A stretch of DNA of 64,000 bases from an uncultured Erythrobacter sp. (GTDB taxonomy: Bacteria > Pseudomonadota > Alphaproteobacteria > Sphingomonadales > Sphingomonadaceae), in assembly GCF_947499705.1 (NCBI RefSeq), contig NZ_CANMPJ010000001.1, positions 1 through 64,000 on the forward strand, written 5' to 3'. Shown here one piece after another: positions 1 to 64,000 of the stretch. A program made the translations under genes and the position numbers. The notes under the pieces are model-generated. The model was given only the letters and a program-made list of their open reading frames with translations, was not told the origin of the DNA and made no database searches. Each line of letters begins with the position of its first letter. Within the stretch, counting starts at the first letter, position 1.

Positions 1-1222
1 TGAGAGCACGGGCGGCGGGACGCTTGATCTTGGTGCGCTGTCGAGCGACGGCAATATCGATCTGGACACGAGCGGTCTGGTTACGACCAGCACGATTAAC
101 TCGCTGGGTGACCTGACCATTGGCGGGACGACCGATCCAGGCGCGGTAACCTTCACTGGCAATGTCAGTGCAGATGCGATCGACATCGATACGACCGGAG
201 TGGTGACGGCGCTCGATATTGAGTCGACCGATGGCGATCTCAACATTCTGGCGGGGGACTCGATCAACGCAGGCGGTGTGACTGCGACCGAAGGCGACGT
301 GATCCTGTCGGCGACGAACAACATCACGACCACTTCGATCAGCTCGAATGAGAACCTTGGATCGGGCGGTGCAATCGACATCGACAGCACCGGCGGCGGC
401 ACGCTTGATCTGGGTGCGGTGTCCGGCGACGGCGCGGCCAACTTGGACACCACCGGAACGCTGACGCTGGGTCTGGTCAATATCGGCGGGGCGCTGGTGA
501 TCGGCGCGGCCAATCAGCCGACCACGCTGAACTTGAACGACAACATCACCGCTGGCAGCTTCACGTTTACTTCGGCCAACCCGTTCGTGTCGCAGGACAT
601 CACCACGACCGATGGTGATCTGAACATCGATGCGGCGTCGATTACGACCGGCGCGCTGGGTGCGCAAAATGGCGGCGGAGTGATCCTGACCGCGACCGGC
701 AACATCACGACGACGTCGATCGCCTCGAACGAGCCTGGTGTTGTGAACGGGTTTATCGATGTTGAGAGCACGGGCGGCGGGACGCTTGATCTTGGAGCTC
801 TAAGTTCTGACGGTAATATCGATCTGGATACGAGCGGTCTGGTCACAACGACGACGATCAACTCGCTGGGTGATCTGACCATTGGTGGGACGACCGATCC
901 AGGCGCGGTAACCTTCACTGGCAATGTCAGTGCAGATGCGATTGACATTGATACGACCGGAGTGGTGACGGCGCTCGATATTGAGTCGACCGATGGCGAT
1001 CTCAACATTCTGGCGGGGGACTCGATCAGCGCAGGCGGTGTGACTGCGACCGAAGGCGATGTGATCCTGTCGGCGACCAACAACATCACCACGACCTCGA
1101 TCAACTCGAACGAGAACCTTGGATCGGGCGGTGCGATCGATGTGGACAGCACGGGCGGCGGCACGCTTGATCTGGGTGCGGTGTCCGGCGACGGCGCAGC
1201 CAACCTTGATACCACTGGCGCG
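1..1222 (+). repeat. 762-bp tandem duplication inside the exoprotein gene
   Basis: Bases 1 to about 460 recur at 763 to about 1222 with a constant offset of 762 bp (254 codons). The match is nearly perfect around 123-300 versus 885-1062 and looser at the edges. The repeat is in frame. The left end is cut by the window, so further copies may exist upstream. Confidence 0.85.
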
Positions 1223-4200
1223 CTGATAACAGCAGGCGGGAATGTGGGAGGAGCGTTGGTCGTCGGCGGCACAGCCGATCCGTCTTCGATTACTTTCACC
1301 GGAAACTTCACCGCCGCGAGCATGGATCTCGACACGACCGGTCCAGTGAATACCCAAGACTTGTCTGCCCCCACCGGGCTGATCGATATTCAGGCTGGCA
1401 CGACCATAACGACTGGCGATGTGACAGCTGATGCCGTGAATTTTGTGGGCAATGGTGCGATCCAGACCGGCAATGTGACGAGCAATCAGTCGCTCAGCCT
1501 TGCAGCAACGGGCGGAAGTCTAACGACCGGGAACGTGGTCGTGAACAATCTGGGAGCGTCAGTGACGCTGCGGGCCAGCGGCGCGACCAGCGATGTCACG
1601 ACCGGATCGGTCAATTCGAATGGCGGCGACATTTTCATCACTGCGGAACGCGATATCATGGCCGCTGCGGTTGCGACGGCGCTGGCGGGAACTCCGACCG
1701 CAGGGACGGTTGGTATGCATGCCGGTGGTTCAATCACCGCCGGACAGGTGGATGCGGGTGAGGATATCCGGATCGAGTCCGTCGGCAGCACCGTCACGAT
1801 GGCCGGAGCGACGGCGGGCGATGATGTTGTTATCAGTGCTGCAGGCGCGATTAATGTTACCGGGCCAGTCGTAGCCAGCGGAAGCGGGCCTGATCTGTTC
1901 GCGGTCTCCTTTGCCGGAGCGCCAGGTGTCTCGAACATGGTGTTCGGTGCCGAGTCGCTGCTCGGATCGAACATCGATATCGACACTTCTGCGGCACTGA
2001 ACGCAACCGACCTGACCGCAAGTGCGGGCGGGATTGACGTGGATGCGGACTCGATCGTCGCTGGCGCTGTTAGCGCGACGGGCGGCGACGCTTTGCTGAC
2101 GGCAACAGGCAACGTCACGACGGTTTCGATTACTGCGGTCACCTCGGGAGCAGGCGGAGCGATCGACGTCGACAGCACCGGCGGCGGGATACTCGATATC
2201 GGCGATCTGAGTGCGGATACGACCATCGCGCTCGACACCACCGGTACGCTGGCTGCGAACACGGTGACGTCTGTTGGGGCTTTGACGGTTGGCGCGACCG
2301 CTCAGCCAAGCTCGGTCAACTTCACCGGCAACGTGACCGCCGGTAGCATGGACATCGACTCAACGGGCGCGTTGCAGGCTCTCGATCTGACAGCGACCGC
2401 TGGCGATATTGATGTCGACACTGCCTCGATTGCTACAAACGCAGTCAGTGCAACCGGCGGTGATGTCTCGCTTACAACCAGTGGGGGCATCACGACGGCC
2501 TCGATCACAGCGGTCACATCCGGCGCAGGCGGCGCTATTGACGTAGACAGCACCGGTGGCGGTACGCTCGATCTGGGCGATCTCACTGCCGATACGACAA
2601 TCGATCTCGACTCGAGCGGGACGTTGGCTGCGAACACTATCGCTGCCACGGGCGCACTCACAATTGGCGGCACGGCGCTGCCTTCTTCGGTCAGTTTCAC
2701 CGGTAATGTCTCTGCAGGAAGCATGGATATCGACGCTACCGGTCCGCTGACAGCGCTTGATCTCGATGCGACAGCGGGTGCAATCGACGTCGATGCCGGT
2801 TCGATCCTCGCTACGAATGTTTCGGCAACGGCAGGCGTCGCGCTGGATGCGACTGGCGCCATTACAACCGGCGACATCGATGGAGGCGGGACGATCAACG
2901 TCGCCTCTACCGGTGCAAGCGTGAGTACCGGGGACGTGGTCGGGAACGCGCTCGGAGGCAGCATTACTCTGCGCGCCGCCGGTGCGACGAGCGATGTCAG
3001 CGCGGGCACGATTAACTCCAACAGCGGCGACATCTTTGTCTCGGCCGAACGCAATATCACCACTGGTACCGTTTCGACTGCGCTGGCTGGGGCTCCCACA
3101 GGAGGCACGATAGGCCTGCATGCGGGCGGATCGATTGCCGCCGGACAGATCGCGGCAGGCGAAGATCTGCTGGTTGAATCCGTCGGAAGCACCGTGACGT
3201 TGGCCGGCGTGACCGTAGGCGACGATGCGACGATCACAGCGGCAGGAGCGATCGATCTTCAGGGCCCAGTTGTGGCCGATGGCAGCGGACCTGATGTTTT
3301 CTCGGTTATGTTTGCGGGCGCACCAGGTGTTTCCAACTTGTTGTTCGCTGCCGAAGCGCTTCCGAAATCGAATATCGTCATCAATACGCCGGCGGCGGTT
3401 ACAGCAACTGATCTGACAGCGAGCTCGGGCGGAATCGATATCGATGCCGGATCGATCGCCGCGAACACGCTGGCCGCCACAGACGGCGATGTGGAGCTGA
3501 CGGGTACAGGCACCATCACCGCGAGTTCGATCACTGCGAGTATCGGCGTAATGGCGATGGGCGGCAACATCGACGTCGACAGCACTGGCGGCGGCATGTT
3601 GAACCTTGGCGACTTGGCCGCAGGTGCTGGCATTGCGCTGGATACGAGCAGCACTCTTACGGCGAACACCGTAACTTCCACCGGGGCGCTGACAGTCGGC
3701 CAAACCGCCATGCCCACGGCAACGACCTTCACCGGCAATGTCACTGCCGGCAGCATGGATATCGATGGCACGGCGACTGGTACGCTGAACGCCCTGGATC
3801 TCACTGCCAATGCTGGTGACATCGACATTGACGTCGGCTCAATCACCGCGAGCAACGTAAGCGCGACCGGCAACGCAGCGCTGGATGGCGCAGGCACGAT
3901 CAGCCTCGCTAACGCGACTGCAGACAGCGACACGAGCGGTGCAGGCGATCTCAGCATCGGGACCAACACGATCCCGGCGCAGCTCAATATCACCGGCACA
4001 GCCAGCGGTGTGAACACCTCGCTCCATGCCGACACTCTGAACGTTATCACCGCCACCGCAACGGGAGGCGATCTGGTCCTTTCTGGTGGCACCGTGACTG
4101 TGGGTGCCGCGCAGGCGACCAACAACGTTATGGCCGATGCTACCACGTCGATCACCGCCGACACATTGACTGCTGACAGCGATATGAGCGGCGCGGGTGA

Positions 4201-7200
4201 TCTGCAGGTTGGCCTGATGACCGCGCCAGGTCAGCTGACGGTCAACACGGCTGCAACCGGGGCCAATGTGACGCTGCAGGCTGGCCAGATCAATGCTGCT
4301 GCAGTCACAGCCACTGCGGGCAATGCAACTCTCAATGCCAGCGGCAATGTCACAACAAGCACTATCACTTCGACTGGCGGTGGCATCGATGTCGACAGCA
4401 CGGGCGGGGGCACACTCGATCTCGGCGATCTGACTTCCAGCGCGGGCATTGCTCTCGACACGAGCGGGACATTGACCGCAAACACTGCGACTGCTGTCGG
4501 CGCGCTGACGGTTGGCCAGACTGCCATGCCCACGGCAACGACCTTCACCGGCAATGTCACCGCTGGCAGCATGGATATCGATGGCGCCGCTGCGGGTACG
4601 CTCACAGCTTTGGATCTGACCGCGAATGCCGGTGACATCGATGTGGATGTGGGTTCGATCACCGCTTCCAATGTCTCTGCGACGGGCAATGCCGCGCTCG
4701 ATGGCGCGGGCACGATCGCGGTGGCCACCGCGACTGCGGACAGCGACATGAGCGGAGCAGGCGATCTCACCATCGGGACCAACACGATTCCAGCTCAACT
4801 GACGGTTGCAGGCGCAGCCAGCGGGGTGAATGCATCGCTGCACGCAGACGTTCTCAACGCCGCGACCGTGACTGCAACCGGAGGCGATGCGGTTCTTTCG
4901 GGCGGCACGATCTCCGTCGGCGCAGTGACAGCCACCAACGATGTGATCGCCGATGCGACCACTTCGATCACACTAGATACCGTAACCGCTGACAGCGATA
5001 TGAGCGGTATGGGCGATGTGGAGATCGGTCAGACCACGCGGCCTGGACAGCTCTCCATCACGACCTCGGTGACCGGTGTGAACGTCACTCTCGAGGCCGA
5101 CAACGTCAATGTGATCAACGGCCTTTCGACCAATGGCGACAATGTCATTCGCGGCGACTCGATCGCGCTTACCGATGTCACGGCCACAGGCGGTGATGCC
5201 ATCCTCGAGGCGACTGGTAGTGTCACCACCAACTCGATCACCGCGACTTCTGCCGGGATGTCTGGAGGCAATATCGACGTAGACAGCACTGGCGGCGGTG
5301 CGCTTGATCTCGGCGATCTGACCGCTGACGCTGGGATCACGCTGGATACCACAGGCTCGATGACTGCTGGCGCGGTGACTGCAACCGATCATCTTCAGAT
5401 CGGCGGCACAGCCTCACCAAGCTCTGTCAGTCTTTCCGGCAATGTCACTGCAGGCTCGGTGGAAATTCTCTCGACCGGCGGCATTGCTGCGCAGGACCTT
5501 ACGGCAACCGCTGGAGATGTTGATCTCGACGGTTCGACAATCACTGCGCTGGACGTTTCAGCGACGGGCAATGTCTCAGCCGATGGGGCGGGCGCGATCT
5601 CGCTGGCAAGTGCAATCGCCGACAGCGATATGATCGGCACTGGAGATCTTTCAGTCGGCACAAACACCGCCCCGAGCGATCTGACGATTGCAGGGGCAAG
5701 TTCGGGTGCGAACGCCAGTCTTGTCAGCGCAGGAGCGCTCACTGCAAGTACGGTTGAAGCGACCGCAGGCACTGCGACTCTGACCGCCGATACTGTCAAC
5801 GCTGACACAGTCACCGCGACGGGCGGTGATGCTGTGCTGAATACGAGTGGCGACGCCACGATCAACGCGATTTCGGCCTTCACCGCTGGCATGGCTGGCG
5901 GAGCGATCGATGTCGACAGCACCGGCGGCGGTGCACTCAGCCTCGGCGACGTGACTGCCGATACGGACGTCGCGATCGACACGACCGGCTCGGTTGCGGC
6001 TGGCCAAGTTGCTGCGGGCGGTGCGCTCACGGTTGGCAGCACTGCGGTCCCGAGCAGCATAACCTTTACCGGCAATGTCAGTGCCGCCAGCGTTGGCGTC
6101 GAGACCACCGGCGCTATCTCGGCGCAAGATGTCACCGCGACCGCTGGTTCCATCACGGCGAATGCCGCTGACATTACGGCGGGCGCAGTCGCGGCGACGG
6201 ACGCAATCACTCTCGATGCTGCCGGGCCGATCAACCTCGCGAGCGCTGTTGCCGACAGCGACAATAGCGGTGCGGGCGATCTTTCCATCGGTACCAACAC
6301 AGCGCCATCTGATCTCACGATACCGGGCGATGTTTCAGGCGCGAATGTAACGCTAGTCAGCGCAGGCGCTGCCACGACTGGCGCAGTATCGGCTGGCAAT
6401 GGGGATACGGCGATCACGAGCGCAGGGGATGCGACCATCGCCAGCGTAACGACGAGCGAGCTGGCGGTTCAGTCCGGCGGATTGCTGACGGTCGGCGCGA
6501 TCGACGCAAGCGGATCAGCTGTTCTCGAAAGCGCCGATGTCGACTTGCAAGCAGCCGTCGATGTCGATGGCGCTAGCCTGACGCTTCGCTCCGCACCGGG
6601 TGTCTCAGTGGGTCTCGGTGATGGCATGGGAGACTACCAGCTTTCCGATGCCGAGCTCGCCCTTATCGACACTGGTACCTTGGTGATCGATGCAGTTGAT
6701 CAGGCGATCGAAGTGAGCGGCGTCTCATTTACCGATCAAGCAGGTGCAAACGAAGTGGTGCTTGCGACTTCGGGCACAGGCAGCCTCATCCGGATAGTCG
6801 GAGACATCTCCGGCAACGGCAATGGCCGGATTTTCCGCTTTGGCGGTGATGCCGCGATGGGCACGATGCTGGCCGAGCGGATCACGATGGATATCGAAGC
6901 GGCCTCGATCGACTTTGGCGATGCAACCTTCGATTTGCGCGCAGAAGACATCGCGTTTGGCAATCAGGAGTTGATTGATGCAGTCGCCGGCCGCGACAGC
7001 GGCGATCTGGCGCTCAACATCGTGGGTGATGCCAACTCGCTGCTTTACAACCCGCTTCTGGCGGGTGGGATCGGAGGCGCTCGCATCGCCGATCCGGTAT
7101 TCCTGAGAGCAGGCAACATCACGGTGACCTATGGAAACTCGGCACTGTTCCAGAACACTGCACCGCCTCAGGAAGGCGGCACTCTGTTCACCGGGATTGA

Positions 7201-7597
7201 ACTTGGACAACCAGGTTCGAACGGAACGCTGGCGCTGAACACGGTTGACGATACCAACACCTTCGCCTTCTTCGGCCAGATTAACGAGCTGGTCGGGACC
7301 GCTGCGGCTCTGGCGGGCAGCAATGTGATCCTGCTCGGCAACGACGTTCGCTTGCCGGATACGCGGGTCAATGGTTGCGTGATCGGTAGCGGCGCGGATT
7401 GTGTGACCACGATCGTTGGGACCACAGTCATTTCGATCCCGCGCGAGGTGGTTGAGCTGCTGACGGCGGATGCCGGATTGCTTGTCCCGTTCGATCCGCT
7501 GGTCGGCACCAACAACGAAGGTCTGTTTTCCGATGCAGCGACTGTCCCTGATGAAGATTGCGAACGAGATGAAAATGGCGCCTGTGTCGGACCCTAA
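2..7597 (+). CDS. Giant repetitive two-partner-secretion (FHA-like) exoprotein, 5'-truncated by window edge
   Basis: The reading frame is open from base 2 and runs to a TAA at 7595-7597, so only the last ~2,530 residues are visible. The start, signal peptide and any TPS domain lie to the left. The protein is rich in Ala, Gly, Thr, Asp, Val and Ile and is built of imperfect repeats with recurring phrases such as DVDSTGGGTLDLGDL, TFTGNVTAGSMDID and ALDLTATAGDIDVD, as in right-handed beta-helix adhesins of the filamentous haemagglutinin family. The last ~350 residues are non-repetitive and hold the only cysteines I see (NGCVIGSGADC and CERDENGAC). A likely secretion partner is the FhaC/ShlB-type gene at 40121-41737. 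The CHAT lipoprotein gene follows at once. Secretion and adhesin function are inferred from architecture and context; a different beta-strand surface protein is possible. Long frames on the opposite strand are composition shadows. Confidence 0.85.
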   Translation, partial: ESTGGGTLDLGALSSDGNIDLDTSGLVTTSTINSLGDLTIGGTTDPGAVTFTGNVSADAIDIDTTGVVTALDIESTDGDLNILAGDSINAGGVTATEGDVILSATNNITTTSISSNENLGSGGAIDIDSTGGGTLDLGAVSGDGAANLDTTGTLTLGLVNIGGALVIGAANQPTTLNLNDNITAGSFTFTSANPFVSQDITTTDGDLNIDAASITTGALGAQNGGGVILTATGNITTTSIASNEPGVVNGFIDVESTGGGTLDLGALSSDGNIDLDTSGLVTTTTINSLGDLTIGGTTDPGAVTFTGNVSADAIDIDTTGVVTALDIESTDGDLNILAGDSISAGGVTATEGDVILSATNNITTTSINSNENLGSGGAIDVDSTGGGTLDLGAVSGDGAANLDTTGALITAGGNVGGALVVGGTADPSSITFTGNFTAASMDLDTTGPVNTQDLSAPTGLIDIQAGTTITTGDVTADAVNFVGNGAIQTGNVTSNQSLSLAATGGSLTTGNVVVNNLGASVTLRASGATSDVTTGSVNSNGGDIFITAERDIMAAAVATALAGTPTAGTVGMHAGGSITAGQVDAGEDIRIESVGSTVTMAGATAGDDVVISAAGAINVTGPVVASGSGPDLFAVSFAGAPGVSNMVFGAESLLGSNIDIDTSAALNATDLTASAGGIDVDADSIVAGAVSATGGDALLTATGNVTTVSITAVTSGAGGAIDVDSTGGGILDIGDLSADTTIALDTTGTLAANTVTSVGALTVGATAQPSSVNFTGNVTAGSMDIDSTGALQALDLTATAGDIDVDTASIATNAVSATGGDVSLTTSGGITTASITAVTSGAGGAIDVDSTGGGTLDLGDLTADTTIDLDSSGTLAANTIAATGALTIGGTALPSSVSFTGNVSAGSMDIDATGPLTALDLDATAGAIDVDAGSILATNVSATAGVALDATGAITTGDIDGGGTINVASTGASVSTGDVVGNALGGSITLRAAGATSDVSAGTINSNSGDIFVSAERNITTGTVSTALAGAPTGGTIGLHAGGSIAAGQIAAGEDLLVESVGSTVTLAGVTVGDDATITAAGAIDLQGPVVADGSGPDVFSVMFAGAPGVSNLLFAAEALPKSNIVINTPAAVTATDLTASSGGIDIDAGSIAANTLAATDGDVELTGTGTITASSITASIGVMAMGGNIDVDSTGGGMLNLGDLAAGAGIALDTSSTLTANTVTSTGALTVGQTAMPTATTFTGNVTAGSMDIDGTATGTLNALDLTANAGDIDIDVGSITASNVSATGNAALDGAGTISLANATADSDTSGAGDLSIGTNTIPAQLNITGTASGVNTSLHADTLNVITATATGGDLVLSGGTVTVGAAQATNNVMADATTSITADTLTADSDMSGAGDLQVGLMTAPGQLTVNTAATGANVTLQAGQINAAAVTATAGNATLNASGNVTTSTITSTGGGIDVDSTGGGTLDLGDLTSSAGIALDTSGTLTANTATAVGALTVGQTAMPTATTFTGNVTAGSMDIDGAAAGTLTALDLTANAGDIDVDVGSITASNVSATGNAALDGAGTIAVATATADSDMSGAGDLTIGTNTIPAQLTVAGAASGVNASLHADVLNAATVTATGGDAVLSGGTISVGAVTATNDVIADATTSITLDTVTADSDMSGMGDVEIGQTTRPGQLSITTSVTGVNVTLEADNVNVINGLSTNGDNVIRGDSIALTDVTATGGDAILEATGSVTTNSITATSAGMSGGNIDVDSTGGGALDLGDLTADAGITLDTTGSMTAGAVTATDHLQIGGTASPSSVSLSGNVTAGSVEILSTGGIAAQDLTATAGDVDLDGSTITALDVSATGNVSADGAGAISLASAIADSDMIGTGDLSVGTNTAPSDLTIAGASSGANASLVSAGALTASTVEATAGTATLTADTVNADTVTATGGDAVLNTSGDATINAISAFTAGMAGGAIDVDSTGGGALSLGDVTADTDVAIDTTGSVAAGQVAAGGALTVGSTAVPSSITFTGNVSAASVGVETTGAISAQDVTATAGSITANAADITAGAVAATDAITLDAAGPINLASAVADSDNSGAGDLSIGTNTAPSDLTIPGDVSGANVTLVSAGAATTGAVSAGNGDTAITSAGDATIASVTTSELAVQSGGLLTVGAIDASGSAVLESADVDLQAAVDVDGASLTLRSAPGVSVGLGDGMGDYQLSDAELALIDTGTLVIDAVDQAIEVSGVSFTDQAGANEVVLATSGTGSLIRIVGDISGNGNGRIFRFGGDAAMGTMLAERITMDIEAASIDFGDATFDLRAEDIAFGNQELIDAVAGRDSGDLALNIVGDANSLLYNPLLAGGIGGARIADPVFLRAGNITVTYGNSALFQNTAPPQEGGTLFTGIELGQPGSNGTLALNTVDDTNTFAFFGQINELVGTAAALAGSNVILLGNDVRLPDTRVNGCVIGSGADCVTTIVGTTVISIPREVVELLTADAGLLVPFDPLVGTNNEGLFSDAATVPDEDCERDENGACVGP
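3700..5016 (+). repeat. 816-bp-period internal repeat in the exoprotein gene
   Basis: Segments near 3700-4200 and 4516-5016 match at an offset of 816 bp (272 codons). For example, ATGCCCACGGCAACGACC occurs at 3710 and 4526, and GACAGCGATATGAGCGG at 4175 and 4991. This is a longer and more diverged unit than the 762-bp repeat. Confidence 0.75.
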
Positions 7598-7601
7598 GGA
7601 G
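7596..7601 (+). promoter_or_regulatory. Ribosome binding site for the CHAT lipoprotein gene
   Basis: AAGGAG overlaps the stop codon of the exoprotein gene and lies 9 nt before the ATG at 7611. It favours that start over the in-frame ATGs at 7551, 7569 and 7602, and suggests translational coupling. Confidence 0.6.
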
Positions 7602-7610
7602 ATGAAGACG

Positions 7611-10600
7611 ATGCCCGCATTGCGGTGGACGAAGATGTTGCTGGGCGGCGCGGCAATCGGCGTTGTCCTGACGGGCTGCGCGACTAGCCAGCCGACGGGA
7701 TCTGGGCCTGCATTTGCGCTTGGTACCAATGCCAATGGGGAGCCTTGCACCGCCTCGCAAAACTGGACCGACCAGAGCTACGGTGATGCGACCATCAAAT
7801 ACAGCGATGCCTTCTCGGTCAATTGCCGAGGCGCGACATCCGGAGTGCTGTCGCGGGTGCGGACATTCGATTCAGCGTCTGAACGCAGTGCGTTTTCTGC
7901 GGCGTTGACGTGCGGCGATCCGGTTTCGGTGGAGCTTGACGGCTTCAACAACGCCAGTGCCCGCCGATGCCTTGATCCCGCGCTCGGTTTTTCGACCGTC
8001 GTGATCGACGCGAGCAATGGCGGCACTGCCTATCAAATCTCGTCGGCGCCCAATGCCGTGGGAGCAGGATTTCAGGCGGCGCGCATTCTGGCGGGACTTG
8101 ATCAGCCTGCATCCGCCCGTTCGGATCGCACCCCGGTTGAGCTCGCAAGCATTCCTGCTCTTCCAGCGGGCGCGACGCTCGCGCAGGCTGAAGCTGGGGC
8201 AGGCGAGGCGCTTGCTTCTGTTCTTGGCCGCGGGACGGCTCTGAACTTCCGGGGCTTGCATGCCGATGCCTCGCGGTTCCTGCGCAATTCTCTTTCAAGT
8301 CTGCCCGACGATGCGCCGGGACAGATCCGTGCTGAACTTCTGATGGAAGCGGGTCTTGCGGATTCGAATATCCAGTTCTTTGGCTCTGCAAGGCGCAACC
8401 TTGACGCCGCCAGCCGCGAGATCGCTCGCCTGAGCAGCGCGGAGCAGCGCATTTTGCGGCCGAAACTGCAGATTTATCGCGGACTCGACGCGCTCAACCA
8501 GAGAGACTTTGCCTCCGCGCGTAGCATTCTCTCCTTCCTCGCATCCGACGGCCTTGGCTCGGCGCGTGACCTGAGTGATCCGGTCACTCTCGTGCGGCTC
8601 AATTCTGCGCCAGGCGAAGGTGCGGATGTGCGATCGTCGATTGCGCTGCCCGACGAAGAAGCTCTGCGAGAGGCATTCCTGCGCGTTCAGGGCAATTGGG
8701 CGCGTAGTGTTGCGGAACTGGCTTTGGACAATCCGGTCGGCGCCGACGCGGCGATCACGGTGGCGCAGGGCGGACTCGATGAACTTTCCGCTGCGCTGCG
8801 GAGTGCGAATATTCGGGAAGATGGCCTCTTCTGGCTAAACGCTCGCCTGCTGCGTCAATCCGGACGGATCGAGGCCGACAAGGGTGATTATGGCGCCGCC
8901 ATCGAGGCGTTCGACGATGCTATCACAGAGCTGACCCGGGGCGCTCTTGCCCGGTCGGGAACAGGCCGTGATCCGGCAATCGCCGAACTGCTGCTAGAGC
9001 GAGCGTCCGTCGTGGCGCGTTCAGGGGCCTCGCAATCTGCGGTCGATGAGGCGTACGGCGACGCGGTTCAGGTTCTGGTGGATGCCCGCGAGGAAAGCGC
9101 AAGCTATTCGACGTCACTCCTGCAGCCCTATCTCGATCAACTGGCCCTGCAAATGGAAGCAGGCGATAGCGATGCAGCAGGGCGCTATTTCGAAGTTCTT
9201 CAGATTGTCGGCGAGACGGGTGCGGCTCGTCAGCTGAGCGCATTGCAAGACATTGTCGCCGAGGATTCGGGCATCGGCGTCAAGCGCCGTCAGCAGACTG
9301 ACCTTCTGCGTCAGATCAGCCAGCTTGAACTCGATATCGAAGATGCGCGGGAACTGGGGCAATCGATATCCGAATTGGAGAGTTCGCGCGCGCAGTTCCA
9401 GTCGGCTTACTTTGAGCTTGATGCCGAGTTGCAAAGCGAGTCGCGGCTGAGCCAGGTTTCGAGCAAACCCGCGGCCTTGAGCGATCTGCAGTCCGTGTTG
9501 CGTCGGGGTGAAGCCTATGTCCGTTTCGCAGCTATGGGAGACCGCGTCTTCGGCATGCTGGTCGAGAAAGACAAAGCGCATTCGATCCGTCCTGGCGCGA
9601 CAGTCGAAGAAGTGCTCGCGATCACAAACGATTTGCGCGCGTCTATCGATGGCCAGATCGCACGCGGTGACTTGACCGAATTTGGCGTTACAGATTCAGC
9701 GTTGCTGTACCAAAACCTCTTCCGCGAAGTGGATGAAGTTCTTCGTACCAAAGAGGAATTGGTCGTCGACGGTGGTACCGTTCTTGCCGGTTTGCCTGCT
9801 TCGGTACTCGTGAGCGATCGCGGCGCCGCGCTGCGTTTCACGGAGCAGGAGGATCGGTTCGACTATACCGAAATTGAATTCCTCGCGACGCTGATGCCGA
9901 CGTCCGTTGCGATGTCGCCGCGTAGCTTCATCGTTTCTCGCAACCTGCCGGAATCGAACGCACAGCGTGATTTGATCGGATTTGCGTCACCGCAGCCCAT
10001 CACCACCGTTCCCGGTTCTGGCGAGCAGATAAAGATCGGCAATTGCCTGATCACGCCTGCGCAGCTTGCTGGGTTGAGCCGCCGTTTCTCACCAATCCCA
10101 TCGGACGAGATCGGCTACGCGGCAGAAGCACTCGGCCTAAGGGATGGTCCAACACTCGTCAGTGATGCGGCTTTCTCGGACACCGCAGTGCTCAGCCGCG
10201 GACAAGAAGGCGGCGATCTGGGCGACTACAAGGTACTGCATTTCGCCACACACGGATTGACTGAAGGCATGTTCGGGTGCCTCGAATCCCCTTCGGCACT
10301 TCTCACCTCGCTCGGGACTGATGGCGAATCCGACCTGCTGCTCGACTTCGAAGAGATCGCCGGTCTCAAGCTGGACGCCAATTTGGTGGTCTTGTCGGCC
10401 TGTCAAACTGCATCTGCGATTGGCGAGCGCACTGCTCGTCTCAATGGTGATTCCCAGCCTGGCTCTACTCTCGAAGGCTTGGTGCGATCATTTTTTGCCG
10501 CGCAGGCGCGAGCGGTGATGGCAACCTACTGGCAGACGCCCAACACCGGTGAGAGCGAGATATTCATGCGCGAGTTTTATCGCAGCGGCCGGACTAATGA

Positions 10601-10748
10601 CATTGCCAACGCGCTCAATCAGGCGCAGCGATCGATGATTCAGGATCCAGCCACCTCGCATCCCTATTTCTGGGGAAGCTTCTTCGTGGTTGGCGATACG
10701 GACAACCGCATGCTCGATCAGGCTGGTTCGCGCAGAGCCGCGCTATAA
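7611..10748 (+). CDS. CHAT-domain (caspase-like) lipoprotein with helical repeat region
   Basis: About 1,045 residues from the chosen start. The N-terminus is a lipoprotein signal with lipobox VLTGC near residue 23, so the protein is probably anchored in the envelope. A long alpha-helical middle region looks like degenerate TPR repeats, followed by a coiled-coil-like stretch near residues 550-620. The C-terminus is a CHAT protease domain, related to caspases and separases. It shows HFATHGL with catalytic His about residue 881, LSACQTA with catalytic Cys about residue 931, then AVMATYW and the family ending HPYFWGSFFVVGD. The start at 7611 fits the signal peptide and RBS; the open frame extends to 7470 inside the exoprotein gene. 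It directly follows the exoprotein gene, so processing or sensing of that protein is a reasonable inference, not shown. The substrate is unknown. Confidence 0.9.
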   Translation: MPALRWTKMLLGGAAIGVVLTGCATSQPTGSGPAFALGTNANGEPCTASQNWTDQSYGDATIKYSDAFSVNCRGATSGVLSRVRTFDSASERSAFSAALTCGDPVSVELDGFNNASARRCLDPALGFSTVVIDASNGGTAYQISSAPNAVGAGFQAARILAGLDQPASARSDRTPVELASIPALPAGATLAQAEAGAGEALASVLGRGTALNFRGLHADASRFLRNSLSSLPDDAPGQIRAELLMEAGLADSNIQFFGSARRNLDAASREIARLSSAEQRILRPKLQIYRGLDALNQRDFASARSILSFLASDGLGSARDLSDPVTLVRLNSAPGEGADVRSSIALPDEEALREAFLRVQGNWARSVAELALDNPVGADAAITVAQGGLDELSAALRSANIREDGLFWLNARLLRQSGRIEADKGDYGAAIEAFDDAITELTRGALARSGTGRDPAIAELLLERASVVARSGASQSAVDEAYGDAVQVLVDAREESASYSTSLLQPYLDQLALQMEAGDSDAAGRYFEVLQIVGETGAARQLSALQDIVAEDSGIGVKRRQQTDLLRQISQLELDIEDARELGQSISELESSRAQFQSAYFELDAELQSESRLSQVSSKPAALSDLQSVLRRGEAYVRFAAMGDRVFGMLVEKDKAHSIRPGATVEEVLAITNDLRASIDGQIARGDLTEFGVTDSALLYQNLFREVDEVLRTKEELVVDGGTVLAGLPASVLVSDRGAALRFTEQEDRFDYTEIEFLATLMPTSVAMSPRSFIVSRNLPESNAQRDLIGFASPQPITTVPGSGEQIKIGNCLITPAQLAGLSRRFSPIPSDEIGYAAEALGLRDGPTLVSDAAFSDTAVLSRGQEGGDLGDYKVLHFATHGLTEGMFGCLESPSALLTSLGTDGESDLLLDFEEIAGLKLDANLVVLSACQTASAIGERTARLNGDSQPGSTLEGLVRSFFAAQARAVMATYWQTPNTGESEIFMREFYRSGRTNDIANALNQAQRSMIQDPATSHPYFWGSFFVVGDTDNRMLDQAGSRRAAL

Positions 10749-10778
10749 GATCGGGATAAGAAAAGGAACCGAGCACAC

Positions 10779-11210
10779 ATGCCCCCCGCAGCCCGAATTA
10801 CCGACATGCATACCTGCCCGATGGTCAATCCCGGGCCGGTTCCGCATGTGGGCGGGCCGATTATCAAGGGTCAGCCCAATGTCCTGACATGCTTCATGCC
10901 TCAGGCACGGGTGACGGATCAGTGTGTGTGCGTCGGTCCTCCGGACGTTATTGTGAAGGGATCAATGACGGTTCACGTCGGCGGTCTTCCCGCCGCGCGA
11001 ATGGGTGACATGACGGCGCATGGCGGAGTGATCGTCGTTGGCGCGCCTACGGTTCTTATCGGCGATGGTGCCAATGGCGGTGGCGGCGGCGCTGGCGCAG
11101 GTGCTGGTATGTCCAGCAAAGTGCCGTTCGACGCGCCAAACTTGCAGGCTCAGGCGATGATCGCTGCGCACAAGGCTGCGAAGCCCTTCTGCCGCCGCTG
11201 CCAAGCATAG
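10779..11210 (+). CDS. PAAR-domain T6SS spike-tip protein
   Basis: A 143-residue protein that is essentially one PAAR domain. It has repeated short beta motifs (MVNPGPVPHVGG, VIVKGSMTVHVGG, GAPTVLIGDGANGGG) and His/Cys residues such as DMHTC that would bind the structural metal at the cone tip. PAAR proteins cap the VgrG trimer and carry or recruit effectors. No toxin domain is fused; the C-terminal tail is short and ends in CRRCQA. The gene follows the CHAT gene by 30 bp on the same strand and precedes a DUF4123 adaptor gene by 9 bp. An AAGGA about 12 nt before the ATG is a plausible RBS. It is separated from vgrG by the tssK-ppkA block. Confidence 0.9.
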   Translation: MPPAARITDMHTCPMVNPGPVPHVGGPIIKGQPNVLTCFMPQARVTDQCVCVGPPDVIVKGSMTVHVGGLPAARMGDMTAHGGVIVVGAPTVLIGDGANGGGGGAGAGAGMSSKVPFDAPNLQAQAMIAAHKAAKPFCRRCQA

Positions 11211-11219
11211 GCCGCGCGC

Positions 11220-11729
11220 ATGGCGGGGTGGTATGCGATCGTCGATGGTGCAGCCGACCCCCGGCTCTATCCGGTCATTTCGGAATGTGCGAAATACGCC
11301 TGCCTTTATGAAGACGACTACGACGAAGACACACTCGCAGCTCTGCCTTATCTGGTCGAGCTAACCGAAGGCGAGAAATTGCCGGATCTCTGGCGCAAGC
11401 ACGAATCCGGTAGGTTCTGGGGCATCGTGTGTCAGTCGAACCTCGATCTGCCAGCTTTGCGCCGACATATGCGCAAATTCACGACTGCTCGCCTGCCGCT
11501 CGGCGAGGTCGTCCTATTCCGGTTTTGGGACCCGCGTGTCTTTGTGACTTTTGCCGAGGATGGCACCGAAGAAGAAGTCGCTCCGTTTTTCGAAAAGGTC
11601 GAAGCAGTGATCGCCGATCTCGGGCCGGACGGCAGGCGTCGCTATCATTGGGATGGTGGGGTGCAATCTTCATTCGCCAAACCGAAAGCCGACGCGCCAC
11701 ACGAAGCAGCACCGGGGGCACAAAGCTGA
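11220..11729 (+). CDS. DUF4123-domain T6SS adaptor (Tap/TEC-like)
   Basis: A 169-residue acidic protein with the DUF4123 pattern: an N-terminal YAIVDGA strand, LVELTEGEKLPDL, GIVCQSNLDLPALRRHMRKF, then VLFRFWDPRVF. Members of this family act as chaperones that load an effector onto a VgrG or PAAR tip. The gene starts 9 bp after the PAAR stop, so the two are probably co-transcribed. No obvious RBS precedes the ATG, which suggests coupling to PAAR translation. An effector gene would normally follow, but here the next gene is on the opposite strand and ends 10 bp away. The loaded cargo is therefore not evident nearby. Confidence 0.85.
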   Translation: MAGWYAIVDGAADPRLYPVISECAKYACLYEDDYDEDTLAALPYLVELTEGEKLPDLWRKHESGRFWGIVCQSNLDLPALRRHMRKFTTARLPLGEVVLFRFWDPRVFVTFAEDGTEEEVAPFFEKVEAVIADLGPDGRRRYHWDGGVQSSFAKPKADAPHEAAPGAQS

Positions 11730-11739
11730 GGTGCTTCGT

Positions 11740-13098
11740 TCAGTCGCCCTCGTTGATTGCGGCCTTGGTGGAATCGCGCTGCGTGGTGAACATCGTCAGT
11801 GCTTCGCCTGCCAAGGCTTCGACTTCCGACGTTTCGAAGGTCAGCGGGTCAAGCGGTTCACCGTTAATCCGGATCTCGTAGTGGAGATGGGGACCCGTCG
11901 ATCCTCCGGTCGTGCCGACATAGCCGATGATCTCGCCTTGCTTCACAGCCTTGCCCGGCTGAAGACCATCAGCAAACGCATTGAGGTGCATGTACCAGGT
12001 CTGCATCCCTTCGCCGTGGTCCAGTCGGATGAAGTTGCCCGCCGCGCCGCGTGGGGCCGCAAACAGGACAGTCGAATCGCCCGAAGCATAAATTGGCGTT
12101 CCTGTCGGAGCGGCGAAGTCGACGCCGTTATGCTTTCTTTGCGCCCGGGAGATCGGGTGCGTGCGGTAGCCATATTTGGAAGTTATCCGCGCGCCGTCGA
12201 CGGGGGTCCGCATCAACCCGCGCTCGTTGCCTTGCCCGCTTTCATCGAACCAGCGCTGCTCCGATTCATCGGGCGGGGTAAAGGCAAAATAGGTTTTGCT
12301 GCCTTTGGCCGTGTCGAGCCTGACATAGAGCAGCTTGGGCGGCGCGGCGTTGCGCCCGCTCTCCGTGACCGTTTCCTCCCAAGTAGCCGAGAATGTGTCG
12401 CCAAGCGCGACTTCGCGCTGGAAATCGAAGTCGAACGAAAAGGCTTTGGCGAAAGGTGTCGTCAAACTGTCGGGCAGACCCGCTTCCACCGCCGAGGCGT
12501 AAAACGTGTTCTGGTTGATCGTTCCGGTAACGGAGCGAACGCGGGTAGTCGCGGCGTCGAGGATGTTCTCGCGTTTGAACGTACCATCGGATTGGCGCGT
12601 GAGTTTCACCGAGGTTCCATTAGGCAATTCGGCGCTGATCGTGCGGACGGCCTTCGCGTCGCCATCTTCAGTGAGTTCCACAGCAACGCGCATTTGCTCC
12701 TGCGTGCCGAGTGCAGCGATTGCCTCTTCGGCCATAGTGAACGCATCGCCGGTCGGAACGCCCATCTCTTCGAGCGAAAAACCGAGATCGTCGACCCCGC
12801 GCACCTGAATGATCCGCACCGATGTGCTCGGAGTGGGTGTGGGTTCAGACGCCGCGTCCGGAGTGGCCTCGGCAGTCTGTGTTTCGGCGGGTCCTTCAGT
12901 GGGATTCGGCCAAAGGCAGTAGGCGCCGCCAGCTATTGCGAGCAGCGCGACTGGCGCAGCAATGTAGGCGGGCTTAAGTCCGCCCGACTTCGCCGGTTCA
13001 ATCGGCGTATCTTCAGCCGGAGCGGCAACCGGTTTCGGGTCCACCCACGTCTTCGGATCGAAAGAGGTCGTTTCCCGCTCCAAATCCTCCGCGCCCAA
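11740..13098 (-). CDS. M23 family peptidoglycan endopeptidase (MepM/Csd3-like), membrane anchored
   Basis: 452 residues from a TTG codon. An in-frame stop lies two codons upstream and the first ATG is only at residue 113, so a TTG (13098 or 13083) or the GTG at residue 19 must be used. A cytoplasmic head is followed by one membrane segment (about residues 43-62), a linker, and a middle domain like the second domain of MepM/Csd3 (FYASAVEAGLP, VALGDTFSATWEE). The LytM/M23 catalytic domain has metal ligands H323 and D327 in HNGVDFAAP and H406 in TGPHLHYE. The family cleaves peptide cross-links in periplasmic peptidoglycan. It is divergent from tssK and convergent with the DUF4123 gene. Placement inside the T6SS locus suggests a role like TagX in opening the wall for assembly, but a housekeeping enzyme or an effector remains possible. 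Confidence 0.85.
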   Translation of the reverse strand: MGAEDLERETTSFDPKTWVDPKPVAAPAEDTPIEPAKSGGLKPAYIAAPVALLAIAGGAYCLWPNPTEGPAETQTAEATPDAASEPTPTPSTSVRIIQVRGVDDLGFSLEEMGVPTGDAFTMAEEAIAALGTQEQMRVAVELTEDGDAKAVRTISAELPNGTSVKLTRQSDGTFKRENILDAATTRVRSVTGTINQNTFYASAVEAGLPDSLTTPFAKAFSFDFDFQREVALGDTFSATWEETVTESGRNAAPPKLLYVRLDTAKGSKTYFAFTPPDESEQRWFDESGQGNERGLMRTPVDGARITSKYGYRTHPISRAQRKHNGVDFAAPTGTPIYASGDSTVLFAAPRGAAGNFIRLDHGEGMQTWYMHLNAFADGLQPGKAVKQGEIIGYVGTTGGSTGPHLHYEIRINGEPLDPLTFETSEVEALAGEALTMFTTQRDSTKAAINEGD

Positions 13099-13183
13099 GT
13101 TTCAATTAGCGAAAGAAAAATCCCCGTGAGGCCAAACAGCGTGCTTTATCTGACCCGTCCTGTATGCTTAGTTGCTCGGGAAA

Positions 13184-13190
13184 GGGGGAG
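13184..13190 (+). promoter_or_regulatory. Ribosome binding site for tssK
   Basis: GGGGGAG lies 6 nt before the ATG at 13197 and selects it over the in-frame ATG at 13164. Confidence 0.55.
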
Positions 13191-13196
13191 CAAGGC

Positions 13197-14537
13197 ATGA
13201 GCGATCGCAACCGTGTTGCTTGGCGCGAAGGCATGTTCCTTCGGCCACAACACTTTCAGGCCCAAGACCGGTTCATGGAATCGTTCGTCGGCGCTCGGCA
13301 TGATTGGACGCAGCCGTATTCGTGGGGCTTTTCCGAGATTGAAGTCGATGCAGGATTGGCCGAGCTGGGGCAGTTTGCGATCAAGTCTGCCAAGGGCATC
13401 ATGCCCGACGGAACGCCGTTCTCGATACCGGGCGATCAACCCCCTCCGGAACCGCTCGCAGTAAGCGCGCAGACCCGCGACGCTGATATTTTCGTAACGC
13501 TGCCGCCGCGCCAATCGGGCGCAATCGAGTTCGCCGAATCCGAAGCAGGTTCGCTGGACGCACGCTTCTCGGTCACCGAGACGCAGGTCAGCGACAATTT
13601 CTCGACCGATCGAGCGATTGAGGGGATTGAAACCGGCACGCCGAATCTGCGGTTTGGTATGACACCGGATGAGACCGAAGGGCGCTTGCTGCTCGGCGTG
13701 GCGCGGGTCCGCGAAGTATCAGGTAAGAAACTGATCTTCGATGATCGTTTCATTGCGCCTGCTGTCGATGTTCGCGCGTCGAGGCTAAAGAGTGCGCTTT
13801 CCGACCTGATTGGCCGGTCCGACCAGATGGTTGGGGAACTCGCCTTGCGTGCGGCAGAATCGACCGAAGGCGGACAAGACACCTATCGGGCGTTTCTGCT
13901 GCTTCAATCGCTCAACCGTTGGGCTGCCATTCTGCGCCACCTAGTGACGCTGCCATCGGTTCACCCCGAAAGGATGTTCGAGAACCTGGTTGCTATGGCG
14001 GGCGAGATATCGACTCTGACACGCAAAGAGCGCCGCCCTCCGGAACTGCCCGAATACGATCATGAGAATTTGCAGGGATGCTTCGATCCTGTGATCGATC
14101 TGCTCCAGACATTGCTGTCGGGCGAGTTCGATCGTTCGGTCGAACCACTTGATCTCGATGCTCGGGGCCCCGGTTCTTATATGCACGTCGTCAAGAACCG
14201 CTCGCTGCTCAAGCAGAGCTACATCTATCTGGCGGTGGCGGACAAGACGAAGTCACTGGAGGATATCCGCAAGCGCTTCCCATCGGTCTGCAAAATTGGT
14301 CCGAACACCAAGATGCGCGAATTGGTTGCGAACCAGCTGCAGCCGGGCGTTGCGCTGCGTCATGTCACTACGCCGCCGACGCAGCTTCATGTGCTGCCGG
14401 GATATGTGTATTTTGAGCTTGATCGCGGCGCGGCCGACTGGGCCGAAATCTACGATGCACCGGCCATGGGCCTGTTCGTGGCGGATGACTGGCCTGAGCT
14501 GAAACTCGAACTATGGGCGGTTAAGCAGAAACAATGA
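13197..14537 (+). CDS. tssK: T6SS baseplate subunit TssK
   Basis: A 446-residue protein with the family opening WREGMFLRPQHFQAQDRF and the conserved SRLKSALSD and LAVADKT regions. TssK trimers connect the phage-like baseplate wedges (TssE, F, G) to the TssJLM membrane complex. Length is normal for the family. It is the first gene of a tightly packed operon: its stop overlaps the tssL start by 4 nt (ATGA). In many clusters tssJ sits just upstream of tssK; here that place is taken by the divergent M23 gene, with 98 bp between for promoters of both. Confidence 0.95.
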   Translation: MSDRNRVAWREGMFLRPQHFQAQDRFMESFVGARHDWTQPYSWGFSEIEVDAGLAELGQFAIKSAKGIMPDGTPFSIPGDQPPPEPLAVSAQTRDADIFVTLPPRQSGAIEFAESEAGSLDARFSVTETQVSDNFSTDRAIEGIETGTPNLRFGMTPDETEGRLLLGVARVREVSGKKLIFDDRFIAPAVDVRASRLKSALSDLIGRSDQMVGELALRAAESTEGGQDTYRAFLLLQSLNRWAAILRHLVTLPSVHPERMFENLVAMAGEISTLTRKERRPPELPEYDHENLQGCFDPVIDLLQTLLSGEFDRSVEPLDLDARGPGSYMHVVKNRSLLKQSYIYLAVADKTKSLEDIRKRFPSVCKIGPNTKMRELVANQLQPGVALRHVTTPPTQLHVLPGYVYFELDRGAADWAEIYDAPAMGLFVADDWPELKLELWAVKQKQ

Positions 14538-16015
14538 GCGGGGACGACCGGAACAAGACGGTGTTTCGCCCTTCGCCACTGAAGGGCAAAGGCGGCGGCG
14601 CCGGTTCCGGAGCAAACTCGCCGGGCGGACAAAGCGGGCAGCAGTCGTCGGGAGGCTTTAGCAGTACCGACGATTGGGATTCTCCCGCACCCCCGGGAAC
14701 CCCTCCTCCCCCTCCTCCAGCATCGGGTGGATCATTCAAGCCGCTGGACAACGATCCATTCGGTGTCCCGGCCCAGCCAGCTCCATCTGGCGGACCGAAA
14801 CTCGACACCAGCGATGCCCAGTTTCACGACACCGTTCCGCCCGCTCCGCAGCCACCGGATGATCGTAACCCATTGATGGCGTATGCTGCGCCGGTTCTGG
14901 CGATGGCGGCGGCGCTTCAGTCGGGTCGATGGGAAATCTCGATGGGTGAATTCCATCGCCGTGCACGCGAAGCCATCGGTAAGTTCGAATCCGCAATCCA
15001 ACCGATCTACAGCGAAGGCGTACGTCAGCGGGCCAAGTATGCAGTTTGCGCAACCGTCGACGATATTGCCCAGAACCTGCCCGGCGTGGGCGGCGGTGGT
15101 GCGCAGTGGGCGCAGCGCAATATGGTCGTGACGTTCTTCCGCGAGAGTATTGGTGGGGACCGGTTCTGGGATTTTGTGCAGGAGATGCTGCGCGACCCAG
15201 CGAAGAACCGCGATCTTATCGAACTGTTCCACGCTTGCATCGCCACCGGCTTCGAAGGACGCACACGCGCGATGCCGGACGGCTTCAGCAAACGGCAACA
15301 GGTCAGCGCAAACCTCATCGGAGCGCTCGAACATGTTCGCAGCCTATCCGAGCGCGACATGGTCACTCAGTGGCAAGGCGCCGATGCACCTCGCAAGCCG
15401 AACAATTTTTGGAGCATAGTCGGCTTGGTCGCTGCGGCGACCGCTGGCATCTGTTTCCTGATCTTCCTGATGTTCTTCCTCGCGCTAATGGCGAGCGGAT
15501 CTTCGCCCTATGACCGGGTGGCGGCTCTGTTGCAGGAGGAGCCGGTGGCACTCAGTCGCAACGCTGCTCCCCTTGAGCTCCCGGCAACAGGCACCGAAAC
15601 TCGGCTTCGGCAATTTCTCTCCAGTGAGATTGATCAGGGCCTGGTGACTGTCGATGGCAACCGAGTGCGCACGACCATCGGTACCCTGTTCGAACCGGCC
15701 TCGGATCAGCTGACGTCAGGCCGCACCCCGATCTTCACGAAGATTGGGCAAGCCATCGAGTTTGAGAGCGGCCCTGTCACGGTCGAAGGCCACGCCGATT
15801 CCGACAAAATCTCGACCATCGCATTTCCAGACAACATCGCATTGTCGCGAGCGCGGGCTCAGACGGTGGCGCAGATCATCCGAGGCGAGCTAACCGATGC
15901 GTCGCGAGTTACCGTGGTCGGTTTGGGAGACACCGTTCCGCTTGCATCCAACGACACAGCCGAAGGCAAGGCGCAGAACCGGCGCGTTGAATTTGTTGTC
16001 GAGCTTGGTGAATAG
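14534..16015 (+). CDS. tssL: T6SS membrane subunit TssL (DotU) with C-terminal OmpA-like domain
   Basis: 493 residues. A Pro/Gly/Ser-rich cytoplasmic head (about 1-110) is followed by the DotU domain (about 110-290, including NPLMAYAAPVLAMAAAL and VCATVDDIAQNLPG), one membrane segment (about 293-318) and a periplasmic OmpA-like peptidoglycan-binding domain (VTVEGHADSD, NIALSRARAQTV, QNRRVEFVVE). TssL joins TssM in the inner membrane and docks TssK. The fused OmpA module makes this an 'evolved' TssL able to hold the cell wall directly, which may matter because no tssJ is present. It is coupled to tssK by ATGA and tssM starts 25 nt downstream. Confidence 0.95.
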   Translation: MSGDDRNKTVFRPSPLKGKGGGAGSGANSPGGQSGQQSSGGFSSTDDWDSPAPPGTPPPPPPASGGSFKPLDNDPFGVPAQPAPSGGPKLDTSDAQFHDTVPPAPQPPDDRNPLMAYAAPVLAMAAALQSGRWEISMGEFHRRAREAIGKFESAIQPIYSEGVRQRAKYAVCATVDDIAQNLPGVGGGGAQWAQRNMVVTFFRESIGGDRFWDFVQEMLRDPAKNRDLIELFHACIATGFEGRTRAMPDGFSKRQQVSANLIGALEHVRSLSERDMVTQWQGADAPRKPNNFWSIVGLVAAATAGICFLIFLMFFLALMASGSSPYDRVAALLQEEPVALSRNAAPLELPATGTETRLRQFLSSEIDQGLVTVDGNRVRTTIGTLFEPASDQLTSGRTPIFTKIGQAIEFESGPVTVEGHADSDKISTIAFPDNIALSRARAQTVAQIIRGELTDASRVTVVGLGDTVPLASNDTAEGKAQNRRVEFVVELGE

Positions 16016-16039
16016 GCGGAGGCTGGCGAGAGAGCGACG

Positions 16040-19000
16040 ATGAAAAAGTTCTTCACTAGCTGGTGGACGATATCGATCTTCACGATCTTGATGTTGATCC
16101 TGCTTTGCTCGGTCGGTCTGCCGCTGTTCGTCGAATGGATGCAGCCGCTGTGGGTGCGGCTTACCTTCGCGGGCGGATTCGTCGCGCTGTGGTTGCTATG
16201 GTTCTTCATTCGCCGGTGGCGCGCGAAGCGGGCCGAGGCTGCGCTGGCCAAGGAACTGGCTGGTCCCGATCCCGGCGATGAAGAAGCCGAGGCGGTTCAG
16301 CAACGCATGGCCGACGCGCTGGCCGAGCTGCGCAAAGCGACCGGCAAGAAGCGGAATTATCTCTACTCATTGCCTTGGTATGTGATCATCGGCCCTCCCG
16401 GCGCCGGCAAGACGACGGCGCTGGTCAATTCCGGGCTACGTTTCCCGTTCTCAGATCAGGCGATGAAGGGCACCGGCGGCACGCGCAATCTCGACTTCAT
16501 GTTCGCCGAAGAAGCCGTTCTGGTTGACACGGCAGGCCGCTATACGACGCAGGATTCCGACCGCGAAGTCGACAATGCCGGTTGGACACGGCTGCTGGAG
16601 ATGCTCAAGAAGCACCGGCAGTTCGAACCAATCAACGGTGTGTTTGTGGCAATCCCGGCCGACGATCTGCAGCGCGGCGACGTGCGCGTGATTGATGAAC
16701 ACGCCGCGATCATCAGGCGGCGCTTGCGTGAAATACGCGAAACACTGCAGACTGAACTGCCGGTCTACCTGCTCATCACCAAGAGCGACTTGCTCGCTGG
16801 TCTGACCGAGTTCTTTGGTGATCTCGATGTCGAGGGCCGCCGCGCCGTCGTCGGCCACACATTCGACTGGAAACACAAACGTTTCTCGTCAGAGGACGTG
16901 ACGACCGCATTCGATCAATTCGCCAATGATCTATCCGCACGCACGCCCAAGCGGCTCGAGGACGAGAAAGATATCCGGCGTCGCGGTCTGATCCTTGGGT
17001 TCCCAGGGCAATTGGGCGCATTGCGCCCGGCGCTGCACCGTCTGATCGAAGGCGCCTTTATCAACGAAGATCGCCCGAGCGGGCAGTTGCGCGGTTTCTA
17101 TCTTACCTCGGGCACGCAGGATGGTAGTGCGATTGACCGCATCTTGCAGGGTGTTTCGCAGGCATACAGCCGCGACGACCCAGCGGCGCGCGAGGGGGGA
17201 AAAGCCTATTTCCTGAACCGCCTGCTGACCGATGTCGCATTTGGCGAGGCCGGTCTGCCGACTGCCGACCCGGTGGTGGTGCGTAAGCGGAAGATCAGGC
17301 TGACCGCAATGGTCGGCGGTATCGCGGCGCTCGGATTACTGTCCGTAGCACTCTGGACCGTCAGCTTCTTTGGCAATCGCGACTTTCAGGATCAGTCCGA
17401 GCTGGCAGCGGCTGAGATCGAGCAGGAACGCGACACGCTCCGCGCAGATCTGGTCCGCGTGGGAAGCAATGACACGTCGCTGGAACAGCTACTCCCTCTG
17501 CTCGACCGGCTCCGCAACATGCCCGAAGGCTATGCCGCCCGGCAGGAGGGTGGACCTTCGTGGTGGATGCGTTGGGGGCTGTTCCAATGGGGCCTCAGCC
17601 GCCGCAATGAAGAGACTTATCAGGCCGCCTTGCGCCGAATGCTGCTGCCGCGCGTGATCCTGCGGCTCGAAGACAAGATGCGGCAGGAAGTGAACAATCC
17701 AGTTGCTTTGTACGAACCGCTCAAGGTCTATCTGATGCTGGGCGGAGCTGCGCCAGAAGGTAAGATCGATGCAGAAGCGGTGACCGAATACATCGGCCGC
17801 GACTGGGCCTATGAAGTCTATCCCGGTGCCGAGATGGAAGGCATCCGCGGCCGCCTCAACAACCATCTCAAGGCGCTGATCGAGGACCCGAACATTTCGC
17901 AGAGTTGGGCTGGTCAGAAAGCTCCGCTCGATGCGGATCTGGTTGCGGCGTCACGCGCTAGCGTCGGCACCATGAGCCTCGCCCAGCGGGCCTATGTGAT
18001 CATGCGCGCCAAGGCCGCCGATCCGACCAAGGATTGGATGATGGGTGACATCCTCCAGCCCGGCGACGCGGCAGCCTTTGCCAACCCTGACGAAGTGATG
18101 GGCAAACAAGTGCCGTTCTTCTTCACGGTGGCCGGGTTCAACACCTATCGCTTGCAAAAAGAACTTATCGGCAGCGATCTGCGCGACGAATTGTGGGTGC
18201 TCGGCGAAGATGCCGAGACCGCCAGTATCCAGCGCGAACTCAACAACCTCGATGGCGGGATCGCGGGGGCCTATGCCAACGAGTATATCGAGCAATGGCA
18301 AGGCGTGATCGACTCGCTCAAGGCTGCCGATTACTTCAACGACCCGCGCGCATTCAGCGCCTTCACCAAGGGTGTATCCCCGCTCAAACTCGTGCTTGAA
18401 GAAGTGCGCAAGAACACGACCTTCGACAACTCGATCGAGGAAGAAGGCGGGCGGATGATCCAGGATGAGCTTAACCGCAACCGCTTTGCGCGCGCCGCCA
18501 CTCGGCTGGGCGGGGCCGGATCCGATGGGCCGCGTGGTCTCACCGCTGATGCACAGATTGCGCAGCACTTCCGCAGCGTCAATGAGTGGGTCGGCGATGG
18601 TGAAGGGCCGGGCGAAATCGACGCATTTATCGATGTTGTGCGCCAAACCTTCACGCAGGTTCGTGCTTCACGCGGGCCGGGGCAAGCGGCTGGCAGCGCA
18701 GGTCAGCAACTGGCGCAGGCAATCGCTCCGCTGGAGACTGCGGCACTCGAAGTTCCCGACCTGGTTCAGGAATTTGCTCAGGATGTCGCGGGCGGTGGCA
18801 GCGATGCGCAGATCAGCGTGCTGCAAGGTGAAACGTCTCAAGTCTATGGCGATCAGGTCCTCGCTTCCTGCGAAGCGGCGGTCGACGGTAAGTATCCCTT
18901 CGATGCCGGTTCGAGCGCCGATGCCAGTCCGGGCGATCTCCGAACCGCTTTTGGTGGTGGGGGGCAGGTCACTCAATTCGTCAACACAAGGCTAGAGCCT

Positions 19001-19537
19001 TACCTTGACCGCAGCGGTGACTATTGGCGCTGGAACAGCAGCGATCCAGTCACAGCCGATTTCAATCCGGCAACTCCGGGCAGTTTTCAGAAGGCCGCCG
19101 CCCTTACTGGCGCGCTTAACGAGGGCGTTCCGCTCGGCATTGAACTGAGCGAGCTCGGTAGCAAGGTCACGAAGGTTGAACTGATCACCGGCGGCATACC
19201 ACTGGCATTCGATATGGATGGCAATGCAACCAACCAGATCGTTTGGCAGCTTGGCGGCGGGATGGTGCAATCGTCCGAGATAAAGATCTACGAAAATCAG
19301 GGGATCGAGGGACTCGATCCGATTGAGGAGGTGATCTTTCGCGACACCAAACAGGGGCCATGGTCGCTGTTTCGCGTTCTTGACCGGGCCCGGATTAGCA
19401 ACCTGTCTGAAAGCGAGATTGAGGCTACCTTCAATCCCGGACCAGGCCGCGCCAAGTTTGTGATCTCGTTCCCCGAAGATCAAAACCCGTTTAGCGGAGG
19501 CGGCCTATGGTCGGTGCAGTGTCCGCAGACGCTGTAA
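16040..19537 (+). CDS. tssM: T6SS membrane subunit TssM (IcmF)
   Basis: 1,165 residues, the usual size. Two N-terminal membrane segments (WWTISIFTILMLILLCSVG and FAGGFVALWLLWFFI) precede a cytoplasmic NTPase-like domain with Walker A GPPGAGKTT at residues 118-126 and VLVDTAGRY as the switch region. A third membrane segment lies near residue 425, followed by the large periplasmic part. TssM spans the periplasm and forms the core of the trans-envelope complex. The intact Walker A suggests NTP binding. The gene overlaps tagF by 31 nt. Confidence 0.95.
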   Translation: MKKFFTSWWTISIFTILMLILLCSVGLPLFVEWMQPLWVRLTFAGGFVALWLLWFFIRRWRAKRAEAALAKELAGPDPGDEEAEAVQQRMADALAELRKATGKKRNYLYSLPWYVIIGPPGAGKTTALVNSGLRFPFSDQAMKGTGGTRNLDFMFAEEAVLVDTAGRYTTQDSDREVDNAGWTRLLEMLKKHRQFEPINGVFVAIPADDLQRGDVRVIDEHAAIIRRRLREIRETLQTELPVYLLITKSDLLAGLTEFFGDLDVEGRRAVVGHTFDWKHKRFSSEDVTTAFDQFANDLSARTPKRLEDEKDIRRRGLILGFPGQLGALRPALHRLIEGAFINEDRPSGQLRGFYLTSGTQDGSAIDRILQGVSQAYSRDDPAAREGGKAYFLNRLLTDVAFGEAGLPTADPVVVRKRKIRLTAMVGGIAALGLLSVALWTVSFFGNRDFQDQSELAAAEIEQERDTLRADLVRVGSNDTSLEQLLPLLDRLRNMPEGYAARQEGGPSWWMRWGLFQWGLSRRNEETYQAALRRMLLPRVILRLEDKMRQEVNNPVALYEPLKVYLMLGGAAPEGKIDAEAVTEYIGRDWAYEVYPGAEMEGIRGRLNNHLKALIEDPNISQSWAGQKAPLDADLVAASRASVGTMSLAQRAYVIMRAKAADPTKDWMMGDILQPGDAAAFANPDEVMGKQVPFFFTVAGFNTYRLQKELIGSDLRDELWVLGEDAETASIQRELNNLDGGIAGAYANEYIEQWQGVIDSLKAADYFNDPRAFSAFTKGVSPLKLVLEEVRKNTTFDNSIEEEGGRMIQDELNRNRFARAATRLGGAGSDGPRGLTADAQIAQHFRSVNEWVGDGEGPGEIDAFIDVVRQTFTQVRASRGPGQAAGSAGQQLAQAIAPLETAALEVPDLVQEFAQDVAGGGSDAQISVLQGETSQVYGDQVLASCEAAVDGKYPFDAGSSADASPGDLRTAFGGGGQVTQFVNTRLEPYLDRSGDYWRWNSSDPVTADFNPATPGSFQKAAALTGALNEGVPLGIELSELGSKVTKVELITGGIPLAFDMDGNATNQIVWQLGGGMVQSSEIKIYENQGIEGLDPIEEVIFRDTKQGPWSLFRVLDRARISNLSESEIEATFNPGPGRAKFVISFPEDQNPFSGGGLWSVQCPQTL

Positions 19538-20034
19538 TTCAGGGCGCGATCGACCCGCCTGCGATTATCGGGAAGCTTCCGGGTCACGGAGATTTTTTGG
19601 CGCGCGGCGTGGACTATGCGCTGCGCGAACCGCTCGACCGCTGGATGAGCGAGTGGATTGAGCTGGCCCGGCAAGAACTGGGCAAAGATTTCGAAGCGTC
19701 CTACGAAAGCGCGGCACCGTGGCTTTGGGAAGGCACCGTCAAAAACGCGGTGCTGATGCCGAGCGTCGACTCTGTGGGACGATTGTTTCCCGTGCTGGCG
19801 GTCTGCCCGACCACCCTGCGGACTCAAGCGATCTACGACACGCTTATCGCTGCGCTGGAAGAGGGGCTTAAGGCTGACGCACTTCGCGAACGGCTAGGTG
19901 ATCTTGAAGAGGTGGATGGCGAGACTGATTCGGCGAGTTCGTCCGAATGGTTCCTGCCTGAAGGTGCGGAGCAACTGCTGCCCCGGCCAAGTGCACCGTC
20001 GAGCTGGGATTCGATACGGGAGCATTTCGCGTGA
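19507..20034 (+). CDS. tagF: T6SS accessory regulator TagF
   Basis: A 175-residue stand-alone TagF-domain protein with the family signatures IGKLPGHGDFLARG, LDRWMSEW and WLWEGTVKNAVLMPSVDSVGR. TagF proteins act as post-translational repressors of T6SS assembly, in some species acting through the FHA protein. It is not fused to the phosphatase, unlike the TagF-PppA fusion known from Agrobacterium. It starts inside the end of tssM with a GGAGG 6 nt before its ATG, and its stop overlaps the GTG start of pppA. Confidence 0.9.
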   Translation: MVGAVSADAVIQGAIDPPAIIGKLPGHGDFLARGVDYALREPLDRWMSEWIELARQELGKDFEASYESAAPWLWEGTVKNAVLMPSVDSVGRLFPVLAVCPTTLRTQAIYDTLIAALEEGLKADALRERLGDLEEVDGETDSASSSEWFLPEGAEQLLPRPSAPSSWDSIREHFA

Positions 20035-20762
20035 TCGACTACGCCTATACGAGCTACGGCAAGACTGACCCGGGCCTGGTTCGTGCTCACAATGAAGATT
20101 CGATGCTGGTGAATGAGACCGCCGGTCTGTGGCTCGTGTTCGATGGCATGGGCGGCCACGAAAACGGCGCGCTCGCATCGCAAACCGCCGCGTCGGCCTT
20201 CGACCCGTTCGAGGTGCCGCCAGATTTCGAAACGGCTGTCACGGCGGTTGCCAATCGCATTCACAACGTGAACGGTGTGCTCAAGCAGGCTGCAGAAAAG
20301 CAGGACATCTCCAAAATGGGGACAACGGCGGTCGGATTGCTCCTGCGTGATCGGCGCTTTGCGGCCGTCTGGGTCGGAGACAGCCGGGCCTATATCTTCC
20401 GCAGCGGAGGATTGTTTCAGCTCACGGTCGATCACACCCATGTGCAGGACTTGCTCGACGAGGGTATCCTGTCCGCTGCCGATGCCAAAGATCACCCGAT
20501 GTCGCATGTGCTGACGCGCGCGCTTGGCGTCGAGCCGGAGGTTCAGGTTGATATCGTCCATGATGAGGCGGAACCCAATGATCGATTCCTGCTGTGCAGC
20601 GATGGGTTGAGCGGACCCGTGCCTGAAGATGAAATCCGACAGATCATGACGCTTCCCGATCCTCAGCAAGCGGTGGACGAATTGATCGCACGCGCGCATG
20701 CGAATGGGGCACCAGACAATGTGACCGCGATTGTGGTTGAGATCGGACAAATCGACCCATGA
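20031..20762 (+). CDS. pppA: PP2C-family Ser/Thr phosphatase of the T6SS (PppA)
   Basis: A 243-residue PP2C phosphatase with all metal-binding motifs: RAHNEDSM, WLVFDGMGGHENG, AVWVGDSRAYIF, LLCSDGLSGPV and APDNVTAIVVE. In T6SSs of the threonine-phosphorylation type it reverses PpkA phosphorylation of the FHA protein and resets the machine. It begins at a GTG that overlaps the tagF stop (GTGA) and ends by overlapping the ppkA ATG, so kinase and phosphatase are translationally coupled. Confidence 0.93.
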   Translation: MIDYAYTSYGKTDPGLVRAHNEDSMLVNETAGLWLVFDGMGGHENGALASQTAASAFDPFEVPPDFETAVTAVANRIHNVNGVLKQAAEKQDISKMGTTAVGLLLRDRRFAAVWVGDSRAYIFRSGGLFQLTVDHTHVQDLLDEGILSAADAKDHPMSHVLTRALGVEPEVQVDIVHDEAEPNDRFLLCSDGLSGPVPEDEIRQIMTLPDPQQAVDELIARAHANGAPDNVTAIVVEIGQIDP

Positions 20763-22915
20763 GCAACGATCCCGGCGACGAAGATCGCACTGTCTACCAG
20801 CCCAAAGGCGGTGGCAGTGGCGGTGGCGGCGACAAGACACCGCCCGATGACGCGGGTGCGCCCACGCCTGCGCCGGAGCCTTCGCCGGAGCCCGACGCCG
20901 GTCACGAGCCGACCGAGTATCAGCCTGCCCCAAGGCGGGCGTCACCTCCGGCGCATGAACCAACTGAAATCCGACCGTCCGCACCGCCACCGAGTCCCGC
21001 ACCCACTGCGCCACCGCCTGCTCCAACGCCTACAGCGAAGAAGCGCGCCGATCAGCAATTCTCCCAAGGTGATGTCCTGAACGGGATATACCGGATCGAG
21101 CAGTTCATCGCGCGTGGCGGCATGGGCGAGGTGTACGAAGCCCGCAACGTCCACCAGCCGCAGGAACGCGTGGCGATCAAGGTCATGCTTCCACACATGG
21201 CGCAAGACGAGTTGGTCGCAGCCATGTTTGCCAAAGAAGCAGAGATGCTGACACGGCTGCATCACGAGGCGATCGTGCCGTATCGCATGGCGGCGCGCGA
21301 CGATCAGGGGCGACCTTATCTCGTCACCGAGTTCATCGACGGTCCAAGTCTTGAGGAGCGTCTCGGTCAGATCACGCTTTCCGATGAAGAATTTGCCGAT
21401 CTCGCCCAAAAACTCGCTGCAGGACTGGGCACCGCGCATAGCCTCGGCGCGATCCACCGTGACATTGCGCCTGACAACATACTACTTGCCGAAGGCGATC
21501 CCGCCCGGCCCAAGATCATCGATTTCGGGATCGCCAAGGATGCGACCGATACCGGAGCGACGATTGTGGGCGATGGGTTCGCAGGCAAACTCAAATATGT
21601 CGCGCCCGAACAATTGGGCGAATTCGATCGAAATGTCGGACCTTGGTCAGACATTTACAGTCTTGCCCTGACCCTGCGCGCGCTAGCTGCAGGGAAGCCA
21701 TCGGATATGGGCGGTTCGTTGTCCGATGCGGTGCGCAAGCGGCAGTCGGTCCCGGATCTCTCCGATCTGCCACCACGCTTCCATGCCGCATTCGAAATGG
21801 CGTTGCAGCCGGATCCGAAAGATCGACCGCAATCGATGGCCGAGTTCAATCTGCGTCTGGGCGATCCGACGTCACCAGGAGGAGCGACGGGCTTTGCGCC
21901 AATTGCGGGCACAGGCGACACAACATCGCTCGCGGTAGATGATGAAGGGAAAGCGGAAGGCGGGTATTCTGGCGCACTTGAAGGCTTCAAATCCGTCCTG
22001 CCTGAGAGTGTCACCCAAAACCGCATGGTGATGATTGGCGGCGGCGTTGCGGCGTTACTGCTTTTGGTTGTCGGAGTGATTGTCGTTGCGAACCTTGGTG
22101 GCAGCGATGTGCCTCCACCAAGCAATCGCGCTGAGCAAGGCGACGCAGATGATCCGGCGGCCAACACTGGCCAGCCAGCGGCGATCGCGCTCGGCAGTCC
22201 GCAATTCGAACAGTTGGCGCAGCAGGCCACAAACAGTGTGGAATGCGCCTGGCTGACCTATACTGGTTCCAGCGGCAACACAGCGCGCTTTGTCGGGGGT
22301 GCGGCCAATCCTGCCGCCGCACAAACCAGCCTGCTTAATACACTCGAAGGTGCAGGCGTCGCGTCTTTCTCGATTGATCTTGGGGACGTCGTGCGCTTCA
22401 CCCAGCAGAATTGCGCTGCTCTCGATGCATTGCGTGCCGTTCGGAGCGAGCAATTCCTGATCGCCACCCCCCAGGATGTTTATGAAGCGAAGCGGCAAGC
22501 GATCACGTTGGCAGACGGCGCTTCACTGGAAGAGGGCAACTATGCCCGCGTTGTCATTCGGATCGACAACCTCGCGGCCGGTGAAGAAGTCGCGTTTCTT
22601 GGCTGGAACACTGAAGATGGTATCGAAGCGCTAGAACCAAGCCGCAGCTCGCTCGAAGGGCTTGCCAATCAAATGCAGGGCAACAAGACGGAGCGCGGTT
22701 TTGTACTCCCCTTCGCACTGCCATTCGAAGGCAGCGGCAGGCAAAGCTACGGCGCAATCGTACTTACGGGTTCGTCTGCATTACCCGGCAACCTAGTGGG
22801 TCGCGGCACGCAGTTCGATGATGCCTGGGCGACACGCTTTACTCAGGGGGCGCAGGCCAATGGCTGGAAGGCCGATGCTGTGTGGTTCTCGGTCGAGGAT
22901 CAACAGCGCGACTGA
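20759..22915 (+). CDS. ppkA: T6SS Ser/Thr protein kinase PpkA
   Basis: 718 residues. A Pro-rich N-terminus contains repeated (D/P)EPTEYQP/HEPTEIRP-type segments with Thr residues that are possible autophosphorylation sites. The kinase domain (about 105-370) has glycine loop ARGGMGEVYEA, lysine VAIKVM at K141, catalytic HRD with D235, and DFGIAKD with D255. The catalytic loop reads HRDIAPDN, with Ala where most kinases have Lys. One membrane segment (about 421-447) leads to a periplasmic domain of ~270 residues that could sense envelope events. Its expected target is the FHA protein TagH, encoded convergently 21 bp away. Confidence 0.93.
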   Translation: MSNDPGDEDRTVYQPKGGGSGGGGDKTPPDDAGAPTPAPEPSPEPDAGHEPTEYQPAPRRASPPAHEPTEIRPSAPPPSPAPTAPPPAPTPTAKKRADQQFSQGDVLNGIYRIEQFIARGGMGEVYEARNVHQPQERVAIKVMLPHMAQDELVAAMFAKEAEMLTRLHHEAIVPYRMAARDDQGRPYLVTEFIDGPSLEERLGQITLSDEEFADLAQKLAAGLGTAHSLGAIHRDIAPDNILLAEGDPARPKIIDFGIAKDATDTGATIVGDGFAGKLKYVAPEQLGEFDRNVGPWSDIYSLALTLRALAAGKPSDMGGSLSDAVRKRQSVPDLSDLPPRFHAAFEMALQPDPKDRPQSMAEFNLRLGDPTSPGGATGFAPIAGTGDTTSLAVDDEGKAEGGYSGALEGFKSVLPESVTQNRMVMIGGGVAALLLLVVGVIVVANLGGSDVPPPSNRAEQGDADDPAANTGQPAAIALGSPQFEQLAQQATNSVECAWLTYTGSSGNTARFVGGAANPAAAQTSLLNTLEGAGVASFSIDLGDVVRFTQQNCAALDALRAVRSEQFLIATPQDVYEAKRQAITLADGASLEEGNYARVVIRIDNLAAGEEVAFLGWNTEDGIEALEPSRSSLEGLANQMQGNKTERGFVLPFALPFEGSGRQSYGAIVLTGSSALPGNLVGRGTQFDDAWATRFTQGAQANGWKADAVWFSVEDQQRD

Positions 22916-22930
22916 GCAGTGCGCAGACAT

Positions 22931-22947
22931 GCGACATCACTTGTCGC
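22931..22947. terminator. Short inverted repeat between convergent ppkA and tagH
   Basis: GCGACA-tcact-TGTCGC forms a perfect 6-bp stem across the convergent junction and overlaps the last codons of tagH. There is no T-run, so a bidirectional terminator role is only a possibility. Confidence 0.3.
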
Positions 22948-24700
22948 TGACCGCATCCTCATAGGCTTGACGGAACTCTTTCGAGAACACCTCCAAGAAC
23001 GCCTCTGCCGACCCCTCAGCAACACCGCTGAACTGCTTCTCGTAGGCTTTCCAAAGTGCCGCTTCGCGTTGGCCGGGCATCACTTTTGACAGCAATCCGC
23101 TGCTCTCCGTCCGTTCGCTTATCGAAGCGGGAGAGAAGCGGTTGATGGTTTCGCGCAGCGCCCCCTGCATCGCTTTGAGCGTGGCGATCTGGTGCGCTTG
23201 CAGGTCGCGATACGAATCTTCGATCGCCTGTTCTGCCTCCATGTAGCCGCGCAGCTTGGGGTTCAGCATCATCTGCAATGCCTGATCGACATTGCGCGCA
23301 AATTTGAGCGGATTGTTGCCATCGAAACGGAGTTGCGTCGCGCTGGCTCCCATCTCGTCCTTGGCACGTGCACGCGCTTCGAGCAGGATCATCAAGCCTG
23401 CGAGCAAGTGGCGCAGCATTCGCCCGGCTTTGGCGGCGGCTTCTTCCTCACTGATCTCAACTTGGGTTGAGGCAACGCCCAGAGCGCTCAAGAGAGCTGC
23501 ATATGACGCGTCTGGTCCAGCAGACGGGGCGGAAGGCGGCGGCGCACTTTGAGTTGGAGCGGCTTGCGGCGGCGGAGACGCTGGAGGCTGACCGCCGGAA
23601 TATGCCGTGGGTTCAGCGGCGGCCTGATCATTGCTGCGAGGAGGGACGGTAGTGTCCTGATCCAATGGCTCGGCCTGAACCGGAGGCGTACCATCGAGCG
23701 GACCCCCGAAAGGATCACTCCCACGACCCGTTTCCTGAGACCCCTCAAGCGGTCCGCCGAAGGGGTCTTTGCCAGGCGGCGGTGCTTGGGGTGAACTTTC
23801 CAGAGGGCCGCCAAACGGATCACTCGATGGTGCAGCATTACTGTCGGACGAACCGTCCAGTGGTCCTCCGAACGGGTCACTCGTCGGTGCAGGATTTCCC
23901 TGTTCAGGCCCGCCCAACGGACCACCAAACGGATCTTTGCTTGGCGCGGGCAGGTTCTCCGGCTCCTGACCAGCGAGCTTGCCGGGTTCGATCGGCGCAA
24001 AGCCATCATCAGCTTGCTTCTTCGCCGCTGCCAAGGGAGCAAACCCGCCGCCCTCGGTCTCCGGTCCAACAGCAAACGGATCGAATTCGGGATCGACGGT
24101 CCACGATGCGTTCGACCAGTCCACCTGATTCGATCCGGCGAACGTGTCGAAGATATCGTCTGCGCTTTGTTCGTGGGTCGACTTGCTGCCGTCTTCGGAC
24201 CAGCCGGAGGATCGCTCGGGAGCTGGGCCACCGAGATCCCAGCCGCCATCGTCGGCGAAGTCGGGAGTAGCTGGTCGTCGGCCAGTCGGCCGCGATCCGG
24301 GGACTTCATCCCATCCAAGGAACTCTGGGCCTTTGCGGGATGCCTCATCGGCAGCTTGCGAGGCCTCATGCCGGTCCAGAGCAGGTCCTGAAAGCTTGGC
24401 TTCGACGATGTAAGGGCCCAACCGGAATCGGTCGCCCGGCGCAATTTTGTGCGAACCGGAAATGCGCTCTGTTGCATCGCCGAGGAATGTACCGTTGGTG
24501 CTGTCGTCGATCAGAAAGTAGTCGTTCTGCCGGTATTGAACCTCGCAGTGCCGCCCCGACAGAGTCCGCGTGTCGTCTGGCAACGACCATTCGCATGTCA
24601 TCGAACGTCCGATGATCGCGCCGCGATCACGCAGCACCAGTTCGGTCGGGCTGCCGTTATCGAGCGCCGTGCGATTTACGATTCGAAGGGTCAGCGTCAT
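22937..24700 (-). CDS. tagH: T6SS FHA-domain protein TagH (Fha)
   Basis: 587 residues. The N-terminal FHA domain (about 1-105) has phosphothreonine-binding motifs GAIIGRS, LSGRHCEV and DDSTNGTFLGD. A long disordered linker rich in Pro, Gly, Asp and Ser follows. It contains five near-identical DPFGGPL heptads with spacers at about residues 254-335. The C-terminus (about 410-587) is the TagH domain. The family reads PpkA-dependent phosphorylation and activates assembly. The ATG overlaps the stop of the upstream DUF6931-like gene (ATGA), and vgrG lies upstream of that, so the three minus-strand genes form one unit convergent with ppkA. Confidence 0.93.
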   Translation of the reverse strand: MTLTLRIVNRTALDNGSPTELVLRDRGAIIGRSMTCEWSLPDDTRTLSGRHCEVQYRQNDYFLIDDSTNGTFLGDATERISGSHKIAPGDRFRLGPYIVEAKLSGPALDRHEASQAADEASRKGPEFLGWDEVPGSRPTGRRPATPDFADDGGWDLGGPAPERSSGWSEDGSKSTHEQSADDIFDTFAGSNQVDWSNASWTVDPEFDPFAVGPETEGGGFAPLAAAKKQADDGFAPIEPGKLAGQEPENLPAPSKDPFGGPLGGPEQGNPAPTSDPFGGPLDGSSDSNAAPSSDPFGGPLESSPQAPPPGKDPFGGPLEGSQETGRGSDPFGGPLDGTPPVQAEPLDQDTTVPPRSNDQAAAEPTAYSGGQPPASPPPQAAPTQSAPPPSAPSAGPDASYAALLSALGVASTQVEISEEEAAAKAGRMLRHLLAGLMILLEARARAKDEMGASATQLRFDGNNPLKFARNVDQALQMMLNPKLRGYMEAEQAIEDSYRDLQAHQIATLKAMQGALRETINRFSPASISERTESSGLLSKVMPGQREAALWKAYEKQFSGVAEGSAEAFLEVFSKEFRQAYEDAVSDK

Positions 24701-25272
24701 GTCGTGGTGAGAGCCTCTCGACCACGTGCGGCGACTTTGTCGGCCAAGTCAAGCGTCTGGTTGGCAAGTTCCGGCTGAGCCTTGATATGGCTCGCAATCG
24801 CTGACTGGAGCGCCCCGCCGATCAAACTTCCGCAGATATTGGAATCGCTTGTGACCGGCGCATTTTCCTCTGGCCCAATCGAACCACCTGAAAAGAATAT
24901 CGCCAGCCCGATCAGTGTTTCGGGCCATTCGCCGCTGGATGAGTCCGCCAGTTCGTACATTGCGCGGCGGTTTTCATCGTCCGGTTCGCCGACCCAGCGG
25001 AATGCTGCATCTCGTAGCAGTTGACGACGCGCGAAATCGGGATCGCTTTCTTCCAGTTTCGGCAATGCATGAAGCGCCCAGTCGATCGCTTCCAGCTTGG
25101 GCAAGGCCGCCGCAGCGTAAGCGATCGCCATGAAAGGATCGTCACCTTTCCGCAGGCTCTGGAAATAATCTTGCGGCGCCACACCCTCTTCCGGCCACAC
25201 CGCCTTGGGCAGATTCGCCTCCTCGGCGATCTGGCGCGCTGCGCTCCACAAGACAATGGTCCATTGGGTCAT
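24697..25272 (-). CDS. T6SS-linked small protein, DUF6931-like
   Basis: About 191 residues from the chosen ATG (MTQWTIVLWSAARQIAEE). That start is preferred over the TTG at 25335 and the ATG at 25296 because AGGGGG lies 8 nt upstream. The protein is soluble and alpha-helical, with an Ala/Leu-rich pattern (YAAAALPKLEAIDWALHAL) and no signal peptide. It resembles the DUF6931 proteins that I associate with alphaproteobacterial T6SS loci; that assignment is from memory of the pattern and is moderate. It lies between vgrG and tagH and overlaps tagH by 4 nt, so a role at the spike or in FHA control is an inference. Confidence 0.75.
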   Translation of the reverse strand: MTQWTIVLWSAARQIAEEANLPKAVWPEEGVAPQDYFQSLRKGDDPFMAIAYAAAALPKLEAIDWALHALPKLEESDPDFARRQLLRDAAFRWVGEPDDENRRAMYELADSSSGEWPETLIGLAIFFSGGSIGPEENAPVTSDSNICGSLIGGALQSAIASHIKAQPELANQTLDLADKVAARGREALTTT

Positions 25273-25331
25273 GGTCGCTTCCCCCTGCGATACCATTGGC
25301 GGTCTCCGGCGGAGACCAGCCAAAAGCTCGA

Positions 25332-27320
25332 TCAATTGATCTTAATCAGGGCGCCCTTCTCGGTCAAAATGCCGCCTGCGGAAACCTCGGTCATGGCGTC
25401 GCCTTTGAAGTTCGCCATGAGCGCTTTTGCGTCCAGATTGGTCGGCGTCAGCTTCACCGAACTGTTGCCAACCTTGAGCTCGATTTCCTGCATCGCTTCG
25501 ATCTTGATCTTGCCCATGCTAGCCTTAATCGAGATGTTGCCCATATCGACGGTCAGAGAGTCATCACCCTTATTGATCTTGGTATCGCGGCTGCCTTCGG
25601 TAATGGTGTTTTTCTCGTTCTTTTTGAGCTCGTACTCTTTGTTGCCGTCAATTTTGACCTTCTCGTCCTCTTTGACGTAGCGATCGCGATTGAAGCCGAC
25701 CTTGAGTACCTCGTTGTGGCCGATATGCGTGCTGGTGTCGTAGCGCACGCGGACATTCATATCGCGTTCGGCGTGGACGAAGATCTCTTCGTCGCCGCCT
25801 TTGTCTTCGAACCGGATTTCGTTGGCCAATGGTTCGCCGGTGTCGAGGCTCTCAGCTTGTGTGTAGGCTTTCTGTGCACCGTAAGTGAGCGTGCGCCAGA
25901 CCGCGCGTGTCTTGTTGGCTGGCAGATCGTAGACCGGCATGTGTTCCTGATTGAACACGCGTCCGGTAACGACAGGTTGGTCGGGATCGCCGTGAAGGAA
26001 ATCAACAATAACTTCGTGACCCACGCGTGGCAGGATCACGTTACCGAGCCCGCCTGTCTGCGAGACGCGGATCCAGCAGGTTGAGTTTTCGTCAGCCGTG
26101 TTGGCGCGGTCCCAATGGAAGCGCACCTTTATCCGTCCATATTCGTCGGTGTAGATCGTCTCACCGCTCGGTCCGGTCACGATCGCGGATTCGACCCCGA
26201 CTACGCGCGGCTTTTCGGTGCGTCGCTCGGCGCGGAACTGAGTCTTGGCAGGTATTGCGACGAAGCTGATGAAGTCGGTGTCGGTTTCGCTGCCCGAGGC
26301 ATTGTAGGCCGCGGTCTGCAAGATGTGCTGGGTCGAGATGACCAGATATTCGCCATTCAGGCGTTCGGTCGGGTGAAACTTCACATTGATCGTCGATCCG
26401 GCATGCATCCCTTTGGCGGAGGTCTTGCCAAGATAGGTCTGTCGCAGCGATCTGAATTCCTCGAGTCGCACTTTGCTCAGCCGCTTGGCGCGCGCTTCCT
26501 CGATGAATTGGCCGGGATATTCGTAGTGTTCGCTCTTGTCCGAGGGGTGATCCGAGCTGTCAGTGGCTTTGCCGTCGACCGCGAGTTCAGGCTTCTTGAA
26601 GTCGTAGTCGCGCAGGGAAACTTTTTCGTGACCGGTGCTGGCCACACGCTCAACAAAGCTTTCAAGAATGTGGTGACCGCCGAGACTATCGCCGGCTTTG
26701 TAAGATTGGCCTGACGTAGCCGCCGCATTGAAAGCAAGCGTTTCAACAGAACCGGGTTTGTGCGTGCCGGCCTTGTCGCAAATCACCATCGTGTGTTTCT
26801 GTTCGCTGTGTTCGTAGAAGTAATAGAGCCCTTCCTGCTCCATCAAGCGTGACAGGAAATTGAAATCGCTTTCGCCGTATTGCACGCAATATTCGAAAGC
26901 TTCGTAGGTCTCCGAAACCCGCAACTCAAAATCACTGACGCCTGCGTTTCCAAACACCTCTTTGATGATGTCGATCACCGACTTTTCCTGGAAGATCGCG
27001 TAACCGCGTCGGCTGTCCATGAAATGGGTGAAGGGAGCGAGGATGAGGCTATAGAAAAATCCGTCGCCATCTTCGTGGAGATGATTGGCTTCGACCAGCG
27101 TGCCGTTGAACACCCGGGCTTCGTCGGTGTCCTCTGTCAGAGTGACAGCAATTTTCTCGCCGAGATGCGGCGCGAGATCGATCTCGCCCAGTGTGGCGGC
27201 GATCTGCACTTCTATGCGGAAAGGTTCCGAAAGCGACTCGGAGGCCGTCATGGTGATGAACTCGACCTGCTCGCCGCCTAGGCCAGCTGTCAGTTTTGCT
27301 TCGCGAAATTCTGACGTCAT
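25332..27320 (-). CDS. vgrG: T6SS spike protein VgrG (TssI)
   Basis: A 662-residue VgrG with the gp27-like N-terminus (FREAKLTAGLGGEQVEF, YCVQYGESDFNFLSRLMEQEGLYYFYEH), the gp5 OB-fold (GRIKVRFHWDR, CWIRVSQTGGLGNVILPRVGHEVIVDFLHGDPDQP) and a C-terminal beta-helix with repeats (DMNVRVRYDTSTHIGHNEV). It ends soon after the beta-helix at GALIKIN, so there is no fused effector domain and cargo must be carried by PAAR or adaptors. It is the first gene of the leftward unit; the 597-bp region to its right separates it from the ompA-tssA operon. Confidence 0.95.
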   Translation of the reverse strand: MTSEFREAKLTAGLGGEQVEFITMTASESLSEPFRIEVQIAATLGEIDLAPHLGEKIAVTLTEDTDEARVFNGTLVEANHLHEDGDGFFYSLILAPFTHFMDSRRGYAIFQEKSVIDIIKEVFGNAGVSDFELRVSETYEAFEYCVQYGESDFNFLSRLMEQEGLYYFYEHSEQKHTMVICDKAGTHKPGSVETLAFNAAATSGQSYKAGDSLGGHHILESFVERVASTGHEKVSLRDYDFKKPELAVDGKATDSSDHPSDKSEHYEYPGQFIEEARAKRLSKVRLEEFRSLRQTYLGKTSAKGMHAGSTINVKFHPTERLNGEYLVISTQHILQTAAYNASGSETDTDFISFVAIPAKTQFRAERRTEKPRVVGVESAIVTGPSGETIYTDEYGRIKVRFHWDRANTADENSTCWIRVSQTGGLGNVILPRVGHEVIVDFLHGDPDQPVVTGRVFNQEHMPVYDLPANKTRAVWRTLTYGAQKAYTQAESLDTGEPLANEIRFEDKGGDEEIFVHAERDMNVRVRYDTSTHIGHNEVLKVGFNRDRYVKEDEKVKIDGNKEYELKKNEKNTITEGSRDTKINKGDDSLTVDMGNISIKASMGKIKIEAMQEIELKVGNSSVKLTPTNLDAKALMANFKGDAMTEVSAGGILTEKGALIKIN

Positions 27321-27917
27321 TCCCGGAAATCCCCTGAACCGTCTTTCAATCCTGCGACCCGGAGACGCTGTTACGTCTTTACCGACTGGTGGAAACGATC
27401 ATGCGATCGCCACTTCGTATCACAGATAATCAATTAGAGCCTCACACTACAAGCAAAGAGAGTCCAGCGCTTGTAAGATTGAGCGCATTTTTTGCGGCGA
27501 TCGCGATTCGCCATGAATTGAAGCCAGTCTTGCGCCGCTCGGGCGGCAGTCCCGCTTTTTCAAAAGAATCGACCGCGACCGCCAAATTCCGGCAAAAACA
27601 TACAATCTAACTGCGCGACTCGGAGCTATTACACTGCTCAACGATACTGGATTCTCAGCAAGCGATTGAGAATCAAAGTTATACGTGCGAAGGATTAGCG
27701 GGCCAAGCCGATCAGCCTGTGCCTGTTGTTCAGTTTTCTAGGCGGAATGCCTTGATTCGGGACAGGGCCATCGGGACGGTCGGAGCGGTTGCGTTCAACT
27801 TGTATCAATGGGACTGGGATGATAGTCCGATTGACAGCAAAAGGGCCGGTAGAGCCCGGATCGGCCGCATCTAGAATTTTACTCCCTGTGTCGGGGGGAC
27901 ACTACTTGTGGAGCTGT
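27321..27917. other. 597-bp non-coding divergent control region between vgrG and the OmpA-like gene
   Basis: I see no convincing gene here. The middle part (about 27400-27680) is more AT-rich than its neighbours, as expected for a regulatory region. It must carry the promoters of vgrG (leftward) and of the ompA-tssA operon (rightward). I could not place sigma-70 or sigma-54 promoters with confidence. The clearest signal is the dyad at 27650-27674. Confidence 0.6.
27650..27674. promoter_or_regulatory. Perfect dyad, candidate operator or stem-loop
   Basis: GATTCTCA-gcaagcgat-TGAGAATC is a perfect 8-bp inverted repeat with a 9-nt spacer in the divergent T6SS control region. Half-site spacing is about two helical turns, as for dimeric regulators. 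The factor is unknown. Confidence 0.45.
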
Positions 27918-28658
27918 ATGATGAAACTTCCAATTTCGATTCTGACGCTCGCTGCGGCTATCGCACTGCCAGGCGCAGCTTCGGCGCAGCAGGCGGATCC
28001 TGAGCGTGTGGCGCAGATGCGCTGCGAGCTTCTCGATATTTGCGGTGACGTTGCTCAATCAGAGAATGAGCGCGTTGACGAAACCATTGATGGTCAGGAA
28101 TCGCGCAGCGGCTTGATGGGTTCGGCTGATATCCGCGCCGCTCGTCGTCAAACGACGCAGGCAGCAGCACGGCCTTCGACCCGCCGGGTTTCGACCGCGA
28201 GCAACTCGCGCCGCGTGAATCGCACCCGCCGCGTTCCGACTACCCAAACCGCCGGGCGCGGTGTGACGGCTGCTCCAGCGGTTGCCATCACTGATGAGCT
28301 GAAGGCAAAGGTCAGTGGTCGTTCGAAGCTGTTTGTGACCTTCGGGACCAATTCTTCGACGCTCACTTCGGCTGCCAAGTCGGAAATCGCCAGCCTTGTC
28401 GCTGTCCTTGAAGAATCGAAGGCTGCCGGAAGCCCGGTCAAACTTCGGATCGAAGGGCACGCCAGCGCAACCGGCGGTGAGGCGATCAATCTACCGCTCT
28501 CGCAAAAGCGTGCGGCGTCTGTCCGTGAGGCTCTGATCGCGGCGGGGATCGATGCCGATCAGCTGGTTTCCGAAGGGTACGGTAGCGCCAAGCCGCTTGA
28601 CGACACCAAGCCAACCGATCGTGTCAATCAGCGGGTCGAAGCCGTCATAATTGACTGA
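27918..28658 (+). CDS. Secreted OmpA-family protein of the T6SS locus
   Basis: 246 residues from the ATG at 27918 (27921 also possible; GGAG lies just upstream). A clear Sec signal (MKLPISILTLAAAIALPGAASA) is followed by an Arg-rich linker (about residues 70-120, with TRRVSTASNSRRVNRTRR) and a C-terminal OmpA-like domain (LFVTFGTNSSTL, KLRIEGHASATGGEAINLPLSQKRAASVREAL, YGSAKPLDD). It should be periplasmic and bind peptidoglycan. It opens the tssA-clpV operon, 24 nt before tssA. With no tssJ in the cluster, it may help anchor the membrane complex, which is inference. Confidence 0.9.
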   Translation: MMKLPISILTLAAAIALPGAASAQQADPERVAQMRCELLDICGDVAQSENERVDETIDGQESRSGLMGSADIRAARRQTTQAAARPSTRRVSTASNSRRVNRTRRVPTTQTAGRGVTAAPAVAITDELKAKVSGRSKLFVTFGTNSSTLTSAAKSEIASLVAVLEESKAAGSPVKLRIEGHASATGGEAINLPLSQKRAASVREALIAAGIDADQLVSEGYGSAKPLDDTKPTDRVNQRVEAVIID

Positions 28659-28682
28659 TCGGCTTATTCCCGGGGGTGGGGC

Positions 28683-29702
28683 GTGAAATCGCTAGTACAA
28701 CTTCTACTTCCCGTGTCGGACGAAGCTCCGGCCGGCGAAGATTTGGACGAGAGCAACGAGTTCGATCGTCTGCGCACAGCGTTTGAAGCGAATTTCGCTT
28801 ACGACGCGCGCGTCTCCGAGCCGGATCCGGACGGGCCCGAGCCAGAGCGGGTTGATTGGGATGAGCTGCTCGAACTGATTGAAGAGCTAAGCGACAAGAC
28901 CAAGGACCTGTTTCTGGCTGTTGCTTACGCTCGCTGCGGCTTTGCGTTGCAGAATGCGGAAGTCGTCGATCATGGCCTGCAATACACAGCGGGTTTGCTC
29001 GAAGAGCATTGGGACTCGGTCTATCCAACGCTGGATGGCGATTATGGCCCTGCTGGCCGCGCCTTGATCTGTGAAGATCTAGCCAAGCGCGGCGCGTTCG
29101 GATTGCCGTTTCTCCAGCTGCCGATCATGGACGATGGGCGGGGCCGCGTAACCGCTGGTGAACTGATTGATGTCGGAGAAGATGGCGCCGCTGCGGAAGC
29201 CTATCCCGAAGTCATGCGCATGCTTGATCAGATGGATGACGAGCAGAAGGAAGAGATTGCTGCGCGTCTGACCTCGTTCCAGACTTCGTTTGACGAGATT
29301 GAGGCCGCGTTCAAGGAAAAGAGCGAAGAGGAAGTTCCTGACTTCTCTGTCACGCGCGAGTTCATCGGGAAGGCATCATCGGCCTATGCCGGGCTAACCG
29401 GCGCCGATACGGGCGAGGAAGAATCGGCTGGTGAAGACGCTGCATCAATGCCCGCATCGGGAGGCGGCGATGCTGGTCCCGCGCTTAGCGGCGCGGTGCG
29501 ATCTCGCGATGACGTGGTCAAGGCATTGACTGCGGTCGAACAGTATTACGAGCGGGCGGAGCCTGGGCATCCGGTCAAAGTTGCTGTTGCTCGCCTGCGC
29601 GGCTGGGTAACCAAGGATTTCATGGAGATACTTGAAGACATTGTCCCCAATAGCGTGGATGATGCGAAAAACGTTTTGCTTGAACGGGATGATATGGAAT
29701 GA
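28683..29702 (+). CDS. tssA: T6SS TssA (ImpA N-terminal family)
   Basis: A 339-residue protein starting at GTG, with the ImpA_N domain at about residues 1-140 (LLPVSDEAPAGEDLDES, DELLELIEELSDKTKDLFLAVAYARC, LLEEHWDSVYP). The C-terminal region (SRDDVVKALTAVEQYYERAEPGHPV, RLRGWVTKDFMEILEDIVP) is of the short type. TssA guides baseplate and tail assembly or caps the distal end. It is very acidic. It lies between the OmpA-like gene and tssB, followed by a 103-nt gap with a good RBS for tssB. Confidence 0.93.
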   Translation: MKSLVQLLLPVSDEAPAGEDLDESNEFDRLRTAFEANFAYDARVSEPDPDGPEPERVDWDELLELIEELSDKTKDLFLAVAYARCGFALQNAEVVDHGLQYTAGLLEEHWDSVYPTLDGDYGPAGRALICEDLAKRGAFGLPFLQLPIMDDGRGRVTAGELIDVGEDGAAAEAYPEVMRMLDQMDDEQKEEIAARLTSFQTSFDEIEAAFKEKSEEEVPDFSVTREFIGKASSAYAGLTGADTGEEESAGEDAASMPASGGGDAGPALSGAVRSRDDVVKALTAVEQYYERAEPGHPVKVAVARLRGWVTKDFMEILEDIVPNSVDDAKNVLLERDDME

Positions 29703-29805
29703 TGCTCGGGAAAATAATTGAACCTTCCCGGGTCCGCATCCGATTCGAAATTACCGCACAATCGGCAGTGGCCGGTTGGTACTGAGCTAAGAAGGGGAAG
29801 TCTCA

Positions 29806-30342
29806 ATGGCAGATTCAGGGCAAAAATTCATCAGCCGGAATCGCTCGCCGCGTGTCCATATCTCGTATGACGTGGAAACCTATGGTGCGCGCAAGTCGGT
29901 TGAATTGCCGTTTGTCATGGGCGTCATCTCCGATCTTTCAGGCAAGAGCGAAGTTGCCAAGAAAGATCTGAAGGATCGCGATTTCACTGAATTCGATGTC
30001 GATAATTTCGACAAGCGGATGGCCGCAATCGCACCGCGCGCGGCGTTCATCGTCGACAACGAAATCGAAGGCGAAGGCAAACTTGGCGTCGATCTTACGT
30101 TCAAGAAGATGGATGACTTCGAGCCTGGCAAGATCGCCGAGAACGTTCCTGCTCTCGCGAAGCTGCTCGAAGCGCGCCAGCAACTGAACGACCTGCTGAT
30201 CCACATGGATGGCAAGCAGGACGCGACCGAATTGCTCGATAAGGTGCTCAAGGATGAGAACCTGCTCAAAGCTTTGAGCGAGGCGAAAGCCGCAGAAGAG
30301 CCTGCGGATGACGGCGCTGAAGCAGAAAAGACCGAAGACTAA
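29806..30342 (+). CDS. tssB: T6SS contractile sheath small subunit TssB
   Basis: 178 residues with the family core: SPRVHISYDVETYGARKSVELPF split over the first domain, VMGVISDLSG, RDFTEFDVDNFDKRMAAIAPRA, and DLTFKKMDDFEPGKIAE. TssB pairs with TssC to build the contractile sheath. An acidic C-terminal tail extends past the usual helix. AGGGG about 8 nt upstream supports the ATG. A 68-nt gap with a small hairpin separates it from tssC. Confidence 0.95.
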   Translation: MADSGQKFISRNRSPRVHISYDVETYGARKSVELPFVMGVISDLSGKSEVAKKDLKDRDFTEFDVDNFDKRMAAIAPRAAFIVDNEIEGEGKLGVDLTFKKMDDFEPGKIAENVPALAKLLEARQQLNDLLIHMDGKQDATELLDKVLKDENLLKALSEAKAAEEPADDGAEAEKTED

Positions 30343-30363
30343 GCGCCCGTTCAGGGCATGCCT

Positions 30364-30380
30364 CGCAGTTTGAGACTGCG
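30364..30380 (+). other. Small hairpin in the tssB-tssC gap
   Basis: CGCAGT-ttgag-ACTGCG gives a 6-bp stem with a 5-nt loop. It could tune mRNA processing or relative translation of tssB and tssC. There is no T-run, so termination is unlikely. Confidence 0.3.
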
Positions 30381-30410
30381 CGGCCATTAAGGTGGGTTAC
30401 GGAGGAATAG

Positions 30411-31904
30411 ATGGCTACTGATGCTGGCAAACTAGAAGAAGGGCAGGAAGCTCAAGAGGCGATCGCGATTGACGATTTTGCCGAGCTGATCCAGCGCGAC
30501 TTCAAGCCGCGGTCCGACGATAGCCGCGACAAGATCAAGGAAGCCGTCGGTACGCTGGCGCAGCAGGCGCTGTCCGGTGCAGTCAAGATGGGCGACGATG
30601 TCTTCTCGACCGTCGACCGGATGGTTGCCGAGATCGACAGCAAGCTGTCGCAGCAGATGAATGCAATCCTGCACAACCCTGAATTCCAGGCTCTCGAATC
30701 CGCGTGGCGCGGGCTCGATTATCTGATTTCGGGTAGTGAGACTGGTGCCGACCTGAAGATTCGAGTGCTGAATATCAGCCGCTCGGAACTCTCTTCGATG
30801 TTCAAGCAGTATCGCGGTACCGCCTGGGATCAGAGCCCGCTGTTCAAGAAGGTTTATGAGCAGGAATTCGGTCAGCTCGGCGGCACGCCATACGGCGCTT
30901 TCGTTTGCGACCTGCAGTTCGACCATACATCCAAAGACCTCGCGGTAATGAAGGGTTTGGCCCGTATCGGCGCGGCCTCGCACGCACCGATTATCGCGGC
31001 GGCGGATTCGAACCTGATCGGTATGGATGACTGGACCGAAGTTTCGGACCCTCGCGATCTGGCCAACCGTTTCGATACGACCGATCACATGGCGTGGAAT
31101 TCGTTCCGCAGCTCGGACGACAGTAAGTATCTCGCGCTGACGATGCCGCGCATACTTGGCCGTGCGACTTACACCGTCAAAGACAATCCGATCGAAGAAT
31201 TCGAGTTCGACGAGGTCACCAATGGCGACCACGACAAGCACCTTTGGGTGAATTCGGCCTACGCAATGGGCGTGCGCATCAATGCCGCATTCCGCGAATT
31301 TGGCTGGTGCACGCGGATCCGCGGCGTCGAATCTGGCGGTACGGTTGAGGAACTGCCGATGGCGACCTTCCCGACCGACGAAGGCGGGGTCGATCAGAAA
31401 TGCCCGACCGAAGTGGCCATCTCCGATCGCCGCGAAGCCGAACTTTCGGATCTTGGCCTCCTGCCGCTGATCCACCGCAAGGGTACGACCGACGCGACCT
31501 TCATCGGCGCACAGACGGTTCACAAGCCCGCCAAATATGACGATCCGAATGCGACCGCGAATGCGCGTCTCGCGGCTCGTCTGCCTTACCTTTTCGCCAG
31601 CTGCCGCTTCGCACACTATCTCAAATGCATGGTGCGCGACTGGGTTGGCGGAACCCGCGAAGGTCCGCAGCTTCAAGCGGACCTGAGCGATTGGGTTCAC
31701 CAGTATGTTACGGCGGATCCCGATTCGTCGTCAGAAGAGACCAAAGCTCGGTTGCCGCTCAAGCGGGCCGAGGTGAAGGTGGAACCGGATCCTGAGAATC
31801 CGGGGTATTATAAAAGCCGCTTCCTGTTCGTACCGCACCACCAGTTGGAAGGTATGGATGTGAGTGTCAGTATGGTGTCGCAACTACCCCAGGGACAGGG
31901 ATAA
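30411..31904 (+). CDS. tssC: T6SS contractile sheath large subunit TssC
   Basis: A 497-residue TssC with hallmark segments: FQALESAWRGLDYLI, VLNISRSELSSMF, FGQLGGTPYGAFVCDLQFDH, AHAPIIAAAD-type core (seen as SHAPIIAAADSNL), DAMAW-like DHMAWNSFRSSDDSKYLALTMPR, and the C-terminal HHQLEGMDVSVSMVSQLPQ. It forms the sheath with TssB and presents the ClpV-recognised N-terminus after contraction. Full length, GGAGG RBS upstream, hcp follows after 47 nt. Confidence 0.96.
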   Translation: MATDAGKLEEGQEAQEAIAIDDFAELIQRDFKPRSDDSRDKIKEAVGTLAQQALSGAVKMGDDVFSTVDRMVAEIDSKLSQQMNAILHNPEFQALESAWRGLDYLISGSETGADLKIRVLNISRSELSSMFKQYRGTAWDQSPLFKKVYEQEFGQLGGTPYGAFVCDLQFDHTSKDLAVMKGLARIGAASHAPIIAAADSNLIGMDDWTEVSDPRDLANRFDTTDHMAWNSFRSSDDSKYLALTMPRILGRATYTVKDNPIEEFEFDEVTNGDHDKHLWVNSAYAMGVRINAAFREFGWCTRIRGVESGGTVEELPMATFPTDEGGVDQKCPTEVAISDRREAELSDLGLLPLIHRKGTTDATFIGAQTVHKPAKYDDPNATANARLAARLPYLFASCRFAHYLKCMVRDWVGGTREGPQLQADLSDWVHQYVTADPDSSSEETKARLPLKRAEVKVEPDPENPGYYKSRFLFVPHHQLEGMDVSVSMVSQLPQGQG

Positions 31905-31951
31905 TCCTGCCTTGGGCACTACCAAACCACTCAATCTGAGGGAGAAATGAA

Positions 31952-32434
31952 ATGGAAGTTTCGGTTTTTCTGAAACTTGACGGCATCGAAGGTGAAGCCA
32001 CCGACGATGGTCACGAGAATGAAATCAAGCTGAGCAGTTGTAGCTTCTCTGCTTTCAACTCGTCGTCGTACAACAATGCTTCGAAAACGGTGTCGAAAGG
32101 CCAAGCCAATATGGGCGACATCGCCTTCACCAAGGAAGTCGACAAAACGTCGGTGTCCTTGTTCAAGGCGTGTGCTTCTGGCAAGGTCATTCCGAAGGGC
32201 GTGATTTCGTTCCAGTCTAACGTTGGCGACGACAAGAAGATCGATTTCCTCAAGTATGAACTCGACAACGTCGTGATCAATACGTACAACTTCTCTGCAT
32301 CGCAGATGGCCGACGAAAGCGGCAGCGTCACCTACGCGAAGATCAAACAGATCTACGACCAGCGTGACGAGAAGGGTACTTCCAAGGGCAAGGTCGAAGG
32401 CTTCTTCGACGTCCTGCAGAACAAGGCTGGTTGA
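31952..32434 (+). CDS. hcp: T6SS inner-tube protein Hcp (TssD)
   Basis: 160 residues with the Hcp beta-barrel pattern: VFLKLDGIEGEATDDGHENEI, SVSLFKACASGKVIPKGVI, YELDNVVINTYNFSAS, and YAKIKQIYDQRDEKG. Hexamers stack into the tube expelled during contraction and also chaperone small effectors. A GAGGGAGAA precedes the ATG, as expected for a highly made protein. A GNRA-loop hairpin follows the stop codon. Confidence 0.95.
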   Translation: MEVSVFLKLDGIEGEATDDGHENEIKLSSCSFSAFNSSSYNNASKTVSKGQANMGDIAFTKEVDKTSVSLFKACASGKVIPKGVISFQSNVGDDKKIDFLKYELDNVVINTYNFSASQMADESGSVTYAKIKQIYDQRDEKGTSKGKVEGFFDVLQNKAG

Positions 32435-32448
32435 GGCGCGAAAGCGCT
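32435..32448 (+). other. GAAA-tetraloop hairpin just after hcp
   Basis: GCGC-GAAA-GCGC, extendable by a G-U pair, sits one base after the hcp stop codon and 11 nt before the tagJ start. A GNRA-capped stem at this place could protect the hcp mRNA 3' end or lower translation of tagJ, which lacks a strong RBS. The function is inferred. Confidence 0.35.
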
Positions 32449-32458
32449 TTGAAAAGCT

Positions 32459-33250
32459 ATGTCACAAGCTGATGAATTGCTCGCCAGTGGCGATATCGCT
32501 GGCGCTCGCAAGCAGCTGATTGAAGAGGTGCGTGCGAATCCGGGAGACATCCCGATTCGCATGTTCCTCTTCCAAATCTTCGCGCTGCTCGGTGATTATG
32601 AACGTGCCAAGGCACAGCTGGAAACGATAGCCAAGCTGGACCCTGAGGCGCGCATGCTCGCGGTTGCTTACAACCAATGCATGGACGCCGAAGAGAAGCG
32701 CGCTCGTATTTTTGCCGGCGAAGAAGCTGCTCCGATCCTTGCCAAGGTCGAGTGGGGCAATGCCCTCGCCGACGCGTTGCAGGCGCGCCAACAGGGCGCG
32801 GCCAATGCTGACGCACTCTACGCTGCCGCTTTCGATGCTGCGCCCACCAGCGCAGGCAAGACGGATAGCGGTCTCGAATTCGAATGGATGGCGGATGCCG
32901 ATCCGCGCCTCGGTCCCGCGACCGAAGCGATCATCGCCGGTAATTACGGTCTGGTCCCGTTTGCCGCGCTCGAAGACCTGACAATCAACGAACCGGTTGA
33001 TCTGCGCGATACGATCTGGGTTCAGGCCGAGTTTGGCATGGCTCAGGGCGCGCGCGTCGCAGGTTTCATCCCGGCACGGTATCCAGGCAGTGAAAAGGCC
33101 GATGACCCCGCGATCATCCGCGGGGTTTCTACCGCATGGACCGGCGATGATGAGAACGGTTATTGCCTCGGCCACCGGCTCTTTGCGTTCTCGGACGGAT
33201 CGGAAATTCCCTTGCAGCAATTGCGCAAAGTCGAGTTCCGCAGCGCCTGA
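32459..33250 (+). CDS. tagJ: T6SS accessory protein TagJ (ImpE/SciE family)
   Basis: 263 residues. The N-terminal TPR-like part (ADELLASGDIAGARKQLIEEVRANPGD, LLGDYERAKAQLETIAKLDP) and the C-terminal ImpE domain (FEWMADADPRLGPATEAIIAGNYG, FIPARYPGSE) match the family. TagJ binds TssB in some systems and is linked to sheath recycling by ClpV. The RBS is weak (AAAAG), suggesting low expression relative to hcp. tssE follows after 2 nt. Confidence 0.9.
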   Translation: MSQADELLASGDIAGARKQLIEEVRANPGDIPIRMFLFQIFALLGDYERAKAQLETIAKLDPEARMLAVAYNQCMDAEEKRARIFAGEEAAPILAKVEWGNALADALQARQQGAANADALYAAAFDAAPTSAGKTDSGLEFEWMADADPRLGPATEAIIAGNYGLVPFAALEDLTINEPVDLRDTIWVQAEFGMAQGARVAGFIPARYPGSEKADDPAIIRGVSTAWTGDDENGYCLGHRLFAFSDGSEIPLQQLRKVEFRSA

Positions 33251-33252
33251 AT

Positions 33253-33783
33253 ATGCCGGCCAAAATCCGCCTCACCCCGACTTTGTTCGACAAGCTCGTG
33301 TCGGGCAATGATTTCGGCGGACTGTCCGATGAAGACTCGATGCCGACCGTGGCGCGCGAAGACTTTCGAAATTTCGCAGTCGCCAATGTCGAACGGTTCA
33401 CTGAGAAGTCGCTGAGATCGTCGATCAAGCGCGACCTTGTCTGGTTGCTCAACACGATCGCTTTTGAATCCGCGCAAGACTTGTCGGAGCATTCGCGCGT
33501 GCAGGAATCAGTGCTCAATTACGGCGTACGCGATTTTGCTGGGCGCTCGCAGGGTATCGCCTCTGAACGCGAACAGGCCAGAGCTATTCGCCGGGCAATC
33601 CGGCGGTTTGAACCTCGGCTCGATCCCAAGTCCCTGCGCGTCGAACCGCAAGGGCGGGCCGACAGTCCCGGTAAGGTCAGCTTTCTGATCGAAGGCGAGA
33701 TCCTGGGCGGGCCTCAGCTTATGCCGATCCGGCTCAAAACCGATGTCGATCTTGAAAGCCTGACAGTCGAGGTGCGCGAGTAA
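33253..33783 (+). CDS. tssE: T6SS baseplate subunit TssE (gp25-like)
   Basis: 176 residues from ATG 33253, which begins 2 nt after the tagJ stop and gives the typical opening RLTPTLFDKLV. Core motifs are AVANVERFTEKSLRSSIKRDLVWLLNT, SVLNYGVRDFAGRS and RAIRRFEPRLDPKSLRV. TssE is the gp25-like wedge protein that starts sheath assembly. The stop overlaps the tssF ATG by one base (TAATG). Confidence 0.94.
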   Translation: MPAKIRLTPTLFDKLVSGNDFGGLSDEDSMPTVAREDFRNFAVANVERFTEKSLRSSIKRDLVWLLNTIAFESAQDLSEHSRVQESVLNYGVRDFAGRSQGIASEREQARAIRRAIRRFEPRLDPKSLRVEPQGRADSPGKVSFLIEGEILGGPQLMPIRLKTDVDLESLTVEVRE

Positions 33784-35639
33784 TGGATCCTCGCCTGATC
33801 GACTTCTATGAGGCCGAGCTCGAATATTTGCGGGCGCAATCGCTCGAATTCGCGGAAACTCACGAAACCGTTGCGACACGGTTGGGCTTGAACAGCACCG
33901 ACCGCGATCCGTATGTCGAGCGGCTACTGGAAGGTGTGGCGTTCCTGTCGAGCCGCGTTCACCTCAAGATCAACGACCAGTTTCCCGAGTTTACGCAGCA
34001 TCTGCTGCAAGCGGTGCAGCCGCATTATCTTGCGCCCACCCCTTCGATCTGTGTCGCGGCGTTCGAACCTACGCCGGGCGACCCCGGTCTGGTCAAAGGC
34101 CACACAGTGCCGCGCCGCACCCGGTTGACCGCGGAACCTCCCGGCAGCTCGAACACACCGGTATTCTTTGAAACCGGTCATGAAGTGACCCTTTGGCCGA
34201 TCAAACTGACCGGCGCAGAATATGTCGGCAGCCGCGCCGCCGCGTCGAAATTCGCGGCCAAGGCTGGTGTAAGAGCGCACGCAGCCCTTACTCTGCGATT
34301 CGAACCACAAGATGGTATCGATCTGACAACGGTCGAAGCCGATGAACTCGATATCTATATCGACGGTGGAGAGGGCGTTCCCAACGAGCTCTATCGCCAG
34401 ATTGTCGGCGAAGCGATTGCGGTGGTGGCGCGCCCGTTAGATTCTGCCGGTGACGAATTCGCACTGCTCGATCTGCCGCAAGAGCATGGCTTTGGCGAGG
34501 ATTGCGGCCTGTTGCCGTCCGACGGGCGCACCTTGTCCGCCTATCGCACACTGACTGAATACTTTGCATGTCCCGAGCGGTTCCGCTTCACCAAACTGCG
34601 TTCGCTGCGCAAGGCATTCGCCCTGTCGAAGAAAGCGGTCGAGGTCACGATCCTGTTCTCGCGCTCCTCCGATGTGCTCGTGCAATCGGTCAGTGAGCGG
34701 AATTTCAAGCTCTATGCCTCGCCCGCGATCAACCTGTTTGAAAAGCAGCTCAGCCGCATTCCCTACAGTGAGACCGAGCATGAGTTCAAAGTCGTCGCCG
34801 ACCGCGATGGGCCGCTCGAATACGAGGTCTACAGGCTGCTCAAGGTCGAAGCATTCGACCGCGAAAATCAGGACCCACGTGAGGTTGCGCCGCTCTATGC
34901 GTTCGGGTCGCTGCTTTACGATTATCGCTCGGCCTTGTTCTACACCAACCGGATCCGCATGCGGCGCCTTTCCCGCAAAGAGCGGCGTTTGCGCGGGCGC
35001 GAAGACTATGTCGGGACCGACACGTTCATCTCGCTGACCAGTCCGGGCGATCCGTCGAGGCTGGAGAACATTCATGATCTGGCGCTTCGCGCTCTGGTTA
35101 CAAATCGCGAACTGCCGATGGAGCTCAAATTCAGCGGCGACAGCCATCTGTCCGTGGCAGGCATCCCGGCGCGTGCGATCAAGGTCGTGCGCTCGCCCAG
35201 CGCGCCGCTCCCACCGCTTGGTATTGGCGATGCGGCCTGGCGGGTGATTGGGCATCTGACGCCCAACTACGCCACGCTTGTCGGCGAAGCCGGCAAAGAT
35301 GGTGAGATCCTGCGCAATCACCTCGCACTGTATGGTCGTCCTGATGATCCCGTGATGCGGTCGCAGATCGACGGTATCGTCTCGGTGAAGGGTTCGCATG
35401 TGACCCGCCGTGTTCCAGGGCTAGGCCGCATGGCTCTCGCGCGCGGGCTAAAAATCGATATCGAACTCGATGATGCCGCCTTCGATCAGGCGCGCATGTT
35501 CCTGTTCACCGCCGTGGTGGAGCGGTTCCTGTCCGGCTTTGTGACTGTGAACTCCTTCACCGAAACCCATTTCCACACCAAGCTGCAGGGGGAAATTGCT
35601 GCATGGCCGCCGAGGATCGGCACCCGCGAGCCTATCTGA
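33783..35639 (+). CDS. tssF: T6SS baseplate subunit TssF
   Basis: A 618-residue TssF with the family start MDPRLIDFYEAELEYLR, followed by DPYVERLLEGVAFLSSRVHLKI, FPEFTQHLLQAVQPHYLAPTPS, LTEYFACPERFRF, and C-terminal RGLKIDIELDD and FSGF/FVTVNSFTET segments. TssF and TssG form the baseplate wedge. Full length. The end overlaps tssG by 37 nt. Confidence 0.95.
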   Translation: MDPRLIDFYEAELEYLRAQSLEFAETHETVATRLGLNSTDRDPYVERLLEGVAFLSSRVHLKINDQFPEFTQHLLQAVQPHYLAPTPSICVAAFEPTPGDPGLVKGHTVPRRTRLTAEPPGSSNTPVFFETGHEVTLWPIKLTGAEYVGSRAAASKFAAKAGVRAHAALTLRFEPQDGIDLTTVEADELDIYIDGGEGVPNELYRQIVGEAIAVVARPLDSAGDEFALLDLPQEHGFGEDCGLLPSDGRTLSAYRTLTEYFACPERFRFTKLRSLRKAFALSKKAVEVTILFSRSSDVLVQSVSERNFKLYASPAINLFEKQLSRIPYSETEHEFKVVADRDGPLEYEVYRLLKVEAFDRENQDPREVAPLYAFGSLLYDYRSALFYTNRIRMRRLSRKERRLRGREDYVGTDTFISLTSPGDPSRLENIHDLALRALVTNRELPMELKFSGDSHLSVAGIPARAIKVVRSPSAPLPPLGIGDAAWRVIGHLTPNYATLVGEAGKDGEILRNHLALYGRPDDPVMRSQIDGIVSVKGSHVTRRVPGLGRMALARGLKIDIELDDAAFDQARMFLFTAVVERFLSGFVTVNSFTETHFHTKLQGEIAAWPPRIGTREPI

Positions 35640-36643
35640 CCTTTGCTCAGGAGGCGGCGAAAAAGCCGAAACGCTTCAGCCTGTTCGCGCTGGTGCGGGG
35701 CCTCGCCGCGCGCGCGCTGGACAAGCCGCCGGTTGGGCGCAGCAAGCTGCCCGATCAGGACATCGTTCGGTTGCGGCAGATCGCGCACACGCATTTTCCA
35801 GGGCCGACGCTTGGCGAGATCGAAATCAAGAATGGGCGCGCAGAAGCAGGTGGTTATTGGCTCGGTCTGACCGGCCCAATGTCGCCGCTTCCGCTGCACT
35901 TCACCGAATTCGCAGCCTATGAACGGAAATATGCGAAGGAACGCCCGTTCGGCGATTTTCTCGACATGCTGGCGAGTCGGTTCCTGCAATTGTTCTACCG
36001 GTCTTGGGCAGTCTCCCAGCCAGCAGTGCAGGCCGACCGTCCCGAACATGATCGTTTCGCGAGCTACGTCGATCGCCTGACAGGCGCGACCGAGGGTGCT
36101 GGTGAGCACAACTCTTTCCCGGCTGGGGCGAGGCTCCATTATGCTGCGCTATTTGCGTCGCGGCGTAGTGCGGGAGCGATCGAAGGCGGACTGCGCCATT
36201 TGCTTGGATTGCCCGTGACTTTGCGCGAATTCGTGCCCGTCAGGCAGGATATCGATCCATCCGATCAGACCCGGCTTGGTATGCAGCATTGCGGATTAGG
36301 TGAGGCGGTGCTTGGCGCCCGCGTCTACATGGTAACCGACAATTTCGAGGTGCAAATTACTGCCAGCGACATTGGCGAGTTCCGCCAATTGCAGCCCGAT
36401 GGCGCGATGTTCCGCGTGGCTGCCGAAGCTCTTGATGCGCTTTCGCCTTCGCATCTTGAATGGGGCATCACCTTGGCCCTGCCGCAATCCAAGGTGGAAC
36501 CTGCGCGTCTCAACGGGCAGGCGCGGCTTGGCTGGTCTTCGTGGGTGGGGACCGACACGGCAAAAGCTGCCAACGACGATTTACGAAAAGATGTGCATTT
36601 GCGCCGCTCAGCGATGAACTATCGCGCGGGCGGAGGACTTTAA
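35603..36643 (+). CDS. tssG: T6SS baseplate subunit TssG
   Basis: 346 residues with FSLFALVRGLAARA, YWLGLTGPMSPLPLHFTEF, ERPFGDFLDMLASRFLQLFYRSWA and LRHLLGLPVTLREFVP, all typical of TssG. It starts inside tssF with a GGGGGA about 9 nt upstream of the ATG. It binds TssF and TssK in the baseplate. clpV follows after 11 nt. Confidence 0.95.
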   Translation: MAAEDRHPRAYLTFAQEAAKKPKRFSLFALVRGLAARALDKPPVGRSKLPDQDIVRLRQIAHTHFPGPTLGEIEIKNGRAEAGGYWLGLTGPMSPLPLHFTEFAAYERKYAKERPFGDFLDMLASRFLQLFYRSWAVSQPAVQADRPEHDRFASYVDRLTGATEGAGEHNSFPAGARLHYAALFASRRSAGAIEGGLRHLLGLPVTLREFVPVRQDIDPSDQTRLGMQHCGLGEAVLGARVYMVTDNFEVQITASDIGEFRQLQPDGAMFRVAAEALDALSPSHLEWGITLALPQSKVEPARLNGQARLGWSSWVGTDTAKAANDDLRKDVHLRRSAMNYRAGGGL

Positions 36644-36647
36644 GGGG
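36642..36647 (+). promoter_or_regulatory. Ribosome binding site for clpV
   Basis: AAGGGG overlaps the tssG stop codon and lies 7 nt before the ATG at 36655, selecting that start over the upstream open frame inside tssG. Confidence 0.6.
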
Positions 36648-36654
36648 TAATGCG

Positions 36655-39399
36655 ATGACCGAGATTAGCCGTTCCGCGCTGTTTGGGCGCCTCAATCCGA
36701 CCGCTTTGAAGGCTATCGAAAGCGCGACGGGTTTCTGCAAGATGCGCGGTAATCCGTATGTCGAGTTGGTACACTGGCTGCATATTCTGCTGCAGGATTC
36801 GCAGAACGATCTCGCTGCGATCCGCACCGCTTTCAATATCGACGACACGCAGTTGGCGCGCGATACGGTTCAGGCGCTCGATGCGCTGCCGCGCGGGGCA
36901 AGCGCGATCTCCGACTTCTCGCCGCAGATCGAAGAGGCGATTGAGAAGGGCTGGCTTTACGCTTCGCTGCAATTCGGCGCTGCCAAGGTACGCACCGGCC
37001 ATTTGCTGTTCGGAATGCTCAAGACGCAAACGCTCAGTAACGCCTTGCAGAATATCAGCCTCGAGTTTCGCAAGGTCGAGGCCAACCGTTTGGCGGCGGA
37101 TTTCGAACGGCTTACGAACGGCTCCACCGAGACTACGCAAGTGTCTGGCGGAACGAGCGAAGCCGGTGCAACGGCGGGTGAGCCGGGCGCGGGCACTCCC
37201 GGCGAGGGCGGTGCGCTGGCGCAGTTCTCTGTCGACCTCACCCAGCAGGCGCGTGACGGAAAGATCGAAACGATCATCGGCCGCGATGCAGAAGTCCGGC
37301 AAATCGTCGATATCCTGCTGCGTCGCCGTCAGAACAACCCGATCCTGGTCGGCGAAGCTGGGGTCGGAAAGACTGCTGTGGTCGAAGGATTCGCCAAACG
37401 GATCGCCGAAGGCGATGTGCCGCCATCTTTGCAGGGGGTCACTCTGCGCGCACTCGATATTGGGATGATGCAGGCGGGTGCGAGCGTGAAGGGCGAGTTC
37501 GAAAAACGCCTGCGCTCGGTGATCGACGAAGTCGAAGGCTCGGCCACCCCGATCATCCTGTTTATCGACGAGATTCACACGTTGGTTGGCGCTGGCGGTT
37601 CCGCCGGGACAGGCGATGCGGCCAACCTGCTCAAGCCGGCTTTGGCACGCGGCAACCTGCGCACGCTCGGCGCGACGACCTATGCCGAGTATCGCCAATA
37701 TTTCGAGAAAGATCCGGCGCTGACGCGCCGGTTCCAGACTGTCGACATTGGTGAGCCGGACCGCGACAAAGCGATCCTGATGATCCGCTCGATCGCGCCG
37801 ATGATGGAAGACCATCACCAGATTGTCGTGCTGGATGAAGCGGTTGATGCCTCTGTGACACTATCGCAGCGTTACGTTCCAGCGCGTCAATTGCCCGACA
37901 AGGCAGTTAGCTTGCTTGATACGGCGGCAGCGCGCGTTGCGGTGTCGCAGCATGCGACCCCGGCGCGGGTCGAGGACCGCGCGCGCAAACTCGAACTGCT
38001 TGAAGTGGAGCGCGAGGTCGTCGAGCGGGAGCGCGGCGCCCAATATCGCTCGGATGATCGGCATGAGAAGATTCTGGCTGAAATCGAGGAGGCGAAAGCC
38101 GCTTTGGAAGTGGCTCAGACCAAGTGGGATGCAGAAAAGGAGGCGCTCGCGAAAGTGGTTGAAGCCCGTCAGGCGCTGACCAAAGCGCGAGGCGTGGAGA
38201 GCACATCTGACCAAGCTGAGGATGGTCACAGCGAACCAGAAGAGGGCACAGCCGACACTGAGGCCGCGCAAGAGCCGGCGAACGAACCGACAAGCGAACC
38301 TGCTTTGCCGGAAGCGGAGTGCGAAGCCAATCTCGCTGCTGCGCTCGCCGATTTGGAAAAGGCGCAAGGCGACGATCCGATGGTGTTTGGTGTGGTGGAT
38401 GCCGATGCGGTATCCGCCGTTGTTGCCGACTGGACCGGCATTCCCGTGGGCCGGATGGTCAAGGACGAGATCAGATCGACCCTCGACCTTGCCGATCGCA
38501 TGAAGCAGCGTGTTATCGGTCAGGATCACGCGATGGATGCGATTGCCAAACGGATTCAGACCAGCCGCGCAAAGCTCGACAATCCCAACAAACCCGTCGG
38601 TGTGTTCATGCTGTGCGGTCCGTCGGGCGTCGGTAAGACCGAGACCGCCGTGGTCCTTTCCGAACTGCTGTTCGCAGGCGAGGAATCGATGATTACGATC
38701 AATATGAGTGAATTTCAGGAGGCGCATACCGTCTCGACACTCAAGGGCGCGCCCGCAGGGTACGTCGGGTACGGACAGGGCGGCGTGCTGACGGAAGCCG
38801 TGCGGCGCAGGCCGTATTCGGTCGTGCTGCTCGATGAAGTCGAGAAAGCGCACCCGGACGTCCACGAGATGTTCTTTCAGGTGTTCGACAAAGGCTTCAT
38901 GAACGATGCCGAAGGTCGCTACATCGATTTCAAGAACACGCTGATCCTGCTCACCAGCAATGTCGGCACCGATCTGATCATGGATATGGCGGCTGACCCG
39001 GAACTGGCTCCTGAGCCAGAAGCGATGGCGACCGCACTACGTCCCGAATTGCTCAAGGTGTTCCCACCAGCGTTGATCGGACGCACTGTGCAGCAGGCGT
39101 TCTTCCCGCTGGACAAGGACATGCTGGGCAAGATCGTCGACCTGCAACTGGGCCGTATCAAGAAGCGGATTGCAGGCAATCACAAGATCGAAATGGTCTA
39201 TGGCCAGGACGTGATCGACCTGATCGTGTCACGCTGCAACGACGCCGATTCCGGTGGCCGGATGATCGACAACATTCTCACCAACACAATGCTGCCGGAA
39301 ATGTCGGTCCAACTGCTCGAAAAGCAGATGGATGGGCTGGAAGTCACTAAAATCGAAGTGAAGGCCGGAGATGCCGGTTTCGAGTATGAGTTCGGCTAG
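36655..39399 (+). CDS. clpV: T6SS AAA+ ATPase ClpV (TssH)
   Basis: 914 residues. The Clp N-domain (MTEISRSALFGRLNPTALKAIESA, NPYVELVHWLHILLQD) is followed by AAA-1 with Walker A GEAGVGKTA near residue 233 and LFIDEIHTLVGAGG, the coiled-coil middle domain, and AAA-2 with Walker A GPSGVGKTE near residue 655 and VVLLDEVEKAHPDV. ClpV disassembles contracted TssBC sheaths. An extra acidic, Glu/Ala/Pro-rich stretch of ~45 residues (about 513-556) lies just before the second AAA module. It is the last gene of the operon; its 3' end overlaps a minus-strand gene by 53 nt. Confidence 0.96.
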   Translation: MTEISRSALFGRLNPTALKAIESATGFCKMRGNPYVELVHWLHILLQDSQNDLAAIRTAFNIDDTQLARDTVQALDALPRGASAISDFSPQIEEAIEKGWLYASLQFGAAKVRTGHLLFGMLKTQTLSNALQNISLEFRKVEANRLAADFERLTNGSTETTQVSGGTSEAGATAGEPGAGTPGEGGALAQFSVDLTQQARDGKIETIIGRDAEVRQIVDILLRRRQNNPILVGEAGVGKTAVVEGFAKRIAEGDVPPSLQGVTLRALDIGMMQAGASVKGEFEKRLRSVIDEVEGSATPIILFIDEIHTLVGAGGSAGTGDAANLLKPALARGNLRTLGATTYAEYRQYFEKDPALTRRFQTVDIGEPDRDKAILMIRSIAPMMEDHHQIVVLDEAVDASVTLSQRYVPARQLPDKAVSLLDTAAARVAVSQHATPARVEDRARKLELLEVEREVVERERGAQYRSDDRHEKILAEIEEAKAALEVAQTKWDAEKEALAKVVEARQALTKARGVESTSDQAEDGHSEPEEGTADTEAAQEPANEPTSEPALPEAECEANLAAALADLEKAQGDDPMVFGVVDADAVSAVVADWTGIPVGRMVKDEIRSTLDLADRMKQRVIGQDHAMDAIAKRIQTSRAKLDNPNKPVGVFMLCGPSGVGKTETAVVLSELLFAGEESMITINMSEFQEAHTVSTLKGAPAGYVGYGQGGVLTEAVRRRPYSVVLLDEVEKAHPDVHEMFFQVFDKGFMNDAEGRYIDFKNTLILLTSNVGTDLIMDMAADPELAPEPEAMATALRPELLKVFPPALIGRTVQQAFFPLDKDMLGKIVDLQLGRIKKRIAGNHKIEMVYGQDVIDLIVSRCNDADSGGRMIDNILTNTMLPEMSVQLLEKQMDGLEVTKIEVKAGDAGFEYEFG

Positions 39400-39973
39400 C
39401 TCCTGAAGAGGCTGGTTCCCTGACCACACCAGTGAATGAGCCGAGAACCTGGAGCGAATGTGATCCGGCCAATCGGGTCATCGGCCCCGAATTCCGCCCG
39501 CCCGTGGTCGCGAAATGCCACACGGCGGTTGGCGCGGGAGCCGTGACGCCAGCACGATGAATGAAGACTTCCGCGTTGGGGAAGTTGTCCCCACGCACCA
39601 GCCCGCCATAGACAAGGTTGTTGCCGACCAAGGTGACGCTGAAATCGATGAAGGTGTCGATATCCGGTGCGGCTGGAATTAGCGGCAAGGCCCCTGCCGT
39701 TTGCACTGTGAACTTGAGCTCGCGCGATGTGTGCACCAGTTTGGTGACTTCGCAGCTTGTGTCGCCCGTCTTTTGGCGACTGGGCCAGCGTACGTGATAG
39801 GATACGCCTGAGCTGCCAACGCCCTCTGCGGTTCCAGCTATCGGATCAAATTCGACGACGCCTCGGGTTCTTGCGGTTCCTTCATAGTCAGGCACCGACC
39901 TGCCATCGCCGTGAAATCCGCCTCCGAACGAATTGAATGGTGCGTACCGGCGAAAGTCTAGAACCCAGCTCAT
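39347..39973 (-). CDS. Unidentified protein beside the T6SS operon
   Basis: 208 residues, no signal peptide or membrane segment. I cannot name its family. The sequence is Gly/Val/Thr-rich and looks like an all-beta soluble protein. Distinct stretches are LDFRRYAPFNSFGGGFHGDGR, VVEFDPIAGT and GDNFPNAEVFIHRAG followed by HFATTGG. The last ~18 codons, rich in Arg and Ser, are antisense to the end of clpV and may be a recent extension. It is convergent with clpV and upstream of the exoprotein transporter gene on the same strand. A T6SS effector, an immunity protein or an unrelated gene are all possible; nothing in the sequence decides. Confidence 0.65.
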   Translation of the reverse strand: MSWVLDFRRYAPFNSFGGGFHGDGRSVPDYEGTARTRGVVEFDPIAGTAEGVGSSGVSYHVRWPSRQKTGDTSCEVTKLVHTSRELKFTVQTAGALPLIPAAPDIDTFIDFSVTLVGNNLVYGGLVRGDNFPNAEVFIHRAGVTAPAPTAVWHFATTGGRNSGPMTRLAGSHSLQVLGSFTGVVREPASSGASRTHTRNRHLRPSLRF

Positions 39974-40120
39974 CGTGATCTCCCCAAGTGCGCCAACTTG
40001 CTATCAGAGAACGGGGTTATTTCAATCGTAGTAGTCGAGTGTTTCGGAGGACCGCAAAGATAGTGCGAAAAGTTCGTTGTTATTCATCCGAGCGACGAAA
40101 GAACGAGCAACTGGGGGTGT

Positions 40121-41737
40121 TTAGAAACTAACCCCAGCCCGCACATTGATCTGCGGTCCGTCCGGATCACTGCGTTCGCCGCTTCCACCCAGTGGAAACG
40201 CGCTTTCGACTTCGAAATCGAACACGCCCCAGCGTCCGCGCACACCCGGACCAGCTGAGAACAGCGAGCCTTCGCCAAAGTTCTGATCGATGTCGGACAC
40301 ATAGCCGCCGTCGATGAAGCTGTAGAGCTGGAGGAAATTGAGCGGCAGATCCTCGGTGTTCACCCGGTAGCGCAATTCGGCAAGGCCAGAGATTCCCTCG
40401 TCGCCGAGCACTTCGGCAAAATCGTAGCCGCGCACGCGGTACGCCCCGCCAAGCGAGAGCTCTTCGCTCGCCAGCAGCGGTCGATCCGCGAGTTGCCCGG
40501 CTGCGGAAAGGTAGACGTCAAGGCGTTTGACGACTGGGATGCGCGTGTCCGCGTTGAAGCGGAATTTGGTGAAGACACCGTCCCCGTCGCGGCGCGATGC
40601 GCTTGGATCGCCCAGGCGCGTTGCGCCGAGAATACCGAGGCCGCGCTCGACTGAAAGGCCGGTGCGAATGAATCCGCCGCCTGCCAATGCAAATCGAGTG
40701 CGCAAACCGGCTGATGCGGTGACCAGCGTGTCGTCGCGAAGTAAAGTGCCGAGCTCGTCCTGCTTGATCGAGATGTAGGCGACCTCGCCTTCGGCCCACA
40801 GGCTGCTTTTCTTCGTGCGTAGTAGCGGCGCGGTGATGCTGGCATTCGCGCGCACAGTGTCGCCGCTGATATCCGATCCGTCGAGAGAACCACCCGGTGC
40901 GGTCCCTCCCAAGGCGCCGCTGACGCGGGCAGTCACTCCGCCATCGGTCACTTGTGTTTCGTAGGAACCCGATACGAACAGCAGCTCATCCAGATCCACT
41001 GGATTGATGCGAACCGATGTTCGAAGCTCGTCGGAAGAAGCGAGAAGCCCGAAAACCCTCGTGGAGGCGTTTACGCGGATCGGGCCAAAGGTCTCGGTCC
41101 CGTAATTGTCCGCCGCAATCCGTCCGCGATTGTCGCGTTCGCCAAGCTTGACCACCAGAATCGAACGTCCGTCGTCACGATTCAACTTCGCACCGCGGAG
41201 GATCACGCCGGGAATGTCGGAGACCCTCAGCAAGGTGCTCTCAAGATCATTGCGGCGCGCAGGCCGCCCGATCAGATCATTCAGCATGGCCTGAGCCTGA
41301 GCGTTGGCCACGCCATCGATCTCAATTCCGTCGATCCGACCTTCGTCGATCGCGACCTCAATTATACCCATCGCGGCGGCATCTTCATCGATTGAGGTGC
41401 GCGCGTAAGGATACCCGGCTTCACGGGCCAGTTCGGCCAGTTCGTCAGTCAGCCGGTCGAGCACTTCATCGGTGAGTGGTTCGCCAAAAAACTGTTCAAC
41501 CACCGCTTGATATCGCGCGTCTTCGATTGCTTCATTGCCGCGGATAACAACCGCACCAATCTGATCGGTATTGTCGCTTTCACCGCTGTCGAAGCGCCCA
41601 TCGGGTTCCACTGTCAGAACATTGGCGAAAGCAATCCGCGGTCCCGCTGATCTCTCCTGCGCATGGGCAGCGTGCATGGGAATGCACACGGCAGCGCCCG
41701 CCATCAGCGTGCAGATCAGTGGAAGTCTGGTCCCCAT
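40121..41737 (-). CDS. Two-partner-secretion outer-membrane transporter (FhaC/ShlB/HecB family)
   Basis: 538 residues. A Sec signal (about 1-27, ending MHAAHAQ) precedes POTRA-like repeats (AVVIRGNEAIEDARYQAVVEQFFGEPL, and DGIEIDGVANAQAQAMLNDLIGRPA) and a 16-strand-type barrel with the signature YRVRGYDF near residue 430. The terminal residue is Phe (RAGVSF), as usual for BAM-inserted barrels. Such proteins export a single large TPS exoprotein. The only fitting partner in view is the giant repeat protein at 2-7597, which lies on the other side of the T6SS. It is divergent from the FecR gene with 150 bp between. Confidence 0.92.
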   Translation of the reverse strand: MGTRLPLICTLMAGAAVCIPMHAAHAQERSAGPRIAFANVLTVEPDGRFDSGESDNTDQIGAVVIRGNEAIEDARYQAVVEQFFGEPLTDEVLDRLTDELAELAREAGYPYARTSIDEDAAAMGIIEVAIDEGRIDGIEIDGVANAQAQAMLNDLIGRPARRNDLESTLLRVSDIPGVILRGAKLNRDDGRSILVVKLGERDNRGRIAADNYGTETFGPIRVNASTRVFGLLASSDELRTSVRINPVDLDELLFVSGSYETQVTDGGVTARVSGALGGTAPGGSLDGSDISGDTVRANASITAPLLRTKKSSLWAEGEVAYISIKQDELGTLLRDDTLVTASAGLRTRFALAGGGFIRTGLSVERGLGILGATRLGDPSASRRDGDGVFTKFRFNADTRIPVVKRLDVYLSAAGQLADRPLLASEELSLGGAYRVRGYDFAEVLGDEGISGLAELRYRVNTEDLPLNFLQLYSFIDGGYVSDIDQNFGEGSLFSAGPGVRGRWGVFDFEVESAFPLGGSGERSDPDGPQINVRAGVSF

Positions 41738-41887
41738 AGCGGGCCGCGAGTAACCAGCCGCGCCTAAGAAATCCTTACGTTGGGGGTCATTTTAACATTC
41801 TGGAAAGCAGTCGTTTTCACCACTCATTGATCCATGCCTGCGATAAGCGAGAGGGTATAGATAGACGAACTTCGATTTGGATTACCT

Positions 41888-43909
41888 ATGATTGCACATG
41901 CCAAGAAATCGCTAGCACTGGCGGCTTTGCTCGCCAGCACCAGCGCCCTTGCGGCCGCGCCCGATTGGCGCGTTTCGGAAGTAAGCGGCAGTGTGACCGT
42001 GAATCGCGGCGGCAAGGTGCTGTCCGTGCGGCAGGATTCGACACTGCGCCCCGGCGATGTGATCCGGACAGGCAGCAAGGGCCGTGCGGTTCTGGTGCGC
42101 GGCAAGGAATTCGTCGTGGTGTCTCCGGGTGCTCAGCTCAAGGTTGCCGTTCCTGAGGAATCCGGACCGGTCGTTCAGTTCTTCCAGTATCTCGGCAATG
42201 CGCTGTTCAAGATCGAAAAGAAATCGACCCCGCATTTCGGTGTCAAAACCCCGTATCTCGCCGCCGTCGTCAAAGGCACGACCTTTAACGTCTCAGTCGG
42301 CGCGGATCGCTCCAGCGTTCAGGTGACGGAAGGGGCAGTCGAAGTCGCAACCGGCGATGATCTCGAAGCGGCTCTGATTACTCCGGGTCTGATAGGCTTC
42401 GTCGATGCCGATGACGCAGGCGAGCTGATGGTGATTGCTGGCAGCCGCTCGGGCGAGGACCTTTCCGGTGCTGTGGTGCGCGGGACACCTGAATTTTTGA
42501 ACACGCCGCCTCAGGCGCGAAATGGTTTGGGTGATACGGACGGAGCTCCTGGAGCGTCGGGAATGACGCCGGCTGCAGGGCAGTCCAACCGTGTGCTAGG
42601 CCAGAACCCCGCACTCGCAAGTGCGGGCCAGCAGCTGGCTCTCAACCTGATGGATGATGACGTGTCTGGCGGAGCTTCGGCTGGTGAGATCGAACAGAGC
42701 GCGACCGTTCTTGACCAGGATCAGCCTGACGCACTTTTTGACGATGCTGGCGAAAGCAGCACTGATAGCGACGAAACGCAGGCAGTCGCGGCCGTTCCTG
42801 AGCCAGTGACAGAACTGGATGACAGCAGTCAGGAAGATGAGGTCGCGCCAGAACCAGAACCAGAACCGGAACCAGAACCTGTCGTACCAGAAGTCGCCGA
42901 TGATCAGGGCGCAGGAAGCGGTCCAACAGGCAATGACGAACAAGATGGAAGCGGCGTCGAAGAGGATATCGACGACGGCAGCTCTGGCGAAGTGGCGACG
43001 CTCGATGTGTCCCCTGACCAAACCGACGATCTTGGCGACGGCAATAATGGTCATGGCAATGACGCCGATGGCGGTGACGACAGCAATCCGGGCCAAGGCA
43101 ATGGCAACGGCAATGGCAACGGTAATGGCGGCGGCACCACCGGGAATGATGAGCTCGATGGAAGTGGCGTAGAGGTTGATATTAGCGACGGAGGATCGGC
43201 CCAAGTCGTACAGGTCGACGTAAATCAAAGTGCATTTGGTCCGGGAGGATTTGGCGGCAGTGACAGCAACGGCAACAGTGGTGATGACGCTGTAGTCGAC
43301 GCCGACGTCGATATCGATGTGGGTCTTGGCACCGATGACGGTCAGGATGATGGTAATAACGGCCATGGCAACGATCCGGACGGGACGGATGACAGCAATC
43401 CGGGGAATGGCACCGGCAATGGCCATGGAAATGGCAGTTCCGCGGGCGACGAACGCGACGGAAGCGGCGTTGAAGAAGACATCGATTCTGGCAGCTCAGA
43501 TGACGCGATAGACGTCGGCATCGACGACGGGAACGCGGACGGCGATGATGCCGGCGGGCAAGGTGGCAATGGCGGAATCTGCCTTGGCAATTTCTGTTTC
43601 GATCTGCGCGGCGATGAAGACGAAGATGGCCGCGACGAGAATGACGATGGTGATGGCCGCGCGTGCGGGCGCATCCTTTGTGTTGAAGGGCCCGGCATCG
43701 ACGAGGACGATGGCGACGACGGCGAAGATGGTACCGAAGACGAAGATGATATCGACATCGGTGATGACTTAGACCTCGACCTCGACGATGATGATGATGG
43801 CAACAACGGCCATGGCAACGATGACGACGACGACGATGACAGCAACCCGGGCAAGGGTAATGGCAAAGGTCGCGGCAACGGCAACGGTCACGGGGGTGAC
43901 GACGATTGA
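41888..43909 (+). CDS. Exported FecR-domain protein with acidic Asp/Gly/Asn repeat tail
   Basis: 673 residues. A signal peptide (ending STSALAAA) precedes a FecR domain at about residues 28-165 (VSEVSGSVTVNRGGKVLSV, LRPGDVIRTGSKGRAVLVR, VKTPYLAAVVKGTTFNVSV). The rest is low-complexity and acidic. A PEPEPEPEP stretch is followed by three repeats of the type NNGHGNDxDGxDDSNPGxGNG, alternating with three copies of (D)GSGVEEDI, and two Cys-containing segments near 560-600. The DxDGxD-like pattern suggests calcium binding. It lacks the membrane segment of the anti-sigma FecR and is probably periplasmic or surface exposed. It is divergent from the TPS transporter and upstream of the CHASE2-EAL gene. 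No clear RBS is seen. Confidence 0.88.
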   Translation: MIAHAKKSLALAALLASTSALAAAPDWRVSEVSGSVTVNRGGKVLSVRQDSTLRPGDVIRTGSKGRAVLVRGKEFVVVSPGAQLKVAVPEESGPVVQFFQYLGNALFKIEKKSTPHFGVKTPYLAAVVKGTTFNVSVGADRSSVQVTEGAVEVATGDDLEAALITPGLIGFVDADDAGELMVIAGSRSGEDLSGAVVRGTPEFLNTPPQARNGLGDTDGAPGASGMTPAAGQSNRVLGQNPALASAGQQLALNLMDDDVSGGASAGEIEQSATVLDQDQPDALFDDAGESSTDSDETQAVAAVPEPVTELDDSSQEDEVAPEPEPEPEPEPVVPEVADDQGAGSGPTGNDEQDGSGVEEDIDDGSSGEVATLDVSPDQTDDLGDGNNGHGNDADGGDDSNPGQGNGNGNGNGNGGGTTGNDELDGSGVEVDISDGGSAQVVQVDVNQSAFGPGGFGGSDSNGNSGDDAVVDADVDIDVGLGTDDGQDDGNNGHGNDPDGTDDSNPGNGTGNGHGNGSSAGDERDGSGVEEDIDSGSSDDAIDVGIDDGNADGDDAGGQGGNGGICLGNFCFDLRGDEDEDGRDENDDGDGRACGRILCVEGPGIDEDDGDDGEDGTEDEDDIDIGDDLDLDLDDDDDGNNGHGNDDDDDDDSNPGKGNGKGRGNGNGHGGDDD

Positions 43910-44047
43910 ACCGTAGTGGGAATGATGGATAAGCGTGTGCAGAGCTCCGACTGTCGCTGTTCTTCAAATCGCAAACGGCCCGGTAACCCTTTCCAGTCAT
44001 AGTGCGCTGTTCTTGGGCGAGATTTCTCGCGCAGCAGGAGACGGGCA

Positions 44048-46381
44048 GTGTGGCTGACGCGAATTTCGCGTGAGAATCGTGATGCACAGATTGGCGCCGC
44101 AGCATTTGCGGCTGCCTGCATCGTCGCGCTTGCCATGGTCATTTCGGGCTTCGCGCACTTCCTTGAGCAGAGCCTCCATGATGGCCGCGATCAAATGCGG
44201 CTCTCCCCTGCGTCCGGTGACATTGCGATTGTCGAGATCGACGGGCGTTCGCTAGAGGCGCTCGATCAATGGCCCTGGCCGCGCGGTCACTACGCTTCGG
44301 CAATCACTGAACTCGATCGACTGGGCGCGGCACAGATTGCCTTCGATGTCGATTTTTCCGCGAATTCGTCGATTGAGGAAGATGGGAAGCTCGCGAAGGC
44401 GTTTGCCGCGATCAGTCAGCCTGCGATCCTGCCGACTTTCCGGCAGACCAATGAAGCCGGCGGCAGTCAAACCATCACCGAAACGCTGCCGATCCCGAAG
44501 TTCCGTGAGCACACCTTTGTCGCATCGGTGAATGTCGCTCCTTCCGCCAATGGCAGGATCACGCTCTATCCTCACGGCACGACCACGAATGGCACCGCCC
44601 GTCCGTCGCTGGCGAATATGCTGGCCAAGACCAGCGGCGAGGTCGATCAGTCTTTCAGAGTCGATCAGGCGATCGACATTTACTCCATCCCGCGCATCTC
44701 GTTCGTCGATCTTGTCGAAGGCCGCGTTCCGCGTTCCGCGATCGCTGGTAAGCGGGTTGTGATCGGGGCCACCGCCATTGAGCTGTTCGATCGCTATCCC
44801 ACTGCGCTTTTCGGCGTTCAGCCCGGTGTAGTGATCCAGGTTCAAGCGGCCGAGACGCTGCTCCAAGGCCGGGCGAGAGGCGGAACAGGTCAATTGATGC
44901 CGCTGATCGCCGTTGCGCTGGTATTGGGAGCATTCCTGTGGCGCCGCGGGCGTTCGGGCAAGGGAGCGGCCAAAGGCACTGCCGTGGCAGCCGTCCTGGC
45001 TGTTTCGCTTGTCGCTTTGGCGTTGGCATTTGATCAAGCGGCGCTGCCATATGTTCCATTGACCGGCGCTTTGGCATTTCTGATCACCTATTTCGCTGCG
45101 CGCAGAGCAATCAAGGCGGGTGTGAGCTTGCAGGCGGAGCGTTTGACCGACACCGCATCACAGCTTCCTAATCGTACGGCCATGCAGATTGGCCTGAAGC
45201 GCCGAGAAAACACCATGATCGCTGTGGCGCGAGTGGCAGATTTTGGCGAAGTACTGACTGCGCTCGGCATTTCGCATGTCGCCGAACTCGACCGTGCTAT
45301 CGCAAGGCGGCTTCGTTTGATGTCGGGCGTGGCGGAAGTCTACCGGCTGGAGAATGGCCTATTTGGCTGGTTCATGCCTGACGAACACGCCTCCGATCTG
45401 GATGACGCGTTTGCGGCTGCCCGATCATTGTTCACCGCACCATTCGAAATCGCAGGTGAACGGCTGCGCCTCGGGGTTCATTTTGGCAATGCGACCGACT
45501 CGATCGACAATGCCGAGGCAGCGTCGGAAATGGCCCGCAAGCGCGGGCTGAGCTGGTCTTCGAACGCGCGCGGGCTTCACGAAGAAACGCAGTTCCGCCA
45601 ACGCCTGCTAGGTGAGCTTGACGATGCGCTGAGCAACGGCGCAATTTCGGTCGTGTTTCAGCCCAAACTGCAACTGTCCGACCAAACCATCTCCGCCGGC
45701 GAATGTTTGGTGCGCTGGAACAGCCCTCAATTGGGTCAGATTTCTCCAGCGGACTTTATTCCGATCCTCGAAGAGAAGGGCAGGATTTTCGATCTGACTC
45801 TCTTCGTTCTGCGAGAAGCATTGCGGTGCCGAGATGACGCCAGAGATTCGGGGCAGGCCTTGAACCTTGCTGTCAATGTGTCGGCGCAGTTGCTTTCGGA
45901 TGATGAGTTCATCCAGACCGCGTCAGCGATCCTGAAAGACAACGGTGCGCCCGAAAATGGCGGAATAACGCTTGAGATCACTGAGAGCGCGCCGCTGGTC
46001 GATTCCGTTTCCGCGCGGTCGGCGCTCGAAGCCCTGTCTGCCGCTGGCGCGCGAATTTCGATCGACGACTACGGAACCGGACAGGCCTCGCTCAACTACC
46101 TTCAGGATTTCCCCGCGCAGGAAATCAAGCTGGATCAGAGCTTTGTTCGCAATCTGGTCGCCGACCGCAAGGATCGCATCATGGTCCAGTCGACCATCGA
46201 GCTCGCCCACGCGCTTGGGTTCGATATCGTCGCCGAGGGCGTGGAAGATGCAGAAGTGCTGCAATCGCTCGCGCAGCTTGGGTGCGACTACGCGCAGGGC
46301 TGGGAGATTGGCAAACCGGTCGACTGGACCGAATTCTCGGCAATGCTCGGCGACAGAAAAGCCATGCAAGCGGCTGCTTGA
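44048..46381 (+). CDS. CHASE2 sensor with degenerate GGDEF and EAL (c-di-GMP phosphodiesterase) domains
   Basis: 777 residues from GTG 44048 (AGGAG 7 nt upstream). One membrane segment (about 13-37) is followed by the periplasmic CHASE2 domain (DIAIVEIDGRSLEALDQWPWPR, FDVDFSA, KRVVIGATAIELFDRY) and a cluster of membrane segments (about 280-345). A GGDEF-like domain follows (begins LPNRTAM) whose active-site loop reads LENGLFG, so it cannot be a cyclase. The EAL domain keeps the key residues: E552 in ECLVRW, LEITES, D673-D674 in DDYGTG, K694 in KLDQSF and E730 in EGVED. It should therefore hydrolyse cyclic-di-GMP in response to a periplasmic signal. CHASE2, FecR and exported repeat proteins are often neighbours. 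Confidence 0.92.
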   Translation: MWLTRISRENRDAQIGAAAFAAACIVALAMVISGFAHFLEQSLHDGRDQMRLSPASGDIAIVEIDGRSLEALDQWPWPRGHYASAITELDRLGAAQIAFDVDFSANSSIEEDGKLAKAFAAISQPAILPTFRQTNEAGGSQTITETLPIPKFREHTFVASVNVAPSANGRITLYPHGTTTNGTARPSLANMLAKTSGEVDQSFRVDQAIDIYSIPRISFVDLVEGRVPRSAIAGKRVVIGATAIELFDRYPTALFGVQPGVVIQVQAAETLLQGRARGGTGQLMPLIAVALVLGAFLWRRGRSGKGAAKGTAVAAVLAVSLVALALAFDQAALPYVPLTGALAFLITYFAARRAIKAGVSLQAERLTDTASQLPNRTAMQIGLKRRENTMIAVARVADFGEVLTALGISHVAELDRAIARRLRLMSGVAEVYRLENGLFGWFMPDEHASDLDDAFAAARSLFTAPFEIAGERLRLGVHFGNATDSIDNAEAASEMARKRGLSWSSNARGLHEETQFRQRLLGELDDALSNGAISVVFQPKLQLSDQTISAGECLVRWNSPQLGQISPADFIPILEEKGRIFDLTLFVLREALRCRDDARDSGQALNLAVNVSAQLLSDDEFIQTASAILKDNGAPENGGITLEITESAPLVDSVSARSALEALSAAGARISIDDYGTGQASLNYLQDFPAQEIKLDQSFVRNLVADRKDRIMVQSTIELAHALGFDIVAEGVEDAEVLQSLAQLGCDYAQGWEIGKPVDWTEFSAMLGDRKAMQAAA

Positions 46382-46399
46382 TCCCGTCACTACGTCAAT

Positions 46400-47713
46400 T
46401 CAAGCGAACCGGTTGATCAGGTTCTCAAGATACTCCTGGCGACCGGAAATGGGCCTAGGTTCCAGGTTGTTTTCCAGAGCGTAGTCCGCAGCCTGATCAA
46501 GAGCCAGCTCACCGCTGAGCACCTTCGCACCGAAATCGCCTTTCCAACCGGCGTAGCGTTGCTCGACAAAGCCACCAAGTTCGCCATCTTCGATCATGCT
46601 GGCTGCAGCCAGCAGAGCTTTTGCCATCACATCGACGCCGCCGATATGCGCAAAGAACAAGTCTTCAGCATCGATCGACTGGCGGCGAACCTTCGCATCG
46701 AAGTTGAAGCCGCCTGTCTCGAAGCCTCCGCCCTTGAGCAATTCGTAGATTGCCAGGGTCATCTCGGGGACGCTGTTCGGAAACTGATCGGTGTCCCAAC
46801 CATTTTGCGGGTCACCGCGATTGATGTCGATCGAACCCATAATGCCCAACGCGTTCGCTGTGGCGATTTCGTGCTCGAAACTGTTGCCTGCCAAGGTTGC
46901 GTGATTGGCCTCGATATTGACCTTCACTTCGTTCTCGAGCCCGTATTTTTTCAGGAAGCCGTAAACGGTCGCAGTGTCCCGGTCATACTGATGCTTCGTG
47001 GGTTCGTGGGGTTTGGGCTCAATCAGGATTGCCCCTTCGAAACCGATCTTGTGCTTGTGTTCGACAACCATGTTCATGAACCGGCCAAGCTGATCGAGTT
47101 CCTGTCCGATATCGGTGTTCAGGATCGTGTCGTAGCCTTCGCGTCCACCCCAAAGCACGTAGTTTGCGCCACCCAAGCGATTGGTGACTTCCATCATTGA
47201 TCGGACCTGATGTGCAGCCCATGCGAAAACATCGGGATTGGGATTGGTGGCAGCGCCTGCTGCATAACGCGGATGGCTGAACAGGTTGGCTGTGCCCCAG
47301 AGCAATTGCACCCCGGTCTGCTCGATCTTTTCGGCCATCTTGTCGGCAATTGCATCGAGCTCGCGCGAATAACCGGCAATGTCCTCATAATCGGCGATCG
47401 CGTCCACGTCGTGGAAACAGAAGAATGGCGCGCTCAGCTTGGCGAACATATCGAACGCGGCGTCGAGCTTGATCTGTGCGAGGTCCGGCGTGACCGGATC
47501 GCCGGGCTTCCATGGCCGGTCGAACGTGCCCGCGCCGAAGATATCGTGGCCGGGCCACGCGAATGTGTGCCAGTAACATACCGCCCAGCGCAGATGGTCG
47601 CGCATCGATTTGCCCAAGACCACGCGGTCCGCGTCATAATATCGATAGGCTAGCGGATTGGTGCTGTCGGGCCCTTCATAGGCAATGGCGGGAAGGTCGG
47701 CGAAATAGCCCAT
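46400..47713 (-). CDS. xylA: Xylose isomerase
   Basis: 437 residues, class II length. Signature segments are [26 protein letters not shown] (with the catalytic His), [47 protein letters not shown] and [16 protein letters not shown], which carry the metal ligands. It converts D-xylose to D-xylulose in the cytoplasm. It is the last gene of the minus-strand xylose operon; its ATG overlaps the xylB stop by one base. The CHASE2-EAL gene converges on it with 18 bp between. Confidence 0.96.
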
Positions 47714-49140
47714 CAGATGTCTCCGAAACTGGATTTGAGTGTTGGATAGAGCGAGCGGAACAGCGCCAACCGCTGCTCATCATTCGATTGCGGAGTGACC
47801 TCAGCGAGAATGTCCGGCTGAGTGCAAACCTCAGCGACGGGTTCCTGATCGACGGCCAGGCGGGCCAGCCGCGCGGCGCCACTCGCCGGGCCGACGCTTG
47901 ACCCATCGCGGTAGATCAGCGGGATTTGCAGAACGTCCGCAAGGATTTGCGCCCAATATTCCGAGCGAGCGCCGCCGCCGATGACTGACAATTCGGCAGG
48001 TCGGGACGTCATTGTGTCAAGCCCGTCTCGCAGGCCGAATGCCACGCCTTCGAGCACCGATCTGACCAATTCTGCCGGACCGGTACCGTGTGTGAGATTG
48101 AAGAACGTGCCTTTTGCCGTTGGATCGTTGTGCGGCGTGCGTTCGCCCGAAAGATAGGGGAGGAAGATTGGCAGATCGGACCGGGCGACTTCGCTCGATT
48201 CAGCTGCCGCTAGAGCGCTCGCGACATCTTCGAAACCCGTCAGCCGGGAGACCCAATCGAGACATGCCGCCGCCGAAAGCATAACGCTCATTGTATGCCA
48301 GCGGCCGGGCAATGCGTGGCAAAAGGCGTGAACCCCGCGTGCGGGATCGGGTTCGAACTGCTTGCCCGCTGCGAAAACGACACCTGAAGTTCCGAGGCTG
48401 AGAAACGCCTCGCCTGGCTCTGTCACGCCTGCGCCAATGGCACCGGCGGCCTGATCTCCGCCCCCTCCGGCGACGGCGACTATGGGAAGCCCCAGCTCAT
48501 CGGCAATGCTTTGACGAAGCATGCCGGAAGTCTCGGAGCCTTCACCAAGACTGGGCATGTGGCTCTCGTCGAGCCCCACTGCGTCAAGCATTTCGGGCGA
48601 CCAGCGGCGATGCGCAATGTCGAGCCACAGCGTGCCCGACGCATCCGACATATCGCTGACCTTGTCGCCGGTCAGGATCAGGCGGATGTAATCCTTGGGC
48701 AGAAGCACTTTCCGGACTGACGCAAAGACCTGCGGTTCATTGTCTCGCAGCCACGCCAGTTTCGGTGCCGTAAAGCCCGGCATAGCGAGGTTGCCGGTCT
48801 GTTTGCGAGCCAGCGCGTCAAGCCGTGTCCCTTGCGCTGCGCTGCGCCCGTCGTTCCACAGGATCGCGGGCCGCAGCACCTCGTCACTTGCGCTGAGCAC
48901 CACTGCGCCATGCATCTGCCCGGATAGGCCGAGCCCCCGAATTCCAGCTCGAAGATCGGCTGGCAGCGCCAAGATGGAAGCCTTGGTCGCATCCCACCAA
49001 ACGGCCGGATCCTGTTCGGACCAGAGTGGGTGCGGCCTCTGCACGGACAGCGGCTCGACGCTTTGGGCCAGGACGGAACCGATTTCACCGAGAATGACGC
49101 TCTTTACGCCCGACGTGCCGATATCGATGCCCAGCCACAT
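47713..49140 (-). CDS. xylB: Xylulokinase
   Basis: 475 residues from the ATG at 49140, which gives the FGGY-kinase opening [17 protein letters not shown] and overlaps the stop of the preceding epimerase gene. Other family segments are [44 protein letters not shown] and [19 protein letters not shown]. It phosphorylates D-xylulose to xylulose 5-phosphate for the pentose phosphate pathway. Length is normal. Confidence 0.95.
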
Positions 49141-49985
49141 CAGACAGTCTCCTTTAGCATGAAGGAGCATTCGACCGAGAAGCTCTCACCCGGCTCGAGC
49201 ATTTGCAGTCCGGTCTCTTCTCGGCCCAGCGGGCTGTTGATCGCGTCCGGGATGTGGCTGACTGGCTCAACACAAAGGAAGTCTGCGCCAGGCGGTGTGT
49301 AGACATGTGTGAAGGGTAGGTTTGCGCTTGGTCTCATCGTCAGGACGTGGCCCGGCCATGCCAATTGAATGGATTGGCTGCCGCCAGTGAAGCAATTGTC
49401 GAAACCTTGATCGGCAAACCATTCTGGTTGCCGGTCTAGCAGGCGGTGTTGAGCGGGCAGACGATCAGGTCCCGTTTGCCAATAGCCGTCGAAGGCGCCG
49501 CTCAGAGTCGCTCTCTCCCGCGGGAAGTACGGGTGCAACCCCAGACCCGCGGGCATTGGCACTTTGTCGGTATTGGTGAGCGTGAGCGTGTGTGAATAGC
49601 CATTCTCCAGCAGCTGGATGTGCTGCTCACTTGAGAATGTCCATGGCCAAATGGACCCATCATGGGCGAGCCCCAACGTAGCTGCATCTTGTCCCGATTG
49701 TTTGACCGACCACGGGCTGACCCAGCCAAGGCCGTGGATTGCATGGTGTGGATCGACGCCCTTCTGGGACATCGGGATCGTCCTGATCTCTCCCGTTCGC
49801 GACACACGACCATCCGCAATGCGATTGCAGAATGGCACAAGCGGAAAGCACGCCAGATCAGTCGGGTGATCCCCGCCTGCATGCGGGCGGAACACATCAA
49901 TGCCGCGCCACAGGAAAGAGGTTACGCCGCCACCTTTCCACGGATCGAGGGTGATCTCCAAATCGTCTGAGGTCAGCCTCAACAC
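49140..49985 (-). CDS. Aldose 1-epimerase
   Basis: About 281 residues from a GTG (LRLTSDDLEITLDPWKGGGV). This start is chosen because GGAGGG lies 8 nt upstream within the end of the transporter gene; the frame is open further up but runs antisense-free into that gene without a family-like sequence. Motifs are PLVPFCNRIADGRV, HAIHGLGW (catalytic His) and GLGLHPYFPR (second His); the family's C-terminal Glu is likely in FLCVEPVSH. It interconverts the anomers of xylose or another sugar for the isomerase. Most similar in type to sphingomonad sugar-operon epimerases. Confidence 0.88.
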   Translation of the reverse strand: MLRLTSDDLEITLDPWKGGGVTSFLWRGIDVFRPHAGGDHPTDLACFPLVPFCNRIADGRVSRTGEIRTIPMSQKGVDPHHAIHGLGWVSPWSVKQSGQDAATLGLAHDGSIWPWTFSSEQHIQLLENGYSHTLTLTNTDKVPMPAGLGLHPYFPRERATLSGAFDGYWQTGPDRLPAQHRLLDRQPEWFADQGFDNCFTGGSQSIQLAWPGHVLTMRPSANLPFTHVYTPPGADFLCVEPVSHIPDAINSPLGREETGLQMLEPGESFSVECSFMLKETV

Positions 49986-49989
49986 ACGT

Positions 49990-51390
49990 TCAGCCCTCCA
50001 TCGCCTCAAGCTCGCGCCCGGCGGTCTCACGCACCATCTTGGCGACAAAGAACACCGAGATGACCGCCGCCGCGGCGTAGAATCCATAGGTTACTGGCAG
50101 GCCGATATTCGTGAGCAGCCAAGGAAAGCTCATGATGATCAGGAAGTTGGCGGTCCATTGCGCAAATCCCGATACGGCGAGACCAGAACCGCGAATCTGG
50201 TTGGGGAACATCTCCCCCAGCATGACCCACATCACCGGTCCCCAACTGAAATTGAACGCGACGACATAGGCATTGGCGGCGATCAGCGCGGCAATGCCTG
50301 CTCCATCGGAAAGGACCAATTCGCCATCGACAAGCGAGCCAGACGCGAACGCGAATGCCATCACGGTGAGCCCGATCGCCATCCCGACCGATCCGATCAA
50401 TAAGAGCGGCTTGCGCCCAATGCGGTCGATCAGGGCGATCGCGGCGAACACGGCACCGATCGACAAAGCACCGGACAGCACATTGATCTTGAGCGCGTCA
50501 TTCTCGGTAAAGCCAACCGCTTGCCAGAGCACCGCTCCGTAATAAAAGACAATGTTGATCCCAACGAGCTGCTGGAAGGTTGCAAGCCCGATGCCGACCC
50601 ATACGATTGTCCGGATGCGCCCCGTTTGGGTGGAAACAAGGTCAGACAATCGCGGCTGATGATCGCCCGCGAGGCTTTCACGAATTTCCTGGAGTTTCGC
50701 AGGGACCTGACTTTCGCCAAGCAGTTTGGCCAGAACGGATTGGGCTTCCTTTTCGCGTCTTTTGGCCACCAGGTAGCGCGGGCTTTCCGGGATAAAGAAC
50801 AAGAGCACCAGAAACAGGGTCGCGGGAACAAGTTCGGCCCAGAACATCCAGCGCCATGCCTCGAACCCGCCCCAGATTTGCGCGCGGCTTCCTCCTGCCA
50901 TTTCGGCAAGTAGGTAGTTCGACAGGAATGCCGCTGTGAGCCCGACAATGATCATCACCTGCTGGATCGACGACAAGCGACCACGCCGGTCAGCTGGTGC
51001 GACCTCCGAAATGTAGGCGGGTGCAATCACACTCGCCGCGCCGACGGCCAGACCGCCGAGGATGCGCGCTATGACAAAGACAGTCGCATCACCAGCAACG
51101 CCCGATCCCCATGCCGAGATGATGAACAAGACAGCGGCGATCAGCAGAACGCTGCGGCGTCCAATCATGTCGGACAATCGCCCTGCAATGAAGGCGCCGA
51201 CCGCGCAGCCGAGCAGCATCGAGGCAACATTGAAGCCGGTGCCGACAGAGGTGGAGTCGAATGCTTCCTGAAGCCCGTCGACGGTCCCGTTGATGACCCC
51301 GCTATCGAATCCGAAAAGGAAACCGCCAAGAGTGGCGACCGACACGATTATGCCGATGAAGCGAATATTTTCCGTCCGTTCCCCGCCCAT
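49990..51390 (-). CDS. MFS sugar porter, probable D-xylose:H+ symporter
   Basis: 466 residues with 12 predicted membrane segments. Sugar-porter signatures include FGFDSGVINGTV in the first segment, GRLSDMIGRRSVLL, PAYISEVAPADRRGRL, PESPRYLVAKRREKEA, FQQLVGINIVFYYG and DRIGRKPLLL. It is the first gene of the operon with epimerase, xylB and xylA, so D-xylose is the likely substrate. A candidate operator lies 36 bp upstream of its ATG. Confidence 0.93.
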   Translation of the reverse strand: MGGERTENIRFIGIIVSVATLGGFLFGFDSGVINGTVDGLQEAFDSTSVGTGFNVASMLLGCAVGAFIAGRLSDMIGRRSVLLIAAVLFIISAWGSGVAGDATVFVIARILGGLAVGAASVIAPAYISEVAPADRRGRLSSIQQVMIIVGLTAAFLSNYLLAEMAGGSRAQIWGGFEAWRWMFWAELVPATLFLVLLFFIPESPRYLVAKRREKEAQSVLAKLLGESQVPAKLQEIRESLAGDHQPRLSDLVSTQTGRIRTIVWVGIGLATFQQLVGINIVFYYGAVLWQAVGFTENDALKINVLSGALSIGAVFAAIALIDRIGRKPLLLIGSVGMAIGLTVMAFAFASGSLVDGELVLSDGAGIAALIAANAYVVAFNFSWGPVMWVMLGEMFPNQIRGSGLAVSGFAQWTANFLIIMSFPWLLTNIGLPVTYGFYAAAAVISVFFVAKMVRETAGRELEAMEG

Positions 51391-51425
51391 TCGAATTCTC
51401 TCCCTGAACCAATGCGAGAGCGAAT

Positions 51426-51437
51426 GTTAGCGGTAAC
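51426..51437. promoter_or_regulatory. Candidate LacI-type operator upstream of the xylose operon
   Basis: GTTAGCGGTAAC is a near-palindrome (one mismatched pair) with the central CG usual for LacI-family sites. It shares the core TAGCGNTA with the perfect palindrome at 52578-52591 and lies 36 bp before the transporter gene. Confidence 0.5.
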
Positions 51438-51453
51438 TTTCAAAATAGCCAGA

Positions 51454-52512
51454 TCAATCTGACATCGTGCATGGACCGGAGGATTCTCGCTCAATCAGAG
51501 TGCAGGGATGCACCCGTGCAATCGAGCCGGAACTGTCGCCATCGGCGCGAGTGTCGACCTTCGCAAGGACTAGATCGAAGGCGGCAGCTGCCATCTCGCT
51601 AACCGGTTGATCAACGGTTGTTAGTTCGGGCCAAACCGAAATTGCAGAAGGGCTGTTGTCAAAGCCGACTACGCTGAGATCGCCGGGTACAATCAAGCCG
51701 TGTCGATGCGCTACGCCAATAGCAGCTGCGGCCATATCGTCGTTGCTTGCAAAGATCGCGCTGGGGCGGTTTTGCAGTTGAAATAGGCGCTCGGCCGCAC
51801 CGACTCCGGATCGATATGTGAATTCGCCATCAACCACTAGTTCGTCGCTAACCGGATGGCCGGCCTCGGCCATGCGTTCGCGGAACCCTTCTTCCCGCAG
51901 CGTGCTTGAAACCTGATCCCTTGGTCCGCGTATGAAGCCGATCCGGCGATGACCCAAATCGAGCAGGTGCTGGGTCATGGTCGCCGCTGCTGCCCTGTCA
52001 TCTATGTTGATATCCATAGGCTTACGAGCATCACTGCCGTTTGCGACGGTCGCCACCGGAATATCGAGTTCCTCGAATACGGACAAGATTTCGCGCGAGC
52101 CGGATGTTGGCGGCGGAAGTATCACCCCAGCGATCTTTGCTTTGGCCAGACGTAGCGCAGAGGCGACATACTCCGCTGCGGTGTCCTCGGCGCAAATATC
52201 GACGATCAGGTGATTGTCTGACCGTTTCGCTGCTCCTAGCGCTCCTTGCAGGAATCGCCCGAGATAACTGTCCGAAGGATTTGCATAGATCAGGCCGATA
52301 TGGATATCGAAACCTTTGGCGAGGCGTCTGGCTGACGGGTTTGGCTGGTAATTGAGGGCCTTCACGGCGCGGAGCACTTTTTCACGCGTGCCCTCGCGGA
52401 CTCCCTCCTCACGGTTCATGACCCGCGACACTGTCATCGCCGAAACGCCGGCCTGACGAGCCACGTCACCGATCGTAACCGCTTGCTGTGTGCGCCGCTT
52501 TGCCCGTGCCAT
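51454..52512 (-). CDS. LacI-family regulator, probable xylose repressor
   Basis: 352 residues. The N-terminal helix-turn-helix and hinge (VTIGDVARQAGVSAMTVSRVMN, KALNYQPNPSARRLAKG) are followed by a periplasmic-binding-protein-like effector domain (HIGLIYANPSDSYLGRFLQGAL, LDLGHRRIGFIRGP, PSAIFASNDDMAAAAIGVAHRHGL, VVGFDNSPSA). It sits directly upstream of the xylose operon on the same strand with 63 bp between, and palindromes lie before both units. Regulation of the operon by xylose or a metabolite is inferred. Confidence 0.92.
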   Translation of the reverse strand: MARAKRRTQQAVTIGDVARQAGVSAMTVSRVMNREEGVREGTREKVLRAVKALNYQPNPSARRLAKGFDIHIGLIYANPSDSYLGRFLQGALGAAKRSDNHLIVDICAEDTAAEYVASALRLAKAKIAGVILPPPTSGSREILSVFEELDIPVATVANGSDARKPMDINIDDRAAAATMTQHLLDLGHRRIGFIRGPRDQVSSTLREEGFRERMAEAGHPVSDELVVDGEFTYRSGVGAAERLFQLQNRPSAIFASNDDMAAAAIGVAHRHGLIVPGDLSVVGFDNSPSAISVWPELTTVDQPVSEMAAAAFDLVLAKVDTRADGDSSGSIARVHPCTLIERESSGPCTMSD

Positions 52513-52549
52513 CCTCGCCCTCTTTTTCGAGGCCTACTCCGCTAGCTCA

Positions 52550-52563
52550 GCCATTGCAATGGC
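52550..52563. promoter_or_regulatory. Perfect 14-bp palindrome upstream of the LacI-type gene
   Basis: GCCATTGCAATGGC is fully self-complementary and lies 38 bp before the regulator's ATG. Its sequence differs from the TAGCGNTA-type sites, so a different factor may bind. Confidence 0.35.
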
Positions 52564-52577
52564 ATGACACAGTCACA

Positions 52578-52591
52578 TGGTAGCGCTACCA
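52578..52591. promoter_or_regulatory. Perfect palindromic LacI-type operator
   Basis: TGGTAGCGCTACCA is fully self-complementary with a central CG, as in LacI-family operators. It lies 66 bp before the regulator's start, consistent with autoregulation. Confidence 0.6.
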
Positions 52592-52698
52592 AAACGGAGT
52601 CGAAGAAGGAGGCGGCTGGTGCATACATCTTGACCGCTGACGGTAACGACCGGGATAGGAAGTCAACCGAAGTCACGCTCGACAAGGACTGACGTTGG

Positions 52699-53205
52699 CT
52701 ACTTCTTTCGCTTCCGCATTCTTGGCAGCAGGAACAGGTAGATGCCTGTGCCCCACATGATGATCAGCAGCACCCCGGTGGGCAGGAACAGGTAGAGCTT
52801 CACCTCGTCCGAGAAGAACGACCCGTCATGGATGCTTTCGATCAGGTCGGACCGGCGATAGGCGACGTTGAGCACTTCGGCGGTACTGGTGTCGACCTGG
52901 ACCTCCCATCCTGAATGTCCGCGCAGTTTGGCCACACCCTTGTCCACGCGCAGATCGATCCGATCGATGTCTGACCATTCACTGATGCCGGCTTCGGGGT
53001 AGGCTCGGCTGGCGGCGATCATCTGCTCATAGGTCGCCGTTGGGATTTGCTCAGACACCGCGCCGCGCTCGGTCGAAGGCTGGATCCAGTCGATCTCCTT
53101 CTTGAGCATCAGGAATATGCCCGCGGCGAACATGATCCCCGCCGGCAGGAAGACCACGAGTGAAAGCCAGTAATGGACCTGGCGCAGCAGGCGCTTCCAG
53201 TTCAT
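52699..53205 (-). CDS. PepSY-domain membrane protein
   Basis: 168 residues with two membrane segments: VHYWLSLVVFLPAGIMFAAGIFLML (about 9-34) and LYLFLPTGVLLIIMWGTGIYLFLL (about 137-160). Between them is one periplasmic PepSY-like domain (EQMIAASRAYPEAGISEWSDIDRIDLR, WEVQVDTSTAEVLNVAYR). The architecture is that of the short PepSY_TM proteins. The basic tail RMRKRKK is cytoplasmic. Its ATG overlaps the stop of the BNR-repeat gene (ATGA), so they are co-translated. Function is unknown; PepSY domains are linked to protease inhibition or metal/redox membrane complexes. Confidence 0.88.
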   Translation of the reverse strand: MNWKRLLRQVHYWLSLVVFLPAGIMFAAGIFLMLKKEIDWIQPSTERGAVSEQIPTATYEQMIAASRAYPEAGISEWSDIDRIDLRVDKGVAKLRGHSGWEVQVDTSTAEVLNVAYRRSDLIESIHDGSFFSDEVKLYLFLPTGVLLIIMWGTGIYLFLLPRMRKRKK

Positions 53206-56200
53206 TCAGCGGGGATCTTGGCGCCCGGTACCCACGGCGCACCGGCTGCCTCCAACTCGGCCTCAAACGCAGGAACAGTGCTTTCGCTCAAGGTGCGCAG
53301 ACGATCACGGATCGCCCCGAAATCGGCCTGTGCGTAGCCGAATTGGTCGCGGTGCGTTTGCGTCGGGCCATAGGTCGCCCCGAACAGCCCGGTCATGATG
53401 ACGCCCAAGCGGCTGCGAACAGTCGGCTGAGTGCGTTCGAACAATTCGTTGCGCGCCTGATTGCCATTGAGCATCCCATCAAGCGCGAACACTTCACTGC
53501 GGATGGCTTGCAGGCGATTGTCGAGCGTGGTCGGATCGCCGCGAGTTGCTCGCGACGCTGCGATCTCAAGCAGTCCGACTTTCCGTTGAAGTTCGGAGAG
53601 GGTCAGGGCGGTCGCGGTGACTGAGCGATCGAATGCTGAAATTGCGGCCCAGAACTCGGCAGCGTCGGCTTGTGGTGGCAAAGCGCCATCGCGCAGCTGC
53701 TCAACCGTGAACGGTTGCGGCGCGACGAGCTCGGTTGTCTGACCACGCACCCGTTTCGACAGCGAAACGGTGTATTGCCCCGGGCTCGCGAGGAAACCGG
53801 CTGGTTCTTCGCCATCGGGGCCGAGCGGGCGGGCGGCAGTCGTGTCCGGGAAACGCAGGTCCCAATTGACCCGGTGGAAGCCCTTCTTGGCCGGTCCCTT
53901 GATCCGCCGAACAAGGTTTCCATCGGCATCGCGCACAGTCAGCCAGACTGTCGGCGCTGTTTCCTGAAGCTCGGCCGTCATCGCGTCGAAGCCCGGGAAC
54001 GGCGTATCTGCCCCGTCTTTGACCAGAGGCTTCTCGCGCTCTTGCCTGATGTCCTTGAGCGATTTCACGTCTTCCGCGAGGTAGTAGGTGAAGTTCGCTC
54101 CAAATGGAGGATTGGGCGCGCGGTAATAGCCGTGCCCTTGCGAACCGCCTTCGTCGAAGGCCAGCGGGTGCTGCTCAATGTACCACCACGCCTTGCGGCC
54201 GGGGAACAGCATTGCCTCCTGATCGAGACTGGCTTCATTCAAAGTGCGCAGCGGCGAAATATCGTCGACGACGAAGAATCCGCGGCCAAAGCTGGCAGCG
54301 ACCAGATCGTCCTCACGCCGCTGGATCGTCACATCGCGGAATGCGATTGTCGGCGCGTCGCCGCTCATCTTCACCCATTTGCGCCCGCCATCGAGCGTGA
54401 AATACAGCGCAAACTCGGTCGCGGCGAAGAGCAGGTTCGGGTTCTTGTGATCCTGCACCACGCGCCAGACGAGGTGGCGGTCGGGGATGTCGCCCGAGAT
54501 GTCGGTCCAGCTGCGCCCGCGATTGGTGCTCTTGAGCAGGTACGGTTTGAAGTCGCCATATTTGTGATTATCGAGCGCGACATAGACGGTGTTCTCATCG
54601 AAAAGGTCGGCGCGAATGTCATTCACATAGGCGGTCGAAGGGACGCCCGGCAGAGAGCTCGCTTCGATCCTCCGCCAGTTGGTTCCCCCATCTTCGGTCA
54701 CCTGGATCAAGCCATCGTCGGTGCCGACATAGAGCAAGTTCTCGTTGAGCGGGCTCTCGCCGATATTTGCGATCGTGTTGTACTGTGACATGGCGCGCAG
54801 GTCCCAGCCTGCGTCCCAGCTCCATTTGCGGCCTTGGATCGGCAATTGGAGACGGTCTTGATTGCGGGTCAGGTCCGGTGAGATCGCCCGCCAGCTGTCA
54901 CCGCGATCATCCGAACGCCAGAGCCGCTGCGAGGCATGGTATATGCGTGTCGGTACATGCTGGCTGACAAGGATTGGGGCGTCCCAATTCCAGCGCGGGA
55001 TATCATCGCCCGGCGCCGGTTGCGGTTGAATGTGGATCACTTCACCCGTGATGCGGTCGACCCGCGCGAGGTTCCCCTGCTGCCACTGCGCATACATGAT
55101 GTTGGGATTGCCCGGCTCAGTCGCGGACTGGTGACCGTCGGCGAACAGAGTGATGAACCAGTCGTCATTGCGGATGCCGTGGCGGTTATCGGTTCGCGAC
55201 GGGCCACCTTGCGAATTGTTGTCCTGCGTGCCGCCATAGACGAAGTAGAATGGCTCGGCGTCATCAACTGCGACCTTGTAGAATTGCGTAATCGGCAGGT
55301 TGTTGATGAAGCGCCAAGTTTTCGTGTGGTCATAGCTTTCGTAAAGTCCGCCGTCGGAGCCGAACAGGATGTACTCCGGATCGTCAGGGCGAAAGGCGAT
55401 CGCGTGATCGTCCACGTGCTTGTATTCGTTGTTGAGGTCGGACCAGGTCGAGCCGCCATCATTGGAAATCTGGGTCGTGTTTGAGACCAGATAGATGCGG
55501 TCGAACGCATGCGGGCTGGCGTAGAGTTCCTGATAGTAATGCGGGCCGGTACCGCCGCTGACTGCGTCCGACATTTTCTCCCAGCTCGCGCCGCGATTGG
55601 TCGATTTCCACACTCCGCCTTCGCGCCGGTCGAGTTCGATCGCGGCGTAGATTACGTCGGGGCGCTGCGGCGAGATTGCCATGCCGATCTTGCCCATATT
55701 GCCTTTGGGCAGGCCAGTCTTCAGCTCGGTCCAGTTCTCGCCGCCGTCTTCCGACTTCCACAGCGAGGTTTCCGGACCGCCGCCGACATAAGCGGCAACG
55801 GTGCGGTGGCGCTGCCAGAGCGCAGCATATAGACGATCTGGATTGCGCGGATCGATCAGCAGGTCAGTCGCTCCGGTAAATTCGCCGGACGCGAGGACGT
55901 TCTCCCATGTCTCTCCGCCATCGGTGGTTTTATAGACCCCGCGCTCGCCGCCCGGAGACCAGAGCGGGCCCTGGGCAGCGACCCAGACCGTGTTGGGGTC
56001 TTCTGGGTGAACGATAATCTTTGAGATACGCTCGGAGGCTTCTAGGCCGGACTTCTGCCAGGTCTTCCCGCCATCGTTCGATTTGTAGATACCGTCGCCA
56101 TAGCCGATGTGTCGGCCACCATGGTTCTCACCGGTGCCGACCCAGATGCGGTTAGGATCGGACGGATCGAGCCCGAGTGAGCCGATGGAATAGGAGCCTT

Positions 56201-56489
56201 GGCCCTCGAACAGCGAGGCCCAGGTCGTACCGGCATTTTCGGTCTTCCAGACACCGCCTGATCCGACCGCCACGTACCATGTCGCCGGATCGTCCTGCAC
56301 AATCGCGATGTCGGCAATCCGGCCCGACATGAAGGCCGGACCGATATTGCGGAGATTGAAAGCCTCGAAGGTCTTGCTCGAGAGAGCCGGTTGATCCTCG
56401 CTTTCCTCTTCATCCGACTGCGCAATCGCCGCCGAGCTGAGACCAAGCGCGACCGCGCATCCGATCAACACCTTCATGATTTTCATCAA
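53202..56489 (-). CDS. Exported BNR/VPS10 (sortilin)-like beta-propeller protein
   Basis: 1,095 residues with a Sec signal (ending GLSSAAIA; starts at 56489 or one of the next ATGs are possible). Repeated Asp-box/BNR motifs such as SNDGGKTW, TTDGGETW, SEDGGENW and STNRGASW define two linked beta-propellers up to about residue 740, as in VPS10-like 'glycosyl hydrolase' proteins. A C-terminal region of ~300 residues (WYIEQHPLAFDEGGSQGHGYYRAP, then a helical end) follows. No glycosidase active site is evident. Context with an S46 peptidase and PepSY protein suggests periplasmic peptide or protein handling, which is inference. Confidence 0.88.
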   Translation of the reverse strand: MMKIMKVLIGCAVALGLSSAAIAQSDEEESEDQPALSSKTFEAFNLRNIGPAFMSGRIADIAIVQDDPATWYVAVGSGGVWKTENAGTTWASLFEGQGSYSIGSLGLDPSDPNRIWVGTGENHGGRHIGYGDGIYKSNDGGKTWQKSGLEASERISKIIVHPEDPNTVWVAAQGPLWSPGGERGVYKTTDGGETWENVLASGEFTGATDLLIDPRNPDRLYAALWQRHRTVAAYVGGGPETSLWKSEDGGENWTELKTGLPKGNMGKIGMAISPQRPDVIYAAIELDRREGGVWKSTNRGASWEKMSDAVSGGTGPHYYQELYASPHAFDRIYLVSNTTQISNDGGSTWSDLNNEYKHVDDHAIAFRPDDPEYILFGSDGGLYESYDHTKTWRFINNLPITQFYKVAVDDAEPFYFVYGGTQDNNSQGGPSRTDNRHGIRNDDWFITLFADGHQSATEPGNPNIMYAQWQQGNLARVDRITGEVIHIQPQPAPGDDIPRWNWDAPILVSQHVPTRIYHASQRLWRSDDRGDSWRAISPDLTRNQDRLQLPIQGRKWSWDAGWDLRAMSQYNTIANIGESPLNENLLYVGTDDGLIQVTEDGGTNWRRIEASSLPGVPSTAYVNDIRADLFDENTVYVALDNHKYGDFKPYLLKSTNRGRSWTDISGDIPDRHLVWRVVQDHKNPNLLFAATEFALYFTLDGGRKWVKMSGDAPTIAFRDVTIQRREDDLVAASFGRGFFVVDDISPLRTLNEASLDQEAMLFPGRKAWWYIEQHPLAFDEGGSQGHGYYRAPNPPFGANFTYYLAEDVKSLKDIRQEREKPLVKDGADTPFPGFDAMTAELQETAPTVWLTVRDADGNLVRRIKGPAKKGFHRVNWDLRFPDTTAARPLGPDGEEPAGFLASPGQYTVSLSKRVRGQTTELVAPQPFTVEQLRDGALPPQADAAEFWAAISAFDRSVTATALTLSELQRKVGLLEIAASRATRGDPTTLDNRLQAIRSEVFALDGMLNGNQARNELFERTQPTVRSRLGVIMTGLFGATYGPTQTHRDQFGYAQADFGAIRDRLRTLSESTVPAFEAELEAAGAPWVPGAKIPAE

Positions 56490-56547
56490 CGCTACCCCTG
56501 TTTCGCGTTCAATCTCCGCAGTCTAGCACAACCGGCCCGGCGGCGAA

Positions 56548-58716
56548 CTATTCGACGATGTCCATTTCGTCGATCAGAGCCTGCGCTCCGTCGACTTTAT
56601 CCATCACCCACAGCATGTAGCGCGTGTCGACATGGATCGTGCGGGTTGTGCGGGGATCGAAATCCCAGTCCGAATTGACGCTTTCGAACGTGCCATCGAA
56701 TAGCAATCCGACCAGTTCGGCGCGCGAATTGAGCGTGGCCGAACCGCTGTTGCCGCCGGTCGAGTCGAGATCCGAAAGGAAGTTGACCGGCACCGAACCG
56801 ATACTGTCGAGCGCATAAGCGCCATAATCCTTGGCTTCGATCCGCTCGAGCAGTTTGTCGGGCGAATTGAAGGGGTCTTCGCCGGTGTCCTTGTCGGTGA
56901 TCCCTTCAAGCGTAGTGAAGGGCAGGTATGCCATGCCATCGCGCGGACTGCCGCCAAGCACGCTGCCGAATGTAACCCGCAGTGTGCTGTTGGCATCGGG
57001 ATAGGTCAGCGTGCCAGTCTCCCTCTGCCACTGCGTGATCGCCTCCATATAGGCTGGGCGCAGCGCGAGCGAGCGACCAGAACGCGTCTTGCTCTCGGTC
57101 TCAAGCTGGAACCCGTATTCGTACATTGCGACGGCGAGCTGCATGAACGGGTCTTCGCTCGCTTCCAGATCGGCGGTGGAGGCGTCCATCAACGCCAGCC
57201 GCGTCTCAGCATCGCCTAGCGTAGTGTCGGCGTAGAATCTGTCGACCAGCGCAGGCAGTTCTTCGGCTGTGGTTTCCGAAGTGAGACCGAGCGCCTGATC
57301 GAAAGCCACTACGCGCTCGCCCATCGGCTGCGCGATATAGCCGCTCAGGAACAGCACCCATTCCGCCTTGTCGACCGCTGGATCATAGCGCCGGTCAAGC
57401 GCCTGCAGACCCTGACGGAAAAACGTCATGTCGCGGTCCTGATATCCGGACTCGCGCTCAGCATTGGGCTTCTGCCGCTCTTTCGACAGGCGATAGAGGC
57501 GCCTCGCGGTTGAAAACAGCGAGGGCCGCGACACGTTGCGATACCAGAAGCTGGTGCGCGAGGCGGCGGCGCTTTCCTCAGACAGAGCAGCCAATTGCCC
57601 GATTGCCTCGCCAAAGCCCGCGCGCGCCGGGTCGGCCGCGATCCACTCACCCAATGCAGCTTCGCGCGCACGGCGGCGGTCGACCAGCCCGACCCGGCGC
57701 GCGCCATCGATCTGGCCGCGCAGGTTCTTTTCGAAATTGTTGAGACCGGCGAGGCGGCTTTCATACTTCACCCGGGCATCCGATCCCTCGGGCGCTGCGG
57801 TCTCGATCGTGACAATCCAATCGGTCAGCAGTGTCTGGAAGGTCGGATATGTCCAGTTGAATGTGTTCTCGACCTCAGCCAGCAAAGTGTAGCGGCTGGT
57901 CGAACCGGGATAGCCCGCGGCCATGACGAAATCGCCGTCGTCGAGCCCGCTGGCGCTCACCTTCAGGTGGTGCTCCGGCTCATACGGAACATTGGCTTCG
58001 TCGAAGTCCGCTGCCGAACCGTCGGGCGCAACATAGGCGCGGTAGAAGGCAAAATCGCCGGTGTGGCGTGGCCACTGCCAGTTATCGATATCGCCGCCAT
58101 ACTTTCCGATGGAATCTGCCGGCGCATAGACAATCCGCACGTCGCGCACTTCGAGCCGCTTCACGAGTTTATACTGCGCCCCGCCATAAAAGCTGGCGAC
58201 CTGGCAGCGGTAGCCCGCCGTTTCCTCACATCCGGCGATGATGTCCTTGCGGCGCTGCTGCACCAGTTCGTAGCGCTCAAGCGCTTCCATTCCCTCGGTG
58301 CCTTCGCGAACTTGCCCGGTCACATCGGTGACTTCGGTGGTCACATAAATTCGCGATCCCGGTGCGGCGGGCAGTTCATCGCTTTTGGTGGCGGCAAGAA
58401 ATCCGTCTTCGAGATAGTTGTTCTCAGCCGTCGAGTTGTACTGCACCGATCCGCGTGCGCAGTGATGGTTGGTGACCACCAGCCCCTCGGGTGAGACGAA
58501 GCTTGCCGAGCAACCGCCGAGCGAGACCACCGCGCCCATCGGGAAGCCGGTGAGATCCGCGAGTGCTTCGGGTTCAAGCTCCAGACCGGCTTCGCTGAGT
58601 TCGTCGCTGATCTCTTGAAGCTGATCGGGCGTGAACATCCCCTCCTTGGCCGAAAGCGGCGCCGCGAGCGACGCGGCGAGCAGGAGATTGATCGTGAAGA
58701 GCTTGGTCGGTGTCAT
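56548..58716 (-). CDS. S46 family dipeptidyl-peptidase (DPP7-like)
   Basis: 722 residues from the ATG at 58716, giving a Sec signal (TPTKLFTINLLLAASLAAPLSAKEG). The S46 triad is visible: His in TNHHCARG (H84/H85), Asp in DNWQWPRHTGDF (D211 or, more likely, D221) and Ser in STGGNSGSATLN (S657). Eighteen residues after the serine, the S1-pocket position is Gly (LLFDGTF, G675) rather than the Arg of DPP11, which points to DPP7-type preference for hydrophobic P1 residues. It would remove dipeptides from oligopeptides in the periplasm. BNR and PepSY genes follow on the same strand. Confidence 0.93.
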   Translation of the reverse strand: MTPTKLFTINLLLAASLAAPLSAKEGMFTPDQLQEISDELSEAGLELEPEALADLTGFPMGAVVSLGGCSASFVSPEGLVVTNHHCARGSVQYNSTAENNYLEDGFLAATKSDELPAAPGSRIYVTTEVTDVTGQVREGTEGMEALERYELVQQRRKDIIAGCEETAGYRCQVASFYGGAQYKLVKRLEVRDVRIVYAPADSIGKYGGDIDNWQWPRHTGDFAFYRAYVAPDGSAADFDEANVPYEPEHHLKVSASGLDDGDFVMAAGYPGSTSRYTLLAEVENTFNWTYPTFQTLLTDWIVTIETAAPEGSDARVKYESRLAGLNNFEKNLRGQIDGARRVGLVDRRRAREAALGEWIAADPARAGFGEAIGQLAALSEESAAASRTSFWYRNVSRPSLFSTARRLYRLSKERQKPNAERESGYQDRDMTFFRQGLQALDRRYDPAVDKAEWVLFLSGYIAQPMGERVVAFDQALGLTSETTAEELPALVDRFYADTTLGDAETRLALMDASTADLEASEDPFMQLAVAMYEYGFQLETESKTRSGRSLALRPAYMEAITQWQRETGTLTYPDANSTLRVTFGSVLGGSPRDGMAYLPFTTLEGITDKDTGEDPFNSPDKLLERIEAKDYGAYALDSIGSVPVNFLSDLDSTGGNSGSATLNSRAELVGLLFDGTFESVNSDWDFDPRTTRTIHVDTRYMLWVMDKVDGAQALIDEMDIVE

Positions 58717-58801
58717 CGTATTGGCCTTGTCTATTGCGGCGCTCGACCGGATGAGTCTCTGCGCCAATGAGATAATGTATCTTTATGCGAGTTGCGTCCA
58801 G

Positions 58802-59932
58802 TCAGTTGCTGGCTTGCTCAGCAGCGATCCCGCGTTTGGTGGTCAGGTAGGTGGCAAAACTGGCCAGCCAGTGACTGCCTGAATAATGCTCGTCAGAAAC
58901 TGCCGCGACGCCGGTTTCGCGGTGGACCTCGGCTGACGCGAGCAGTGCGCCAATTCGTTGGTCACCCTCGGGAAGAGCCGACGCGATGCCTTCGAGCGCC
59001 CAGGCTCGCGACAGATTGACCCCGTCGAGATGCACCAGCTTGCCATCAGACGCATCGAGAACAACGCCCGGTTCCAGCCAGTCTCCGCTCCCGTCCGAAG
59101 GAATTTGCGGCAGGAATTCGCCGAGCCATGCAGCATATTCGTTTTGCGCCATCACGCGGCGCATCAAATCGGCTTCCATCAGGCAAGGTGAGAGAAAGTC
59201 TTCTCCCGACGGTTCGTAAGCGAGTGGGCAATTCACGTCACCGCGGTGGAACGCCAACGTCTTTTCGCGCAGCTCTGAAGCGAGTTCCTGATTGCCGACA
59301 CCGTCAGCATAGTCGAGCATCAAGCCAAAGGCGAAAGCGGTTTGATTGTGCGTGCCCAAGCGGATTGGGTAAGATAGCTTCGGGAGCCAATCCCTGACCT
59401 GCGCGACGATCGCATCCTCCAGCGGTCGCAGGGTGTCGCGCCACTCAGTCAGCTCGGGATCGTCGCTCTCTTCTAACTCCAAAACGAGCTGTAGGTACCA
59501 CGCGATGCCATAGGGACGCTCGAACGATCTTCGGCCCTCTGCTTCGTAATAGGCGAGCTCGGCAGCGAGATTTTCCTCGGTGAAGCTCTTTGCGAGTTTG
59601 GTCCGGATTTCGTCTGCCAGCACGCTGTCGGGCTGCGTGGTCAGCACCCGGCTCAGCAGCCAATGGCCGTGGACCGATGAATGCCAATCGAAGCAGCCAT
59701 AGAACGCTGGTGTCAGCTCACTCGGCGCCTGCACGTCGTCGGCAGACTGCATAACGTGGCTGATCTTGTTGGGATATTCGCGGTGAACGCAATCAAGCGC
59801 GAGAACGGCGAAACGGTCGACGACGGTTTCCGGCGCGGGCCGGTCCGAAGGCGCGCTTTCGGTTGTTCCATCCTCTGAATTGGAGCACGCCGCCAGCAGC
59901 AATGCTGCCAGCCCAACACCCAGATGCTTCAT
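58802..59932 (-). CDS. DUF2891-family lipoprotein
   Basis: 376 residues from the ATG at 59932 (AAAGGGAC about 8 nt upstream). A lipoprotein signal (MKHLGVGLAALLLAACSN) precedes a DUF2891 domain: AFYGCFDWHSSVHGHWLL, RRSFERPYGIAWYLQLVLELE, GTHNQTAFAFGLMLDYA, DFLSPCLMEADLMRRV, LDGVNLSRAWALEGI and YSGSHWLASFATYL. The His/Trp-rich helical fold resembles (alpha/alpha)-barrel proteins. The function is unknown. It is divergent from the ECF sigma gene and upstream of the S46 gene by 85 bp. Confidence 0.9.
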   Translation of the reverse strand: MKHLGVGLAALLLAACSNSEDGTTESAPSDRPAPETVVDRFAVLALDCVHREYPNKISHVMQSADDVQAPSELTPAFYGCFDWHSSVHGHWLLSRVLTTQPDSVLADEIRTKLAKSFTEENLAAELAYYEAEGRRSFERPYGIAWYLQLVLELEESDDPELTEWRDTLRPLEDAIVAQVRDWLPKLSYPIRLGTHNQTAFAFGLMLDYADGVGNQELASELREKTLAFHRGDVNCPLAYEPSGEDFLSPCLMEADLMRRVMAQNEYAAWLGEFLPQIPSDGSGDWLEPGVVLDASDGKLVHLDGVNLSRAWALEGIASALPEGDQRIGALLASAEVHRETGVAAVSDEHYSGSHWLASFATYLTTKRGIAAEQASN

Positions 59933-60058
59933 GCGACACGTCCCTTTAGCGTTTGCAGCGGCGTAGAGGTTCAGCAAGGCTTGGCGCAAGTGCAACTTGC
60001 GAGCCACCGCTTCGATATTCCGCTTGTACGATCTGGCATATGCCCCCAATATTTGAGG

Positions 60059-60637
60059 ATGTCCGAAGGATCGGGATCCCCCGAAACTGATCATTTACGC
60101 CGCGAAATGGCCGAGTATTTGCGCCGCGTCGCAGAGCGTGATCGTGACGCATTCGATGCGCTCTATGACCTCGCGTCAGGGAAACTATTCGGGATCGCGC
60201 TGCGTATTGTCGGCGATGCAGCGGCAGCTGAGGACGTAACCCAAGAGAGTTTCGTGAAGATCTGGCAGCGGGCAAACGACTATTCGACCGAACTCGGCAG
60301 CCCGCTCGCCTGGATGGGCACAATCGCGCGCAACACGGCGATTGATTGGTACCGCAAACACAACAAGGGCGAGACAACCAGCGATGCCGTATTGGAGAAT
60401 GCCGCTGACACAGGCGCGCTCGCCGATGACTGGCTCGAAAGCGTGCAGGAAAGTGCGCGGATCAAGCACTGCATTGGCAAACTCGGCGAGGATCAGAAAT
60501 CACTGATCCTCGATGCGTTCTTTGCTGGTTTCACCTACCTTCAATTGGCAACCAGGAAGGGTATTCCGCTCAACACCGTAAAGAGCCGGGTTCGCCGCGG
60601 GCTCAAGAATCTGCGAAAGTGCTTGGACGATGAGTGA
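60059..60637 (+). CDS. ECF sigma factor (SigK-like)
   Basis: About 192 residues from the ATG at 60059 (MSEGSGSPETDHLRREMAEYL); the start is not certain because GAGG lies too close, and ATG 60107 is an alternative. Region 2 (DAFDALYDLASGKLFGIALRIVGDAAAAEDVTQESFVKIW) and region 4 (SLILDAFFAGFTYLQLATRKGIPLNTVKSRVRRGL) are clear, with no extra domain. It overlaps the following anti-sigma gene by 8 nt, the usual arrangement for a sigma/anti-sigma switch. The target regulon probably includes the DUF4331 genes downstream. Confidence 0.92.
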   Translation: MSEGSGSPETDHLRREMAEYLRRVAERDRDAFDALYDLASGKLFGIALRIVGDAAAAEDVTQESFVKIWQRANDYSTELGSPLAWMGTIARNTAIDWYRKHNKGETTSDAVLENAADTGALADDWLESVQESARIKHCIGKLGEDQKSLILDAFFAGFTYLQLATRKGIPLNTVKSRVRRGLKNLRKCLDDE

Positions 60638-61361
60638 GTTTCCTAACACTCCAGAGGAGCGCACGCTCCTCGCCAGCGAAATGGCACTTGGATTGCTGGA
60701 CGGCGATGAATTGGCGCTCGCACGGCGTTTGCAACTGAGCGACACCGGTTTTGCTGCGCTGGTCGAAAAGGCCGAGCGTGACGTCGCGCCGCTCCACGAA
60801 GCCTATCCCGAGGTTGCAGCGCCCGTATCGCTCAAAGATCGGGTCAATGCGGCGATCGACACTGAAGACGCAGGTTCGGCAGCGTCGCATCCCTTGCCGG
60901 TGAATGACAACGGTCCCGGCCCGTGGCGCTTGATCGCGATGGCTGCGTCGATCGTGGCCCTGGCGCTAGCAGGCGTGCTGGCATTCCAGACGGTGAACCA
61001 GCCGGACAGCGTGCAAACGGTGCCTGCCGCTCAGTATGTTGCGCAGATGGCCACGCAGGAGGAGGGCCAGTTTGTCGTGGTACGGTGGAGCGCTGACCGA
61101 GCATCGCTCGATGTGCGTGCGGTTGGCCTGGCCGACGACAGCCTTGCTCCCGCGCTTTGGATCATTCCGGAAGACGGTACGCCGCGCTCTTTCGGAACTG
61201 CAAACGGCGAAGGTCGGGGTGAACTTGAAATCCCGCGCGATCTCGCGCCCTTCCTGACCGATGGAGCAACGCTTGCGGTGACTATGGAGGACCCGGCCAG
61301 CGCCCCGCATGAGGCACCGACCCCTCCGATTATCGCCACCGGGACGTTGCTCGAAATCTAG
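60630..61361 (+). CDS. Anti-sigma factor with RskA-type domain
   Basis: 243 residues. The cytoplasmic N-terminus is a zinc-less anti-sigma-like helix bundle (ASEMALGLLDGDELALARRLQ, EKAERDVAPLHEAYPEVA). One membrane segment follows (about 98-120, RLIAMAASIVALALAGVLAF) and then a periplasmic RskA C-terminal domain (SLDVRAVGLADDSLAPALWIIPEDGTPRSFG, APTPPIIATGTL). It should hold the ECF sigma factor at the membrane until a periplasmic signal acts, probably by proteolysis. It overlaps the sigma gene. Confidence 0.92.
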   Translation: MSEFPNTPEERTLLASEMALGLLDGDELALARRLQLSDTGFAALVEKAERDVAPLHEAYPEVAAPVSLKDRVNAAIDTEDAGSAASHPLPVNDNGPGPWRLIAMAASIVALALAGVLAFQTVNQPDSVQTVPAAQYVAQMATQEEGQFVVVRWSADRASLDVRAVGLADDSLAPALWIIPEDGTPRSFGTANGEGRGELEIPRDLAPFLTDGATLAVTMEDPASAPHEAPTPPIIATGTLLEI

Positions 61362-61407
61362 TGAGCAAAGGCGTGCTGTCGGACGCCAAAAAACTTTCGC
61401 AATTGAA

Positions 61408-61436
61408 GGCAACCTTTTTCGCAGACCTCTCGTAAC
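61408..61436 (+). promoter_or_regulatory. Candidate ECF-type promoter upstream of the DUF4331 genes
   Basis: GGCAACC, a 17-nt spacer counted from AAC, then CGTAAC fits the AAC-N16/17-CGT layout of many ECF promoters. It lies between the anti-sigma gene and the DUF4331 gene. Confidence 0.35.
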
Positions 61437-61538
61437 GGGGCCGAGAGTTGGGAAACCGCGCGCGTTTTCACGTGTCGCGGCCCGAACCCTCGCCATCGGA
61501 CGTCGGCTCTACAACCGGCCTCATAGAGGGGAATTCGA

Positions 61539-62288
61539 ATGATACTGGCGAAATACCAATCACCTGCAGGTGAGGACGCGTTGCTGCGGGTTCCGCTTCG
61601 CTATCGGCTCGCAGCACGGCTGACCAAGTACCGTTACCTTGCCGCCGGAACGGCAGTGTGCGCCTTGGTGCCTCTGGCATTCCAGCTCGCGGAACTGCCG
61701 AGCTCTGCTGCCGACCACCTCGATCCGCCCGCGCGAACAAGCCCGGCATCGGACGACACTCCCGACGCGCCTGCCGATATTGCCGACGTCTTTGCGTTTC
61801 ACGACGACCAGAACGTCGTACTGATCCTGACTTTCGCTGGCCCGCAAGCGACGGATCAGCCGGCGGTCTACGACACCGATGTGCTCTACCGCCTCAATGT
61901 CTCCAACGCGGCACCGCGCACTACCACCGATATGCCTATCGAGATCCAGTTCGGGCAGGATATTTTTACCACCGGTGTACCCTTCGGCGTTCGTGTTCGC
62001 GGGCTGCCTGGCGTGACCGGCGACCTGATCGGTCCTGTCGAATCCGACATCGTGACCGATGGTGTCCGCGTGCGTGCTGGCTTGTTCGACGATCCATTCT
62101 TCTTCGACCTTCAGGGCTTTCGTGACACGCTCAGCACCGGGCAGCTCAGCTTCGACAACACCCGTGATTTCTTCGCCAGACAGAACCTGACTGCGGTTGT
62201 GATCGAGATCCCGCGCGACCGGATCGAAAATGGAGCCAGTCTGATTGACGTCTGGTCTGAAACCGCTCGTCTGGGAGGGCAATTGTGA
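61539..62288 (+). CDS. DUF4331 protein, N-terminal half
   Basis: 249 residues. After a short cytoplasmic head, one membrane segment or long signal (about 35-56, LAAGTAVCALVPLAFQLAEL) leads to a DUF4331 N-terminal region: AADHLDPPARTSP, DIADVFAFHDDQNVVLILTFAG, then VLYRLNVSN and FFDLQGFRDTL. Whole DUF4331 proteins are normally about twice this length; the expected second half (FPNGRR-type motif) is in the next gene. The function is unknown; the proteins are exported. The next ORF begins at its stop codon. Confidence 0.85.
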   Translation: MILAKYQSPAGEDALLRVPLRYRLAARLTKYRYLAAGTAVCALVPLAFQLAELPSSAADHLDPPARTSPASDDTPDAPADIADVFAFHDDQNVVLILTFAGPQATDQPAVYDTDVLYRLNVSNAAPRTTTDMPIEIQFGQDIFTTGVPFGVRVRGLPGVTGDLIGPVESDIVTDGVRVRAGLFDDPFFFDLQGFRDTLSTGQLSFDNTRDFFARQNLTAVVIEIPRDRIENGASLIDVWSETARLGGQL

Positions 62289-62989
62289 TGACCAACCGTT
62301 TCCTGAGCGCCGCTTCGATGGCGGCGATAGCTCTTACCCTTTCAGCCTGCGGTGATGACGAAGTTGAAGTCCCGCCAACCATGATGCCGATGCCGACACC
62401 AACACCGTCGCCCACGCCGAGCCCAACCGGCTTCGATGTGAGCGCGTGCCTTAATCAGGTGATCCCTGGAACGGGCGGCGTGACAGTGGCTGGGGCGGTG
62501 GTGCCCGACACGCTGACGATCAATCTCGGCGCCGCATCGGGCTTTCCCAATGGCCGTCGGCTGGAAGATCCGGTGATCGACGTGACTTTGGGCGTGATTT
62601 TCCTCGACCTGGCGGTTCACGGGGCGGGCACGCTTGCGGGGGTTCCGGTGAACCCGGCAGCGAACGACGTGCCATTCCAGGCCGGTTTTCCATATCTCGC
62701 CCCTGCGCAGGGTAGCCCACCGATTACCGTGTCAGGCGGCAGCAGCTTTGTCTTCAACACTGCACCAGTGGGCGATTTCGTGAGGGTCGATCGGATGGGG
62801 ATGCCAGCCGTATCGACTGCGCTGATCGGTTCGGATCAAAAGGACCCGTACAACGATGCCAGTCCGGCAGACGATGCCAATGGCGATTTCGTTCCCGAGC
62901 TGACGGAACAGCTGACTGGTCTCACCAATGCGCTGGCAGACGATCTCACCGATCTCGGCCTGACACCCTGCGCGACACCGAACACCTAG
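62288..62989 (+). CDS. Lipoprotein with DUF4331 C-terminal half
   Basis: 233 residues from ATG 62288, preferred to GTG 62285 because GGAGGG lies 8 nt upstream. A lipobox (ALTLSAC) and a Thr/Pro/Ser linker (MPMPTPTPSPTPSPT) precede a domain with SGFPNGRRLEDPVIDVTLGV and the ending of DUF4331 proteins. With the upstream gene it appears to form one DUF4331 protein in two polypeptides, the second anchored as a lipoprotein. The start overlaps the preceding stop (TGATG). Confidence 0.85.
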   Translation: MTNRFLSAASMAAIALTLSACGDDEVEVPPTMMPMPTPTPSPTPSPTGFDVSACLNQVIPGTGGVTVAGAVVPDTLTINLGAASGFPNGRRLEDPVIDVTLGVIFLDLAVHGAGTLAGVPVNPAANDVPFQAGFPYLAPAQGSPPITVSGGSSFVFNTAPVGDFVRVDRMGMPAVSTALIGSDQKDPYNDASPADDANGDFVPELTEQLTGLTNALADDLTDLGLTPCATPNT

Positions 62990-63010
62990 AGCGAAACTGG
63001 AGCCAATCGG

Positions 63011-63040
63011 TCAGGCGGCGCCATTCTCCTCGCCGCCTGA
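63011..63040 (+). terminator. Strong hairpin between the DUF4331 pair and the TPR gene
   Basis: TCAGGCGGCG and CGCCGCCTGA form a perfect 10-bp GC-rich stem with a 10-nt loop. There is no clean T-run after it, so it may be a weak terminator, an attenuator or an mRNA-processing structure that lowers expression of the TPR gene. Confidence 0.5.
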
Positions 63041-63064
63041 CCGCTCCTTCAAAAGGATAATGCA

Positions 63065-64000
63065 ATGCGTTCTCCGTTCCTGAAAATTGCTTCGTTGCTG
63101 CTGATTGCCTCCGGGGCGGTCGCGGGTGTGACGTTGTTGTCACCGTCTTCGCAGGCGGAGAGCGACGCCTTGCTCGGCCGAGACCCGAAAGTTTCCTACG
63201 GTCCCGCAAATTACGATGCGGCGCTTGAAGCGGTCGACCGCGATTTGGCTCTGGCGCGCCAGCGCGTTGATCGGGCTCCCAAACAATGGCTCGGCTATGA
63301 GGGACTTGCGCTCGGCCATCTGATCAAGGCGCAATTGTCGGGCTCCTTCGCAGAGCTTTCAGCTGCCGATGCGATGATAGGCAAGGGATTGATTCTGGCC
63401 GGAGCGGGCAAGGGACCGGCGATCGCGGCCAGCACAATCGATCTCAGCCTGCACCGCTATCCGGAAGCGCTCGAACACATCGAGGACTACAACGGATTTG
63501 TCGTTAAACGGGGCGAAGCCGAGAAGGCGGAAATGCTCGCGCAGCGCGGCGAAGTTGCTTTCTATTCCGGCGACTATAGCGGCGCGCTAACTCACTACCG
63601 GCTGGCCTTCGATGCCGACCCCAGCCCGAACACGATTTTCCGGCTGGCGACCTGGCACAAATATCTGGGAGACTTCGACACTGCGATTGAGCTCTACACC
63701 AGAGGTGCGCTGAGTGGTCGTTCGGCCACGCCGCAAATGCTCGCGGCCTATCATCTTCAGATCGGCGCTCTCGAACTGCAGCGCGGCAATTGGGACCTCG
63801 CTCATGCGTACTTCAAGCGGGCCGACGACTTGTTTCCGGGCTATTGGCTGACGCAGGCGCATATTGCGCAGATGCTTGCCGTTGAAGGCAAACGCGATGG
63901 AGCCAAGCGCATGTACCGCGAGATCATCGAACGGACCGGCAATCCAGATGTGATGATGGCACTCGCGAGCGTTCACGAATTCGAAGGTGATGAGCGTGCT
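63065..64000 (+). CDS. Exported TPR-repeat protein, 3'-truncated by window edge
   Basis: The frame is open from ATG 63065 (AAGGATAA 5-8 nt upstream) to the right edge; 312 residues are visible. An N-terminal signal or anchor (FLKIASLLLIASGAVAGVTLL) is followed by tandem helical repeats. Examples are YEGLALGHLIKAQLSG, AEMLAQRGEVAFYSGDYSGALTHYRLAFDADPSPN, LGDFDTAIELYTRGAL and QRGNWDLAHAYFKRADDLFPGYW. The TPR region probably mediates protein binding in the periplasm. It follows the DUF4331 genes and may belong to the same ECF-controlled unit, past the hairpin at 63011-63040. Confidence 0.85.
   Translation, partial: MRSPFLKIASLLLIASGAVAGVTLLSPSSQAESDALLGRDPKVSYGPANYDAALEAVDRDLALARQRVDRAPKQWLGYEGLALGHLIKAQLSGSFAELSAADAMIGKGLILAGAGKGPAIAASTIDLSLHRYPEALEHIEDYNGFVVKRGEAEKAEMLAQRGEVAFYSGDYSGALTHYRLAFDADPSPNTIFRLATWHKYLGDFDTAIELYTRGALSGRSATPQMLAAYHLQIGALELQRGNWDLAHAYFKRADDLFPGYWLTQAHIAQMLAVEGKRDGAKRMYREIIERTGNPDVMMALASVHEFEGDERA

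Follow-up and report, generated by a model that had tools for sequence, protein, structure and literature searches.

A two-partner secretion gene set with a CHAT protein gene stands in front of a type VI secretion cluster in an Erythrobacter genome

Results

The exoprotein gene continues across a contig break to its likely transporter gene

We analysed a window of 64,000 nucleotides from an uncultured Erythrobacter sp. (contig NZ_CANMPJ010000001.1). The window begins at a contig end, within the repeats of an exoprotein gene. Its first 219 bases (1..219, plus strand) match exactly, as strings, the 219 bases with which the genome's contig C2 ends; this overlap marks the assembly break. The frame at 2..7597 (plus strand) encodes the C-terminal 2531 codons of a TpsA-like exoprotein of two-partner secretion (TPS), while the upstream part lies on C2 (C2:949561-951779). 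Taken alone, the 2531 residues of this frame gave no Pfam or NCBIfam domain. The exoprotein call made in the initial annotation holds because the C2 part carries the TPS secretion domain PF05860 (E 1.5e-15 and 3.1e-16 in two profile searches). Among PDB sequences, this domain matched EtpA (E 2.6e-11) and 2odl (labelled 'Adhesin'; E 4e-6), which we take to be HMW1. The exoprotein sequence of the window was matched at two places only in the genome, the window itself and the end of C2.

Near the right end of C2, a gene with a ShlB/FhaC-type match, ShlB1 (G000:C2:947813-949564), lies before the exoprotein frame and extends into its beginning. Its ShlB barrel was matched by PF03865 (E 3.3e-9); Pfam found a POTRA domain in ShlB2, the only other ShlB match of the genome, and none in ShlB1. 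The gene pair shows two marks of two-partner secretion, an N-terminal TPS domain in TpsA and an adjacent TpsB with a ShlB barrel, and the exoprotein is likely exported by ShlB1. In Erythrobacter sp. JK5 (G830), the ShlB1, exoprotein, CHAT and type VI secretion system (T6SS) genes are contiguous on one contig. From the overlap of C2 with the window and the gene order in JK5, we conclude that a complete TPS gene set, ShlB1-exoprotein-CHAT, precedes the T6SS and is not divided by it. The initial annotation had seen the only fitting FhaC/ShlB transporter to the right of the T6SS and had named a different, dedicated one just left of the window as a find that would speak against its reading. ShlB1 lies exactly there, as the C2 overlap and JK5 both show; a transporter appeared to be missing from the window because the contig break falls in the gene repeats, an assembly artefact that is now corrected.

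The last 300 residues of the exoprotein align across 13 T6SS-linked exoproteins. Of 25 exoproteins, 20 carry a C-terminal motif as defined by a strict pattern, with near misses seen by eye in G081, G103 and a plasmid copy. It was absent in G580, where a CHAT neighbour is present, and in G184, where no CHAT gene occurs in the 20 kb read. We spotted this motif post hoc and treat it as a lead only, namely as a candidate CHAT site.

A predicted envelope CHAT protein is encoded between the exoprotein and PAAR genes

The CHAT gene (7602..10748, plus strand) encodes a predicted lipoprotein with a helical, TPR-like part and a caspase-like CHAT domain (PF12770, E 1.7e-34). Its open reading frame runs from 7470 to 10748; 7602 is the likely start, 7470 being merely the first ATG. 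This start codon lies 4 nt past the exoprotein stop, and the PAAR gene begins 30 nt past the CHAT stop on the same strand. Such gaps (4 nt and 30 nt, one strand) suggest that the exoprotein, CHAT and PAAR genes are co-transcribed. Scans of positions 7000-23200 were uninformative: shuffling gave expectations of 4.3 promoter-like and 14.5 terminator-like sites, and the scans found one (on the minus strand) and 12, respectively.

The His/Cys dyad of the CHAT protein (H881 and C931 in P0002 numbering) is invariant in 46 of 46 sequences. Its fold is predicted to be of the TPR-CHAT/separase type, the structural alignments with Csx29 TPR-CHAT and separase having 11-13% identity, and the protein is a predicted envelope protease. 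One PDB entry, a short chain, matched the CHAT profile with an E-value of 0.007; we took this match as chance. The start of the protein is export-signal-like, and lipobox or signal-peptide-like starts occur among the CHATs. Among the ORFs between 7 and 40 kb, CHAT alone matches the lipobox pattern. By eye, no lipobox was seen in the type B and type C linked CHATs read (G038, G134, G190, G081, G103, G339) or in the plasmid copy.

In the open-licence literature, we found no paper joining the CHAT domain with two-partner secretion, with or without type VI secretion; for T6SSs with CHAT domain-containing proteins, one paper was found, on Bacteroides fragilis.

The T6SS cluster

The T6SS genes span from PAAR (10779) to ClpV (39399) and include 12 of the 13 core Tss genes by Pfam; no TssJ was found among the ORFs of this cluster scanned with Pfam. 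On the plus strand, Pfam identified the PAAR protein (10779..11210) and a DUF4123 protein (11220..11729), presumably of the T6SS effector-adaptor type. The next ORF (11653..13200, plus strand; true start probably near 11740) has no Pfam match, adjoins tssK and has mostly weak homologues in a number of sphingomonad T6SS loci. Pfam then placed TssK (13164..14537), TssL (DotU with an OmpA domain, 14534..16015), TssM (IcmF, 16040..19537), TagF (19507..20034), a PppA-type PP2C phosphatase (20031..20762) and a PpkA-type protein kinase (20759..22915), all on the plus strand. A T6SS FHA protein (22937..24700), a DUF6931 protein (24697..25335) and VgrG (TssI, 25332..27320) are encoded on the minus strand. 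The plus strand continues with an OmpA-domain protein (27789..28658), TssA (28683..29702), TssB (29806..30342), TssC (30411..31904), Hcp (TssD, 31952..32434), TagJ/ImpE (32459..33250), TssE (33163..33783), TssF (33783..35639), TssG (35603..36643) and ClpV (TssH, 36460..39399), again by Pfam.

The ShlB2 module is a separate neighbour in a variable chromosomal site

To the right of the T6SS, Pfam identified ShlB2 (40121..41737, minus strand; POTRA and ShlB/FhaC barrel), which is not the adjacent partner of the exoprotein. Divergent from it is the gene for a FecR-domain protein with a signal-peptide-like start and acidic repeats (41888..43909, plus strand), followed by that for a CHASE2-EAL protein with a c-di-GMP phosphodiesterase-type domain (44048..46381, plus strand). 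ShlB2 is 26% identical to ShlB1, and in the ShlB tree it groups with copies from T6SS-free genomes, apart from ShlB1. Choosing ShlB/CHASE2 pairs among the matches listed, we found the ShlB2-FecR-CHASE2-EAL module in at least six genomes with no TssC match (G121, G041, G142, G195, G186 and G044); one of them, G121, gave neither a CHAT nor a TPS-domain match in its genome. G778 also carries the module; the 40 kb read there, which cover that locus alone, contain no T6SS gene. Outside the genus, the two closest relatives with a T6SS both lack the module beside it: none occurs within about 31 kb right of ClpV in G047, or in the 4.7 kb from the T6SS to the contig end in G338. An initial contig scan with ShlB2 as query gave two weak loci, which were left out of these results. 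The FecR protein looks exported and has no TPS domain by Pfam; it is a candidate substrate of ShlB2.

We surveyed the chromosomal site in 28 of 108 other same-genus genomes with an HPPD match, reading up to 20 kb beside HPPD and a longer stretch in G830 and G778; the other loci read were compared through matches to reference proteins only. Between the glyoxalase gene and the conserved right-hand gene lie about 0.44 kb in both G795 and G364; the interval is wider elsewhere, G121 having about 5 kb, G823 11 kb, G852 18 kb and G830 74 kb. Among the 28 same-genus genomes read, only G830 has the full block at the HPPD site, and G778 has the ShlB2 module. No clean swap of the T6SS against an intact exoprotein-CHAT-ShlB2 block was seen among these 28 loci. 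The module is a separate unit, a neighbour of the T6SS in the same variable chromosomal site.

The genes named in the initial annotation are present, and those other than the exoprotein (CHAT, the T6SS at 10779-39399, ShlB2, FecR and CHASE2-EAL) were recovered by Pfam. That annotation had also counted flanks that are always unlinked in relatives as evidence against its reading. They are not always unlinked, as the module adjoins the T6SS in G830 and lies about 9 kb off it in G081, and elsewhere they are separable. It had further described these families as often occurring together. Runs of CHAT-CHASE2-(others)-ShlB-exoprotein without a T6SS do exist, for example in G089, but the flanks here are not one block.

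TPS-CHAT genes recur beside T6SS clusters

Within the same GTDB family, a CHAT gene adjoins the T6SS in 14 of 22 T6SS-bearing genomes (14 of 25 loci), and the exoprotein and ShlB genes are also present there where contigs reach. The 8 genomes without this link include same-backbone T6SSs (G317, G094, G029). In a class survey, which took 75 of 77 CHAT-bearing genomes other than G000, G041 and G103 (G514 and G697, with weak matches, were omitted), 8 of 11 cases were unlinked or unresolved. In the 22 T6SS-bearing genomes, 11 of 29 CHAT matches lie less than 30 kb from TssC against 0.57 expected by random placement, a figure that overstates the case because related loci are not independent.

The T6SS-linked CHATs of this family group in a single clade (support 100) that holds no T6SS-free CHAT among those placed; the tree holds 17 unlinked sister CHATs, and the G778 CHAT falls outside the linked clade. 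The CHAT trees were built without G344 C1:1.585M and G383 C37 (no phmmer match), and eight further matches stand outside them (two each in G323, G041 and G286, and G094 2.777M and G057 3.517M). Later CHAT comparisons left out G190 C255 and G180 C1:2.958M, which have long branches, and the cut L148 copy was left out of later CHAT/exoprotein and ShlB comparisons. The linked clade is tied to two distant T6SS backbones, having changed backbone while keeping the link. The TPS-CHAT set lies inside T6SS clusters in Sphingomonas parapaucimobilis, between tssH and tssK, and in G395 and G580.

G184, which has no TssC match, keeps a ShlB1-exoprotein pair. In the ShlB tree, this ShlB1 sits among the linked ShlB1 proteins (support 98), which counts against a strict dedication of the TPS genes to the T6SS. 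T6SS loci are not alone in having the order ShlB-exoprotein-CHAT, which also occurs in 5 of 13 CHAT-bearing T6SS-free loci; CHAT lies upstream of the transporter in the other 8, and in G089 and G094.

Discussion

T6SS killing requires firm contact, and the means of securing it are known for few attackers. We put at nearly even chances the reading that the ShlB1-exoprotein-CHAT set and the downstream T6SS act together as a single contact weapon. In this view, the giant repeat protein would leave the cell through ShlB1 and build a surface filament to tether neighbours; CHAT, as a predicted envelope protease, would trim, anchor or release this filament; and the cell so held would be the target of T6SS firing. 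Adhesion, exoprotein proteolysis by CHAT and timing with T6SS firing are what we infer here. The idea of a combined contact system, already raised in the initial annotation, gains support from the T6SS-linked TPS-CHAT genes, through their recurrence and their clade structure. We consider unlikely a more specific form, in which a T6SS-dedicated TPS filament grips prey, a lipid-anchored, separase-fold CHAT senses contact via its helical-repeat domain and cuts the filament after firing, and, in TssJ-less T6SSs, CHAT may in addition tie the firing complex to the outer membrane. If the joint reading is true, a TPS filament with an envelope CHAT, both kept by T6SSs across a change of backbone, would make prey holding in Alphaproteobacteria accessible to genetics and would assign an extracytoplasmic role to bacterial CHAT proteins.

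The TPS-CHAT set and the T6SS might instead be co-inherited without joint work, sharing islands or hotspots as competition or surface systems. The variable length of the site (from about 0.44 kb in G795 and G364 to about 74 kb in G830), the shared ancestry that makes the chance calculation overstate independence and the ShlB1-exoprotein pair of G184 without a T6SS all fit this explanation, which we hold to be rather less probable than the contact weapon. It does not readily explain why the linked CHATs form a single clade that none of the placed T6SS-free CHATs joins, why this clade remained linked when it switched T6SS backbone, or why the set lies inside the T6SS clusters of S. parapaucimobilis, G395 and G580. 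CHAT could also act on the T6SS itself, as a regulator or as a TssJ-replacing lipoprotein of the membrane complex, the exoprotein being a sensor or cargo. No TssJ was seen, CHAT is by pattern the sole lipobox ORF from 7 to 40 kb, and in T6SSs of the window's type CHAT precedes tssK-tssL-tssM; the six linked type B/C CHATs read and the plasmid copy lack a lipobox, however, T6SSs without CHAT exist, and related CHATs adjoin exoproteins without a T6SS. We find this role improbable.

Two further explanations have very little in their favour. The view of the initial annotation, that the T6SS interrupts, or was built into, a single exoprotein-CHAT-transporter-FecR-CHASE2 locus, drew on its position between exoprotein-CHAT and ShlB2-FecR-CHASE2-EAL, seen in the window and again in G830. 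It is now scarcely credible, since ShlB1 lies beside the exoprotein, left of the window, and T6SS-free genomes carry the ShlB2 module by itself, their copies being those with which ShlB2 clusters in the ShlB tree, apart from ShlB1. We give as slim a chance to the exoprotein being a CDI-type toxin-delivery protein in a general competition island, although a TPS exoprotein does adjoin the T6SS. Its 2531-residue part has no Pfam/NCBIfam domain, toxin domains included; its last 300 residues are conserved over 13 linked exoproteins, unlike variable toxin tips; and the 4 nt gap to CHAT leaves no space there for an immunity gene.

The proposed contact weapon resembles several known systems. TasL of Vibrio fischeri, a T6SS-associated lipoprotein, is reported as a mediator of cell-cell contact for T6SS killing (PMC9040878). 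TasL is likewise a large surface protein whose gene lies in a T6SS island, but it is one large lipoprotein with fibronectin-like repeats, whereas here a TPS exoprotein has its own outer-membrane transporter and a CHAT, in Alphaproteobacteria. With TPS adhesins of the FHA/HMW1/EtpA type, the exoprotein shares the TPS domain, an upstream ShlB-type transporter and a giant repeat body; here, unlike there, a CHAT gene follows and the run continues into the T6SS. The predicted CHAT model shares helical repeats, a caspase-like CHAT fold and the His/Cys dyad with Csx29 TPR-CHAT (type III-E CRISPR) and separase, from which it differs by an export signal or lipobox. Envelope proteases that cut giant adhesins are known from LapA/LapG and FHA/SphB1; our putative protease has a predicted CHAT fold, and it would cut the exoprotein. 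The closest relatives are the T6SS-free CHAT-ShlB-exoprotein sets of sphingomonads. Their CHATs fall outside the linked clade and often lie upstream of the transporter, with no T6SS, but CHAT, transporter and exoprotein are related, and the C-terminal exoprotein motif is common to both.

The exoprotein gene continues on a second contig, beside its likely transporter

The initial annotation regarded the transporter on the far side of the T6SS as the only fitting one. We found, however, a second ShlB match (ShlB1) overlapping the exoprotein frame on another contig, C2, of the same genome. Base 1 of the window is also base 1 of its contig, C1, and the first 219 bases are identical to the last 219 bases of C2. 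The terminal C2 frame and the window's exoprotein frame (2-7597) share 97% identity over the last 326 residues of the former and the first 326 of the latter; taken alone, the window frame gave no Pfam match. The gene is repetitive (a second C2/window alignment is offset by 762 bases), and because such genes are usual break points, the assembly most likely broke inside it; the join was made by matching the two contig ends. The C2 part begins with the TPS secretion domain, the sole one found in this genome, and overlaps the 3' end of ShlB1 (C2:947813-949564). The genome holds two ShlB matches and one CHAT match. In Erythrobacter sp. JK5 (G830), a single contig of 3,340,457 bases carries HPPD-glyoxalase-ShlB1-exoprotein-CHAT-PAAR-T6SS-ShlB2-FecR-CHASE2-EAL uninterrupted. 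The JK5 exoprotein (locus L123, 3237-12517) is read as two overlapping frames of 2736 and 404 codons, reflecting either a frameshift or an assembly error.

By Pfam, the CHAT protein gene precedes the T6SS (10779-39399), which is followed by the ShlB-type transporter (ShlB2), FecR and CHASE2-EAL. The T6SS reads, in order, PAAR, DUF4123, TssK, TssL, TssM, TagF, PppA, PpkA, FHA, DUF6931, VgrG, OmpA, TssA, TssB, TssC, Hcp, TagJ, TssE, TssF, TssG and ClpV. No TssJ-like gene was seen in the cluster (7000-40200); the sole ORF with a lipobox by pattern in this stretch is the CHAT gene. Between DUF4123 and tssK, the ORF at 11653-13200 lacks a Pfam match and has homologues, mostly weak, in several sphingomonad T6SS loci; it is a candidate effector or unrecognised T6SS accessory.

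The ShlB1-exoprotein-CHAT set recurs beside T6SS genes

Among 397 Sphingomonadaceae genomes, 22 contained TssC, at 25 loci. In 11 of these 22 (G000, the source genome, and G038, G047, G063, G081, G084, G103, G134, G286, G338, G395), CHAT lay within 30 kb of TssC, and all 11 loci also held ShlB1 and the exoprotein. One contig of G339 holds the exoprotein, CHAT and TssM-TssL-TssK, while in G190 and G360 a TssA N-terminus lies directly beyond CHAT at the contig end; the short G360 contig carries neither ShlB nor exoprotein. Linkage thus totals 14/22 genomes and 14/25 loci. A chance calculation for this recurrence is inflated, as the loci are related to each other. Six T6SS-bearing genomes gave no CHAT match (G029, G043, G123, G262, G317, G335); two more were unlinked, G057 having its CHAT elsewhere in the genome and G094 a CHAT 57 kb away that is accompanied by a separate ShlB.

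Linked loci readable throughout showed the order ShlB1, exoprotein, CHAT, then T6SS genes, on phmmer maps built with the window's proteins, which name genes resembling those of the window. The junction falls before PAAR and tssK (the window, G830, G047, G338), before tssA (G038, G063, G134, G286) or before a tandem-TssC cluster (G103, G081); in G395 the set sits between clpV and tssK.

Outside the family, TssC was present in 11 of 75 CHAT-bearing genomes of the class. CHAT was within 30 kb of it in G580 and G659, and 39 kb away yet among T6SS genes in G747; seven were unlinked and G625 was counted neither way. The T6SS cluster of G580 (L095-L096) encloses ShlB-exoprotein-CHAT, with PpkA-PppA-TagF-TssM on one side of the set and OmpA-TssA-TssB-TssC on the other. 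A megaplasmid of S. parapaucimobilis carries ShlB, exoprotein and CHAT between tssH and tssK, its ShlB being annotated hypothetical (474 bits to ShlB1).

T6SS-linked CHAT proteins of the family form one clade

In a first tree of 43 CHAT sequences, the linked proteins of the family, 15 when G830 is counted with the 14 above, formed one group. Its sister comprised 17 unlinked in-family CHATs, and three unlinked ones lay further out (the second G338 copy, G180 C1:2.958M, G190 C255). After addition of 13 CHATs from T6SS-free ShlB loci, one a cut fragment, the 54-tip tree kept the 15 linked tips together with no intruder (support 100). The group had 16 tips with the plasmid copy (support 100) and was unaltered by the G778 CHAT. 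Scoring three other-family linked tips as linked, we counted 3 label changes on the tree, against a mean of 15.3 and a minimum of 9 in 2000 shuffles. Other-family linked CHATs form a separate group, which contains one unlinked G580 copy. The in-family search covered 22 T6SS-bearing and 10 same-genus T6SS-free genomes plus 20 chosen loci of T6SS-free genomes; a 385-genome class survey includes few members of the family and contributed only a minority of its CHATs to the tree. Wider sampling could alter a clade devoid of unlinked members.

The TssC tree placed G103, G081 and G339 in a distant tandem-TssC group alongside unlinked G094 and G029, whereas their CHATs fell with those of G084 and G395. 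One CHAT clade is therefore tied to two T6SS backbones.

Other results speak against strict dedication to the T6SS. The ShlB-exoprotein-CHAT order also occurs in 5/13 CHAT-bearing T6SS-free loci (L147, L148, L158, L160, L163). G184, which lacks TssC, has a ShlB1-exoprotein pair (L152, 3277-11534) with no CHAT within the 20 kb read, showing that transporter and exoprotein can persist in the absence of a T6SS. Its ShlB1 lies inside the linked ShlB1 group (support 98; internal position weak, 49-80), and its exoprotein lacks the C-terminal motif described below.

Proposed mechanism

The exoprotein stop is 4 nt from the CHAT start, the CHAT stop 30 nt from the PAAR start, and ShlB1 through PpkA share one direction; ShlB1-exoprotein-CHAT-PAAR onward is therefore likely to be a single transcript, judging from gene layout. 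The exoprotein would serve as tether, CHAT in processing and the T6SS in firing. These proposed roles draw on TPS adhesins and on the CHAT fold. TasL (PMC9040878) offers a precedent. Exoproteins adjoining CHAT have in common a motif around N-[DEP]-x-L near the C-terminus, which fails in G580; found post hoc, it is possibly a CHAT site.

The right-hand module is separate, and the whole block fills a variable site

ShlB2-FecR-CHASE2-EAL was present in six genomes without a TssC match (G121, G041, G142, G195, G186, G044). G091 has ShlB2 and CHASE2-EAL with no FecR match, and G778 carries the full module, with no T6SS gene in the 40 kb read there. CHAT and TPS-domain matches were both absent from the G121 genome, so a ShlB2-type transporter needs no such partner. 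In the ShlB tree, the window's ShlB2 clusters with those of G830, G041 and G121, and ShlB1 is placed apart. The right-hand module is separate from ShlB1-exoprotein-CHAT. The FecR-domain protein (41888-43909), divergent from ShlB2, has a signal-peptide-like start and acidic GND/SNPG repeats and no TPS domain; it could be cargo of ShlB2. Genes for sugar use occupy 46400-52512 (a xylose-isomerase-like gene, an FGGY kinase, an epimerase, MFS and LacI); the same genes lie 3' of CHASE2-EAL in T6SS-free G121, with no match in the stretch read beside CHASE2-EAL in G830.

The initial annotation suggested that the T6SS splits, or was built into, one surface-protein locus. We saw no sign of its insertion between the halves of an older locus. 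The site runs from HPPD-glyoxalase to a conserved gene (C2:947630 to C1 ~71440) and varies from ~0.44 kb to ~75 kb across the genus. G795 and G364 have ~0.44 kb between the glyoxalase frame and the gene whose relative sits at ~71.4 kb of C1, whereas this interval is ~75 kb in the source genome (assuming that the contig ends abut) and ~74 kb in G830. This difference argues that the whole block, both TPS-type modules included, fills a variable site.
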